Source: Cyclobacterium sp. (lineage in GTDB: Bacteria > Bacteroidota > Bacteroidia > Cytophagales > Cyclobacteriaceae). From it: DNA of 51,686 nucleotides. The position numbers and the translations under genes were made by a program. How positions within the stretch are numbered: the first letter of the stretch is position 1; each line of letters starts with the position of its first letter. Below the pieces are notes generated by a model. That model was given only the letters and a program-made list of their open reading frames with translations. It ran no database searches and was not told where the DNA came from. Below, piece by piece: positions 1 to 51,686 of this stretch. Location of the stretch: positions 1 to 51,686 of the forward strand of contig NZ_JABURL010000047.1 in assembly GCF_014762705.1 (NCBI RefSeq). Direction: 5' to 3'.

Positions 1-26
1 CGAATATTCCAGAAAAATAGCCGCAT

Positions 27-54
27 AAAAAAGGCTGCCCTTTTCGGACAGCCT
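27..54 (-). terminator. Intrinsic terminator of the first SusCD/sulfatase operon
   Basis: Read on the minus strand, a 9-bp stem (aggctgtcc / gggcagcct, with one U-G wobble) closes a short gaaaa-type loop and is followed by a run of six T. It lies about 50 bases past the stop of the cytochrome c gene at 101, so it is well placed to end the minus-strand operon that starts with SusC at 11135. Confidence 0.75.
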
Positions 55-100
55 CATTTAAGCTAATATGCCTTAATGTTTTTTAACTGAAATTGACCGC

Positions 101-2836
101 TTAAATAGCAGCAGCCTCCCCCAACTGGTGAATGGTATTCTGGACCAGGCCTTCCACTTCATCTCCTTTTTCACTTTTTAGCTGGTAATTGATTTCCATC
201 ACCCAGGTGGGTTCGATATCAGGCATTTTTAACTTCACAGATTTACCATCTGCTCCCAGCTCGGCAGCAGTAATGGTCAAATTCTTTTCGTTGTAATGCT
301 TGGAGCCGTATTTTCTGGACCGCAACAAATCCCAGGTGGCCACTGAATAGTTGGCCAAGTCCTGCACACTGCTCTCATCCATTTTTTCCGAAAAAGTCAA
401 CAATATCCCATCCTGCTGCGCCTGAATGCCTACCGGTATATGCACAGGCTTATCGGTCATCCGGATGCGGTAAAGTCCCCCCAACTGGGGCTGGGTAGAT
501 CCCCAGGCGGACAAGCCGCAGAGGTACAGGTGCCCGTCATCCTGATTGAAGCGCCCGCGCATTACACCCGTAGCAAATCGGGGCAAAGGTAACTCGACAA
601 TACCCCCCTGAACCTGTCCGTCCACTTTTTCAAAAGGCACCAGATACACCTTGCCATAGCCATAGGAAAAACTCAATAATTTACCGTTCAGAGGCCCCCA
701 TTTTTCGCTGTCCACCCATAGCAGTTCTGAAGGAGAACGGTCTCTTTCCCTTTCCACCCATACCAGCGGCTGCTCCATCCCGGAATCGGTACTGTCTGCA
801 GGTGGGTCAAAGCCAAACATGTTTCCGTAAAATCCCCCTTCTTCTACCCAGTTGATCCTGTTCATGGGATTCCAGTGTCCTTCCTGATCCGTAACGATAA
901 AGGATCCATCGGGATTAAGACATACACCGTTTGCTGCCCTGAATCCGGTAGCGATAATTTCCGTATGCTCACCGTCCGGGCTAACTTTGATCAGGGTGCC
1001 ATGCTGCGGAACCAATGCTTCCCTGGCATGCCGGGCACTTTTGGCATAATAGAGGTTGCCCTCCGCATCGGCCTGGAGTCCCATGGCAAATTCATGAAAA
1101 TGGTCGGTTACCTGATGGTCGTTGTTGAAACTTTCGTAAAAATCTGCTTCGCCATCCCCATTGTAATCATGCAAACGAACGATTTGATCCCGGCAGGTAA
1201 CGAAAATCTCTTCATCAATCACCTTGATTCCCAATGGCTGGAACAAACCGGAAGCAATTCTTTGCCAGGTCAGGGTATGCTTGTTCTCAGTAAAGCCTTC
1301 CACCAGCCATACATCCCCGTCCGTTGCGCATACCACTGCTTTATTTCGATCCCGGAAAAAGTCCAGTCCACTCAGACGTAGTTGGTTTTTCCAGGGACTA
1401 TTGAAAGGCGGGTTGAGGATATCCACCTGAAAGGCACCCTTCTGCTCTCCCTGCAGAATATTGGTTTCCAATAGTTGCGGAAAACGAGCCGGACCTCCCT
1501 TGGTGTATTGCTCCAGGGAAGCTGGAAGATCCGAGGATTTGGCCCATTCTTCCAGGCCGGAAACGCTTGAAGCGGCCATGAATATTTTAATCTTTACGGG
1601 TTCGGAAGCAGTTATATTTACAACCTGGAAACCATTTTCTTCAGCCAATACTGCTCCCTTTCCAGTCAATGCCACTGCAGCGCCCAGAGGAGCTACCCGC
1701 ATTTTCAAGAGGCCTTCCGCTGGCTCGATATTCAATGTACGGATAAAAACCGGTTGATGCTCCAGTGAATCCAGTCCAAAAGTTTCCAAAACCCGGGCTT
1801 CACCAACCGTATACGTCATGATAAGGCGGTTTTCGTAAGGATAAAGCCCTTCAAAATGTGTCCATTCTTTGGGAAGGGGTCCAAATCTCCTTCCATCTCT
1901 TGCCAAAAATCGGGGATCGGCAAAAGTACCCGTCTCAGGATGTGCCCAGCCCGGACCTGTCTCATTTTCCACATGCAGCTTGCCGATGGTCCTCGGTGAA
2001 ATATTGTGCTTTTCGTTGAACAATATAGCTTCCCAGTCGATAAATCCATCTCCTGTCCAGGCTCCTGCTACACGCATCAGGTCATGGTCAAACATCATCC
2101 AGGCTTTACCTGCAGCTACCCCACCGGGGCCATTGTCCAGCCTTACAGCTATTCCTTTATAGGCAAAATTCGCATCCCCAAAGTCTTCATCGGGAAGGGG
2201 TTGTACCGGGCCGGTGGAGCGTTCCCGGGGAGGAGCACCCTCATCTACCAGTTCATAGGTGTTGATTAAAAAATTCCCGTAATCCATCTCTTCCCAGGGT
2301 TTATATTCCCTGGGCTCGGGCCCTCTACTTGTACCTTCCGGCAAACTGGCCAGGTATTCCTCATTGATGTTAAAATACTGCGCGGGATTTTCCTTTGAAA
2401 CAAAAGTTTCTCTAATGTAATGAATGACATCATATTTTTCCACAGGTGTCAGATTGACCTGAGGAGGCATAGCACCATGCCCGCGAGTGAGGGTTTGGTA
2501 GATGGCATAAGGATCCTCGCCCACTTTAAAGGTGTCGGCCCAAAATTTAAATGCGGTAGGAAGGGAGCCTTCCTGTTCCGGATTTCCGTGACAGGTAATG
2601 CAGGTGTTGGTATAGATATGCTCTCCGGTACGCATGGACTCTCCATGCCGGTCTCCCAATGCTTGAAGCAGGCCCTTGTGGTCGATGTTTTTTTCGTAGT
2701 CCGGTAAATCGGATTCCTGAAGAATAAAACCAGCACCAGCAACGTCCGATACCGACACCTTATCTGAGCTCTTTTGGCAGGCCAGGAATAGCAATACAAT
2801 TATTGGGATGTACCAGGCAGTAAATTTTACATTCAT
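101..2836 (-). CDS. Cytochrome c / DUF6797 / sugar-dehydrogenase-like lipoprotein
   Basis: A 911-aa predicted lipoprotein (lipobox ending at Cys20, FLAC) with three parts. Residues about 65-145 form a small c-type cytochrome: heme motif C79-I-T-C82-H83 and a likely axial Met in HGAMPPQ near 123. Residues about 220-420 resemble the DUF6797 beta domain. Residues about 480-800 resemble the six-bladed propeller of PQQ-dependent glucose/sorbosone dehydrogenases and are followed by an Ig-like C-terminal region that recurs in the azurin protein at 21183. It is last in the SusC-SusD-sulfatase operon. I infer a membrane-anchored periplasmic or surface sugar oxidoreductase that passes electrons to its own heme. 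Whether it binds PQQ cannot be told; a purely structural propeller is the alternative. The domain call is firm, the reaction is not. Confidence 0.85.
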   Translation of the reverse strand: MNVKFTAWYIPIIVLLFLACQKSSDKVSVSDVAGAGFILQESDLPDYEKNIDHKGLLQALGDRHGESMRTGEHIYTNTCITCHGNPEQEGSLPTAFKFWADTFKVGEDPYAIYQTLTRGHGAMPPQVNLTPVEKYDVIHYIRETFVSKENPAQYFNINEEYLASLPEGTSRGPEPREYKPWEEMDYGNFLINTYELVDEGAPPRERSTGPVQPLPDEDFGDANFAYKGIAVRLDNGPGGVAAGKAWMMFDHDLMRVAGAWTGDGFIDWEAILFNEKHNISPRTIGKLHVENETGPGWAHPETGTFADPRFLARDGRRFGPLPKEWTHFEGLYPYENRLIMTYTVGEARVLETFGLDSLEHQPVFIRTLNIEPAEGLLKMRVAPLGAAVALTGKGAVLAEENGFQVVNITASEPVKIKIFMAASSVSGLEEWAKSSDLPASLEQYTKGGPARFPQLLETNILQGEQKGAFQVDILNPPFNSPWKNQLRLSGLDFFRDRNKAVVCATDGDVWLVEGFTENKHTLTWQRIASGLFQPLGIKVIDEEIFVTCRDQIVRLHDYNGDGEADFYESFNNDHQVTDHFHEFAMGLQADAEGNLYYAKSARHAREALVPQHGTLIKVSPDGEHTEIIATGFRAANGVCLNPDGSFIVTDQEGHWNPMNRINWVEEGGFYGNMFGFDPPADSTDSGMEQPLVWVERERDRSPSELLWVDSEKWGPLNGKLLSFSYGYGKVYLVPFEKVDGQVQGGIVELPLPRFATGVMRGRFNQDDGHLYLCGLSAWGSTQPQLGGLYRIRMTDKPVHIPVGIQAQQDGILLTFSEKMDESSVQDLANYSVATWDLLRSRKYGSKHYNEKNLTITAAELGADGKSVKLKMPDIEPTWVMEINYQLKSEKGDEVEGLVQNTIHQLGEAAAI

Positions 2837-2905
2837 AAGATTAAGAAGTATTCTATTTTCAAAATATAATTCAAATCCGACTAATAAAAAACATTTTTTA
2901 TTCGA

Positions 2906-4456
2906 TTAATTGGGGATTCTGCCCCACCAGGGACCTTCGTCCCTGATATCCAGCCACAGCTGCTGCATTTTAGGAATCAATTCCAAATAGGTGGCGTATT
3001 CCTGTTGGGCAATATCAGTGGTTTGGCCAGGATCATTTTTAATGTGGTACAATTCAAAAGTATCCGGAACGGCTGTTTTTAGCCAATCCACAGCAGGAAA
3101 ATTTCCTTCCTTCGGGATAAGGTCAAAAATTTCCCGTCTGGGGGCAAGCTTGCCCACGAGAACATAATCTTCGTAGCGCATGGCCATCTGCGCCATACCC
3201 GGCATGTGGGATGAATTCAATAGAAAAAACCAAATCGGCAAAACCTCTCTTTCGTAGTCCTTTCCCAGAAACGCATTAAATGCATCCGTCCCGTCAATGG
3301 TTCTGTCTTTAGGAACAGCGGCACCTGTCAGTTTACAAATGGTAGGTAAAAAATCGGTACCATTAAATAATTGATTGCTTACTGTTCCGGCAGGAATGTG
3401 TCCCGGCCATCGTATCAATCCCGGTACCCGATGCCCTCCTTCATAGGGAAAACGCTTCATTCCCCGCAAAACTCCAGGGGTGCCAAAGCATTTGTCCCGG
3501 ATGGGGTCCTCCCATTCTCCGTGAGATTCCTCCAGGGTAACTGGGTATTCAGGACCGTTGTCACTGGTAAAAACAACCAGCGTAGAATCCCTCAGGCCCT
3601 GCTTATCAATAAACTGCATCAAGGCACCAAAGCTATCATCTACCTGAGATACAGTACCATAGTATTCCTTTGCATATTGAAAGATATCCTTTTCCGGCCG
3701 CTTCACACCCCCATAGGAAATCTGTTGGGTCAAGCTTCTCAACGCTACCGTATCATACATGCTGGCAAAATCTTTGGGAGGATCTATTGGGGTGTGCGGC
3801 TCGTTGGTAGAAATGATGATAAAAAAGGGTTTGTCTTTATTTCTTTTCCCGGAGATCCAATCTGCGGCTTCCCGGGACACGATGTCTACATACCAGCCTT
3901 CCATAGGCCCTTCGGGAACACCATTCCTTATGAATTTTTCCGGATTCCTGGGTCCTGTCCCAAAAGCATTGACCGAAGTGGCCAGGGAATAGTCAAAACC
4001 CATTTCGTTTACCGAAACTTCCTCCGGAGATTCCAATTTGGACAAATGCCATTTGCCGAAAAATGCGGTTTCATAACCCTCTTCCTGCAGCAATTCAGGC
4101 AGGGTGATTTCATTTCTGTCCAGTGTGGTACCAAAAAAACCAGCAATATTGTAGAATCCGCTGCGATACCCGTTTCTTCCGGTGAGGATAGCAGCACGGG
4201 AAGGGGAGCAAACCGATGCAGCCGAATGCATATCTGTCATCCTTACCCCCTCTTTGGCAAATTGGTCCAAATGAGGTGTTTTGATAAATGGATGGCCGTA
4301 ACTACCCAGATCACCATAACCCAGGTCATCGGTGAGAAAAATGATAATGTTTGGACGGGGCGGAGCTTCATTTTGGGAACGGGCGGAAATGACAGTAAAA
4401 TTCAAAAGAACCAAAAACATCCATATCCATTTTTTATTCCCTATCATAATCCGCAT
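2906..4456 (-). CDS. S1 family sulfatase (arylsulfatase type), CSPSR
   Basis: A 516-aa exported formylglycine sulfatase that hydrolyses sulfate esters, presumably on sugars. Metal-binding D43-D44 lie in LTDDLGYGD, the nucleophile Cys83 lies in C-S-P-S-R followed by AAILTGR, and GKWH (134-137), H221 and D299-N300 (SDNGP) complete the active site. I start at the ATG at 4456 because it is followed at once by a signal-peptide-like stretch ([11 protein letters not shown]... SARSQ). The reading frame is open to 4537, but the extra 27 residues do not look like a leader; 4447 is another possible ATG. It lies between the 586-aa unknown and the cytochrome c gene in the SusCD operon. Activity requires a formylglycine-generating enzyme, which is not encoded in this window. 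The exact sulfated substrate is unknown. Confidence 0.92.
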
Positions 4457-4630
4457 CTTGTCGGGTCTATGTGTCAAGGTAAACCACAATATATTGCCAG
4501 GACAGCAGGTTAAACAAAACCCAAAAGCTACCGGCATCTTTTGGGTATTTGTTGGTGATTATAGTGACTAAAAAGAGGGGTGATTAAGCAACTTTTAGTC
4601 AGCCGGTAGTATGTTTTTCTAATATTTATC

Positions 4631-6391
4631 CTATAAATCAGCCAATCGAGGCAATTTTGACCCATTGGAAGCAGTCATCTTCCTTTCCTGGCGCACCACA
4701 ATGGGCACATAGCCCACTTCCATGCCTGCCGGGGGTGTCAGTATAAGTACAGGATCAATGGCTACCAGTTCTCCCGTTGTAGGTGGAGCCATATAAGTTT
4801 TGTCAATGGTCCAGCTTTTATGGATCTTTTCTACAATGGCCTGTAAGGCTTCTTTTTCCTCCCTGCTCCAGTCAAACTGCTGAAAAGAAGGCTGATCTAT
4901 AAAGCGGTACCATTTGTAGGTTACTGTAGAGCCATCTTTTAAATCAACCGAAAATGCCGCTGAAGCCGGACCTGGATTGGCCCAGGCACCGGTTTCGGGG
5001 GAGGTGTAGGCGAGGTCTTTGTCAATCCTGAAATTTCCCGGAACGATTTCATTACCATCCCTCCAATTGATGTATTGTTCCTCGGTTTCGGCAGAAGCAA
5101 AAGTACTGGCTTTTAGTTCGGCCGGAACGTCCTCGTCCGGAATGGGTATGCGCAGATCTCCTTCCTGTTTGAAATATTGTGGGAAAAGGCCTTTGGCACC
5201 AAAAGGATTTTCCTGCCATTGCAAACCAAATGCATTGGTCTCATTAACGATGGTTTCTACCACATTTTCCAATTTCCCCAAGTGCGTACCACCGGCATTT
5301 AACTGGGCTCCCTGGTCCAGCGAAATTTTCCTGGGGCTGATATCAGGTTTCCAGGAATGGGCTTCACTAAATGCTCCTGATACGGCTTCTCCACCCTTTT
5401 TCCATTTCTTTACCGGATTGAACAAGGCATCTTTGGAGTAATAAGTGACATCCTGGACAAGGACTGATCGGCCATTTTCATCCACCGGAAACTGCAACTG
5501 GGGAATTTTGATAAACAAGTCACCCTCTTCTGTCTTCATTTCGAAGGAGGGAACGGTATTGATTTCCATGGCTCCGCCACCACCCATGGTCCCTTCCCTT
5601 GCATCTAGTCCCATACCTTCTATGGCAGGATAATCTTCGGATAACCTGCTCCACATTTCTGGGATGTAATAGGCCACAGGGCCTTTGAAATTCGCTGCAT
5701 TGAGAAACAAAGTCCAGCTTTGGTCTCCTGTAGGTGGCGGGCCGTCCCTCTTCTCCGTAAGCGGGAGCATCATGTGCGTGTAACCCAAAAACTTACCGTC
5801 CAGATCCTCCACAAAGGTAATCCCATCTGGAGGCACCACTATCCGGTTGCTCAATTGGGCAATACCCAGTTCATCCTCCGGTAGGGCTTCCGCCCGGTAG
5901 AAGAAAGGCCAGCCAGGAGAGGCAATTTCCGAATTGTAGCAATTGGGTACACCGTTCATGCTGAATTTGGGTGGCCCATAATGGTAACGATTTCCGCGCC
6001 AATAACCCAAACCGCCCTCCTGGGTTTGGAAAACACTGGCCCATGTGGGGCCTCTGGGCTCCCAGGTTCGGGCTATGGTACCCTCAGGGCAGCAGGGAAT
6101 ATCCTTGTTATCCGGATTGTCCGGAATAATCCAGTTTCCCGGCAAACCTATCTGGAAGCCCGCCAGTGGTTTTTCCACCAAAGGCCAGACGGCAGTATAA
6201 AAGCCAATCCCAGCTCCAAAGCCATCCGGCCGCCTCGGCGAACTGTAGCCAATGTACCCGTGAAGTCCATTTGCTCTTTGCGAAATCTCATACCTGACAC
6301 TTGTTGATTTTTTGTTTATGGGCCCGGATAAATGAACGATCATTCCACTGATTCCCAATAACAATGCACTTATTAAAATTCGTAGATACAT
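4631..6391 (-). CDS. Unrecognised secreted protein of the SusCD operon, 586 aa
   Basis: I do not recognise this family. The first ~25 residues are a hydrophobic leader (MYLRILISALLLGISGMIV), so the product is exported or anchored. The mature part is rich in Trp, Gly and Pro and has blocks that look like a beta-rich fold, for example GYSSPRRPDGFGAG, ARTWEPRGPTWASVFQT and GLGYWRGNRYHYGPPKF. A cysteine pair (CC in IPCCPEG, near 100) and a single Cys in PNCYNSE could form disulfides. It starts 26 bases after the SusD stop and precedes the sulfatase gene, the position where surface glycan-binding proteins or operon-specific enzymes usually sit in polysaccharide loci. The sequence shows no known catalytic signature, so both roles stay open. 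Confidence 0.8.
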   Translation of the reverse strand: MYLRILISALLLGISGMIVHLSGPINKKSTSVRYEISQRANGLHGYIGYSSPRRPDGFGAGIGFYTAVWPLVEKPLAGFQIGLPGNWIIPDNPDNKDIPCCPEGTIARTWEPRGPTWASVFQTQEGGLGYWRGNRYHYGPPKFSMNGVPNCYNSEIASPGWPFFYRAEALPEDELGIAQLSNRIVVPPDGITFVEDLDGKFLGYTHMMLPLTEKRDGPPPTGDQSWTLFLNAANFKGPVAYYIPEMWSRLSEDYPAIEGMGLDAREGTMGGGGAMEINTVPSFEMKTEEGDLFIKIPQLQFPVDENGRSVLVQDVTYYSKDALFNPVKKWKKGGEAVSGAFSEAHSWKPDISPRKISLDQGAQLNAGGTHLGKLENVVETIVNETNAFGLQWQENPFGAKGLFPQYFKQEGDLRIPIPDEDVPAELKASTFASAETEEQYINWRDGNEIVPGNFRIDKDLAYTSPETGAWANPGPASAAFSVDLKDGSTVTYKWYRFIDQPSFQQFDWSREEKEALQAIVEKIHKSWTIDKTYMAPPTTGELVAIDPVLILTPPAGMEVGYVPIVVRQERKMTASNGSKLPRLADL

Positions 6392-6417
6392 ATTGTTTTA
6401 TAAGATTTATTGCATTC

Positions 6418-7896
6418 CTATTCCACACCTGTCCGGGTATCCCACCAGAGCTGTATGCCATAAAAGATATCCTCTTCTTCAATATCAGAAGGAAAGCTTT
6501 GGTTATGGGCAATTTCATTTGCTGGATAAGACATGCGGAAAGGTGGCCGGTTATGGCTGCTGGCATAATCATTGGAAACTTTGTCCAGCAAAGGTACATC
6601 TGTTCTTCTCACCTCGGCCCATGCTTCCACACTTTGCTTGTAAAGGGCAATCCAATTCTGTAACCGGATTTTTTCAAGATTAGTTGAGGAGCCGGAATCC
6701 CAGGCCACACCTGAATTTTGCAGGTAGGCATTGATCATTTCCGGTTCGACACCATTTTCTTCCAGGGATACTTCAATGCCTTTCTCATAGGCTTCCTGGC
6801 TACTGCCTCCGGAAACCAGCCCCCTTTCATAAGCCTCCGCCTTGATAAACCATACCTGAGATGCATTCATAAAGGGGGAAAAACCCATATCATCGTAACC
6901 AAAGCGATCCCCAATATGGGACACATTTGCATTGGAGTTCATCGGGTCGCTGGTCTGCCCTATGCCCATTTTGTAACCGTTGAAAACGCCATTCTGATTC
7001 CTGTCCGCATAAACCGGAAGGCGGGGATCGTCCAGGTTTTCCAGTAGGTTTATCAAATCAAAATTGGTCCTGTACTGGTCATTTTTATTGGTGGGAGTTC
7101 CCAATCTTTGCCTCCAGGGCTCTATGTTGGAGCTTACTCCCGGCCAGTTTAAATAAGCATTGTCCGTGTGTTCCTCGAATACCGGATAGGTAGCGGGATT
7201 CCCTAAAATTTCACCTATCACCGCTGCTGCATCCTGAGGAGCGACAGAAGACATGCGCATGGCTACTCTCAGCCTAATGGAATTGGCAAACTTTTTCCAT
7301 TTCATGATGTCTCCTCCATAAATAAAATCCCCTACTCCCAGTGCCATGCCATTGGGATCGAGCATGGTATTGGCTGCTGCCAATTCAGAAAGAATTTTAT
7401 TGTACACCACCTCCTGAGAATCAAATTCAGGGCTCAATATCCCCTCTGCATCCAATTGAAAGGCTTGCGTATAAGGGATATCTCCCCACATATCCGTTAC
7501 CTGATGGGCCGTATAGGCCTTCATGATCAGGGATACGGCCTCCAGATTTTGATTTCCCTCTTCCCTGGCGATGTTACCTGCATCCACAAAATACGCCATG
7601 GCCCTATACAGGTTATCCCATTGTCCGTTATTGATATCTACCCGAAACTCGTAATCTCCTGCGCCAATGGCAGCCAGCTGACCAGACCAGGTTCCCGCAT
7701 AATAGATTCCTATCCGCTCGCCAAACAACTGACCGGCCACTACTGTCATGCCTGCACCAAGTACATTACTGGCGGGCACCTCTGATGGCTGGTTGGGGTT
7801 GATGTTCATTTCATTCCAATCTTCCGTACATGCCGTGCATAGCAGCACAGCAAGTAAAACCAAACCGGTTAATTTAGATGTTATTATATGTTTCAT
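6418..7896 (-). CDS. SusD/RagB-family surface glycan-binding lipoprotein (SusD-like_2)
   Basis: A 492-aa outer-membrane lipoprotein that forms the lid over its SusC partner and captures glycan at the cell surface. A hydrophobic leader ends in a lipobox at LLCTAC, followed by the N-terminal SusD-like_2 signature EMNINPNQPSEVP. TPR-like helical segments follow, and the C-terminus holds the conserved ending with RRTDVPLLDK and YPANE. I place the start at 7896 because that ATG begins the leader; the frame is open to 7950 but the extra residues would run into the SusC stop. It lies 50 bases downstream of susC on the minus strand, so the two are almost certainly cotranscribed. The ligand cannot be read from sequence; the sulfatase downstream suggests a sulfated glycan. 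Confidence 0.93.
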   Translation of the reverse strand: MKHIITSKLTGLVLLAVLLCTACTEDWNEMNINPNQPSEVPASNVLGAGMTVVAGQLFGERIGIYYAGTWSGQLAAIGAGDYEFRVDINNGQWDNLYRAMAYFVDAGNIAREEGNQNLEAVSLIMKAYTAHQVTDMWGDIPYTQAFQLDAEGILSPEFDSQEVVYNKILSELAAANTMLDPNGMALGVGDFIYGGDIMKWKKFANSIRLRVAMRMSSVAPQDAAAVIGEILGNPATYPVFEEHTDNAYLNWPGVSSNIEPWRQRLGTPTNKNDQYRTNFDLINLLENLDDPRLPVYADRNQNGVFNGYKMGIGQTSDPMNSNANVSHIGDRFGYDDMGFSPFMNASQVWFIKAEAYERGLVSGGSSQEAYEKGIEVSLEENGVEPEMINAYLQNSGVAWDSGSSTNLEKIRLQNWIALYKQSVEAWAEVRRTDVPLLDKVSNDYASSHNRPPFRMSYPANEIAHNQSFPSDIEEEDIFYGIQLWWDTRTGVE

Positions 7897-7946
7897 TTTA
7901 AGGACATTTAGCAAATTATCAATTTTTCCCTTTTTGCAGGCAACCC

Positions 7947-10900
7947 TCAAAGGGAAATCCGCAAGTTAAATCCATAGGAGCGGTTTGTTGGAGGCATAAA
8001 GTTTTCAAACCCGGTACCTGCTTCTCCACCGCCCATCTGAGATGCGGATTCCGGATCAAGTCCAAGCTCCCTGGCTCTTGCACTTCGGTGCAGAATGGCC
8101 AGATTTCGGCCAAAAACAGAGACGTTTACATTTTGTAATTTCCAGATATTGAAACGATAGCCAAAGGTCAATTCCCGAAGCTTGATAAAGGAACCATCCA
8201 CAATAGAGTATTCATGGTTGTTCCATACCCAGGAACCGTTGTAATAATCCTGAGCTGAAATGCGGATATCATTTGGGGAGCCATCTCCTTTTACGCCATC
8301 TACAATAATTCCTTCTTCCCTGACATTATTTTGAACGGTGTTCTCAAAAGCCCCGGTAGGGTAGGAATGCCACATTGTTGTACTAAAGAAATCGCCGCCC
8401 ATTCGGAAGTCAAACAAACCGCCAAAGGTGAAATTGCGGTACCTGAAGCTGTTTTGAATGCCGCCAATCCAGTCCGGGGTAACATTTCCCAAAATCACCT
8501 GTTGATTGGTGGTCATGGGGGTACCGTTGGGACTGATCATGATATTGCCATTATCATCCCGTACATAGGGAAGGCCGCTCAGGTCGCCCCAGGGCTGTCC
8601 TGGAGTGCCCACCAGGCGCACTCCGCCAAAACCGGAGCTGATAGTGATATTTTCCAAGCCCTGATACAATGACACCACCGTGCTGGTATTTTTTGCCCAG
8701 TTTACCGTGGCATCCCAGGAAAAGTCTCCTCTTTGCATCATCCTGGCCCGTAAGATCAATTCTATACCCTTGTTTTCGATCTCAGCCGCATTGATCAATT
8801 GAGATGCATAGCCGGTGGATCTGGCTGTTGGCACCTGGAGAATCATGTTCTCCGTTACCTGCCGGTAATAGGTGGCATCCAGAGATAGCTTGTCATCAAA
8901 AAACCGTAAATCAGCTCCCAACTCAAAGGAAGTAGTCATTTCGGGTAAAAGGTTGGTTGGTGGTTTTACCGCCGTGGGGGTGAATAAGGAAATATTGTTA
9001 AAAGAAGTCGTTCCATAGGTACCCATAAGCTGGTAAGGGTCTGTATCAGATCCTACCTGAGCCAAACTGGCACGCACCTGGGCATGGCTGAAGATAGACG
9101 AATTAAAATCCAGGGCATCCGAAAGCGTAAGGGCCATGTTTACCGAAGGATAGAAATAAGAACGGTTTTCTACAGGCAAGGTAGAACTCCAGTCGTTTCT
9201 TCCAGTGGCACCCAGGAACAAATAGCCTTTATAGCCCAGTGTTGCAGAGGAATAGATACTGTAGGTTTCCCGAAGGCTTTCAAACATACCTGTACCAGGT
9301 GTACCCCTTACATTGGAAATATTGAATAGGTCCGGAACTGCCAGGTCGGGAGCACTTAGGGAAAGGGAGTTGAATTTGTTCTGCCTGAAATTACCCCCTA
9401 CCAAAGCTACCAGTGAGAAATCATTGGCAAATTGCTTATTGATGTTCAGCCTGATATCGCTGTTAAATTCCTGTCTGCTTTGATCTGAAAGCGAGAACTG
9501 TCCTCCTCTATTATTGTTGATGTTGGCTCTGGTTCTGGAGAGGGTAATGGATTCCCGCTCTTCATTGTAATAATCCATGCCCGTAACCCAATTGGCCGAA
9601 AGCCAATCATTAAGCTGGTAGTCTATATTGACATTTCCAAAAAACCGCTGCCGGTTCATGCTGTTGGTGTTTTCCAGCTCATAATAGAAATTATTGGCGT
9701 TCAGATTGTATCCACTGCCCATTTCATTGCCATGCTCCTCATAAACTTTTTTAACCTCGTCCAGGGGAATATTCCGGAAAGCGCCCCAGGCCAGCTTGGT
9801 CATGGAACCATAAGAAACCACCGGGATATTATCACTGAAGCGGTTGACATAATTGAAGTCTGTACTTACCTTCAGTTTGTCGGTTGGCAGCAAAGTAAGA
9901 CTTGCATTAAACGTGTTAACGGTTTGGTCAGTATTGAAAAAGGTACCATTCATCTGCCGGTTGGAGAAGGCAACCCGACCATAGGCTTGCTGGCCCTTTG
10001 CAGTTACCGCCACCTGATTGACAAAGTTTCTTCCAGTCTGAAAGTAGTGATCATGGATATTATTAGGCATGGATTCCCAGGGGCTGTTAGGGCCTTTAAC
10101 CCATTGGTCCAGCAGCAATCCGGCATCATAGCGAGGACCCCATGAAGTGGCGTTCTCATTAATTCCACCGCCTATACCGTCTACATAGTTGTAACTGTTT
10201 TGCTTGGCATATTCGTTGTAACTCAGGTTGGAGCCGGGATTGTTTTCCAAATATTGCTGCCAATCGTACTCTCCGCCCCTTTGTCCGGGTCCGTATTCGT
10301 TTTGGAAATTCATAAAAAAGCTGGGGACGTCGAAAACCATAGAAGAGTTCAGTTCCACTCCCAGGCCCATTTTTCCTTGCTTCCCTTTTTTGGTTTCAAT
10401 TAAAATGACACCATGTGTGGCCCTGTTGCCATAAAGTGCGGCTGCATTGGCTCCCTTCAACACAGTAAGGGAAGCAATGTTTTCCGGATCGATATCGGCC
10501 GCTGTATTGCCATAATCCAACCCACCTGCACCTCCCAGGTTGCTGCTGCTGTTGTCGATGGGAATCCCATCTACCACAAAAAGAGGCTGATTACCCGAAA
10601 AAGAAGCATTTCCCCTGATGACTATTCTGGAAGATGCTCCTACCTGGGAGCCGCTGTTGGTCACCTGTACCCCGGCGATTTTTCCACTCAGGGAGTTCAC
10701 CAGGTTAAAATCATTCGCTGAAGTCAGGTCTTCCGGTTTCAATGCCTGGACGGTATAGCCCAATTCCTTTCTTTCACGCTGAACACCGAAAGCGGTAACC
10801 ACCACCTCGCCCAGGGCCTGGGAATCTTCCCGCAACACCACATCAAGGGTACTGCGGCCATTGATGTCCAGGTTTTGGGATTCAAAACCGATAAAGGAGA

Positions 10901-11135
10901 AGGCCAGGCGCTGTGAACCTTCGGGGACATTGAGGTCGTACTTTCCTTCGACATCCGAAACCGTGCCGGTAGTGGTACCCACCACCAATACACTTACACC
11001 GGGCAAGGCATCGCCGGCTTCATTTTGCACTGTGCCGCTCACCCGGTTCTGTGCGTAGGCACCGGTGAACAACAATAAGAGCCCAAGGCACAAAGAAGCC
11101 TTGCGGGCCAGGGCATGTAGGGTAAAGTTTTTCAT
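7947..11135 (-). CDS. SusC/RagA-family TonB-linked outer membrane importer
   Basis: A 1062-aa TonB-dependent transporter that imports oligosaccharides across the outer membrane. The order is a signal peptide (ending FTGAYAQ), a carboxypeptidase-D-like regulatory domain (GTVQNEAGDALPGVSV, residues about 30-110), a plug with the RagA signature FVVDGIPIDNSS, and a long 22-strand-type barrel ending in an aromatic-rich SYGFNLRISL typical of outer-membrane proteins. I chose the ATG at 11135, which starts the leader MKNFTLHALARKASLCLGL; the frame is open to 11189. It is the first gene of the minus-strand operon that continues with SusD, the unknown 586-aa protein, a sulfatase and the cytochrome c protein. 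No sigma/anti-sigma pair adjoins it, and there is no extra N-terminal STN domain. Confidence 0.95.
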   Translation of the reverse strand: MKNFTLHALARKASLCLGLLLLFTGAYAQNRVSGTVQNEAGDALPGVSVLVVGTTTGTVSDVEGKYDLNVPEGSQRLAFSFIGFESQNLDINGRSTLDVVLREDSQALGEVVVTAFGVQRERKELGYTVQALKPEDLTSANDFNLVNSLSGKIAGVQVTNSGSQVGASSRIVIRGNASFSGNQPLFVVDGIPIDNSSSNLGGAGGLDYGNTAADIDPENIASLTVLKGANAAALYGNRATHGVILIETKKGKQGKMGLGVELNSSMVFDVPSFFMNFQNEYGPGQRGGEYDWQQYLENNPGSNLSYNEYAKQNSYNYVDGIGGGINENATSWGPRYDAGLLLDQWVKGPNSPWESMPNNIHDHYFQTGRNFVNQVAVTAKGQQAYGRVAFSNRQMNGTFFNTDQTVNTFNASLTLLPTDKLKVSTDFNYVNRFSDNIPVVSYGSMTKLAWGAFRNIPLDEVKKVYEEHGNEMGSGYNLNANNFYYELENTNSMNRQRFFGNVNIDYQLNDWLSANWVTGMDYYNEERESITLSRTRANINNNRGGQFSLSDQSRQEFNSDIRLNINKQFANDFSLVALVGGNFRQNKFNSLSLSAPDLAVPDLFNISNVRGTPGTGMFESLRETYSIYSSATLGYKGYLFLGATGRNDWSSTLPVENRSYFYPSVNMALTLSDALDFNSSIFSHAQVRASLAQVGSDTDPYQLMGTYGTTSFNNISLFTPTAVKPPTNLLPEMTTSFELGADLRFFDDKLSLDATYYRQVTENMILQVPTARSTGYASQLINAAEIENKGIELILRARMMQRGDFSWDATVNWAKNTSTVVSLYQGLENITISSGFGGVRLVGTPGQPWGDLSGLPYVRDDNGNIMISPNGTPMTTNQQVILGNVTPDWIGGIQNSFRYRNFTFGGLFDFRMGGDFFSTTMWHSYPTGAFENTVQNNVREEGIIVDGVKGDGSPNDIRISAQDYYNGSWVWNNHEYSIVDGSFIKLRELTFGYRFNIWKLQNVNVSVFGRNLAILHRSARARELGLDPESASQMGGGEAGTGFENFMPPTNRSYGFNLRISL

Positions 11136-11874
11136 ATGGTTATAATTTGTTTTTTTAGCGGTCACATGGAATCTCGCAACGTAAATCATCCTCTTTTTTG
11201 TCGATTACTTCATGCTCGATTTCATATGCGTTGGTTAAGAGTTAAAGGATAGGCTAAGATAGATTGTAGTCTGCTTTTTTGTATCCTACATCTTAACCAA
11301 AAAATATGGTATCTTATCCGAAATGGGTTTATGGCAGTGGAAATTGCCTGTAGGCAAGATTGGAGGTTTTAATTAATGGATAAAAGTCTTATGCTCAACA
11401 GGTAAAAAAACGAATTTACGGAATGGCGGGTCATTCTATTTCAAAGGACTTGAGTGCTACCCTAAGTCATCGGAGTAATTCAGCTTGATTTTCAGCATTT
11501 TAGGCTTACAGTTCAGGGGTTTTCATTGAGTTTTTATCCAATATAAATAAACATTAAAAGTAAAAATAAACAATAATTGCATGGTTTACTGAGGGCCATA
11601 AACCACTTGAGCACCCCCTATAATTTATTCAAGGCATCAGGACCATCGTTATTCAACTTAAATTACTTATGCAATTTGCCAAAAGGAATACCTTTATTTC
11701 TGGGAAATAAATTGCCCAAAGCTATCCGGACAATATAGTCAGAAAAAGGATGCTTCGAATCCACATAAAATCCAAAAGTAATCCCAGGGAATTACACAAA
11801 ATCCAAAAAGAGCTGTGCTCTTGTATTGATTTTTACAAAAAAAGTTGTTCATTTCGCTTCAGTTCGTTTTTAGT
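11136..11874. other. Divergent intergenic region between susC and the CrtO-like gene
   Basis: About 740 bases with no convincing gene. It must hold the promoter of the minus-strand SusC operon and probably that of the plus-strand block. I found no clear Bacteroidota -7 element (TAnnTTTG) at a good distance for SusC. Visible structure: an imperfect inverted repeat 11233-11240 / 11291-11298 (ggttaaga / tcttaacc, with aggat / atcct just inside), a small hairpin ttgcc-tgta-ggcaa near 11346, and a 7-bp inverted repeat tggttta / taaacca at 11582-11605. None has a T-run, so none is called a terminator. Confidence 0.5.
11233..11298. repeat. Imperfect inverted repeat upstream of susC
   Basis: The arms ggttaaga (11233-11240) and tcttaacc (11291-11298) are exact complements, and aggat / atcct just inside them extends the match with a small bulge. 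It lies about 100-160 bases upstream of the susC start on the minus strand. It could be an operator or a leader RNA structure; chance is also possible in this AT-rich stretch. Confidence 0.3.
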
Positions 11875-12405
11875 ATGGGTAAAAAAATAGGTTTCCCTCT
11901 CCTCTCCTTATTTCTGGCCTTTCGGTCTTATGAAATGGTCAAAGGATTATTGATTGACAGCAGCACTGGTTTGACGGTTTTTGAGTCGGCTATCCTGGCT
12001 TTTCTTTTGTTCGTTTTTCTTACGGGGGTATTTGCCTTTCCGGGTTTTGTCTTCGCTGCCAGTAGGCTTCTCCCGGATGCTTACTTCCGGATCCGAAACC
12101 CAAAATTACTGAAAAGGATTTATGGGCTATTGGGAGTAGATGTTTTTAAAAGAATGTTGCTTTTTGCTTATTGGGGTAAGGAAAAGTACCGGAAAAAATA
12201 CTTCGATGGCAGGCAATCCGAATTCGGGCATTTGGGAGCCTTTATTCTCATTTCATTTGTCTCTTTTCTCTTATTGGAAAAAGGGCATACCCTAATTTTT
12301 CTCATGATTTCGGTCGTCAATATTATCGGGAACTTCTATCCAATTTTATTACAAAGGGTTCACCGCATACGGATTCAAAGGATAACAGGTACGATTACTT
12401 TTTAG
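11875..12405 (+). CDS. CrtO-like membrane acyltransferase family protein
   Basis: A 176-aa protein with three to four hydrophobic segments (about 5-25, 35-60, 115-150). It resembles the glycosyl-4,4'-diaponeurosporenoate acyltransferase (CrtO) family. The supporting pieces are a DAYFRIRNP motif after the second membrane segment, a central E-FGHL block, and the C-terminal signature NFYPILLQRVHRIRIQR, close to the N-x-x-P-I-x-x-Q-R-x-x-R-x-R of that family. In Staphylococcus CrtO acylates a glycosylated carotenoid, but many bacteria carry distant members of unknown substrate and no carotenoid genes are seen here. I use the ATG at 11875; a TTG at 11845 is also in frame. It is the first plus-strand gene of the central block. 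Family call moderate, function uncertain. Confidence 0.6.
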   Translation: MGKKIGFPLLSLFLAFRSYEMVKGLLIDSSTGLTVFESAILAFLLFVFLTGVFAFPGFVFAASRLLPDAYFRIRNPKLLKRIYGLLGVDVFKRMLLFAYWGKEKYRKKYFDGRQSEFGHLGAFILISFVSFLLLEKGHTLIFLMISVVNIIGNFYPILLQRVHRIRIQRITGTITF

Positions 12406-12578
12406 ACATCATTTCCGAAAAATGGTATATGATGAAGCCTTCAAGGCCAAGATTTCTGACACAATTCCAAATTGCAAAAAAAACCTGGCGAATATTTTTT
12501 CCACTCCTGGTAATGAAATACCATTTTTTCAATGATAAACCTTGTATTGCCCTACAAAGCAGGTACATTTATCAATAG

Positions 12579-12998
12579 ATGAAAACGAATCTACTTCAAA
12601 AATTTTTACGGATACTATTGGGCAGTTTGATGACCCTTGCGGGCATTGGCCATTTGACCTTTCAAAGACAGGAATTTCAGGCCCAGGTGCCCAGGTGGCT
12701 CCCAGATGATCCTGCCTTTATGGATTTTGTGGTCCTATCCTCAGGGATAGTGGAGATCTGTCTTGGTCTGTCCATGATTTTTCTCTGGAAGCAGCAAATT
12801 AAGGTTGGCATTACTCTGGCGGCATTTTACATTTTGATATTTCCGGGAAATATCTCACAATATACCAATGGTATCAGTGCGTTTGGCCTGGATACGGATC
12901 AAAAAAGACTGATCCGTCTTTTCTTTCAACCTGTTTTAATCCTATGGGCCCTTTGGTCTACAGGGGCATTAGGATACTTGTTGAAAAGCCAAAAATAA
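12579..12998 (+). CDS. DoxX-like small membrane protein
   Basis: A 139-aa protein with four predicted membrane helices (about 8-28, 48-68, 72-92 and 112-132). The N-terminus (LRILLGSLMTLAGIGHLTF) and the second helix (VVLSSGIVEICLGLSMIF) match the DoxX/DoxD-like family, whose members sit in the cytoplasmic membrane and are mostly of unknown function, in some cases linked to thiol redox stress. It is separated from the CrtO-like gene by about 170 bases without an obvious terminator. There is no contextual partner that fixes its role. Confidence 0.75.
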   Translation: MKTNLLQKFLRILLGSLMTLAGIGHLTFQRQEFQAQVPRWLPDDPAFMDFVVLSSGIVEICLGLSMIFLWKQQIKVGITLAAFYILIFPGNISQYTNGISAFGLDTDQKRLIRLFFQPVLILWALWSTGALGYLLKSQK

Positions 12999-13376
12999 AG
13001 AGGGATCCACCCTTTTGCATAGGAAAACCAGCTATTTTTTTCCTTAAATGGGGCCACCCGGCTAACTCTCAAAGTGTATGGTTCCTATTTCAATGGCACC
13101 CACCTGCCCTTAAAAGCTGCTGATGATGATCCTCTGGCAGTTAAGTTAAAGATTGCCCTGGTTTAAAATTCAAAGCGCAACCTCAGATAAAACACTGCAG
13201 TTTCACCCATCAAGAGCTGGCTATTATACGCTGCTTCTCCAAAAAATACATCCCTTAAAGTCTTATATATAAGATCAGGTTAATTTGGTTTAATTATAAA
13301 CTACACACATATATGGTTTACAGGAAACAATTCCTTATCGTTGTAGTATATACAGTATAACCAAAAAGAAAATATC
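12999..13376. other. Intergenic region with possible decayed gene ends
   Basis: No intact gene. Two convergent open fragments share their stop codons at 13163-13166 (described as a separate entry). The last ~100 bases before the small Cys gene at 13377 are AT-rich and probably carry its promoter, although no exact TAnnTTTG box was found. Confidence 0.45.
13023..13283. pseudogene. Possible remnants of two convergent genes
   Basis: On the minus strand, 13163-13283 reads as an open stretch of about 38 codons without a start. It contains VFFGEAAYNSQLLMG and ends YLRLRFEF-stop, an alternating, aromatic-ended sequence typical of the last strands of an outer-membrane beta-barrel. On the plus strand, 13023-13166 reads about 47 codons without a start, with LTLKVYGSYFNGTHLPL. 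The stop codons overlap. The barrel-like ending is the better of the two; the plus-strand one may be chance. Confidence 0.35.
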
Positions 13377-13604
13377 ATGAAAAATGTATGTTCAAATTGC
13401 AATTACTGGGAACCTAAGGCGCCTGTTGTTGCCAATAAAGAAAATTATGGTGAATGCAACAAATTGAGTCATCTGGAATCAAAGATGGATCCTGATTACA
13501 TCATCCCGGTATTAAATGACGGTAAACCTGTAAGTCAGGATACCAAATCAATAGAATTTATTACCGGTGCCGGATTTGGATGTAATCAATTCGCCAGCGC
13601 CTAA
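13377..13604 (+). CDS. Small four-cysteine protein, likely metal-binding
   Basis: A 75-aa hydrophilic protein with no signal peptide. It has cysteines at C5-S-N-C8 followed by N-Y-W, then C27 in YGECNK, and C70 in GFGCNQF. This CxxCxYW...GxC...GC pattern recurs in short bacterial proteins that probably bind a metal ion or iron-sulfur cluster, but I cannot name the family. It stands alone: about 370 bases of gene-free sequence lie on each side. A weak hairpin follows it. It starts at the ATG at 13377 after an A-rich leader. Confidence 0.65.
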   Translation: MKNVCSNCNYWEPKAPVVANKENYGECNKLSHLESKMDPDYIIPVLNDGKPVSQDTKSIEFITGAGFGCNQFASA

Positions 13605-13611
13605 TTAAAGA

Positions 13612-13645
13612 AAACTCTATGGTTATCTATCTGACTATAGAGTTT
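13612..13645 (+). terminator. Weak hairpin after the small Cys protein
   Basis: A perfect 9-bp stem (aaactctat / atagagttt) encloses a 16-base loop and is followed by attttt. It begins 7 bases after the stop at 13604. The stem is AT-rich and the loop long, so termination would be inefficient. Confidence 0.45.
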
Positions 13646-14101
13646 ATTTTTGAATATGTATTTAGATTTGATCTATATATAATATAATTTATTTTATAAA
13701 CAGCTTTATTCTGGATTAATACATATTGGTGAAAATTATCAAATATCATTTTATTCCAAGAAAGATGGATTCTATTTACTTTTTCTGAGTATATATTTCC
13801 CTTAAAACATACTTTACTTTTACCCACAATCTTCGAGTACAGTTCTTAGTATTCTCCTGAGTCTATCCTGTTTTATTGATGGGCTACCTTTTCCGGGAGC
13901 CGGCTTTTTAGGGAGCTTAAAATGAAAAAAGAATAGGTCTGGATCTGACAGCCTTCGACCTCTACCAGGCTGATGACAAGATATATGGCCAGCGCATTTT
14001 TACACCAGCCCGGTAACTCTCCCCTCTTTGATCCCTACTTTTTTTATCCTATATTCAGTATTCCATACTGCCTTTGGTACCCTTGTATGGAGTTGATGCA
14101 T
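13646..14101. other. Gene-free region before the Crp/Fnr gene
   Basis: About 450 bases. The first half is strongly AT-rich (near 13660-13760). Frames are open in places, but no product looks like a real protein. The 43 codons in frame upstream of 14102 are judged non-coding because they do not resemble the Crp N-terminus. A promoter for the regulator gene is expected here but I cannot point to it. Confidence 0.4.
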
Positions 14102-14647
14102 ATGGAAAATTTAATTGACTTGTTACTAGTTGACCCGAGTGCTACCTACAGGCAATTTCCAAAAGGGCACATACTTCAGTATCCTGGAGATGTAAAAGCC
14201 CGTAAATATTATGTAAAAAAGGGTTTGGTCAGGAGCTATATCATAGACAGTAAAGGAAAAGAGCATATTTTTATGTTTGCTCCGGAAGACTGGATCATTG
14301 CCGATATAGAATCTTTGGAGTATCAGAAGCCAAGTACCTTGTTTATCGACTGCCTGGAAGATTCGGAACTAATAGTGTTTGCCAAGGATATCTTATCCCA
14401 AAAGAACGTCTCCAAAGAAATGGTTATGCGATATACAGATCGCCTATACCGGAGAATGGGGGCCTTGCAGCGGCGGGTGTTGATGATGATGAGTGTGCCT
14501 GCAATAGACCGGTACAACTATTTTCTGGAAACATACCCTGAGTTGCCTGAACGTATTCCACAACGAATGATCGCTACTTATTTGGGGATTACCCCTCAGG
14601 CCCTCAGCACCCTGAGAACGAAAATGGCTCAATCCAAATTATCTTGA
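14102..14647 (+). CDS. Crp/Fnr-family transcriptional regulator
   Basis: A 181-aa regulator. Residues about 15-105 form the cyclic-nucleotide-binding-type beta barrel (FPKGHILQYPGD, YYVKKGLVRSYIIDSKGKEH, FAPEDWI), followed by a long dimerisation helix and a C-terminal helix-turn-helix containing RIPQRMIATYLGITPQALS. The classical cAMP-contact residues are not obvious, as in most Bacteroidota members, so the ligand is unknown; no cysteine cluster for Fe-S sensing of the FNR type is present. I use the ATG at 14102 (MENLIDLLL), with 14096 and 14087 as close alternatives. It is 67 bases upstream of the 4Fe-4S mini-protein gene and may control it and the following genes. Confidence 0.9.
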   Translation: MENLIDLLLVDPSATYRQFPKGHILQYPGDVKARKYYVKKGLVRSYIIDSKGKEHIFMFAPEDWIIADIESLEYQKPSTLFIDCLEDSELIVFAKDILSQKNVSKEMVMRYTDRLYRRMGALQRRVLMMMSVPAIDRYNYFLETYPELPERIPQRMIATYLGITPQALSTLRTKMAQSKLS

Positions 14648-14714
14648 TTTATTCATCTGGATGAATGCATGGCGAAAAATAATTGTAGAAATTTGATACT
14701 AAACTTTAAAAAAC

Positions 14715-14927
14715 ATGAAAAACTATTCAAACGGTGAAATCACTATCCACTGGCAGCCCAAGTTGTGCCAGCATGCCGGTATTTGTGTGAAAACATTGCC
14801 TAAGGTATATAACCCGAAGGCTACTCCCTGGATTGCCATAGAAAATGCTCCTACAGCAGCACTGAAAGCCCAAGTAAATTCCTGCCCATCAGGAGCATTG
14901 AGCTTTTCTCTTAATGAGAAACATTAA
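14715..14927 (+). CDS. 4Fe-4S mono-cluster binding mini-protein (Fer4_19 type)
   Basis: A 70-aa protein matching the small divergent 4Fe-4S binding family sometimes called (4Fe-4S) Mu. Conserved pieces are ITIHWQPKLCQHAGICV, PKVYNP and the closing NSCPSGALSF. The three visible cysteines fit that family. It is probably a cytoplasmic electron carrier or cluster-binding accessory. It lies right after the Crp/Fnr gene and 99 bases before the DUF5996 gene; its partner enzyme is not apparent. Confidence 0.85.
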   Translation: MKNYSNGEITIHWQPKLCQHAGICVKTLPKVYNPKATPWIAIENAPTAALKAQVNSCPSGALSFSLNEKH

Positions 14928-15026
14928 AAAATGAAATAAAAACGGATCAATCGGTAATTATTTCCTTAGGCGCTTGTCCACATCAGGCGGAAAAACAAGT
15001 ACTATAGGAAATAAAAAAGGAAAAAA

Positions 15027-15953
15027 ATGGAATCAAAAGACACATCGCTACCCTGGCCCGTATTGAATTTCGGGGAATTACAAGATACAATTGAAACCCT
15101 TCATCAATGGTTACAGATTGTTGGTAAAATCCGCCTGAGAACCATGCCCTGGCAAAATCATTCCTGGCATACCACACTTTACCTGAGTCCCCATGGATTT
15201 ACTACCCAGGGTATACCTCATCAGGGCGGATTTTTCCAGATTGATTTTGATTTTATGCAGCATCAACTGATCATCTCCTGTGCCCACGGGGCAAGCCAGC
15301 GTATGGATCTCCGGCCCATGACAGTGGCAGATTTTTATAGGGAGCTATTCGAAAAACTTTCGAAACTGGGAATCATAGTGAACATCCATGGAAGTCCAAA
15401 TGAACTGGAAACTGCGATCCCTTTCAAAGAAAATACGATTAACAAATCCTATGATCCCAATGCCGCTCATACCCTTTGGCAAGCCATGGCTAAGGTACAG
15501 GCTGTTTTTAGCCGGTTCAGAAGTGAGTTTATTGGTAAATGCAGCCCGGTACATTTGTTTTGGGGAGCTTTTGACCTTGCTGTCACCCGTTTTTCCGGAA
15601 GATCTGCACCCCTTCACGCTGGTGGAGCTCCCAACATGCCCCTGGAAGTGATGCAGGAAGCTTACTCCAAAGAAGTTAGCAGTGCAGGTTTTTGGCCGGG
15701 ATCTAAAGACTTTCCCTCACCCATCTTTTATGCTTACGCCTATCCCGCTGACCCGCTTTTTGGAGAACAAAAAGTCCTTCCCAAAGAAGCGTTTTACAGC
15801 GTTGAAATGGGGGAATTTATCTTAAAATACGAAAACGTACAAGAATCAAAGGACCCCGAAGGCATACTCTGGGATTTTTTACAGAGCACCTACAAAGCAG
15901 CTGCTATCACTTCAAAATGGAACAGAAGCGATTTGGAACGAGACATCCATTAA
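15027..15953 (+). CDS. DUF5996 family protein
   Basis: A 308-aa soluble protein that matches the DUF5996 family throughout. Hallmarks are the N-terminal WPVLNFGELQDTIETLHQW, QIVGKIRLR, the NHSWHTTLYLSPHGFTTQGIP block (about 45-70), the central FWGAFDLAVTRFSGR (about 178-192) and GFWPGSKDFPSPIFYAYAYP (about 224-243). There is no signal peptide or membrane segment, so it is cytoplasmic. The family has no established biochemical function. A possible link to the upstream 4Fe-4S protein is only positional. The start at the ATG at 15027 follows an A/G-rich stretch (aaaaaaggaaaaaa) that can serve as a ribosome binding site. Confidence 0.88.
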   Translation: MESKDTSLPWPVLNFGELQDTIETLHQWLQIVGKIRLRTMPWQNHSWHTTLYLSPHGFTTQGIPHQGGFFQIDFDFMQHQLIISCAHGASQRMDLRPMTVADFYRELFEKLSKLGIIVNIHGSPNELETAIPFKENTINKSYDPNAAHTLWQAMAKVQAVFSRFRSEFIGKCSPVHLFWGAFDLAVTRFSGRSAPLHAGGAPNMPLEVMQEAYSKEVSSAGFWPGSKDFPSPIFYAYAYPADPLFGEQKVLPKEAFYSVEMGEFILKYENVQESKDPEGILWDFLQSTYKAAAITSKWNRSDLERDIH

Positions 15954-16149
15954 TGAGAAACAAAAGAAAAAACCTCTTATTTTCCTCAAAACCTGCTTTT
16001 TTCTTCTATTCCTGATTAAAAAATGGACTGAGAAAATGCATTTTAAATACCACCCATTTGTGATGGATGTCACCACCGGGCAAAAGGTATAACGCTACTT
16101 TTGCTTTTCTAAAAAAGTAAAAAATTATTCGTTTATATACCATTTACTT

Positions 16150-16157
16150 TACTTTTG
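16150..16157 (+). promoter_or_regulatory. Candidate Bacteroidota -7 promoter element
   Basis: TACTTTTG matches the Bacteroidota consensus TAnnTTTG. It lies about 18 bases before the ATG of the small membrane protein that precedes dabA. The same octamer occurs at 16096-16103. No clear TTTG was found at the -33 position for either, so the call is tentative. Confidence 0.3.
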
Positions 16158-16174
16158 GATTTTAAACGTAAGCG

Positions 16175-16585
16175 ATGTCCAGCAAACTTCAAGAAGAAAA
16201 GAATCAGCGGAAATGTCCTGTTTCAGGTATATTAATGGGGATGCTTTTTTTAGTTTTCTTTTCATTCCTTAGTCTCCAGCTACCAGGTACTTTATTCGAT
16301 ATCGGGGATGCTTCCATCTATCCACCACAGGTCTCCCAAACTGATCCGCAACAGGTCCCGGAAAAAACGGCTGGTTACTTTCGGGAGGAAATAAAAGAAA
16401 AAGAGGAGGAGAATAAGGAAGAAAAATCATCCAGCCAAAGCCTAACTACGGCGGGTATTTCCGGTGGATTCCGTGGGCAGCAACCCATCCTGAAATCCTT
16501 CCTGTTATTTAATCCTTCATTCATCTTTTATCACAGAGTATCTTTGTACCTACTCTTTAAAAGCCTTCGTTTAGACCTGGATTAA
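16175..16585 (+). CDS. Small membrane-anchored protein upstream of dabA
   Basis: A 136-aa protein I do not recognise. It has a single strong hydrophobic segment (about 19-38, ILMGMLFLVFFSFLSL), then a charged, Lys/Glu-rich stretch near 70-88 (EEIKEKEEENKEEK) that could form a helix, and a second moderately hydrophobic C-terminal part (FLLFNPSFIFYHRVSLYLLF). It ends 67 bases before dabA on the same strand. Small unknown genes are sometimes found beside DAB operons, so it could be an accessory subunit, but it could equally be unrelated. The reading frame is convincing mainly by position and composition. Confidence 0.5.
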   Translation: MSSKLQEEKNQRKCPVSGILMGMLFLVFFSFLSLQLPGTLFDIGDASIYPPQVSQTDPQQVPEKTAGYFREEIKEKEEENKEEKSSSQSLTTAGISGGFRGQQPILKSFLLFNPSFIFYHRVSLYLLFKSLRLDLD

Positions 16586-16652
16586 GAGCAGAGAGAAAAC
16601 TAAGTTTTTTCAGTCAATACAATTTATTAGTCCACCTTAAATAATCTGAATT

Positions 16653-19142
16653 ATGACGCATGGCGTGTCATCTGGCCTGGATAAAGTTATCAGGGAATTA
16701 GCGCATTACCTGCCTGCACAGTCCCCGCTAAAGGATTTTGTGCATCACAATACATTGCATGCTTTCCAGTACTTACCTTTCCACCAGGCCCTGCAAGAAG
16801 CTGCAGAAAATTTCGGTTACAAGGTTTATTGGAATATTGAAAACTTCAGAAAACGCTATCACGAAAAGAAAATCAATGCGGAAATTCTGGAACGGGTAAT
16901 TCTCAACCACAAAGGAGCGGATGAACTGACACATTGGAAAAACTTGTTGCTTCACCAGCCGGTAAAGGCATATCCCGAGCCGAAGGTGGGGCAAATCCGA
17001 AAATTCTGGAGAAAAGCATACCATCTCAATCTCGACAAGGAGGTCCATCAGGTATTATTTAGATTGGTAAGTTCCTATTTGGATCAGGGTATTGCCCTCT
17101 GGAGGTTCCCGGCAAAAACCAAAGGATTTTTAGCTGCAATAAGGGAATTGGAAAAAAACAGTTTCAGCACCTTTATCAAAAGTAAGCGGGCAAGAAAACT
17201 TCTCCTGGACCCCCATACTCAATTAGAGGATTTGCTGCAGTTACTGATAGGAAATGAGAGATACCATGGGCAGTATCTTTTCGATCAGCAATTTGCCCAC
17301 CCGGGTTGGTCGGGTATGGTAGCAGTATTGGAGCAAAATGATAGCAGTCTGCTGGACAAAAGGAAAATCAGCCTCAAAGACTTGATTTTTCTGGAGTGTC
17401 TGCTGGAAATTGATGCACTGGACAGAAGAAGGGGGGAGAGTTGGGCCGCTTTGGCAGCATGGATTCCATCTGATCTACCCCTGATATTCGATAAATTAAG
17501 TTATTCGGAATTTTTTGAAATTCATAAATTATGGCAAGAAGCCTTGGAATGGACCTATTATGACCAGGTCATTAAGGGACTCCAGCTAAGCCACGAGGCA
17601 GATTTTAAAGAAGAGGCGACTTTTCAGGCGATGTTTTGCATAGATGACAGGTGTTGTTCCATCCGACGCTACGTGGAACGGTTTGAACCGGAGGCGCAAA
17701 CCTTTGGCACTGCGGGCTTCTTTAACCTCCCTTTCTACTTTCAGCCCGAACATGGAAAGTTCATGACTAAAGTATGTCCTGCGCCAATCACTCCAACACA
17801 TCTGATTAAAGAAACCGAATCCAAAATCAGACACGAAAAGGATGTACATTTCAGCAGGCATACCAAGGGAATTTTTGGAGGATGGGCAATAAGTCAAACG
17901 GTTGGGTTTTGGTCTGCATTGAAATTGGCCAAAAGCATCTTTTTCCCATCAGAAACACCTGCCATGGTATCGTCATTCAAGCATATGGATCCCAAAGGAA
18001 AACTTAGTATCAGCGCTCAAAACCACAAACACCTGCATCAGGGTCTGCAGGTAGGTTTCACTTTAGAAGAAAAGGCAAATGCAGTAGAAGGATTGTTGAA
18101 AAGCATAGGGCTGGTGAAGAATTTTGCACCGCTGGTCTATGTCATCGGCCATGGGGCGAGTTCGGTAAACAATACGCATTATGCTGGATACGATTGTGGA
18201 GCCTGTAGCGGACGGTCCGGATCGGTCAATGCCCGGGTAGCTGCTGCTATTGGCAACATGCCGGAAGTAAGAGAAATTCTGACCAAAAGAGGCATTCTTA
18301 TTCCGGAAACTACACAGTTTGTCGGCGGGCTGCATGACACCACAAGAGACGAAATGGAATTTTACGATGAGGAGATTCTGATCAGTGCCAACAGACTCCT
18401 GCACGAAAGAAACAAACAAACCTTCGACACTGCTTTGGATTACAATGCAAAGGAAAGATCCAGAAGGTTTAATACCGTCAACTCCAGTCAGGAGGCCAGG
18501 AAGGTCCATGAAAAGGTAAAAAAAAGAGCCATGTCACTTTTTGTAACCAGACCGGAATGGAACCACGCAACGAATGCACTCTGTGTCATTGGAAAACGGG
18601 AGAATAACCGCCACTTATTTTTGGATAAACGTGCCTTCCTAAACTCATATGACCACCGAATTGATCCGGAAGGAACCTACCTGTTGGGCATACTCAAGGC
18701 GGTAGCACCGGTATGCGGTGGAATCAATTTAGAATACTATTTTTCTAAAGTAGATAACGACCGGTTAGGAGCTGGAAGTAAGCTACCCCACAATGTAATG
18801 GGCCTGATAGGTGTGGCCAATGGGATGGACGGGGATTTACGTACCGGATTGCCTCTGCAAATGGTCAATATTCATGACCCACTCCGGATTTTAATTACGG
18901 TCGAGCATTTCCCCGACATCGTTTTGAAAATCATCCAAATCCAAAAGCAAACCTATGAATGGTTTGCCAACGATTGGGTGAAGCTGGTTTGCATCCATCC
19001 GGAAAGTAAACAGGCCTATGTTTTCAAAGAAGGCACATTTATGGAATACCAAACAGCTACAAAGGGAATAGACACCGTTCAAAACCTTGACGAACTCCTG
19101 GCTTCTACCTCCGAAAACTTGCCCGTATTCTTAATTTCCTAA
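16653..19142 (+). CDS. dabA: DabA, probable inorganic carbon transporter subunit (DUF2309)
   Basis: An 829-aa cytoplasmic-face subunit of the DAB inorganic carbon pump, a beta-carbonic-anhydrase-like protein that is thought to hydrate CO2 to bicarbonate one-way, driven by its ion-conducting partner DabB. The zinc-site residues are intact: C329 and D331 in FCIDDRCCS, and H500 and C515 in VIGHGASS...YDCGACSGR. Their spacing (2 and 15 residues) equals that of the characterised Halothiobacillus DabA (C351/D353, H524/C539). The N-terminal block DFVHHNTLHAFQ is also typical. The length matches the family. dabB follows after only 4 bases, so the pair is cotranscribed. In heterotrophs the equivalent MpsAB system supplies bicarbonate for growth in air, the likeliest role here. 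Confidence 0.95.
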   Translation: MTHGVSSGLDKVIRELAHYLPAQSPLKDFVHHNTLHAFQYLPFHQALQEAAENFGYKVYWNIENFRKRYHEKKINAEILERVILNHKGADELTHWKNLLLHQPVKAYPEPKVGQIRKFWRKAYHLNLDKEVHQVLFRLVSSYLDQGIALWRFPAKTKGFLAAIRELEKNSFSTFIKSKRARKLLLDPHTQLEDLLQLLIGNERYHGQYLFDQQFAHPGWSGMVAVLEQNDSSLLDKRKISLKDLIFLECLLEIDALDRRRGESWAALAAWIPSDLPLIFDKLSYSEFFEIHKLWQEALEWTYYDQVIKGLQLSHEADFKEEATFQAMFCIDDRCCSIRRYVERFEPEAQTFGTAGFFNLPFYFQPEHGKFMTKVCPAPITPTHLIKETESKIRHEKDVHFSRHTKGIFGGWAISQTVGFWSALKLAKSIFFPSETPAMVSSFKHMDPKGKLSISAQNHKHLHQGLQVGFTLEEKANAVEGLLKSIGLVKNFAPLVYVIGHGASSVNNTHYAGYDCGACSGRSGSVNARVAAAIGNMPEVREILTKRGILIPETTQFVGGLHDTTRDEMEFYDEEILISANRLLHERNKQTFDTALDYNAKERSRRFNTVNSSQEARKVHEKVKKRAMSLFVTRPEWNHATNALCVIGKRENNRHLFLDKRAFLNSYDHRIDPEGTYLLGILKAVAPVCGGINLEYYFSKVDNDRLGAGSKLPHNVMGLIGVANGMDGDLRTGLPLQMVNIHDPLRILITVEHFPDIVLKIIQIQKQTYEWFANDWVKLVCIHPESKQAYVFKEGTFMEYQTATKGIDTVQNLDELLASTSENLPVFLIS

Positions 19143-19146
19143 GGCC

Positions 19147-21024
19147 ATGGTAAATCATCTGATGATCAGTTTATTCGTCTTATTGCCACTGGTAGCATTT
19201 TTAATTTCACTACTTATTCCAAAAGGTCGTGAAAATAGCTTTTCCAGGTTGGCTTTTGTTTCAGTGAGCTTGCAACTAGTGGGAATCACGGGATACATTT
19301 GCTATTGGGCAGGTATGGGAATGCATCCCATCAATATCCGAGACTGGGTACTTTACAACAACGGAGACTACCGGTTTTTACTGGATTTCTATTTTGATAC
19401 CCTTACGGCGGTTTTTCTCTGGGTGGGTGCATTTATTACTTTTCTGATAACCCGATACAGCCGGTTTTACCTGCATCTGGAGGAGGGATACAAGCGGTTC
19501 TTTAATACGCTGCTCTTTTTCTATCTGGCCTACAATGTTACCGTGGTAGCTGGTAATTTCGAAACCTTATTTTTGGGATGGGAAATGCTGGGAATCGCTT
19601 CCTTCTTGTTGATCGCTTTTTACCGGGATCGCTATTTGCCGGTAAGGAATGCCGTAAAGGTTTTCTCCATATACCGGATTGGAGATATTGGTATCATTCT
19701 CGCTATGTGGGCCAGCCACCATCTATGGCATGAAAACATCAGCTTTATCAAATTAATGGATAAAGATCTTGTTTCCGAACAAATGAGCATGCACGGGGGA
19801 ATTGGGCTATTTATCGCGATTTGCTTGTGGATTGCTGCCGCTGCCAAATCCGCGCAATTCCCCTTTTCCTCCTGGTTACCTCGGGCCATGGAAGGACCGA
19901 CTCCCTCTTCTGCCATATTTTATGGCTCCCTGTCCGTGCATTTTGGGGTTTTTCTCCTGCTTCGAACCTTCCCCTTTTGGGAGCATCAACCGACGGCAAG
20001 GATACTAATAGGGGGCTTAGGCTTGCTGACAGCATTGCTTGCCTATCCCATTGCAAGGGTGCAGACGACTATTAAAACCCAGATTGCCTACGCATCCATT
20101 GCACAGATCGGGATCATGTTTATCGAAATAGCCTTAGGTCTGCAAACGCTGGTATTGATTCATTTTGCTGGTAATGCCTTCCTCAGAACTTACCAGCTAT
20201 TGGTCTCTCCTTCGGTAGTTGCCTATATGATCAGGGATCAGTTTTACCATTTCATGCCCAAAGCAATTCCCCTGGAGAATTCTTTCTCTAAAAGATTGGC
20301 TTACAGTCTTTATATCCTATCTCTGAAAGAATGGCATTTGGATACGTTGTTGAACCTGGTGATTTTCAAGCCGATCAAAAAGTTGGGAAGAAAACTTGAT
20401 TTCCTAACACCCAAAAACCTGTTTCGGTATTTTTTACCCCTCTTTCTAATCGGTTCATTGTTGTATTTCAATCAGGATTTTGCTTCTGAAATAAGCCGAA
20501 ACTACTTACCCGGTCTTTTTGGTTTTTTGGGTTTGATGATGGTATTTAAAGCCTTTTCGGAAAGAAAACACCCCAGACTGGCTTTGATGTTGGTGATGGC
20601 CAACCATTTCTGCATAGCCCTGGCAGTGGCCTTTAATGAAACGTTCGATTATAACCAAACGCTGATATACCTCAGTGGGGTGGTGGTGTCGGGAGTCATA
20701 GGATATTGGGTACTGGAACGGTTAAGGAATAAAGAAAAAGATTACTTTGACCTCAATCAATATTATGGGCATGTGTATGAGCATCCCAGGCTCGCCCTGG
20801 TATTTTTGCTGGCAGCATTGGCACTAATGGGCTTTCCCATCAGTCCTACCTTCATAGGGGTGGATTTGCTATTCAGCCATATCCATGAAGACCAGTACAT
20901 ACTGGCAGCATTCAATGCCATCAGTTTCATTTTCGGGGGAATTGCCCTTATCCGAATCTACGCAAGGTTGTTCCTTGGTCCTCACATTAAGAACTACCAT
21001 ACCACCGCTTTAAAATCTTCTTGA
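19147..21024 (+). CDS. dabB: DabB, NuoL-like membrane subunit of the DAB carbon pump
   Basis: A 625-aa polytopic inner-membrane protein of the complex I NuoL/Mrp antiporter family, with roughly 14 hydrophobic segments. It carries the conserved acidic loop GWEMLGIASFLLIAFYRDR (about 140-158), the lysine helix AAAAKSAQFPFSSWLPRAMEGPTP (about 233-256, Lys near 237) and the following SSAIFYGSL helix. In DAB systems this subunit conducts protons or sodium to energise DabA. It starts 4 bases after the dabA stop, which argues against its being a stray complex I gene; no other nuo or mrp genes are nearby. The order dabA-dabB is the reverse of several known operons. A strong terminator follows at 21087-21148. 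Confidence 0.92.
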   Translation: MVNHLMISLFVLLPLVAFLISLLIPKGRENSFSRLAFVSVSLQLVGITGYICYWAGMGMHPINIRDWVLYNNGDYRFLLDFYFDTLTAVFLWVGAFITFLITRYSRFYLHLEEGYKRFFNTLLFFYLAYNVTVVAGNFETLFLGWEMLGIASFLLIAFYRDRYLPVRNAVKVFSIYRIGDIGIILAMWASHHLWHENISFIKLMDKDLVSEQMSMHGGIGLFIAICLWIAAAAKSAQFPFSSWLPRAMEGPTPSSAIFYGSLSVHFGVFLLLRTFPFWEHQPTARILIGGLGLLTALLAYPIARVQTTIKTQIAYASIAQIGIMFIEIALGLQTLVLIHFAGNAFLRTYQLLVSPSVVAYMIRDQFYHFMPKAIPLENSFSKRLAYSLYILSLKEWHLDTLLNLVIFKPIKKLGRKLDFLTPKNLFRYFLPLFLIGSLLYFNQDFASEISRNYLPGLFGFLGLMMVFKAFSERKHPRLALMLVMANHFCIALAVAFNETFDYNQTLIYLSGVVVSGVIGYWVLERLRNKEKDYFDLNQYYGHVYEHPRLALVFLLAALALMGFPISPTFIGVDLLFSHIHEDQYILAAFNAISFIFGGIALIRIYARLFLGPHIKNYHTTALKSS

Positions 21025-21086
21025 TTCAGGTACCATGAAACCGGGCTTGACGGAGGCTATAGATTAACTACATGGGATTGCAGATG

Positions 21087-21148
21087 ACAAAAAATGAAAC
21101 GCAAAATAGCCCCAAAAAATTGGGGCTATTTTGCGTTTCATTTTTTTT
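21087..21148. terminator. Perfect 27-bp bidirectional terminator hairpin
   Basis: The left arm at 21089-21115 and the right arm at 21120-21146 are perfect complements with a 4-base loop of A. The core is GC-containing (gccccaa / ttggggc) and the outer part ends in A-run/T-run, so it has a T-tract in both directions (eight T on plus, six on minus). It sits between the convergent dabB stop (21024) and the azurin-domain gene stop (21183) and should end transcription from both sides. Confidence 0.92.
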
Positions 21149-21182
21149 AGACACATTTCAAAGGAACGACCATGCTCATTTC

Positions 21183-23282
21183 TTATTCGGTTACCTTCAT
21201 AATCCCCTGCATCACGTACGCATGTCCCGGAAAGGTACACACATAGGTATAATCACCGGGAACCATGGGAGCCTCAAAATAGATGGTTTCTGAACTTTCA
21301 GGTGAAAGGATATTGGTATGAAAAAGCACATCCTCAGAATTGGGTATATAGTTTTTCTGAGAACCTTCCAAGCCCATCTCTAAAGCCTCCTCTCCCACCT
21401 CGATGGCCGTGTTTGGCATCACGATCACCAGGTTGTGAAGCATGTCATCGTTGTTATTGAACGTGATTTGTACTTTGCTTCCAGCTTTTACTTCGAAAAA
21501 ATCTTTATCATATTTCAATCCCGGCCTTGTGCCCATTGTTACGCGCTCGTCGGGTCCATTGGTCCAGGACTCAGGCATTTCCGTCATGCGTTTACTTCGA
21601 TTTGAGTTAGCGTTATCTGGGGCTGGTTCATTGGAGGCCGCAACGGCTACGTTTTGGTGCGCTGCATGGGGTTTGGCAGCGGTTTGCCTGATTTCAGAAA
21701 GATCCACTTTTTCCCCGGTCGGAATTTGATTCAGGGTATAATAACCTACAGCATGCAATAAACCCATGCCCTCCTTTGACCTGATTCCTTCAGCATTAAT
21801 TTCATGGATATAGCCCTCCTTCAGTCCATCTACTACCAATCTTACTTTTAGCCCATCCTCAGAGACCAGGGCTGCTTTTAGCAGCAGGTCTTCCAGTTCG
21901 ATTACCGGGCTGCCGTAATTGTGGTGGTACTTGTAATTGAAACTGGATAATTGATAAGCATCCATATTTTGGGCTGCGGATGCATCTACCGGCTTGGTAA
22001 ATTCCAATTCAAACCCGTCTGGTCGGGCTTTTGCCGTTTTTATTTCGAAGGGTACTTTGCCTGTCCAAACCAATCTTTGCAAGCCAAAGGGCTCCTTGCC
22101 TGTAGAACTCCAGCCCCTGCTGGTCATGCCCACAAAGACCGATGCATCTTTTCCCCACGCCATCCGCAATATTCCGGAAGAAAAACCCTCTCTGAAAGGG
22201 AAAGCTACACCTTGATAGACACCGTTTACTTTTTCCAGGTAGACGCGTACAATCTTGCTGTGTCCCTGATCACCTACGAAAAGTTGATCCGTAAAAGGCC
22301 CAAAAGCTCCACCGGAATTGTCCAATAGTATATCTGAAGTAGAAATACCCATCAGCCCATGTGGCAACCAAACCGCAGGGGTCTTGAATCCGGGAATATC
22401 CGCAGCAACTTTTGACATGGGCTCCCCTGTATCTGGTATGTCCTCTGGTTTTAACTTAACAGGAGATTCTTCCAAATGAGTCCAGACCAGGCCTTCGGGA
22501 TTCCCCACGAAGTCGCCGGTTTCCACATGGGTAATCCTGCCTGAACCAACCCAATCCCCTTGGTTTTCAGCATAGAACACATCTCCTTCTGCATTATATC
22601 CCATACCTGCAGGTGATCTCATACCGGTAGCTACCGGTTTCATGTCTCCCTCGGGAGAAACCTTCATCATCCAGCCCCGCCATTTGGCCAGGCTGGCGCC
22701 GTGTCCTATCCAACCCAAATTCAGGTTAACGAGCATGTCTCCTTCAGGGGTGAATAAGGGACCATAGGAGTATTCGTGGTAATTCCCTGAAAGGGGCCAG
22801 GAAACAATGGTCTCATATGTATCCGCTCTCCCATCTCCGTTTCTATCTGTCAATTTGGTAAGTTCAGACCTTTGACTGGCAAATAAACTACCCTCATGGT
22901 AGGCCAGTCCCAGAGGTTCGTGCAACCCTTCAGCAAATCGGGTAAAACGGGGAATACGCGTTCCAGTCATATAAGGATTCTCTACCAGCCAGACTTCTCC
23001 CCTTCGGGTAGCCACACCCAAACTTCCATCCGGAGTTACAGCCAAACCACCCACTTCCAGTTCTATCCCATCAGGAATGGGAACAGTTACAATGGAATAA
23101 TAATCCTGCTCCTTCGGTGCACCAGCATCCGATTGGGCAGGCTCCTGAGCTTGTAAGTCGAGTGACAGCTGCAGTAAAAGGGCAACCATTGACAAGCTAA
23201 AAAATTTACCTTTTGTAAATTTTTTTCGGTTAAAAACCAAAGTACAAGTCCGGGTAAATAGGCTATTATTATCAATTTTCAT
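21183..23282 (-). CDS. Sugar-dehydrogenase-like propeller with C-terminal azurin domain
   Basis: A 699-aa exported protein (leader ending LQLSLDLQAQ). Residues about 65-430 look like a PQQ-dependent sugar dehydrogenase-type propeller (GLAVTPDGSLGVATRRGEVWLVE, GLAYHEGSLFASQR, MRSPAGMGYNAEGDVFYAENQGDW). Residues about 430-545 form an Ig-like region shared with the cytochrome c protein at 101. The last ~120 residues are an azurin/plastocyanin-like copper domain: His in DDMLHNLVIVMP and C682, H687, M691 in CTFPGHAYVM, with the exact azurin spacing of +5 and +9. It is last in the eight-gene GH106/sulfatase operon, after the DUF1080 protein. I infer sugar oxidation with electrons passing to the built-in copper site. 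PQQ binding is not provable here. Confidence 0.88.
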   Translation of the reverse strand: MKIDNNSLFTRTCTLVFNRKKFTKGKFFSLSMVALLLQLSLDLQAQEPAQSDAGAPKEQDYYSIVTVPIPDGIELEVGGLAVTPDGSLGVATRRGEVWLVENPYMTGTRIPRFTRFAEGLHEPLGLAYHEGSLFASQRSELTKLTDRNGDGRADTYETIVSWPLSGNYHEYSYGPLFTPEGDMLVNLNLGWIGHGASLAKWRGWMMKVSPEGDMKPVATGMRSPAGMGYNAEGDVFYAENQGDWVGSGRITHVETGDFVGNPEGLVWTHLEESPVKLKPEDIPDTGEPMSKVAADIPGFKTPAVWLPHGLMGISTSDILLDNSGGAFGPFTDQLFVGDQGHSKIVRVYLEKVNGVYQGVAFPFREGFSSGILRMAWGKDASVFVGMTSRGWSSTGKEPFGLQRLVWTGKVPFEIKTAKARPDGFELEFTKPVDASAAQNMDAYQLSSFNYKYHHNYGSPVIELEDLLLKAALVSEDGLKVRLVVDGLKEGYIHEINAEGIRSKEGMGLLHAVGYYTLNQIPTGEKVDLSEIRQTAAKPHAAHQNVAVAASNEPAPDNANSNRSKRMTEMPESWTNGPDERVTMGTRPGLKYDKDFFEVKAGSKVQITFNNNDDMLHNLVIVMPNTAIEVGEEALEMGLEGSQKNYIPNSEDVLFHTNILSPESSETIYFEAPMVPGDYTYVCTFPGHAYVMQGIMKVTE

Positions 23283-23337
23283 ACGCTAATCTTCCAATAA
23301 TATTGGTTATTTAAATTACTTCTCGCTATTGTTATCA

Positions 23338-25182
23338 CTACCAGATAAGGCTGTATTTAATTTGACCTTCCTCTCCCATTTCGGATAATGGGACTATGAG
23401 TTCCTGCCCTGCATCAGTATCCCTTATCAATGTATTTAGAAAAATGGTCTCAGGTAGTTTCACATAAAATTGACCCTGATTGACCCTGTATATACCATCA
23501 CCGAACGGCTCAATTTTTTCGGCAGCAAGCATTCTGGCCCATATATCAGCGGTTTTTTGAGGATTACTAAAGCTGATGGTGCGGGTCAAAGCTTTTCCAT
23601 CCATCTCAGGTTCAAAGAAATCCCTCACTTTGATTTGGCCAAATTCATAGCTGAAAGTGGGGCGCCTGTCCCGATTTAAGGCATAACCCTGTATCTGAAA
23701 CAACTCACTGCTGAGGGAGTCCGGCCAGGGACTGCTATTTTGGTCAAGCCTGGCAATGGCAGGCCCTCCGGGAAGTTCAATCAAGGCTCCATTTGGAACC
23801 ATCAATTGGGATTGCCCTCTTTGCCTCCACATGGGGGAAGTATCCAGAAATCCCCCCCTCCAAAAACTCAGCAAAGAACCTTGCTGCAAATCATAGGCAA
23901 AATTTGGACCCTCTGGCTCCCCTACACTGACGGTGTGGGTTTTAACTTCGTTTCCATGCTCCAAAAATCCTCTAAACACTATGGGTTCATTGAAGGGTTC
24001 TAAATAGAAAGGTTTTTGTACCACATGTTCAATATAAGAGTTAGGATCGTGTAGGGAGCTTTGTTTGATTCCCGGCCCTGCAATAAAAAAACCGAGTTGT
24101 GGCCTTCTACCAGGATAATTGTTTTTATAAAATATCAACTTAAATGGGACAGATCCCTGGGACAGAGCTACCGCATTACTTCTGGGAACATTTCCGGGGA
24201 ATTGTACTTCATCGCTCAGGATGTTTTCTCCATTGACATAAAGACTGGTTTTGCCAAATGCATTCAGGGAAAAGGTATAGGTTCCGGACTGGGGAATTTC
24301 CAGCTTCCCCGAAAACACATACGCAAAATCAAGGATTCCATGGCCCAGATCCCAGGTAATTTGGTTCAGGCTGCCTTTCTGATCCGGGCTCCTATCCTGG
24401 AATTCTTCAGGGGATTGGAACTTCCCCTTGAAATAGGCATACTCAAGATCGGTGATTGGAGGTACCGGATTATCAAATAGCTTATAGCTGATATTTCTGA
24501 TCGCCACAGGACCGTGGTCTCCCTGAATCATAATGGGCCCTCTGGGCTTTTCATCTTCAAAGATGGCAGATCGGGTGGGGCCTGTCACCTCCACGTTTTC
24601 ATGGACCAAAACCCCATTCAAATAGACCTGATTGAATTTTGCATTTTTTACTTTATTGCCCGCAGCATCAAATACGGGGGCTTCAAAATTGATCTTTAAA
24701 TGCTGCCACAAACCCGGGGCCTTACTTGCATTGGTCCGGGGAGCCTTGCCTTCAAAGCCCTGTTGATTTTCTTCGTCATAGCGCTGGTATATCCCTCCGG
24801 CATCTCCAAAGCTGGGATGGTTTTTACCCCAGCTATCCAGAATTTGAATCTCATAACGTCCCTGAAGGTAAATGCCGGAATTGGAACCTTTAGGAACCAT
24901 AAACTCCAGTTCCAATTCCATATCTCCATGTTCAAAACCGGATACCAGGTGTTCCCTGTTTTTCGCTGTGGGTTCATTTACCAGGATTCCGGTTCCTTCA
25001 GATGTGGAAAGAAAGGTGTCGTGCTGCCAGTCGGCTCCAACCCCTCCTACAAGCTTCCAGTTTTTCGGAAGTTTACCAAACTTTTTCAGGTCTTCAAATG
25101 AGCTAACTTCCTGGGCACTCAGTGCATGGGCAAAAATCCAGCTGAAAAGTAATAACAAAGTAGCGTTTTTTCTATTGATCAT
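23338..25182 (-). CDS. DUF1080 / PA14-like / DUF6797-like secreted protein
   Basis: A 614-aa exported protein (leader RKNATLLLLFSWIFAHALSAQ). Residues about 40-235 form a DUF1080 (3-keto-disaccharide hydrolase) jelly roll, with GSNSGIYLQGRYEIQILDS and the DAGGIYQ block as hallmarks. Residues about 275-385 are PA14-like (SGTYTFSLNAFGKTSLYVNG). Residues about 415-610 resemble the DUF6797 region of the protein at 101 (NFAY..., SFWRGGFLDTSPMW, ..TRTISFSNP). DUF1080 enzymes have been shown to cleave 3-keto-glycosides made by sugar 3-dehydrogenases, so its place just upstream of the azurin-domain oxidoreductase is suggestive. The ATG at 25182 starts the leader; the longer frame would overlap the upstream sulfatase stop at 25260. 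Glycosidic function is inferred. Confidence 0.85.
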   Translation of the reverse strand: MINRKNATLLLLFSWIFAHALSAQEVSSFEDLKKFGKLPKNWKLVGGVGADWQHDTFLSTSEGTGILVNEPTAKNREHLVSGFEHGDMELELEFMVPKGSNSGIYLQGRYEIQILDSWGKNHPSFGDAGGIYQRYDEENQQGFEGKAPRTNASKAPGLWQHLKINFEAPVFDAAGNKVKNAKFNQVYLNGVLVHENVEVTGPTRSAIFEDEKPRGPIMIQGDHGPVAIRNISYKLFDNPVPPITDLEYAYFKGKFQSPEEFQDRSPDQKGSLNQITWDLGHGILDFAYVFSGKLEIPQSGTYTFSLNAFGKTSLYVNGENILSDEVQFPGNVPRSNAVALSQGSVPFKLIFYKNNYPGRRPQLGFFIAGPGIKQSSLHDPNSYIEHVVQKPFYLEPFNEPIVFRGFLEHGNEVKTHTVSVGEPEGPNFAYDLQQGSLLSFWRGGFLDTSPMWRQRGQSQLMVPNGALIELPGGPAIARLDQNSSPWPDSLSSELFQIQGYALNRDRRPTFSYEFGQIKVRDFFEPEMDGKALTRTISFSNPQKTADIWARMLAAEKIEPFGDGIYRVNQGQFYVKLPETIFLNTLIRDTDAGQELIVPLSEMGEEGQIKYSLIW

Positions 25183-25259
25183 TGATCGTATTTTTTCGGT
25201 TTTAATATTGTTTAGTAATAGATCCATAACCCGGTAAAGAAGGTGACTAATAGTACGTT

Positions 25260-27146
25260 TCATTTGTCTCTTAACCATTTGTCGGGATGTACTGCCTGAT
25301 AAGCAGAGGGATTATCAAAAACTGCCGGTCCAATATAATGGATTTTAACGTAGTTTGCACCATACTCTTTGTCTCCACTAAACCATGCTTTTAGGGCAGT
25401 TTCTCCAGGTTTCAATTGAACGGTAAATGTGGAAGAAGTCATCGCATCGGTAACTGCTACCTCCTTCTCTAAATTCCCAATAGCCAGATGCGCTTTATTT
25501 ATCTGGGCATCTTCCCTCCTTTCGCCGTCATCAATGCGAAACCTGTTGGTATCAATGGTTGAAGTTGGAGGCATGTTGTGGCGAAAAGTAGTCCCTTCAT
25601 TTTCCACAATCCTCCTTCCTGATTCCAAAGGCCAGCGATAAATGGCAAATTCGTACAAGCCCTCCTTTTCCACATCTATAGCCCAGACCAATCCTTCGTC
25701 ACTCCTCAATGCATCATGGGCATAGATAAGGGACGGGATTTCCCTTTCATTTCCTATGATAATGTTATTGTAAAGGTTAAAATCAACAGAAATATCCTGC
25801 CACCAATTCTCATATTCTTTAGTCAGCAAATCAACCACATCCTTGTGTTTATTGGCAACATCATTGTTTTGCCCCGGATCCTTTTTTATATCATAAAGTT
25901 CCTTTTTTTCACGTCCTTCCAATCTCCATTGCTCAGTCAGGACCTGAAAGTCCTTGTATTTTTCAGGGTATTGCAAACGCTGATTATGGACAAAGAGGGT
26001 TCGATCAGTCCAATCACTTTTGGGGTTATGAATTAATGGTTGCAGGCTCATGCCATCAAATTCAACATTTTCAGGTGCTTCAAGGCCAGCGAGATCTACT
26101 AATGTTGGCAGGATGTCAAAGTGTGCGGCAAGCTTATCAACATCCTTGCCTCCACCTATACCACCTGATGGCCAGCGGATAAAAAACGGTACCCGGTGCG
26201 CCCCTTCATATCCTCTTATTTTGCCTCCCCGCATGCCTGCATTATAGCCCTCCTTCACAAAAAGATCATCATCAAGTATAATGCCTCCAAACCAGGGGCC
26301 AGGACCATTATCTGACATGAATATCAGAATGGTGTTTTCCGTTAGATTTACCCTGTCAAGTTCTTTGAGAAATTTTCCCAGATCCTCATCAAATTTCGCC
26401 ACCATGCCATAATAATTGGCGATCCTTTCTGACAAGTCAGCCGTGTATGGCTCAGCGTATTTTTTTTCCACCAATAAGGGAGCGTGGGGAATGTTGGAAG
26501 AAATGTAGGCAAAAAACGGTTTATCCTGATTTTCTCTGATAAATTTTGAAGCTTCATCAAACCATACGGAATTGCTATATCCTTCGTATTTTTTAAAAAC
26601 GCCATTATTCTTGTATATGTCATCAAAATAATCATTTCCCCAATAATCGGGATGAACTGCTGATGCCCCTCCCCCATGAACAAGTGTTTCCGTAAAGCCC
26701 CTGTCCATAGGACGATAGGGATAATTTTCACCCAAATGCCATTTACCAAAATACGCGGTTTCATATCCCGAATCCCTGAATATTTCCGCCATGGTAATTT
26801 TATCTTTTTGCAAAAGGGACCTTCCTCCTATGGTGTGCCAGACTCCGGACCGCGATGAATACTGCCCGGTAAGGATCGCAGCGCGACTGGGCGAGCAACT
26901 GGGGTCCACATGGAAATTTGTAAACCGGACACTTTCTCCATGCAGGCGATCAAGGTGAGGGGTCTTCAGGTAGGGATTACCGTGAGCCTGTATATCACCA
27001 TAGCCCAAATCATCCAACATTATCAGAATCACATTTGGCTGATTCGCGGAAACGGTGTTTTTTTTGGGTATATTAGAGAATAATGCATAAGATAAAGCTA
27101 CAAGCAGGATAACCGTAGAGAGTATATATAAATGTCTAATTTTCAT
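25260..27146 (-). CDS. S1 sulfatase with C-terminal beta domain, CSPSR
   Basis: A 628-aa exported sulfatase. An N-terminal hydrophobic leader (about 5-25) is followed by D45-D46 (MLDDLGYGD), the formylglycine site C84-S-P-S-R, GKWH at 134-137, H221 and D279-N280 (SDNGPG). The sulfatase domain ends near 455. Unlike the neighbours it has about 150 further residues (from LVWAIDVEKEGLYEF) that look like a beta-sandwich add-on, possibly carbohydrate-binding. It is the fifth sulfatase of the tandem row and the last before the DUF1080 gene; the gap to the gene upstream is 41 bases. Substrate unknown. Confidence 0.93.
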   Translation of the reverse strand: MKIRHLYILSTVILLVALSYALFSNIPKKNTVSANQPNVILIMLDDLGYGDIQAHGNPYLKTPHLDRLHGESVRFTNFHVDPSCSPSRAAILTGQYSSRSGVWHTIGGRSLLQKDKITMAEIFRDSGYETAYFGKWHLGENYPYRPMDRGFTETLVHGGGASAVHPDYWGNDYFDDIYKNNGVFKKYEGYSNSVWFDEASKFIRENQDKPFFAYISSNIPHAPLLVEKKYAEPYTADLSERIANYYGMVAKFDEDLGKFLKELDRVNLTENTILIFMSDNGPGPWFGGIILDDDLFVKEGYNAGMRGGKIRGYEGAHRVPFFIRWPSGGIGGGKDVDKLAAHFDILPTLVDLAGLEAPENVEFDGMSLQPLIHNPKSDWTDRTLFVHNQRLQYPEKYKDFQVLTEQWRLEGREKKELYDIKKDPGQNNDVANKHKDVVDLLTKEYENWWQDISVDFNLYNNIIIGNEREIPSLIYAHDALRSDEGLVWAIDVEKEGLYEFAIYRWPLESGRRIVENEGTTFRHNMPPTSTIDTNRFRIDDGERREDAQINKAHLAIGNLEKEVAVTDAMTSSTFTVQLKPGETALKAWFSGDKEYGANYVKIHYIGPAVFDNPSAYQAVHPDKWLRDK

Positions 27147-27187
27147 TGTTTATAAGCCAGGTATTTAATGTTTCGTTTTGGTCCTAT

Positions 27188-28714
27188 TCAGTCCTTTTTA
27201 ACTAAATATCCTTTTGCTTTACTTTCGGAAATCAATCTTTCCATACTTTCAATTTTTTCAGGGTATGATGCATAATGATTTATTCGTTGCCCGGAATCTT
27301 CGTTCAGATTAAACAACAATCCGGGCGAATCAAAATCATGATATCCCCTTAGTTGAAAAAAGGAATCGGGCATATTTGTATGTTGGCCTGTGCTGTCATT
27401 GATATATACCCAATCCCCTTGTCGTACTGCCCACCGGTTTTCCATGGTATTGTGAATCAAAAACTCTCTCTGTGGAAAACGTTCCGGAGTACCACTCAAT
27501 TCAGGTAAAAAGTGGTAACTATCCGGGGCAGTACCCTCGGTAAGTGCTGTCTCTGTCAAATCCGCCAGGGTAGACATGATGTCAATTTGTGACACAAGCT
27601 TTTCGGATCGGGATCCCGGAGGAATATGACCTGGCCATTTGATGATAAAAGGAACCCGGTGTCCACCTTCCCATACATCTCTTTTCAACCCTCTAAGCTG
27701 TCCCATACTGAAATGACCGTACTTTTCACCTCTTTCAAAGGCATACCGCTCCGGACCATTGTCGGATGTGAAAATCACAATGGTATTCTCCTCAAAACCA
27801 TTCTCCTCTATTGCCTTCAAAACCTGGCCAATCACCCAATCTGTCTGGTTAACAAAATCTCCATAAGCTCCTGCTTTTGACTTTCCATCAAATTCATCAT
27901 TTGGAATTATGGGCGCATGAGGAGAAGGCAAGGAAAAATATAAAAAAAAGGGTTTTTCATTGGTCCTTTGACCGATCCATTCGGTTGCTTTTTCAGTAAT
28001 CGTCGGCAATACCTCGTAGGGGTTCCATCCTTTTACTTTCGGCCCGGGTCGAAACTCCCAATTGCCCTCTTTTACCTCAAAACCAATATCATTGATATCC
28101 ATGATCTCTGTAGGTGCTTCAACCAATCGGTCATTCTCCACCCAGGCATAAGGCGGGAAATTGATGGTCCCATCCCCGTAGTAATAATCAAATCCACGAT
28201 CAAGAGGACCTCCGGAAACAGGTTTGGTCCAATCGATTTCGTCCGGTAAATAAAAATTGGTTTTCCTGCCCCATTGCATGACCTCACCGGAAGGCGGATT
28301 TTTAAATTCCCAATTCCACCCTAAGTGCCATTTGCCAATACAGGCTGTTGCATAGCCATTTTCCTGCATCACCTGAGGAAGGGTTATATCTGACTCATCA
28401 AAAAATGGCTTACCAAACGCTCCTACGATGCCATGCTTTCTTCTCCAGTGGTAGGTGCCTGTCAATAAAGCATAACGACTTGGGGAGCAAATCCCGGAGG
28501 AACTGTGTGCATCGGTAAATCGCATCCCTTCTGATGCCAGCTTATCAAGCTGAGGTGTAGGTATTTTTGAATCCGGATTCTGGATATTAAGATCCCCATA
28601 ACCCATGTCATCTGCATAGATGATTACCACATTTGGGGGACCTGTTACTGGCTTTTCCACACAAGAATAAAGCAGCAGCACCATAAAGGTTAAAGAAAGG
28701 ATTTGTCTAAACAT
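27188..28714 (-). CDS. S1 sulfatase lipoprotein, CSPSR
   Basis: A 508-aa sulfatase anchored as a lipoprotein (lipobox LLYSC, Cys18). The active site has D35-D36 (YADDMGYGD), formylglycine site C76-S-P-S-R followed by [22 protein letters not shown] and SDNGPE. The [16 protein letters not shown] form and GKWHLGW are shared with the sulfatase at 42657, so these two are probably closer to each other than to the rest. It is the fourth of five consecutive sulfatase genes, 28 bases after the preceding stop. Lipid anchoring implies action at the outer membrane or its periplasmic face. Confidence 0.93.
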
Positions 28715-28742
28715 GGTATTTGCAATAGATTAAGAGTTGGCA

Positions 28743-30170
28743 TCAATGACCCTCCACCCGTTGTTGAAGTAATTTATCGGTTATGGAATCACACTTGCTT
28801 GAATAATAGGCTACTTTCTTTGCATATTTTTCTTCTGAAGCCAGGTTGTTGACTTCATTAAAATCAGTTTTGTGATGGTATAACTCTATCAAATCACTGT
28901 CATCATACCGGATAAACTTAAATTCATCATCCCGGTAACCCTCTGTTTTTAGCAGCTTTTCATTATTTTCCAGCCGATGCTCCAGAAACACACCTGACCG
29001 CCAATCCTTGGGTACATCATTATAAAATTCAGTCAGACTCCTGCCATGGTAACTTCCGGGAATTTCCACTCCTGCCAGGGATAAAATGGTAGCGGGTACA
29101 TCCAGGTTGGTTACCAGCTGAGAATGGATCTTTTTCCGGTTTTTTTCAGGCTGCCGGGGATCGAAAATCATCAGGGGTACCCGGATGGAATGTTCGTGCA
29201 GCAACCATTTTCCTGCATAGCCCCTTTCTCCCAGAAAATACCCGTTATCCCCCATAAAGATGATGACCGTATTATCTGCAATACCCTCCTCTACCAAAGA
29301 GACCCTGATTCTTGAAAGGACGCTGTCTACAGTACTGATCATCCGGTAATATCCTTTCACCATTTGCTGGTGCTTTTCAGGTGTATCATAGCGCCAATAC
29401 CATCTTTCCCGGTTCAGTGTGTTCTGCAAGAAATCAGGCAAACTGTCATAAAAAGAAGGATCAGCGGTGGCAGGCACCGGTATTTCCACATCACGATACA
29501 AATGATCCGTATAGTCCGCCCAAAAATACTGCTCTTCTGCTCCATCATCAGCATGAGGGGACCAAAAGGAAAGGGAGAGGCAAAAAGGCTGATCTGCTGA
29601 GTTCCTGATAAAATCTATAGCCAAATCCCCATTGGTATCCGCCAGGTGAATTTCCTTTCCCTCCACTTCTTTCAAATAAGGCCAAAATGTCTTGTTTGTT
29701 TCGTTGAAAATGGAATCCTCCATTCCCTCAGTCACCTTTACCCCAAACTTCCCAATGAAACCAGTCCGGTAACCGGAATCCTTCAGAAGCTTTGGGTAAC
29801 TTTTGGCCATGTATGCATCCTGTAATGGGGGCTTGCCAAAAGTAAAATTGTGGGTTCGTTCATACAATCCTGTAAATAGGGAAGCACGGCTGGCCGCACA
29901 GATAGGCGTGGTGACAAAAGCATTTTCAAAATACAAACCCTCACTGGCCAACTGATCCATGTAGGGTGTATGGATGATCTCATTTCCGGCAAAACCCAGC
30001 GCATCCCATCGCTGATCATCGGTAAGTATAAAGATGATATTCGGCTTTTCACTTTCAGCAGCAGCATTTTTATCCGGAGATTGACAGCTCAGGCATGCGA
30101 TTCCTAAAAGAACCGCTGCCAGGGTGCTGCTTTCAGAAATTATTGATTTGCCTTTTTTGATAAGTTGCAT
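28743..30170 (-). CDS. S1 sulfatase lipoprotein, variant CAASR site
   Basis: A 475-aa lipoprotein sulfatase (lipobox ending ACLSC). Metal-site DD occurs in LTDDQRWDALG, and the formylglycine site is C91-A-A-S-R, with Ala in place of the usual Pro. Ala at this position is tolerated by formylglycine-generating systems, so it may still be active. GKFG replaces the usual GKWH, and MGDNGY gives the metal DN. The LTDDQRWDALGFAG start and the C-terminal block of about 100 residues are reminiscent of heparan/N-sulfoglucosamine-type sulfatases. I use the ATG at 30170; starting at 30206 would overlap the upstream stop at 30181. Third in the tandem row. Confidence 0.9.
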   Translation of the reverse strand: MQLIKKGKSIISESSTLAAVLLGIACLSCQSPDKNAAAESEKPNIIFILTDDQRWDALGFAGNEIIHTPYMDQLASEGLYFENAFVTTPICAASRASLFTGLYERTHNFTFGKPPLQDAYMAKSYPKLLKDSGYRTGFIGKFGVKVTEGMEDSIFNETNKTFWPYLKEVEGKEIHLADTNGDLAIDFIRNSADQPFCLSLSFWSPHADDGAEEQYFWADYTDHLYRDVEIPVPATADPSFYDSLPDFLQNTLNRERWYWRYDTPEKHQQMVKGYYRMISTVDSVLSRIRVSLVEEGIADNTVIIFMGDNGYFLGERGYAGKWLLHEHSIRVPLMIFDPRQPEKNRKKIHSQLVTNLDVPATILSLAGVEIPGSYHGRSLTEFYNDVPKDWRSGVFLEHRLENNEKLLKTEGYRDDEFKFIRYDDSDLIELYHHKTDFNEVNNLASEEKYAKKVAYYSSKCDSITDKLLQQRVEGH

Positions 30171-30180
30171 CAGCAAAGGC

Positions 30181-31785
30181 TTAATTTTTCGATAAACTCC
30201 GGTCAATATATTGCTGATTCAATGCATCAGAATCTCCATATTGCTCCCGCAGTTCTTCCAGGCGGGTATGAAGCATTTCCTGTATTTCGGCATATTCGGG
30301 ATCTCCATAGATACTGTTCATTTCACCCGGATCATTTTCCAGGTCATACATTTCCCATTCGTCAATGTCATAGTAGAAATGTATCAGTTTATACCTGTCT
30401 GTCCGTACCCCATAATGCCTTTTGACACTGTGTGGTCCCGGATATTCATAATAGTGGTAATAAATGGCGTCCCTCCAGGGAGAATCCTCTCCTGCTGCAA
30501 TGGCACGCCAGGAGTCTCCCTGCATGTCCCCGGGTTTTTCAATACCTGCATAATCCAGGATAGTAGGCGCATGATCCAGGTTCATCACCAAGTCTTCAAC
30601 TACTGAACCGGGTTCAATTTCCTTGGGGTACCTCACCATCAACGGGGTGCTCAGGGATGGTTCATACATGAAGCGCTTGTCATACCAGCCATGTTCTCCC
30701 AGATAAAAACCCTGATCTGAGGTATAAACCACTACAGTATTATCCAAAAGGCCCTGATTCTCCAGGTAATCCAGTACCTTACCTATACCATCATCCACAG
30801 ATTTCACCACTTTCAGGTAATCCCTGAGGTACCTGTGAAACATAAATTTGGCAAGTGCCATACTATCGGGAAGCTCAGTAATGCGTTCATCACCTGGGGC
30901 AAACTCTTTTAGGAATTTTTCATTTGCCGGTCCATATACTTCATTCCAGGCTGCCATCTGCTCCTCTGTCATGCGGGCAAAAGGAGCCGCCAGCCGACTG
31001 GGCTCTCCGGTAAAGGGATTTTCCTCAAACTTCATGTCCCAGCCCCAATACATATTATCTACGATTTCCATTTCCTGTTCCCTGGCAGCAGTACCTCTTC
31101 CTTCGTAATCGTCAAAGAAATTTTCAGGAAATTCAAATTCCTTGTCTTCCAGGTAGTCCAGGTACTTTTCTTCCGGCATCCAGTTTCGGTGCGGTGCCTT
31201 GGTATGGTAGTTGATGGCAAAGGGTTTACTTTTATCCCAATCTTCTTCCAGCCAATCCACCACAAACTGAGGGATCAAGGCCTCACAATGTCCCTGAAAC
31301 TTCACTTCTTCCTCTCCATTTCTGATAAATTCCGGATTATAGTAACTTCCCTGACCGGGTAAAGTGAGGGAATAATCGTAACCCTGGGGTTTACCTCCCA
31401 GATGGATTTTTCCGATCAAGGCTGTTTCATATCCACCTTCCTGCAACAGTTTGGGATATATCATCTGGTCCCAGTTAAAGGGCCCCACATTATCCACCTT
31501 CCCATTCAGGTGGCTGTATTTACCCGTAAGCAGGACGGCCCGGCTTGGCGCGCAAATAGAATTGGTAACAAAACTGTTTTTAAACAAAGCTCCTTCTTTG
31601 GCCAGGCGGTCCATATTGGGGAAATAAACACTATCCAACAAACCCTTTTCATAGGCGTGAATGGCCTGTTGGGTATGGTCATCAGTCATGATAAAAAGGA
31701 TATTGGGTTTTTGGGCAACTTCCTCTTCCTGGCAGGAAACAAACAGCCAGCCTAAAACAAGTACAGGTACAAGAAATTTTTTCAT
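30181..31785 (-). CDS. S1 sulfatase lipoprotein, CAPSR
   Basis: A 534-aa lipoprotein sulfatase (lipobox LFVSC, Cys18). Metal-site D35-D36 lie in MTDDHTQQAIHAY, the formylglycine site is C78-A-P-S-R followed by AVLLTGKYSH, then GKIHLGG and TSDQGFYLGEHGW. The C-terminal ~60 residues (YGVRTDRYKLIHFYY, MYDLENDPGEM) match the DUF4976/N-sulphoglucosamine sulphohydrolase C-terminal region. The TDDHTQQAI start and SDQGFYLGEHGW are typical of N-acetylglucosamine-6-sulfatase-like members, though the actual target need not be that sugar. It has an 77-base spacer to the upstream gene, the longest in this row, holding a short AT-rich stem-loop (31840-31860). Confidence 0.93.
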   Translation of the reverse strand: MKKFLVPVLVLGWLFVSCQEEEVAQKPNILFIMTDDHTQQAIHAYEKGLLDSVYFPNMDRLAKEGALFKNSFVTNSICAPSRAVLLTGKYSHLNGKVDNVGPFNWDQMIYPKLLQEGGYETALIGKIHLGGKPQGYDYSLTLPGQGSYYNPEFIRNGEEEVKFQGHCEALIPQFVVDWLEEDWDKSKPFAINYHTKAPHRNWMPEEKYLDYLEDKEFEFPENFFDDYEGRGTAAREQEMEIVDNMYWGWDMKFEENPFTGEPSRLAAPFARMTEEQMAAWNEVYGPANEKFLKEFAPGDERITELPDSMALAKFMFHRYLRDYLKVVKSVDDGIGKVLDYLENQGLLDNTVVVYTSDQGFYLGEHGWYDKRFMYEPSLSTPLMVRYPKEIEPGSVVEDLVMNLDHAPTILDYAGIEKPGDMQGDSWRAIAAGEDSPWRDAIYYHYYEYPGPHSVKRHYGVRTDRYKLIHFYYDIDEWEMYDLENDPGEMNSIYGDPEYAEIQEMLHTRLEELREQYGDSDALNQQYIDRSLSKN

Positions 31786-31862
31786 GGATTAATCTTTTTT
31801 TTCAATTCAATCAATTTAGCAAAGGATTTTTCCCCTGCCTACTTTTTGATACAAAAAGTACC

Positions 31863-33347
31863 TCAGGAAGTACCATTGGTCAGTCTTGGAGATTGTGGGG
31901 GCTCCCTGTTCTCGATATTGTCCTCGTTACTGTAGGGAATACTTCCATGTGATGCCGGCTTAAGGTTCCACCTGTCGATGTACCATTGGGCAGGTTTAAA
32001 ATCATCCCCAAACTTGTTTAGTAATTTCCAGAGTTGTTTGTCCATTTTTCCTACCAGTTTTTGGTGTGAAGGATTCTCAGCAAGATTGTTCATCTGTAAG
32101 GGATCATTGATGTCATCAAACAACAACCATGGCCCGTCAAGGGAGCGAACATAGGTATGGCTGGACGTTTTGATAGCCCTGTATTCCCTGTCATAACTAC
32201 CGCCTACTCCCCAGGGAGCAAGTTTCATGTAGAGCACAGCATGGTTTTCAATTTCCTTATTACCAGTAAGTACTTCAGAGAGATCGTCCCCTTCATAAGT
32301 AGCTGGTATGGGCAGATCCAGCATGCCAAACAGGGTGGGAAAAATATCGGGGGTGGTGATAGGAGTTTCTATGGTCCTTCCTGCTTTCCCATTCAGCTCA
32401 GGATACCGTATCAAAAAGGGCACCCTGGCTGCTTCCGCCAGTGCCACCTGCTTGGCCTTGGCCCTTACCCCATGGGCCCCCATCATTTCCCCATGATCTG
32501 AAGTAAATACAATTACCGTATTTTCACTGATCCCCAATTCCTCCAGACTGGCTAGTAAATTTCCAATACTGATATCCAAAGCCTCGCAGTGGGCATAATA
32601 ACCCTGCGCTTCGATTTTTAAGCCCTCAACCATGGATTCAGGTACGTTTTCAGGCAGGACAATATCGTCCAGGGGGAAATGCTGCTTCAACTCTTCAGGG
32701 GCCGTGTGATGAGGAAAATGGGGTGTACCAAAAGACAAAAACAAGGCAAAGGGTTTCTCTTTTCCTACCTGCTCTGCCATGTATTGTTGTGCATCCCTGG
32801 TTTGGGCATAGGTATCATAGCCCTCCCAATAAAGCTTTTTATCGGAGTTTCCCGCATAATAATGGGAGTGATTGTAATTGTGATCGCATTCTGCCACTTT
32901 CCAATACTCAAATCCCCTGCGTCTGTCGGGAGGAATAAATGAATGCCTGCCATGCCCATCCAGATGCCATTTACCAATATACGCCGTGGTATAACCACGA
33001 TCTGCCAGCACATCGCCCAGCCCATATTCCGATAATGGTAAGTGAAGATCATTTAAAAACATTCCGGTAGTGGTGGGGTATTTGCCAGTCATTAGCGCAG
33101 CTCTGTAGGGCGTACAAACCGGCATCACTGAAACGGCATTTTTAAAGTTAAAACTTTTTTGGGCGAGCTGGTCCAGGTTTGGGGTATTTGCATTGGGGTC
33201 TCCAGCATAGCCCAGGGCCGATGCCCGCAGCTGATCTGCTATAATATATATGATATTGGGCTTTTTATCTTGTGCGGGGGCATTACCGCAAAAAGCAATG
33301 CAAACAAGCATACTACACCACATTTTCCGGTACATTAAGCATTTCAT
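31863..33347 (-). CDS. S1 sulfatase, variant CTPYR site and DQ metal motif
   Basis: A 494-aa exported sulfatase (leader ending GNAPAQ). Two active-site variants stand out. The N-terminal metal motif is D38-Q39 (IADQLRASALGY) rather than D-D, and the formylglycine site is C78-T-P-Y-R rather than CxPSR. Both occur in a recognised subset of S1 sulfatases, and the required C-x-P-x-R is kept, so activity is expected. GKWHLDGHGRHSF and TSDHGEMMGAHG complete the site; the DH in place of DN also fits that subset. It starts only 7 bases after the GH106 stop, so the two are translationally close and likely act on consecutive steps. First sulfatase of the row of five. Confidence 0.92.
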   Translation of the reverse strand: MKCLMYRKMWCSMLVCIAFCGNAPAQDKKPNIIYIIADQLRASALGYAGDPNANTPNLDQLAQKSFNFKNAVSVMPVCTPYRAALMTGKYPTTTGMFLNDLHLPLSEYGLGDVLADRGYTTAYIGKWHLDGHGRHSFIPPDRRRGFEYWKVAECDHNYNHSHYYAGNSDKKLYWEGYDTYAQTRDAQQYMAEQVGKEKPFALFLSFGTPHFPHHTAPEELKQHFPLDDIVLPENVPESMVEGLKIEAQGYYAHCEALDISIGNLLASLEELGISENTVIVFTSDHGEMMGAHGVRAKAKQVALAEAARVPFLIRYPELNGKAGRTIETPITTPDIFPTLFGMLDLPIPATYEGDDLSEVLTGNKEIENHAVLYMKLAPWGVGGSYDREYRAIKTSSHTYVRSLDGPWLLFDDINDPLQMNNLAENPSHQKLVGKMDKQLWKLLNKFGDDFKPAQWYIDRWNLKPASHGSIPYSNEDNIENREPPQSPRLTNGTS

Positions 33348-33354
33348 AGGCCTG

Positions 33355-36246
33355 TCATTTATTGATAAATTTGATCTGTGATTTACCCATCAAGCCGGAA
33401 GGCAATAAGGGGGAACCTTCGTTGAATTTTATTTTGGCATTGGTACGTGTATAGAATAGTTTATCCGCGTTCCTGACATCCCCTACAATCCGATTGTTCC
33501 AGGTATTGACAACCTTAATGGTGATTGTATTCTTTCCCGCTTTCAGAAAAGGGGTAATTCTGGTGGTATAAGGTGGAAGCCAGACGATGCCACAATCATT
33601 ACCATTGACAAAAACCCGGGCCATTTCCTGAATGTCTTCGACAGTGATAAAAGCTTCTTTTTTGGGGGATACCATTTCTTTATCAAGGGTAAATTCCCTG
33701 GAATAGGATGCCGTTCCGGAATAAAATTGTACCCCTTCCCTTTCTGACTCCGTCCAGCTGATAAGTGAATCCATTTGAACCGACTCAGGTCCACCCCATT
33801 CCGGGTTGAAAGCAATCTTCCATTTGGTTGAAATATCCATTGTCTCAACCGAATCATTTGCCTCCGGGTCTTCCTGAAAACCAAATTGTAAGTCGGTGTG
33901 CAAAGAAGCATCATTTACACCACTTGTATTCTCCCTGAAAACAACAAACCTGGAAGCCAGAGGACCCATGATCATTTCCAGCATTAAACCATCTTTCCCC
34001 TCTGAGAAACTAACCTTGCGTTGAATCAAACCCGAAGCCGGATCCCATATTTCCGGTATCCTGTTTTCATCTACCCGGAAATTAATGGAGATTTTTTCCT
34101 CCCTCTCACTGCTATTGGATATAAAGTAGATGTCTTCACTTTTGGTTTGCCGGTGAACAAAATCTATATGCAGGTCATGGTTATCAATGCCCATTACCTC
34201 TATGTCTGGTGGAATAGAAAGCTCATCCAACACTTCCCTGACCGATTTTCCCCAATAAATGGTACCCCTGCCATATTGATTTGAAAACACCTTTTCTTCA
34301 TCACTCTTGCCCCATATTTGATCCGCAATTTTTTTTACTTCTTTGTCAGATTCCGGATACCCCTTCAGGGAAGAGGCCCTTTCCGGCTTTTTGCCAATGA
34401 CTATTGCTCCATTGAAAATCAGTTGCTCAAGACGCTGCAATACTTCCAGAGATATGTCCGAGCGATCCGGAAGCACCAATAATTTGTAGGCCTGACCCTC
34501 TGGCAATACCAATGCACCGTTTTCTGTTTCCAACCTGTTGGTGATCACATCCTCGTTGATATAATCGTATTCATAGCCAGGCAATTTTCCAGGATTGACA
34601 GGCTTGGGCCTTCCACAATGGGGACACTTGGATTCATCGTAAAAATAATCCGGAAACAGTCCAGGCATATCGGGTGTATAATTCGGATCCAACCGTTTTG
34701 GAGGCACCAGGTTAGGGGCATCATTACCATAATACAGCAGGACGTCTGCCACATAATTCCCCTGCCGCAACATGTAGGAGCTTCTGGCAATATAATCCAT
34801 AAACGGGCGGGCCATTTCCCACCAGGTAGCATTGACATTGATATGCTCACCAGCGTGGTAAACAAAGCCGGGTTTGCCGGCAATTTCAGGATTGTGAGAA
34901 AAGGTATGGAACACCACCTGGTTCAGTCCTTCACAAAAAGCAATGTCAATCAACTGCTTAAAGTCCGTCGGGCCGTGTTGCCAGTGATTCCAACCGGTTA
35001 GCGATTCGGCAGCCACTACTTTTTTCCCATATATGTGGGCTGCACTTGCTGCCTCTTTGGTTACCCAGTGGCGCTGCCGGTTCCAGAACTCGCCCATGGG
35101 AATGTGGGAATGCCCCAGTGCTTTCAAAGGTTCCACCCTGGGATGTCCTCCATGCCCGGCCTCAGTGATCATTTGCATGCCCCTCTGCTCAGCAATTTCT
35201 ACTGTTTGGGCATAATGGTTTTCGATCAGTAAATCACTTACCAGGCGCCTGTAATCCGATTCAAACCTTACCTGTATCAGAGAATCTGAATGCTGAAACC
35301 CTTGTATAAGCGGGATATAAGGTCTGGGATCATAAGCATATCGGTTTTCGAATTCCGCTATAAAATTTGGTGTCCAGTCCATCATTTGCCATACCTCATA
35401 GCTGTCAATAAAAATGAACTTAAACTGTTTTTCACGGGTGCTGGCCTGATCTATTCTGGAAAGCAATGCTTCAAAATGATTTTCAGTGGCCTGTTGGCTC
35501 AAATGGTCAATGATCAAGCCTGTTGAATTTGGACTGGGGACCACCAAAGGCTGCATGGTATTGCAACTAAAAATGGACAGCAGTTCCCAAGACCCGGCAG
35601 GTAGCTGAATTTCCGCTATTTTACCATCCTGTTCATTAACCGGGAAAACAATGACTTCTCCCGGTGTATAAATTTTATCCGGGTTTTGGGGAATAGCCAT
35701 TACAAAAAGCTTTTTGCAATTTTCTGCCCTTCCCCTGGCTGATTCCGGGTTTTCAGTAGCCGGCTTGATCGTAGCAGGTCCTGTTACCTGTTCAGCAATA
35801 CTTAACAACTCCTTACTCCCATCAGCAATGTCTACCCACTCACCTCCGGAGTTCCAGCTACTGGCCGAGCTAATGCCCAGATCCAGGCCCAATGAATGAC
35901 TTTTGTCCAGGGCCAAAGACAAGTAATTCAGCGATTCAGGTCCAAGAAAGGCCGGACCATCCGGGATCATATCCTCGGGATCCATCAGAGAACCAATATC
36001 CCAGATAATGGCTCCCCTAAATCCCTTATCTTTCATTTCCTCCAATTCATAAAGCAGTTTTACTGTATCGATATGCCCGTTCATCCATGTCCACAGGGCC
36101 ATAGGCCTGCTTTCTGTCGGTGGATTCAGAAAAGCCTTTTCAGAAATAGGGGATTCCGATTTATCTTGATTGGGGGTACATGAACTGAAAGAAAAGGTAA
36201 GAAACAGTAGCAGAATGGGCATAACTACTCCATAATTACGAAGCAT
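33355..36246 (-). CDS. GH106-family glycoside hydrolase (alpha-L-rhamnosidase-like), lipoprotein
   Basis: A 963-aa lipoprotein (lipobox FSFSSC) matching family GH106, whose members remove terminal alpha-L-rhamnose. Hallmarks are the N-terminal barrel start RPMALWTWMNGHIDTVKLLYE, MKDKGFRGAIIWDIG, the GISSASSWNSGGEWV loop, the catalytic-region blocks TEAGHGGHPRV, MGEFW and AAESLTGWNHW, and the C-terminal beta-sandwich with VFVNGNDCGIVWLPPY. An unusual CPHCGRPKP insert lies in the second half of the barrel. I start at 36246 because it leads directly into the leader; 36285 is in frame. It heads the eight-gene minus-strand operon that continues with five sulfatases. Rhamnose specificity is from the family; it is not proven here. 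Confidence 0.88.
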   Translation of the reverse strand: MLRNYGVVMPILLLFLTFSFSSCTPNQDKSESPISEKAFLNPPTESRPMALWTWMNGHIDTVKLLYELEEMKDKGFRGAIIWDIGSLMDPEDMIPDGPAFLGPESLNYLSLALDKSHSLGLDLGISSASSWNSGGEWVDIADGSKELLSIAEQVTGPATIKPATENPESARGRAENCKKLFVMAIPQNPDKIYTPGEVIVFPVNEQDGKIAEIQLPAGSWELLSIFSCNTMQPLVVPSPNSTGLIIDHLSQQATENHFEALLSRIDQASTREKQFKFIFIDSYEVWQMMDWTPNFIAEFENRYAYDPRPYIPLIQGFQHSDSLIQVRFESDYRRLVSDLLIENHYAQTVEIAEQRGMQMITEAGHGGHPRVEPLKALGHSHIPMGEFWNRQRHWVTKEAASAAHIYGKKVVAAESLTGWNHWQHGPTDFKQLIDIAFCEGLNQVVFHTFSHNPEIAGKPGFVYHAGEHINVNATWWEMARPFMDYIARSSYMLRQGNYVADVLLYYGNDAPNLVPPKRLDPNYTPDMPGLFPDYFYDESKCPHCGRPKPVNPGKLPGYEYDYINEDVITNRLETENGALVLPEGQAYKLLVLPDRSDISLEVLQRLEQLIFNGAIVIGKKPERASSLKGYPESDKEVKKIADQIWGKSDEEKVFSNQYGRGTIYWGKSVREVLDELSIPPDIEVMGIDNHDLHIDFVHRQTKSEDIYFISNSSEREEKISINFRVDENRIPEIWDPASGLIQRKVSFSEGKDGLMLEMIMGPLASRFVVFRENTSGVNDASLHTDLQFGFQEDPEANDSVETMDISTKWKIAFNPEWGGPESVQMDSLISWTESEREGVQFYSGTASYSREFTLDKEMVSPKKEAFITVEDIQEMARVFVNGNDCGIVWLPPYTTRITPFLKAGKNTITIKVVNTWNNRIVGDVRNADKLFYTRTNAKIKFNEGSPLLPSGLMGKSQIKFINK

Positions 36247-36446
36247 AATATCGTGTTTGTGCCACTTTGAGATTTTGGAAAACAATGGACTTTTTTGGAT
36301 TTCAGTTAAAGAAAATTAAATGTAAGGCCCTTCATCTGATAATACTTCCACCATTTTAGCAAAAAAGCATGCTATATTAACACCTTTTGCCGACCAAAAC
36401 CCGGCACGGGGCCAGGGATTGAAAGCGACAATCAGCTGAAAAATTA

Positions 36447-37544
36447 TCACTTTAAAGTAATGGTAAATTTAGTGCCTTTGTTTGGCTCGCTTTCAATATC
36501 AATTTTCCCTCCTAATGAGGTGACATGATTATGTACCAAATAAAGGCCTATACCCTTGCTGTCTGCATTATTATGGAATGTCTCCCTGAAACCGAAAACT
36601 TTATCCCCTATTCGCTTCATGTCGAAACCCATGCCGTTATCTTCAAAAATCAACTGGGGAGAACCCTGGTTAATTCTGGTTGAAACCGATATTATAGCAT
36701 TACTGCCTGGCTTGGCATATTTAATGGAGTTTGTAAACATGTTTAAAAAAATACTTTCCAAATAGGACCTATTGAATTTCACCTGATCAAAGACAGAGAA
36801 ATCCGCCATTATCCTGGTATTTGAAGTTTCGATCAGGGATTTGATCGAATTTTTCACCTTACCCAAAACCTCCTGCAAATCAATCTGCTCTACCAGGACT
36901 GTCAAAACATCTTTTTCACTCAAATTGTCCACATAGGTGTCCAAAGTATGCTTCAGGCCTTCGGTAGAATGCTTCATCAATTGAATAAATTCCAGTATTT
37001 CAACGGGATCCATGGTTGATTCCTCCAAAATACTGAATATGGACAGTAAATTATTCACAGGTGAGCGTAAATCATGGGAGGTAGTAAAAGTAAGCTCCTT
37101 TAGTTTTTCATTGGATTGAGTGAGTTTGGTGATCAGGGCATTTCTATCTGCCTCCAGTTTCTTTTTATGGGTAATATTTTTAGCAACTGCATAGATAAGC
37201 CCCTCTTCCTTCGCAGGTACAGAGGTCCATGACAGCCAAATGATATCACCGGAATGGGTGATATACCTGTTTTCAAAATTAAGCAGGGGAATACCATCTG
37301 ATATGATATAGTTCCGTGTCTCCACCGTGGCTTCAAGGTCCTCCTTGTGAATGAAAGAATTAATGGGTCTTCCATATAAAATCTCATCCGGATAGCCCAG
37401 CACCTTTTTCAAAGCGGGATTGACCCGCTTAAAATAACCATCAAAGCCGGCCACACTAAACAAGTCCAGTGACAATTCAAAAAACAACTCCATTTTAAAC
37501 GAAGTCAATTCATAGGCATGCTCATTTTTTGACTGACAATCCAT
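36447..37544 (-). CDS. Soluble PAS-domain sensor histidine kinase
   Basis: A 365-aa histidine kinase without signal peptide or membrane helix. Residues about 18-135 form a PAS domain with a PAC tail (SVAGFDGYFKRVNPALKKVLG, WTSVPAKEEGLIYAVAKNITHKK). A short coiled linker leads to the HisKA domain with phospho-acceptor H157 in TTSHDLRSPVNN. The ATPase domain has N272 (N box), D302-N303-G-x-G306 and G331-x-G333. There is no receiver domain and no response-regulator gene within the window. It sits between the GH106 operon and the sulfatase/DUF1593 group in the same direction, separated by 160 and 313 bases, so it probably has its own promoter. Signal and partner are unknown. Confidence 0.9.
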   Translation of the reverse strand: MDCQSKNEHAYELTSFKMELFFELSLDLFSVAGFDGYFKRVNPALKKVLGYPDEILYGRPINSFIHKEDLEATVETRNYIISDGIPLLNFENRYITHSGDIIWLSWTSVPAKEEGLIYAVAKNITHKKKLEADRNALITKLTQSNEKLKELTFTTSHDLRSPVNNLLSIFSILEESTMDPVEILEFIQLMKHSTEGLKHTLDTYVDNLSEKDVLTVLVEQIDLQEVLGKVKNSIKSLIETSNTRIMADFSVFDQVKFNRSYLESIFLNMFTNSIKYAKPGSNAIISVSTRINQGSPQLIFEDNGMGFDMKRIGDKVFGFRETFHNNADSKGIGLYLVHNHVTSLGGKIDIESEPNKGTKFTITLK

Positions 37545-37857
37545 AGTTGATTAAAAATTGAACCGGTAAAAATATCTTTCGAAATAACTGTTAAAAGGCA
37601 TTTTGTTTCAAATACATGCTGTTTACGGCAATAAAAATATTAAATAATTTAAGCAATTTGTCAAATTACGAATTAAATTTAATAAAAGGGCATTATAAAA
37701 AATCAACTTTTTTAAAATAAAAAAATAGTCCGCCTCCATTTTTTGTGGTATAATTCAATTTTTTTAGTTTAAAATGATTTTTTCTATTTATCAACTTATT
37801 GGGATATTTTTCTTGCCCAGCCTGTAAAAACTAATGTTTATGGTATAAACCAGGCCT
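37545..37857. other. AT-rich intergenic region
   Basis: About 310 very AT-rich bases between the kinase start and the HEAT-tailed sulfatase stop. It should hold the kinase promoter (minus strand), but no exact TAnnTTTG box was found. A short inverted repeat gttta / taaac (37837-37851) lies just past the sulfatase stop; without a T-run it is only a weak terminator candidate. Confidence 0.4.
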
Positions 37858-39771
37858 TTACTTATGGGTATCAATGGCTATTCCACAGTTGATCTGTGTT
37901 TGGTCCAGGGCCATTCCAATAAACATGGGATAACTCCAGCTTTTGTACCGGCCCCAAATATCACCTGCATATTTGGGAAATATTTCATCTTGAATCACTG
38001 TCAGTAATGGTGCTGCCTTTTCTCCAAGCTGCCGTACGCTGATGGCCGCTTGCAAGACCTGAACTTCATCAGTTAACTTCAACATGTTTTCCAAAACGGT
38101 AAAGGCATAGGGATCATCTCCCCGCTTTGCCATGATTTCAGCGGCTTTGATCGCTACAGCGGGTACTTCGTCCAGCATCAATTCTTTCAATTCAGGCATC
38201 AGGGCTGTTATATCCCCTTCATAGGCATCCAATGCTATTAATGCCCAGAACCTTTGAGAAGGGTCACTGGCTTCAAAATAAGGCTGAAGTGATTCTAAAT
38301 CCGACACTTTGCCTGCCATTTTGGCCACATCCAATATTCCCTGATACTTTTCCCTGCTGTAGGAGCGGGCGACTTCATAAATGCTAGTATTTTTGGCCTC
38401 CTGCATCATAATACCTTCCGTGATCAGTCCGGTATCCCTGTGCCGGACCATCCACTCATCCAATGCATTAGAAAGCTGCTGGATCAATCCACTGAACTCT
38501 GCTTCATTAATCAGGTTGGTTTGTTCCAACGGATCATTTTTCAGGTCGTATAGCAGTTCTACTTCCTTTGCTTCAAACATTTTTCTGGTTTGTTCAGGCA
38601 ACGATCCCAAATCCCTGATCCGGTTGATCTCCTCATAACTCCCTCCCTTATTGAATATCAATGCATTTTGAAAGTAAGGCAACTGCGGCATGAAGTGTCT
38701 CACATATAAATACCTGCCATCATAAACGGAGCGGGAAACTTCATAACAATCATCCGCCCTGTCCCGGTAACCAAAAACATATTTTTTTTCTCCCGGATCA
38801 TTCCCCAGGAAACTGGTTCCCTCCATCAATTCAGGTACTTCTGCTCCAGCTATGTGGATAACCGTAGGTGCAAAGTCTACAAATCCCACCTTTATCTCCG
38901 TTTCGGTGCCCTGAATATGGTTAACCAGGTGCTTGTATTTTTCTGGAACATGTAATATGAAAGGAATCTGGAGTCCCGCATTATTCAACCAGCGTTTGTG
39001 ACCCGGAAGCCCATGCCCGTGATCGGAAAAAACAAAAACGATGGTTTCTTCCAAGAGGCCATCTGCTTCCAACTGTTGCAGCAAATCAGCCACTTCCTGA
39101 TCAAAAACCGCAAGTAAGTCATACATATGGGCCCATATCTTTCTCATTTTAGGGCTGTCTGGCAAATAAGGTGGGAGTCTTACCTGCTCAGGATCGGTAT
39201 ATTCGGACAAGGATTCGGTGTCTGAATCCCTCAGGGCATTGGTAGGACCTTCATGGGTGATCATAAAGTTAAAAACACTGAAAAAGGGTTTTCCCTCTGG
39301 CCGGTTGCGCCAGTGGGCAGTATTGCTGCTTTCGTCCCACCTGCCCTCGTGACTAAAATTATAATCCGTTTTGACATTATTGCTGGTATAATAACCTGCT
39401 TCCCGCAGTACCTCGGGCAAAATTTTCATGGATTCGGGTACCGGGGTTTCAGACCTCAGGTGTTGTGATCCCAGGGAAATGGCATACATACCGGTAATCA
39501 GGGTGGATCTGGCTGGTGCACAAATGGGTGCATTGGAAAAGGCCTGATTGAATTTGATACTGCGCTTCGCCAACCGGTCTATATGTGGGGTTCTTGCCAG
39601 ACTGTCTCCATAACAGCCATATATTGGACTCAGGTCTTCATGGGATATCCATAAAATATTGGGATGGTCCCGGGATTCTTCTGCAGTTCCACAGGCATTA
39701 AAAACAATCAATAACAGCAACAGTACAAAATAATGGTTCCTGCTTATACCGAAAATACCATTCTTCTTCAT
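37858..39771 (-). CDS. S1 sulfatase with C-terminal HEAT-like repeats, CAPAR
   Basis: A 637-aa lipoprotein sulfatase (lipobox IVFNAC, Cys27). The metal motif is E45-D46 in WISHEDLSPIYGCYGD, and the formylglycine site is C84-A-P-A-R followed by STLITGMY; the required C-x-P-x-R is kept. SDHGHGLPGHKRW gives the metal DH. These features are those of heparan-N-sulfatase-like (sulfamidase-like) members of S1. The last ~150 residues (from RFWALIALDAYEGD) form helical HEAT-like repeats with alternating ALxALxxxG-type helices, an add-on that may bind partners or substrate. It ends the group transcribed from 44213, 65 bases after the putative glycosidase stop at 39837. Confidence 0.92.
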   Translation of the reverse strand: MKKNGIFGISRNHYFVLLLLLIVFNACGTAEESRDHPNILWISHEDLSPIYGCYGDSLARTPHIDRLAKRSIKFNQAFSNAPICAPARSTLITGMYAISLGSQHLRSETPVPESMKILPEVLREAGYYTSNNVKTDYNFSHEGRWDESSNTAHWRNRPEGKPFFSVFNFMITHEGPTNALRDSDTESLSEYTDPEQVRLPPYLPDSPKMRKIWAHMYDLLAVFDQEVADLLQQLEADGLLEETIVFVFSDHGHGLPGHKRWLNNAGLQIPFILHVPEKYKHLVNHIQGTETEIKVGFVDFAPTVIHIAGAEVPELMEGTSFLGNDPGEKKYVFGYRDRADDCYEVSRSVYDGRYLYVRHFMPQLPYFQNALIFNKGGSYEEINRIRDLGSLPEQTRKMFEAKEVELLYDLKNDPLEQTNLINEAEFSGLIQQLSNALDEWMVRHRDTGLITEGIMMQEAKNTSIYEVARSYSREKYQGILDVAKMAGKVSDLESLQPYFEASDPSQRFWALIALDAYEGDITALMPELKELMLDEVPAVAIKAAEIMAKRGDDPYAFTVLENMLKLTDEVQVLQAAISVRQLGEKAAPLLTVIQDEIFPKYAGDIWGRYKSWSYPMFIGMALDQTQINCGIAIDTHK

Positions 39772-39836
39772 GCCTTATTATTTTATTTCCCGGGTATGTT
39801 GTTTTGACTTAAACCCTGGCAGTCACCAGAGCGGTT

Positions 39837-41243
39837 TTATTCCCTAACCAATACAGCTATACTGCCTGTGCTCACAGGGCTGCTCAGCTGGATGGTTCCT
39901 CCGCCTTCAATTTCTGAGGTTTCCAGCCATTTTGCATCTACTATGGAAAGCCACTGAAGGGAAGCATTACCCGCCAATGAACTCAGATCCAAGGTAACTT
40001 CTCCTTCTTGAGGAAAGTAAACGAGGTATTTTTCACCTTTTTTTATTGCGCAATAGGCCTCGTTTACCTCCCTTCCGGACAGCAAATCCATGTGTGGTTC
40101 AATTTCCCAGAACTTAATTTTTTCTTCCAATTTCCTTACAGCCATCAAAGCATGTATGGATGGATTGCTCAAACCCAAACCTGCGGGAGGCCGGTGAAAC
40201 CTGCTGGAAGCAAAACCACCGATAATGTTGCGAAAAAACGTTTCTACAGCATGCTTGTCATCGATTCCCCGATTGGTCCAGGGGCTCGTTTTACTCCCAT
40301 AAATCTTGGTACTGTTAACAGGCCTGGGATTGGATTGGATATAATCAAAAATAAAACGGGCATTGTCCCAGTTGAGCTGCCCGGTATTGTGGCTGTTTTG
40401 GGACATGTCTATGTAATCATAGCGTTCAGGATGATCCAGTGTTCGCTTGTGCATGTCGGATTTGATATCCCAGTCATCCCACATTTGAGTTAGCATGATT
40501 TCTTTATCTCCTGCTTCTTTTTTAATAAAATCAGCCCAGTAAACTGCCCATTCATCTTCCCCCTTGGTCTCATTGTCGATGCAATACAGCACATGATCAT
40601 ATTCAAGGGCATGGCTCAGTAGTTTGCGTACAAAGGATTGCTGGTAGTCCAATAAGAGGGAGTTGTCATCCAGAGCTGGAACCGTATAGAAAAAGGGTTG
40701 TTCGTTTGCTCCGGGATGGTTGGGATACAGGCTATCTAGCTGAACCTCTTCATAGGTATAATTGATGTTATTGGCTGGATGATAAGGATCAGAAAGCCAT
40801 TCCTGCCTGGAATGATCAAAACGGTCCCAAATTTCAATCTGAACGATGATATCTCTTTGAGCGGTCCAATGCAACAAGCTATCAAACTTTAGCCAGTAGG
40901 CCTCATTCCAAAGGTTCAGGTCAAACTTTTCTTCATCATTTGTAGCAAAGGCCTTAAGGTCTCCGGGATCCCGGTCGCTCATGGTATTGCGGATATAATT
41001 GCCTCCTATATCATGAAGGCTGTCCAAATGAGATTTGAGGTTGGGTTGCTGAAACAAGTTGTCATTATCCGTGGCTCCCAACAATAAAACGGGTTCTCCC
41101 TTATATTCCCAATAGGCCGGATTTTCTGACCAGGGCCGGATACTGCCCTCCATATTTGTCTCCTTTGCGTCGTTAGTCTCCTGCTGGCAGGCAGCTGTCA
41201 ACAGCAATAATACCATGTAGTTCAAGGACTGAATAGTTTTCAT
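39837..41243 (-). CDS. Putative TIM-barrel glycoside hydrolase lipoprotein
   Basis: A 468-aa lipoprotein (lipobox LLTAAC) with the look of a clan GH-A-type TIM-barrel hydrolase. Supporting pieces are RPWSENPAYWEYKGEPVLLLG at the start (as in DUF4038-like apiosidase-type proteins), GGNYIRNTMSDRD, IVQIEIWDRFDHSRQEW, and VLYCIDNETKGEDEW, where the Glu in DNET is in the usual acid/base position after strand 4. A beta-rich ~90-residue C-terminal domain follows. I cannot name the GH family. Its ATG overlaps the stop of the DUF1593 gene (ATGA, 41240-41243), so the two are translationally coupled and probably act in one pathway. Function is inferred from fold features only. Confidence 0.72.
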   Translation of the reverse strand: MKTIQSLNYMVLLLLTAACQQETNDAKETNMEGSIRPWSENPAYWEYKGEPVLLLGATDNDNLFQQPNLKSHLDSLHDIGGNYIRNTMSDRDPGDLKAFATNDEEKFDLNLWNEAYWLKFDSLLHWTAQRDIIVQIEIWDRFDHSRQEWLSDPYHPANNINYTYEEVQLDSLYPNHPGANEQPFFYTVPALDDNSLLLDYQQSFVRKLLSHALEYDHVLYCIDNETKGEDEWAVYWADFIKKEAGDKEIMLTQMWDDWDIKSDMHKRTLDHPERYDYIDMSQNSHNTGQLNWDNARFIFDYIQSNPRPVNSTKIYGSKTSPWTNRGIDDKHAVETFFRNIIGGFASSRFHRPPAGLGLSNPSIHALMAVRKLEEKIKFWEIEPHMDLLSGREVNEAYCAIKKGEKYLVYFPQEGEVTLDLSSLAGNASLQWLSIVDAKWLETSEIEGGGTIQLSSPVSTGSIAVLVRE

Positions 41244-42634
41244 GGGTTTGGGCTTAAAATAATGCGTTTATAACTCGTCAGAGCCGGCAGCCCCTGGTCC
41301 CTCACTTCCACGATCAGGTGGATGGATTCCTCTGATGCCAATACCGGCATTTCAAAAGATACAGCGGCACCCTGGTCGTCCCCATGTAAATGCAAGTGTT
41401 TGGCAGGTCGGTAAATTTCTTCATAAACCCACCAAAAAAAATGTATTTGTTGTCCATCGGGATCAGTGCTGCCACCGGCATCAACACGTATCAGATCTCC
41501 CGGTTTCGCTGAAATATACAAGGGATCTGGGCCCTGATGACCATTTACTACAGCCACAGGGTTGTGGTTTGCTTCCGCATAAGGTAGATGAGCCCACTTT
41601 ACCCGTGCCATAAAGTCCGACTGGAAGGCTGTCCTCCAGCGGGCCACCGAATGTCGCTCATTGAGTGTGCCCTCCAGGTAGTCAGGAGCATCTATCCAAA
41701 GCTTTCCTTTCAGCAGCCGGTACCTGCCGCCCCATCCACCCCAATCGGGTCGTTCGGGAGCGTTTAATCCATTCCTGATCAAACCGAGAAAAGAAGGGGA
41801 GTCACCTTCTTTCATGCCATTGGTACCATGGCCGTGGAGTTGGTACCGGTCGCTTAAAGGACCGTTGCCGTGAATATTGGCTCTGATCCAGTCACCATTT
41901 TGCATGTGCTGCTGACCGGTCATGTACATGCCCCTGAAGGCAGACAATTCCCTTACACCGGTAAAACCTTGCCAGGCGAAACCATTGGCGATAAAATTCA
42001 GTTGCTTGAACTCTCTGAGTAGGTATTCCCGATGCCCATCCTGGTCCCCGATGGCATGCACCTGAATCCTCCGGCAAAAAGCATCCACATCCCGGGTGGA
42101 TCTTGTTTGACTGATCTTCCACAGGGCTTGTGCCAATTCCCTTAAACCACCCCAAACAGGAATATGTACCATATCGGTTGTCGCATCCACTACCTGAATA
42201 ATAGCTTCCGAGGCTTCGGAATCGAATCCCTCACCTATATCAGCTGAATTTCCTAGTCCCTTCCTGATCAGAGACAAAAGCCTATCGGGATGGGGAAATT
42301 CCTGCGAATGAATGATCAAATTGGGGTAAATTTCACGGTATGCCGACAAGTGCCCGCTGATAAGTTCTGGTTTTATATCCTGTCCATGCCCCAACCTGCT
42401 AGTTGCACACAATGCCTTGATGTCAAAGTGATCTGCATAATACAGGAAACGCACCAGGCTTTGCTCGTCATCCGTGTCACCACCAATATCTGTGAGCAGT
42501 ATTACCTGGGGTTTTGCGGCGGGAACACCAAAGAGCTGCCAATTGGTCAGAAGGCAAGCAAGGAGAAGAACCAAGGTTTTCGTCTGAAAACAATCTACTA
42601 TTCTGAAGTAAATCCCATAATGATTAAAAAACAT
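41240..42634 (-). CDS. DUF1593 nucleoside-hydrolase-like secreted protein
   Basis: A 464-aa exported protein (hydrophobic leader about 18-38). Residues about 42-290 match DUF1593, a nucleoside-hydrolase-like fold, with the metal/ribose-type motif DIGGDTDDEQSLVRFL near 50 and HIPVWGGLRELAQAL near 160. The C-terminal ~100 residues (VVNGHQGPDPLYISAKPG, DAGGSTDPDGQQIHFFWWVYEE) match the Ig-like domain usually attached to this family. Its members are secreted proteins found in glycan loci, but the reaction is not established; action on a sugar N- or O-glycoside is plausible. It starts 22 bases after the upstream sulfatase stop and overlaps the downstream gene by 4 bases. Confidence 0.87.
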   Translation of the reverse strand: MFFNHYGIYFRIVDCFQTKTLVLLLACLLTNWQLFGVPAAKPQVILLTDIGGDTDDEQSLVRFLYYADHFDIKALCATSRLGHGQDIKPELISGHLSAYREIYPNLIIHSQEFPHPDRLLSLIRKGLGNSADIGEGFDSEASEAIIQVVDATTDMVHIPVWGGLRELAQALWKISQTRSTRDVDAFCRRIQVHAIGDQDGHREYLLREFKQLNFIANGFAWQGFTGVRELSAFRGMYMTGQQHMQNGDWIRANIHGNGPLSDRYQLHGHGTNGMKEGDSPSFLGLIRNGLNAPERPDWGGWGGRYRLLKGKLWIDAPDYLEGTLNERHSVARWRTAFQSDFMARVKWAHLPYAEANHNPVAVVNGHQGPDPLYISAKPGDLIRVDAGGSTDPDGQQIHFFWWVYEEIYRPAKHLHLHGDDQGAAVSFEMPVLASEESIHLIVEVRDQGLPALTSYKRIILSPNP

Positions 42635-42656
42635 AAATGTTTAAGATTTGGAAGTA

Positions 42657-44213
42657 TTATTTGAGTTCCAGGGCTTCTGTTTCAACAAATTCTTCACCCC
42701 TGATCGCAATAAATTCTGCCAGCATGGATTTTAATTTCTCCGGATTTTCTTCTGCCAGATTTTGCTGCTGCCCCAGGTCCCGGCTCAGGTCATACAGTTG
42801 AAAGCCCGTATCATTTCCCAATTCAATATTCACATTTTGATTGACGGCAGGACCCTTATAAGGAGGAATGAGTACCCAATTTCCCTTCCGAAAAGCTGTC
42901 CGTGTAGTAGCTTCCAGTACCAGGGATTCCCTGCCCTTATCAGCCTTTCCCAGCAATGTAGCAGATAAATCCTGCCCGTCTGAACTTTTCTCCGCACTAC
43001 CTGTCAATGAAGCCAGGGAATTCAAAAGATCTATCTGACTAATCATGGAATCAGATTGACCAGGCTCAATGGTACCCTTCCAATAGCTGATGAAAGGTAC
43101 CCTTGTTCCTGCTTCGAAAAGACTGTATTTGCCTCCCCTCAGAGGTCCCCAGGGCGTATGCTCACCGAGTTTTTCTACCGCCTCATCATAATAGCCATCG
43201 TTAAGCACCGGTCCATTGTCACTGGAAAATATGACCAGGGTATTTTCCAGCAATCCCTCTTCCTCAAGGGTCTTCATAAATTCCCCTAAGCACCAATCGG
43301 CTTCCAGAATCACATCTCCCCTCGGTCCCATACCGGATTTTCCTTCAAAACGTGGATGGGGTGTACGGGGTACATGGGGCTGTTGCATGGCATAGTAAAG
43401 AAAAAATGGCTCATTCCTTTCTTCCCGCACAAAGGCTTTCGCTTTTTCCAGAAAATGGTCCGCCATATCCTCATCCACCCATTTGGCCTTTTCCCCTCCT
43501 TTCATAAATCCGATACGGGGAATCCCATTGACAATACTGTTGTTGTGCCCATGATGCCATTTCAAAGTCAGCAATTCCGGATTGTCTTTCCCTGTGGGTT
43601 CACCTTCAAAATTTTCCTGGTAACTAACTGCTATGGGATCATCTGGCTCGAGGCCCTGTACCAGACCATTTTCCAGATAGACCGTAGGCACCCGGTCCTG
43701 GGTGGCTGCCATGATATAGGAATAATCAAAACCTACTTCATTTGGTCCGGGACTTACCCGCTCATTCCAATCTACCTGTCCATCTCCCAATCCCATATGC
43801 CATTTACCAACCACTGCAGTGGCATAGCCCTGACGCTTCAGCATTTTAGGAATGGTCAGTTCATCCGGTCCTATCAATAATGGGGCAGTTCCCGCCAAGA
43901 TTTTGGCATCTTTGTTTCTCCAGGGATAAGTTCCGGTCATCAAGGCATACCGGCTTGGGGAGCAGGTAGCGGAAGAAGCATAACCATTGGTGAATTTCAT
44001 TCCCCCGTTCGCCAAAAAATCCATGTTGGGAGTCTCCAGTGTGCCCGCATCATAAGCACTTACATCTCCATAGCCTAAATCATCCATGTAGATAATGACG
44101 ATGTTGGGTTTTTGAATATCCGTAGTTTCTTTATTTTCTGCTGTCCCGCAGCCAAAAGAAGTAAATAGGAGGAAAGCAAGATACAGCGTGAATACAGGGT
44201 AAAAGCGAGCCAT
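42657..44213 (-). CDS. S1 sulfatase lipoprotein, CSPSR
   Basis: A 518-aa lipoprotein sulfatase (lipobox FTSFGC, Cys22). Metal-site D44-D45 lie in YMDDLGYGDVSAY, the formylglycine site is C84-S-P-S-R followed by YALMTGTYPWRN, then GKWHMGLGDGQVDW and SSDNGPVLNDGYYD. The length is normal and there is no add-on domain. It resembles the sulfatase at 27188 in its active-site surroundings. It heads the four-gene minus-strand group (sulfatase, DUF1593, putative glycosidase, HEAT sulfatase); the promoter should be in the region up to 44500. A terminator just upstream isolates it from the second SusCD pair. Confidence 0.93.
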   Translation of the reverse strand: MARFYPVFTLYLAFLLFTSFGCGTAENKETTDIQKPNIVIIYMDDLGYGDVSAYDAGTLETPNMDFLANGGMKFTNGYASSATCSPSRYALMTGTYPWRNKDAKILAGTAPLLIGPDELTIPKMLKRQGYATAVVGKWHMGLGDGQVDWNERVSPGPNEVGFDYSYIMAATQDRVPTVYLENGLVQGLEPDDPIAVSYQENFEGEPTGKDNPELLTLKWHHGHNNSIVNGIPRIGFMKGGEKAKWVDEDMADHFLEKAKAFVREERNEPFFLYYAMQQPHVPRTPHPRFEGKSGMGPRGDVILEADWCLGEFMKTLEEEGLLENTLVIFSSDNGPVLNDGYYDEAVEKLGEHTPWGPLRGGKYSLFEAGTRVPFISYWKGTIEPGQSDSMISQIDLLNSLASLTGSAEKSSDGQDLSATLLGKADKGRESLVLEATTRTAFRKGNWVLIPPYKGPAVNQNVNIELGNDTGFQLYDLSRDLGQQQNLAEENPEKLKSMLAEFIAIRGEEFVETEALELK

Positions 44214-44385
44214 AGATGGGTTATTGTTGAAATTCAGTAAAATGAAAAAACAAGATATAAAAATTTTATGTAATCCTTCCAGATCCTATTCTTCTTTTCA
44301 GCATAATACACATTTAAACCCGGATTATCAGGATTCGCGACAGCAAGTCCCAACAAAAAAAAAGCTTTGAATACACGAAAACCAG

Positions 44386-44508
44386 TTACTTAGGTGCTTG
44401 AGACTTAGATCCTATCGTAAATCCGAAAAGGGAAGAAGCAGTTTTAAAGTATTTTAGGACCGCAAAAGAAATTCCAATGCCTGTTACGGATTTAAGCCTA
44501 GTGCAGAC
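44386..44508 (-). other. Start-less 40-codon open stretch, possible dispersed repeat
   Basis: Minus-strand frame open for 40 codons to a stop at 44386, containing GIGISFAVLKYFKTASSLF. There is no start codon and the frame runs back into the T-tract of the SusCD terminator. The inverted repeat taaatccg / cggattta lies inside it. It may be a short genome-wide repeat unit rather than a gene; only a genome search can tell. Confidence 0.3.
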
Positions 44509-44513
44509 AAAAA

Positions 44514-44540
44514 AAGAGGGTACCCAATGGGCACCCTCTT
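44514..44540 (-). terminator. Intrinsic terminator of the second SusCD pair
   Basis: Read on the minus strand, aagagggtgccc / gggtaccctctt form a 12-position stem with one G-U wobble and a 3-base loop, followed by a run of seven T. It begins about 22 bases after the SusD stop at 44563, so the second SusCD pair is its own transcript and does not continue into the sulfatase at 42657. Confidence 0.8.
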
Positions 44541-44562
44541 GACTTGTTATAGCCTATGCTAA

Positions 44563-46143
44563 TTAATTGTCCCAAAACAATGTTCTGCTAAGGTTATCAT
44601 TAGGCTGTACCTGCTGGTAGTTTTGCGTGTTATAGGTTTGTTCCGAACCAGGGTAAATCCACCTGTTAGGAGGTAGGCTTTGCTGGTTGGACTGGTCTAC
44701 CCAGAACTCCAGATCCGGCATTTCGATTCTTCTCAACTCGGCCCAGTTTTCATTGGGTTGCACTACATTGAAATGAAGCCATTTCTGTTCGGCAATTAGC
44801 CTCATTTTCTCAGCAGCACCGGCTGCAGCATCCCAACTGATGTCCTCATCGGCCAAATAAGCTTCGATAGCAGATTCAGTAACAGGAATTGGCTCGGGAG
44901 AAATTAAGTTGTTACTCATGCTTCGAAGCATTTCATAATAATGGATAGACTCCTTAATAGCCATTTCGTAATGCTCCTTGGCCTGGGCATCCTGTCCCGC
45001 TTCCAGGTAATGCTCAGCGGCCATTAAATGAACCTGACTGGCGTTAATCAACATACCGGGAAAATACTGGTTGCGGCTCAGGGTGGTCCTGTTGTAAATG
45101 GCCATGGTGTTTGATCCGATCAGTTCCGTTTGTTCTGTGGAACTTAGCAGGGGATCCAGAGGAATAAATTCTCCTTCAGCTTCCTCTCCGGGCTCAAACA
45201 CATAGGTTAGCCTGGGGTCCCCGTTATTCATCATGTGCTCCAATAGGGCTTTTCCAGCTACATTCCCGTCCCAGTCTTCCAGACCGCTTTGAAAGCTATT
45301 AGCAGCTATAAGCGTACCCAATTCATGGATACGGAAGGTGATATTGTCATCATTAGAAGACACGATGGGATAATTGGCCGGATTGGACAAAATCGCATTG
45401 ATTTCAGTGGCGGCACGGTCAGAAAATGCCGGCACGTCACTCACCCTGGTAAGCATCCTGATGCGCAGTGAATTGATGTATTTCAACCACATGTCAATGT
45501 CACCGCGGTTGACCAAATCCTGAGATTCAAACCCTGTCAATATACCCGGATTGATATCCATTGTTCTCAACTCATCCGCAAAGCCAGCCAGATCATCCAG
45601 CATTTTGGTGTAAATGACCTCAGGCTCGTCATAGGTAGGATAAGATTCCGAATAGTCTCCACCATTGGTACTGAGCATCCCAGCATCTGAAAACGGAATG
45701 GCCCCGTGAAGATCCACGACTTTTTGGGTATGGTCGTACAAATACGTAGCTGCCGTAATCATAAAGACCCGGTAATCCTGCTTGTTCTGATCACTCAGGC
45801 CAGCATATACTTTTTCCAATTCCCTGTACTGGGCCAAAAACTGGTAATAATTGTTCCAGCGATCGTTGATAGCTGCGGATCCCGGGACATACTGGTTCTC
45901 CTCATTGACCCAGCCAATGGCCTGGGTATAGCGATTTAAGGTAATCCTCAATACCACGAAATAATTCCAGTAACTGGGAAGCACATATTCCCTGTTGGCT
46001 ATCATAAAGCCGGTAAATTGCTTTTCAACGGAGGTTTCCGAAACCTTGGAAGGATCGGTATAATTCTCCTCAAATTCGGAATACTGACAGCCTGCCAGAC
46101 TGGTAAGAATTACCAGGGTCAGTAATACTAATTTATTTTTCAT
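44563..46143 (-). CDS. SusD/RagB-family surface glycan-binding lipoprotein (SusD-like_2)
   Basis: A 526-aa outer-membrane lipoprotein with lipobox LTSLAGC. The N-terminal NYTDPSKVSETSVEKQF and the later WLKYINSLRIRMLTR, ASQVHLMAAEHYL and NENWAELRRIEMPDLEF blocks match the SusD-like_2 family. I use the ATG at 46143, which begins the leader MKNKLVLLTLVIL; the longer frame to 46170 would come within 3 bases of the SusC stop. It is 30 bases downstream of its susC partner. It shares only family-level features with the SusD at 6418, so the two pairs likely bind different glycans. Confidence 0.93.
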   Translation of the reverse strand: MKNKLVLLTLVILTSLAGCQYSEFEENYTDPSKVSETSVEKQFTGFMIANREYVLPSYWNYFVVLRITLNRYTQAIGWVNEENQYVPGSAAINDRWNNYYQFLAQYRELEKVYAGLSDQNKQDYRVFMITAATYLYDHTQKVVDLHGAIPFSDAGMLSTNGGDYSESYPTYDEPEVIYTKMLDDLAGFADELRTMDINPGILTGFESQDLVNRGDIDMWLKYINSLRIRMLTRVSDVPAFSDRAATEINAILSNPANYPIVSSNDDNITFRIHELGTLIAANSFQSGLEDWDGNVAGKALLEHMMNNGDPRLTYVFEPGEEAEGEFIPLDPLLSSTEQTELIGSNTMAIYNRTTLSRNQYFPGMLINASQVHLMAAEHYLEAGQDAQAKEHYEMAIKESIHYYEMLRSMSNNLISPEPIPVTESAIEAYLADEDISWDAAAGAAEKMRLIAEQKWLHFNVVQPNENWAELRRIEMPDLEFWVDQSNQQSLPPNRWIYPGSEQTYNTQNYQQVQPNDNLSRTLFWDN

Positions 46144-46173
46144 GATGTTTGATTTTAATTTTTGAAACACCGC

Positions 46174-49100
46174 TTAGAAACTTGCCCTAAGCATTAAACC
46201 TACGGTTCGGGTAGCCGGATTGGTACCTGCATTGGTAAGGGTCTGCGCCCATCGGGAACCACCTGTCATTACTTCCGGATCCAGGTCCTTGATATTTCTG
46301 TAGAAAAAGAACAGGTTCCTTCCAAAAGCAGAAACATTGATACTGTTTGCTCCCAATCTTCTTGCGAAGGTTGGTGGTATCTGGTAACCCAGGGACAATT
46401 CCCGTAACTTCAGGTAGGTATTTTCCTTTATGTACAACTCGTATCTGGCCTGGCTGTATTGTGGGCCGCCCCAGTTATAAGTTCGCTGGTAGTACAAAGC
46501 CTGTGAAATCACATTCGTATTGGGATTTCCATCAGAAGTTACTCCATCCATCAGCATACCGTCGTTATACACCGGTTCGCCATTAGGTCCTTGTGCACTA
46601 CTGGTTTGTACTCCCTGTCCGTCAGCATTAACGTAGTAGGACAATCCCCCACTTTCAGCGTCCATGTAGTTCAAACTTTCTTCAGTCAATCCCCTACTGA
46701 TCATCCAGTTGACACCTGTAGGCATCACACTACCACCTATCTGGAAATCCGCCAATACTTGAAGCGAGAAATTCTTGTAGTTCAGGTTATTGAAAATACC
46801 CCCTACTGCATCCGGCATGGCATTACCTGCCAGGATCCACTCATTGGGGTTGATTTTGTACAAGCCGTTGGGCTGGACAATTTTCTCTCCATTGGCGTTG
46901 GTCTCTACCGGCCGGGCAAAGAAATCACCCATAGGGCGGCCTACTACCGAGCGAAGTTGTGCAGCATTGCCATCGTAATCGGCATGAAGCAATTCTGTAG
47001 CATTATTGGCCAACTTCTCTACCACGTTCATGTTACGGGCAAAATTAACTCCTAACAACCAATTAAAATCATTTCCCTGATAAACAGTACCGCTCAAAGC
47101 GATTTCAATCCCTTTATTTCTAAGGGTACCGATATTGGCCAGAACGGAAGTGGCGCCCGAGGTAGCCGGCAATGTAAGCGGTAGAATCTGGTCCCGGATC
47201 TGGGCATTGTAGTAAGAAAATTCAAGCGAAAACCTGCCGTTAAAGAACTGACTGTCTGTTCCAAATTCAAATTCGTGCTTCTGCTCTGGCCGGATACCAT
47301 CATTTCCGAAACTGCTGGAAATATTGGTGAACAGCACAGGTGCTCCACCAGGCTGCTGAACGCCAAGGGTATTCTGGTTGTAAGCAATATTGGCCCGGTA
47401 CACATCCGGATAATTACCCACTATACCCCAGGACCCTCGAATCTTGGAAGAACTGATCCAGGAAGGCAAATTAACAGCATCTGATAAAATAAAACTGGTA
47501 TTGGCTGAAGGATAGATAAAGGTATTATTGTCTGGATTCATGGTAGAGGTACGGTCCCTGCGTATGGTTCCTTCTACATACAAGAAGCCTTTGTAATTCA
47601 GGTTCAGGGTACCAAGAGCAGCATCGATGATCCTTGAGCTCCTGCTGGAACCGTTATTAGGCAGGTTGACCGAAGCGACTACGTCAAATAAATTCTCTGT
47701 ACTTAAACCTCCGTTTGTTCCCCTGGATATAGAGGAGTTGCTTTCCTTGTCAGCTGTATAGCCTGCAGTAGCACTCAAGGTTACATCTTCAGTAAGTTTT
47801 TTGTCGTAGTACAAAAACACATCACCATACAAGATACTGAAGATCTCATTGGACATGCTAAAGCCTCCCGAAGGACCAAAAGCCAAAGGTCGGGTAGTAG
47901 AACTCTCAGTTTCATTTTCCCTATACGTGAAATCAGTAGAAATCCTGGTTCTCAGGCTCAATTCATCCGTAAAAGCAAAAGTATTAGTAATGCTACCAAT
48001 CACCCGGTTACTTAGTTCGGAAGCCCTTTGTTCGTTTACACTCCATACATAACCGCCAATGGCATCCTGAAAGCCATTTCGGGTAATGTTTTCTTCAGGT
48101 GTCAGGCTTTGTCCATTACCGGTGACATAACGGTATCCCCTGCTGGTTTTGTATTTGTCCAGGTACCAGGCACCATTATCAAAACGGGTCATCATACCTC
48201 CGAAATTATTGATCATTCGATCCACTGAATAAGGTCGGTTAGCCGTGTACTGGTTGATGTAATTGATAAACACATCGGTTTTTATCTTTTCTGAAATCCG
48301 GAAAGTGGCATTCAGATTCGCAATGTTTTTACTGTTTTTGGAATTCAAACTCAGGGCCTCATTGTCTTGCCTTGTAAGAGAAACACGAAAATCAGCCACA
48401 TCGGTGGAGTTTGAAATGGCCACGTTTACCTGTGAACTGATAGGGTCATTGAATAAGGCAGAATAATTGTCTTCCTGGGCCACATATGGTCTTACCTGAT
48501 CATCCCAGGCCATGACAGGCCTGCCGTCAAATGGGGCTCCGAAATTAAGATTGGTAGCCGGCAGTCCGGTGGAACCGTCCGGATAGGTAATAAAACCCTC
48601 TTCATTCTGACCGAAGTCAAAAACATGACTAGGAGCGCCAGGTCCTCTTACATTTTGATAGCGAGGTAGGTATGCAATCCTATCCATGGCATAATTGGCA
48701 TTGAAATCTACCTTGAATCCCTTGGTAGTTCCTTTTTTAGTCGTAATCAAAACGACTCCATTTACCGCCTCGGAACCATACAAAGCTGCAGCTGAGGCTC
48801 CTTTCAATATGGAAATATCGGCAATGTCTTCCGGGTTAATGTCCAACAGACCATTGCCCCTCAGGCGCTGGTCTCCCCAGAAATTGTTATTGTTTACCTC
48901 TTCGTTCCGGATAGGAATACCATCCAAAATGATCAGGGGTTGGTTTCTTCCGGTGATGGAATTGATACCGCGTATGGTAATGTTTACTGCTGAAGTTGCT
49001 CCTCCGGCTCCGGCCTGAATGCGCACGCCCGGTGCTTTTCCATAAAGTGCCGTAGCCAAATTCGGCGTGCCCACTTTGATCAATTCGTCTGATTTAATGT

Positions 49101-49560
49101 TAGAGGTGGCATAACCCAGGGCTCTTCGATCTCTTTCCTGACCGAAAGCAGTCACCACCACTTCGTCCAGACCTGCCACATCTTCGCGCATGGTGACATT
49201 TATGCTACTTTTATTTCCAACCGGAATGCTCTGGGTCTCAAATCCAATAAAGGAGAAAACAAGGATCGCATTTTCTGGAGCGTCCAAGGTGAACTCGCCA
49301 TTGATATCGGTTACAGTTCCTATTGATTCCCCCTGAACCGTGATGGTTACCCCTGGTATGGGCTCACCGTTTTCATCGGTGACAGTTCCCGTCACCTGAG
49401 CCTCCAGGGCATTTGATTCGGCTGCAAAATCAGCGCCCGGACTATTATTTGCCAGGGCATGGCTTGCTAACAAACATGTTAGCACAATACCATGGAATAA
49501 AAAGAATAGCGTCCTTTTTATTCCTGGATTTTTTACTAGTAGATTTTTTTCATTCTTCAT
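46174..49560 (-). CDS. SusC/RagA-family TonB-linked outer membrane importer
   Basis: A 1128-aa TonB-dependent oligosaccharide importer. A leader (about 12-35) is followed by a carboxypeptidase-D-like domain (GTVTDENGEPIPGVTITVQG), the hallmark VVVTAFGQERDRRALGYA, a plug with LIILDGIPIRNEEV and ISILKGASAAALYGSEA, and a barrel ending TRTVGLMLRASF. The ATG at 49560 is chosen because the leader follows it; the frame is open to 49608. It heads a two-gene operon with SusD. No anti-sigma/sigma genes are beside it. A divergent sulfatase gene starts 549 bases away on the other strand, and the shared region may coregulate both. Confidence 0.95.
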   Translation of the reverse strand: MKNEKNLLVKNPGIKRTLFFLFHGIVLTCLLASHALANNSPGADFAAESNALEAQVTGTVTDENGEPIPGVTITVQGESIGTVTDINGEFTLDAPENAILVFSFIGFETQSIPVGNKSSINVTMREDVAGLDEVVVTAFGQERDRRALGYATSNIKSDELIKVGTPNLATALYGKAPGVRIQAGAGGATSAVNITIRGINSITGRNQPLIILDGIPIRNEEVNNNNFWGDQRLRGNGLLDINPEDIADISILKGASAAALYGSEAVNGVVLITTKKGTTKGFKVDFNANYAMDRIAYLPRYQNVRGPGAPSHVFDFGQNEEGFITYPDGSTGLPATNLNFGAPFDGRPVMAWDDQVRPYVAQEDNYSALFNDPISSQVNVAISNSTDVADFRVSLTRQDNEALSLNSKNSKNIANLNATFRISEKIKTDVFINYINQYTANRPYSVDRMINNFGGMMTRFDNGAWYLDKYKTSRGYRYVTGNGQSLTPEENITRNGFQDAIGGYVWSVNEQRASELSNRVIGSITNTFAFTDELSLRTRISTDFTYRENETESSTTRPLAFGPSGGFSMSNEIFSILYGDVFLYYDKKLTEDVTLSATAGYTADKESNSSISRGTNGGLSTENLFDVVASVNLPNNGSSRSSRIIDAALGTLNLNYKGFLYVEGTIRRDRTSTMNPDNNTFIYPSANTSFILSDAVNLPSWISSSKIRGSWGIVGNYPDVYRANIAYNQNTLGVQQPGGAPVLFTNISSSFGNDGIRPEQKHEFEFGTDSQFFNGRFSLEFSYYNAQIRDQILPLTLPATSGATSVLANIGTLRNKGIEIALSGTVYQGNDFNWLLGVNFARNMNVVEKLANNATELLHADYDGNAAQLRSVVGRPMGDFFARPVETNANGEKIVQPNGLYKINPNEWILAGNAMPDAVGGIFNNLNYKNFSLQVLADFQIGGSVMPTGVNWMISRGLTEESLNYMDAESGGLSYYVNADGQGVQTSSAQGPNGEPVYNDGMLMDGVTSDGNPNTNVISQALYYQRTYNWGGPQYSQARYELYIKENTYLKLRELSLGYQIPPTFARRLGANSINVSAFGRNLFFFYRNIKDLDPEVMTGGSRWAQTLTNAGTNPATRTVGLMLRASF

Positions 49561-50109
49561 TTTGTTGATTGAGTCAGGTTTAGCAAGGGATTTACCCTTA
49601 GTAAACATTTAGAATAAAACTTGAATAATTTTTTGATTAATTCAGCTTTTATAGCTGTTTCTAACTTGAATTTTTACATAGGCAGGATTTGTTATTTTAA
49701 TTTGTATGCATTAGATAAGCATTAAATAACTGCTAATTTTATAATTTTTTTTATTAAAAACCAGAAGTTAACAAAAAATTTTATTTTATTAAGGTAATAA
49801 TTTAAATTTCAAAATGAAAGTTTGTAAACGGTTAATAATCGAAAGTTTTAATCAATTATACAGTCCATGCAATATACGGCTATGGATAGGCTCACTATTA
49901 AAAGATTAATATATGATTAACTTTCAATTTTAGGCATTTTCAGGGTATCTACTTTTAAAAAATCGAATGATTGATTCCTATTAATCACCCACACAGGGAA
50001 TTTTGAAAAATCATTGCTTTAATGCTGGTTTAACAATTAAAATAAACTACCCATTTATAATGGTCCGATTGAAAGGCATTAAAGTATTAAAGTTAACTTA
50101 ACAAATAGG
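49561..50109. other. AT-rich divergent promoter region
   Basis: About 550 bases between the divergent susC and sulfatase starts, strongly AT-rich throughout and without any credible gene. It must contain both promoters. I did not find exact TAnnTTTG boxes on either strand at useful distances; near-matches are common in such AT-rich sequence and are not reported. Confidence 0.5.
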
Positions 50110-51519
50110 ATGATGCACAGTTTAATGATCTCGCTTTTTATCCTGTGGAACCTGGTTTTCATTCTTTTTGAGACAAATACCATTGATTCCATACCACCCA
50201 ATATTATCGTCATCCTGGCAGATGATCTGGGTTACGGGGACTTGGGAGGTTTTTATGGAGGGAAGGCCAATACCCCGCACCTGAATCGGTTGGCGAACGA
50301 GGGCATGCTTTTTACTGACTTTCACAGTAACGGGGCCATGTGTTCTCCTACCCGGACGGCATTGTTGACCGGAAGGTACCAACAAAGGCTCGGTATTGAA
50401 GACCCATTGCCAGGAGATTGGCAGAAAAAGGGATTAGGAGCGATCAGGGGCATTGCCAGAGAAAGTTATACCAGAACCCCCAGCATGGCCGATTACCTGA
50501 AAAAGGCCGGTTATGCCACTGCTTTTTTTGGTAAGTGGCACCTGGGCAATCATCCGGATGCCAATCCCAGGAATTTTGGATTTGATGCGTTTCGGGGTCT
50601 GACCTCAGGTGATGGCGACTATTTTTCAAAACTAGATCGCCATGGCTTTCCGGATTGGTGGCACAATGAAAGGCTTTCCTTTCAGGAAGGCTATACCACG
50701 GATGTGATTACCGACAATGGCATTCAATTTATAGCAGAAAACAAAGAACAACCTTTTTTCCTTTACCTGGCGCACCTGGGCGTCCATTTTCCCTGGCAAT
50801 CCCCTGGGGACGGGCATTTGGAAATCCGGGAAGAAGGCACCGACTATACCTCCAGCCTACCCGGCCCTGCCAGCAAGCTGGGGCCACATGCACCAGAAGA
50901 GGTACCTGGCACGCTCATAGCAATGATCGAATCTCTTGACCGGAACGTAGGGAAATTGATCGCTTATCTCAAAGCAGAAGGCCTGGATAAAAACACCCTG
51001 TTGTTTTTTACTTCGGATAACGGGCAATACCTGAATTACCAGGGCGACACCTGGCCAAATGTAGGTTCCAATGGCATGCTGAGAGGAGAAAAGTCCGATC
51101 TCTTTGAGGGAGGACACCGGGTACCGGCCATTGCCTGGTGGCCCGGGAAGATAGAAGCTGGAAGCAGGTCTTCCGAAACGCTTACCTCCTTTGACCTTTT
51201 ACCTACCTTTCTGGCGTTGACCGGGCAGTCCTTGCCTGATCCTCTGGGAGAGGATCGACTGGATGGGCAAAGCTTGCTGCCGGTCCTAACCGCCAAAGGA
51301 AAAATGCCCGACAGGACCCTTTTTTGGAGAACCCCGGAAGCCATTGCGGTCCGAAAAGGTCCATGGAAATTGCTGGAGGACCGGGTAAAAGGTTCTATTG
51401 CGCTTTTTAACCTTGAACAAGACCTGTCCGAAAGCCGGGACCGGAAAGCCGATTTTCCTGAAATCGTACAAGAGCTAAAATTCTTCCGGGATCGCTGGGA
51501 GCAGGAAATGGATAAATGA
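50110..51519 (+). CDS. S1 sulfatase, CSPTR
   Basis: A 469-aa exported sulfatase, the only one on the plus strand. The leader is MMHSLMISLFILWNLVFILF. Metal-site D38-D39 lie in [12 protein letters not shown], and the formylglycine site is C78-S-P-T-R followed by TALLTGRYQQRLGIE. GKWHLGNHP and TSDNGQYLNYQG complete the site. The CSPTRxALLTGRYxxRxGIE form is that of the arylsulfatase A/GalNAc-6-sulfatase-like members of S1. The length is on the short side but complete. It is divergent from the second SusCD pair. Starts at 50110 or 50113 (adjacent ATGs). Confidence 0.93.
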   Translation: MMHSLMISLFILWNLVFILFETNTIDSIPPNIIVILADDLGYGDLGGFYGGKANTPHLNRLANEGMLFTDFHSNGAMCSPTRTALLTGRYQQRLGIEDPLPGDWQKKGLGAIRGIARESYTRTPSMADYLKKAGYATAFFGKWHLGNHPDANPRNFGFDAFRGLTSGDGDYFSKLDRHGFPDWWHNERLSFQEGYTTDVITDNGIQFIAENKEQPFFLYLAHLGVHFPWQSPGDGHLEIREEGTDYTSSLPGPASKLGPHAPEEVPGTLIAMIESLDRNVGKLIAYLKAEGLDKNTLLFFTSDNGQYLNYQGDTWPNVGSNGMLRGEKSDLFEGGHRVPAIAWWPGKIEAGSRSSETLTSFDLLPTFLALTGQSLPDPLGEDRLDGQSLLPVLTAKGKMPDRTLFWRTPEAIAVRKGPWKLLEDRVKGSIALFNLEQDLSESRDRKADFPEIVQELKFFRDRWEQEMDK

Positions 51520-51575
51520 CAGGTAAATGATTTTTCCGGAGGAGATCGCTAATCTTCAAGGTATCAAAGGTTGCT

Positions 51576-51606
51576 GACCTTTGGGGTTTTCCCAACCCCG
51601 AAGGTC
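51576..51606. repeat. 13-bp hairpin downstream of the last sulfatase
   Basis: gacctttggggtt (51576-51588) and aaccccgaaggtc (51594-51606) pair over 13 positions with one G-T wobble and a 5-base loop. No T-run follows on the plus strand, so it is not a standard terminator. It could be a dispersed palindromic repeat unit or a structured 3' end. It lies 57 bases after the sulfatase stop. Confidence 0.5.
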
Positions 51607-51686
51607 TCTACAGGAACGTATACGATTGAAACCTTCTATGTTGCTTTCCTAATTTGTGGGGATATTTTATCTTTAAAACATGAATC

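Follow-up and report, generated by a model that had tools for sequence, protein, structure and literature searches.

Two sulfatase operons that end in predicted redox proteins

Loci for polysaccharide utilisation are commonly seen as systems for hydrolysis, lysis and desulfation. In the DNA studied here, two sulfatase operons end in propeller proteins and predicted built-in electron carriers. We analysed a window of 51,686 nucleotides, which is the entire contig NZ_JABURL010000047.1 of Cyclobacterium sp. (GCF_014762705.1); the region past base 1, downstream of protein P0001, lies outside the data. ORFs for the three proteins of interest were all found on the minus strand (101-2836, 21183-23282 and 23338-25278), and the ORF list with Pfam gives the gene orders SusC-SusD-w4631-sulfatase-P0001 in the first operon and GH106-five sulfatases-P0003-P0002 in the second.

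31..55, minus strand: terminator-like hairpin after P0001 (10-pair stem)
101..2836, minus strand: P0001, with a lipoprotein-like signal (LFLAC, read by eye), cytochrome c, DUF6797, propeller and C-terminal beta domain
122..1405, minus strand: propeller and C-terminal beta domain of P0001 (profile comparison)
1784..2098, minus strand: DUF6797 domain of P0001 (Pfam E 3.4e-30)
2414..2638, minus strand: cytochrome c domain of P0001 (Pfam E 3.7e-10)
2906..4537, minus strand: sulfatase of the first operon (Pfam E 9.9e-62)
4631..6391, minus strand: w4631, a 586-aa protein (ORF) with no Pfam or NCBIfam match
6418..7950, minus strand: SusD-like lipoprotein (Pfam)
7947..11189, minus strand: SusC-like TonB-dependent receptor (Pfam)
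21094..21141, no strand assigned: inverted repeat after P0002, terminator-like on both strands (20-pair stem)
21183..23282, minus strand: P0002, propeller and azurin-like copper domain (ORF, Pfam, structure model)
21192..21524, minus strand: predicted type-1 copper domain of P0002 (Pfam, ligand set)
21708..23105, minus strand: propeller and C-terminal beta domain of P0002 (structure model, profile comparison)
23338..25182, minus strand: P0003, DUF1080, PA14 and divergent DUF6797 (longest ORF reaches 25278)
23623..23898, minus strand: divergent DUF6797 domain of P0003 (Pfam, hhalign)
24121..24330, minus strand: PA14 domain of P0003 (Pfam)
24487..25062, minus strand: DUF1080 (3keto-disac_hyd) domain of P0003, NSG motif kept
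25260..33347, minus strand: five sulfatase genes upstream of P0003 (ORFs, Pfam)
33355..36285, minus strand: GH106 alpha-L-rhamnosidase, first gene of the second operon (E 1.2e-140)

Both operons end in the proteins that the initial annotation had named. The strong terminators it placed after them were confirmed downstream of P0002, where a single inverted repeat was detected in six versions against 0.6 expected; the hairpin after P0001 is weak on its own, since the stretch that holds it has 23 terminator-like sites observed versus 17.9 expected. The window has no Rfam match and no tRNA. A defence-system reading of P0001, P0002 and P0003 was dropped, as none of them had a PADLOC match.

Domain anatomy of the three proteins

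In P0001, Cytochrome_CBB3 matches residues 67-141 with 40.4 bits (Pfam cut-off 27), the heme motif CITCH lies at residue 79, and the translation offers a candidate distal Met in GHGAMPPQ. With its CxxCH motif and a score over the cut-off, this part is by sequence a predicted class I cytochrome c. The DUF6797 domain (PF20601, residues 247-351) reached 105.2 bits, above the curated cut-off of 24.9. Residues 529-733 gave weak SGL, DUF7133 and GSDH matches in Pfam, every one under its cut-off (15.8 bits for GSDH, PF07995, whose cut-off is 25). Pfam, the CITCH motif and profile comparison together bear out the architecture proposed earlier, an N-terminal c-type cytochrome followed by DUF6797 and a propeller.

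P0002 would carry copper in place of heme, to judge from its Copper-bind domain (PF00127, residues 587-697, E 3.8e-9, 37.3 bits, above the cut-off of 21.2). The ligand set is complete (H616, C682, H687 and M691, which we take to be azurin-type ligands), and this His-Cys-His-Met set and the score over the cut-off identify a putative type-1 copper site. Auracyanin was the PDB match for the copper part of the structure model. Pfam, ligands and structure all agree with the previous description of a propeller with a C-terminal azurin domain. Against Pfam, P0002 matched DUF7133 at residues 112-243 (29.1 bits, cut-off 27) and had no match to GSDH (PF07995) at E 0.1.

For P0003, the start at 25182 given in the initial annotation is preferred over the longest-ORF start at 25278 because the Met there opens a signal-peptide-like stretch in the translation. 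Its 3keto-disac_hyd match (PF06439, residues 73-264, E 6e-29, 101.9 bits, above the cut-off of 26.8) and NSG motif make it a predicted member of the DUF1080 family, and its structure matches include, besides other DUF1080 structures, two solved 3-keto-sugar hydratase/eliminase structures, 8v31 (E 3.2e-5, TM by target 0.47) and 9fbe (E 2.0e-4, TM by target 0.42). Weak PDB matches to bacterial toxins also appeared among the structure searches. A PA14 domain follows at residues 317-386 (Pfam E 7.5e-9). The DUF6797 match at residues 461-552 scored 23.2 bits, under the cut-off of 24.9; we nevertheless assign the domain on profile-profile support, as hhalign aligned this C-terminal domain with DUF6797 at 93.1% (E 3.3e-7) and four control profiles reached at most 0.4%. 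All three parts previously ascribed to P0003 were recovered. The claim that one domain set occurs once fused and once split holds for DUF6797, the propeller and one carrier, whereas the carrier differs and DUF1080 and PA14 occur in the split version only.

Fold and pocket of the propeller

The structure model of P0002 (pLDDT 88.1, pTM 0.85) had its best PDB matches in PQQ sugar dehydrogenases (2ism, 6jt5, 3a9g, 3das and 1c9u; TM by target length 0.55-0.73, rmsd 4.1-8.2). P0001-type and P0002-type propeller profiles aligned with each other at 100% by hhalign (E 3.5e-55), and the propeller profile aligned with true GSDH at 98.9% (E 1.1e-17); the P0002 family profile alone reached 68.5% against GSDH. 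The modelled six-bladed fold and this homology to PQQ sugar dehydrogenases place the propeller, as a prediction, in the GSDH/AA12 superfamily, and the earlier label "sugar-dehydrogenase-like" stands on both fold and homology.

The pocket is another matter. Across 101 P0002-type propellers, unthinned, R222 (100%), H169 (100%) and R373 (99%) are conserved, and R222 and R373 align with R222 and R346 of GSDH. The GSDH motif Q90-G-G is replaced by L120-H121-E122, N223 by S223, and R348 is absent; the column of H154, taken as the catalytic His by its motif, holds E170, with H169 adjoining. By alignment, two Arg are kept, the His is one residue off register, the Asn has become Ser and one Arg is missing. 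The PQQ-binding and catalytic residues of sGDH are His144, Arg228, Asn229 and Arg406/408. The paralogue L008 has no His at the putative catalytic position. Only part of a canonical PQQ site is retained, and several positions have changed, for which reason we do not accept the propeller as a PQQ enzyme proper. No genome of 395, the Cyclobacterium genome itself included, had a pqqE match over the cut-off (18 weaker matches fell in other genomes), and a pqqC search of 60 family genomes gave no match, with an equally silent control. PQQ, if used, would need to be taken up from outside; the rebuilt pocket could hold it in a new way or accept another cofactor.

Charged residues that do not vary across the 101 propellers, and intact carriers that have been fused repeatedly, make it quite unlikely that the propeller lacks catalytic activity and only binds sugar or acts as a scaffold, its carrier serving another enzyme, even though canonical PQQ positions are partly lost and the fold is common to HHIP, a non-enzyme that the PDB search returned with the same fold as the P0002 propeller. 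HHIP is not known to bind PQQ.

Exchange of carriers among relatives

Relatives of the module are numerous (at least 574 confirmed stretches in one scan), and DUF6797 is present in 29 of 395 sampled genomes of the phylum. Carriers at 20 hand-picked P0002-type loci were copper in 13 and heme in 7. Fused DUF6797-propellers had the carrier in the same protein in 29 of 33 cases and in a nearby gene in the other 4; three of these 4 lie within 4 kb, and in L093 the azurin gene is two genes upstream on the same strand. We built a tree of 68 propellers (149 rows thinned at 75% identity to 70, minus two partial or uncertain rows), in which one truncated sequence row was left unlabelled and gene order was the basis for assigning five rows manually to "azurin in trans". 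It requires 3 copper/heme changes and 5 carrier-state changes. One of the copper/heme changes lies within the P0002 family and leaves the DUF1080-PA14 partner in place, and an eight-row heme clade (SH-aLRT 100) groups with three copper rows (99). On sequence evidence, relatives have exchanged copper and heme carriers. The carrier would then seem to be a plug-in component of an oxidising machine that has received little study.

Proposed function

Domain anatomy, fold, GSDH homology, the completeness of the carrier motifs, the exchange of carriers and the contrast between fused and split versions were computed directly. They are best read as those of a periplasmic sugar dehydrogenase whose built-in carriers can be exchanged and which was recruited into sulfated-glycan loci. 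P0001-P0003 would probably be versions of one exported dehydrogenase module, in which a GSDH/AA12 propeller is combined with DUF6797 and, at varying positions, with a one-electron carrier (type-1 copper or c-type heme). Export is presumed from signals read by eye; we infer complex formation, dehydrogenase function, a sugar substrate, the direction of electron flow and any use of PQQ. SusC/SusD would bring in oligosaccharides, the sulfatases and the GH106 rhamnosidase would expose sugars, and the DUF6797-propeller pair would oxidise a sugar hydroxyl. In the second operon P0003 and P0002 would do so as a complex, with DUF1080 and PA14 as additions that bind or process the sugar. A DUF1080 and/or PA14 gene stands directly upstream of P0002 relatives at 68 of 80 genome loci; 4 more have such a partner if an intervening ORF or a split or cut frame is allowed, and 8 have none. 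Electrons would then pass through the built-in copper or heme to heme-copper oxidases; the genome encodes three COX1 oxidases. Because P0001 has a heme part, reduction of its heme by sugars would offer a direct substrate assay. If the reading is true, extracytoplasmic sugar oxidation feeding respiration adds an energy-yielding step to glycan use, DUF6797 gains a setting, and the relatives supply natural copper/heme pairs doing the same job.

What chemistry would follow the oxidation? The initial annotation had DUF1080 cleave 3-keto-glycosides, and a narrower form of our explanation, in which the propeller makes a 3-keto-glycoside that P0003 cleaves, coupled to desulfation, is unlikely. 3-Keto glycan breakdown was reportedly the subject of a 2024 Nature paper. 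P0003 keeps NSG and matches 8v31 and 9fbe, xylose-isomerase-like genes lie near P0001-type genes at five loci (L094, L116, L117, L119 and L120), and L094 also has a Gfo/Idh/MocA gene (one member per cluster scanned). Yet among 45 partner DUF1080 domains (44 aligned rows of 48 listed, plus P0003), NSG is exact in 18, NAG or DAG in 5 and lost in 22, while the named P0002-type propeller residues stay 98-100% conserved. For the alignments used in structure modelling, rows were thinned at identities of 88% and 85%, and two P0002-type rows that lacked a motif in them were passed over. An obligate cleaver role is accordingly unsupported, and DUF1080 as an essential chemical step is weakened. Single-domain DUF1080 copies in this genome kept NSG in 11 of the 12 that scored high enough for alignment (16 stretches fetched). 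The P0001 operon has no DUF1080 gene by Pfam. In the LacABC lactose system, the available text of PMC9007349 proposes DUF1080 as partner of a periplasmic 3-dehydrogenase, an order of oxidation then DUF1080 like that of the initial scheme, but LacA is GMC-type, whereas the window has a propeller and no GMC 3-dehydrogenase among 26 ORFs scanned; the same text describes one characterised DUF1080 protein as an endo-xanthanase/lichenase.

Oxidation at C1, giving aldonolactones or aldonates for an enolase-superfamily dehydratase, is a second narrower form of our explanation and rather unlikely. In the L009-type operon of this genome, a cytochrome-propeller gene overlaps an MR_MLE gene with a Tat-like signal, alongside sulfatases and FGE, and this arrangement recurs in three relatives (L127, L128 and L129). 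Dyadobacter loci also have MR_MLE and RraA-like genes on the downstream side of P0002 relatives (one member per cluster scanned), but two genes and a SusCD pair intervene, and neither window operon has an MR_MLE gene.

The link to sulfatases holds for part of the family. Sulfatases share operons with P0002-type modules at seven Cyclobacterium, Algoriphagus and Lunatimonas loci and occur in the L009-type operon, which accords with the co-occurrence expected earlier; as a general rule, specificity for sulfated glycans is rejected, since just 12 of the 80 P0002 relatives and 5 of the 33 fused modules have a sulfatase nearby. This genome has six such modules in six arrangements (DUF7133/HEAT-type matches on contigs C64, C103, C34, C67, C5 and C18 were excluded as another family). 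Three of the six adjoin sulfatases, whereas just 7.4% of the genome sequence lies 5 kb or less from one (binomial P 0.007), a proximity above chance, although six modules are few and the propellers were counted by choice. The coupled scheme of desulfation, oxidation, electron transfer to respiration and cleavage is supported in part, by the fold, GSDH homology, carrier motifs, carrier exchange and operon linkage; sulfatase coupling as a general rule and obligate DUF1080 cleavage are unsupported.

Relation to known systems

The module is closest to the quinohemoprotein sugar dehydrogenases. CcPDH of Coprinopsis cinerea (AA8-AA12-CBM1) likewise joins a propeller of the same superfold to a fused heme and a sugar-binding domain, with intramolecular electron transfer to the heme, and the available text takes it to oxidise C1, which argues against 3-keto formation (PMC4332668). 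Its PQQ is held by R273, R430, R621, N431, H363, H539, H560 and a Trp-Asn loop, according to the part of PMC6881789 available. CcPDH differs in being fungal, with heme b of AA8 type, and neither DUF6797 nor a copper version is described in the available text of either paper (PMC6881789, PMC4332668). By analogy with AA8-AA12 pyranose dehydrogenase driving LPMOs, electrons might go to a copper oxygenase or a surface acceptor and not to respiration; CcPDH, as a heme, PQQ propeller and carbohydrate-binding module in one protein (PMC4332668, PMC6881789, as far as available), lends this some precedent, but the 26 window ORFs scanned hold no LPMO-family Pfam match, and we consider it very unlikely.

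Sulfatase genes of freshwater Verrucomicrobia were reported in 2017 to lie often beside other cytochrome-c-domain proteins, with a suggested role in carbohydrate metabolism (PMC5615132, available text). This resembles P0001 and partly pre-empts the earlier statement that no such redox arm had been described; the PSCyt and PSD proteins belong to other domain families, and propeller-carrier exchange is not described in that text. Among open-access papers, we found none joining sulfatase, azurin, cytochrome and PUL and none on a PQQ sugar dehydrogenase with an azurin domain; for DUF6797, DUF7133 and PVC-type heme-binding proteins, a single paper turned up, through its mention of TIGR02604. It is conceivable, at somewhat under even chances, that the modules form an undescribed class of periplasmic Bacteroidota sugar dehydrogenases, with a rebuilt, strictly conserved charged pocket, DUF6797 and interchangeable copper or heme, repeatedly recruited to loci for sulfated glycans, where they would form a side branch of respiration.

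Bacterial soluble aldose/glucose dehydrogenases (GSDH, PF07995) share fold, sequence homology and cytochrome fusion with the module (CxxCH in L223, L236, L238 and L239, N-terminal in L223 and L238), but their canonical pocket motifs are only partly present in P0001 and P0002. PVC-type heme-binding CxxCH proteins (TIGR02604, PF23500/DUF7133) show a weak propeller match, with TIGR02604 scores of 46 and 25.2 bits below the curated NCBIfam cut-off of 122.2. The two DUF7133 proteins scanned in this genome have HEAT and GDSL or ThuA parts, unlike the module, and one of them (L010) carries a copper domain.

Two operons that end in a propeller with an electron carrier

The window is contig C38 in full, from a genome of 6.08 Mb. 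Its first minus-strand operon runs SusC, SusD, a 586-aa protein, a sulfatase and P0001; the second runs a GH106 rhamnosidase, five sulfatases, P0003 and P0002, with intergenic gaps below 80 bases and longest ORFs overlapping in two pairs. A Pfam domain scan recovered the parts that the initial annotation had assigned to the three terminal proteins.

101-2836, minus strand: P0001, cytochrome c, DUF6797 and propeller
4631-6391, minus strand: 586-aa protein, no Pfam or NCBIfam match
21183-23282, minus strand: P0002, propeller and azurin-like copper domain
23338-25182, minus strand: P0003, DUF1080, PA14 and divergent DUF6797

By eye, the translation of P0001 begins with a lipoprotein-like signal, and those of P0002 and P0003 with signal-peptide-like stretches. 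Among the matches listed, the top relative of P0002 is in Cyclobacterium plantarum (96% identity). Terminator-like hairpins follow both operons, as had been proposed, but only the one after P0002 is strong. Relatives of the 586-aa protein adjoin SusCD and P0001-type genes at loci L074/L113 and L118. Between the operons, on the plus strand (16653-21024), lie a gene for a DabA-like inorganic carbon transporter and then one for a proton-antiporter-type membrane subunit. A third cluster (36447-49608, minus strand) encodes a PAS histidine kinase, two sulfatases, an Sde182-like protein, SusD and SusC, without the propeller module.

Profile comparison with hhalign shows homology between propellers of the P0001 type (n = 33) and the P0002 type (n = 101) (100%, E 3.5e-55). 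It also matches DUF6797 from fused proteins to the C-terminal part of P0003 relatives (93.1%, E 3.3e-7; none of four control profiles exceeded 0.4%). DUF6797 and propeller thus share a single chain in operon 1 and are split over adjacent proteins in operon 2, and for these two domains the proposal of one set, once fused and once split, holds. The fusion argument makes a complex of P0003 with P0002 probable.

Genome searches followed by domain scans gave six module arrangements in this genome.

Module arrangements in the genome of the window
P0001, operon 1: cytochrome-DUF6797-propeller
P0003/P0002, operon 2: DUF1080-PA14-DUF6797 adjoining propeller-azurin
L007, contig C90: DUF1080-PA14-(divergent DUF6797) adjoining propeller-cytochrome c
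L006, contig C90: separate azurin gene adjoining DUF6797-propeller
L008, contig C9: DUF6797-propeller-cytochrome c
L009, contig C122: cytochrome-propeller, with a DUF6797-like N-terminus visible in the alignment only

This count leaves out propeller matches on C64, C103, C34, C67, C5 and C18, two of which were scanned and are DUF7133 proteins with other parts. A further form occurs in relatives (L123-L126), where azurin is fused to a DUF6797-like domain and the propeller is the next gene. At L111 (5681 and 10634), two adjacent opposite-strand genes each encode about 1,440 aa with PA14, cytochrome c, DUF6797 and propeller.

Copper and heme carriers are exchanged

In 20 P0002-type loci, hand-picked from genomes of the same family, the C-terminal carrier is copper in 13 and heme in seven, and the DUF1080-PA14 gene is the neighbour in 19, the partner being cut in L090. 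A tree of 68 propeller domains with the carrier domains excluded (quick method, SH-aLRT support only) needs three copper/heme changes, and five among four carrier states; it is unrooted, and these counts carry no direction. Eight heme-type relatives of P0002 form one group (support 100), joined to three copper-type ones (99). There is almost no variation at the copper ligand positions H616, C682, H687 and M691. Among 33 fused DUF6797-propellers, the carrier lies in the same protein in 29 and within 4 kb in three; L093 has none by the script cut-off, and an azurin gene on the same strand stands at a distance of two genes. The strongest indication of electron transfer by the module is that one carrier has given way to an unrelated one with everything else retained.

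The sulfatase link is real but local

Three of the six modules in this genome adjoin sulfatases, whereas the 5 kb zones around sulfatases cover 7.4% of its bases (P = 0.007; P from 0.001 to 0.02 over distances of 2 to 10 kb). The proximity to sulfatases pointed out by the initial annotation is above chance here, but it is not a general rule: the fetched flanks include a sulfatase at 12 of 80 genome loci, a tight operon is shared with one at seven, and one is near five of the 33 fused modules. The seven loci with a shared operon all belong to Cyclobacterium, Algoriphagus or Lunatimonas, and all have GH106. The L009 operon (6959-16992) encodes FGE, three sulfatases, the cytochrome-propeller and an MR_MLE protein with a Tat-like signal, whose start overlaps the propeller stop; its sulfatase link, with FGE and MR_MLE, recurs in three relatives (L127-L129). 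We conclude that the association is genuine yet confined to some lineages, and that the module is of wider occurrence and was recruited into sulfated-glycan loci.

The propeller and its pocket

AlphaFold2 models were obtained for P0002 (pLDDT 88.1, pTM 0.85) and P0003 (pLDDT 89.4, pTM 0.83). The top Foldseek matches of P0002 are PQQ sugar dehydrogenases (2ism, 6jt5, 3a9g, 3das and 1c9u; rmsd 4.1-8.2, target-length TM 0.55-0.73). HHIP, which shares this fold, is matched as well, as is nitrous oxide reductase, with poor superposition. A profile of 15 true soluble aldose/glucose dehydrogenases (GSDH) matched six propellers of this genome at 98.9% (E 1.1e-17); with only the P0002 family, the match to GSDH was 68.5% (E 4.6e-5).

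Arg222 and Arg373 of P0002 align with GSDH Arg222 and Arg346. Other pocket positions are changed in the P0002 type: Asn223 is replaced by Ser and Gln90-Gly-Gly by Leu-His-Glu, Arg348 is absent, and the presumed catalytic His column holds Glu170, next to the invariant His169. In a set of 101 P0002-type sequences that retains near copies, conservation is 100% at E76, R93, H121, E122, Q137, R138, H169, R222, N240, H308, D338 and R389, and 98-99% at R94 and R373. An enzyme of the PQQ sugar dehydrogenase superfamily AA12 is described in passages of PMC6881789 as sharing Arg 430, Arg 621 and His 363 with bacterial enzymes, but not Lys377, and as using Arg273 and further histidines. Since PQQ sites thus vary, it is possible that the propeller holds PQQ in a rebuilt site. 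pqqC was found in 0 of 60 genomes, in a search whose control was also silent, and pqqE exceeded the cut-off in 0 of 395; there were 18 weaker matches, all outside this genome. Missing PQQ synthesis does not separate the readings, because 31 of 41 family genomes, this one included, have GSDH matches.

DUF1080 appears dispensable

The P0003 DUF1080 matches solved structures of its own domain family, among which 4qhz ranks best; the 3-keto-sugar enzymes 8v31 and 9fbe stand lower in the list. It retains the NSG motif, also present in 11 of 12 aligned single-domain copies from this genome. Among 45 partner proteins, NSG is kept in 18, is NAG or DAG in five and is lost in 22, while their DUF6797 part retains some Arg, Trp and Gly columns without variation. 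Together, this loss and this invariance suggest that the core of the module is the pair of DUF6797 and propeller and that DUF1080 can be dispensed with, NSG being a putative active site only. One DUF1080 protein has endo-xanthanase/lichenase activity, as cited in a passage of PMC9007349. Many relatives from Larkinella, Spirosoma and Dyadobacter (several loci within L142-L212) have a partner whose DUF1080 part is without NSG. Five Runella loci are without the partner and have, by eye, a malate-dehydrogenase-like gene in its place. The 6.08 Mb genome holds 24 DUF1080 matches and 66 sulfatase places.

Proposed function and known counterparts

Most likely, the module would oxidise a sugar outside the cytoplasm, and electrons would leave via its own copper or heme to oxidases; three COX1 genes are present in the genome. 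As to the carbon oxidised, the MR_MLE neighbours point to C1, and DUF1080 together with some isomerase-like neighbours points to C3.

A heme-propeller sugar dehydrogenase fusion is already known in Coprinopsis cinerea pyranose dehydrogenase, and passages of PMC5615132 report cytochrome proteins adjoining sulfatases in Verrucomicrobia. As far as our searches of the open-access literature show, what is new is the exchange of copper for heme carriers or the reverse, DUF6797 as part of the core, and the occurrence of fused and split arrangements. We also found GSDH members of the same family with a CxxCH motif (L223, L236, L238 and L239).
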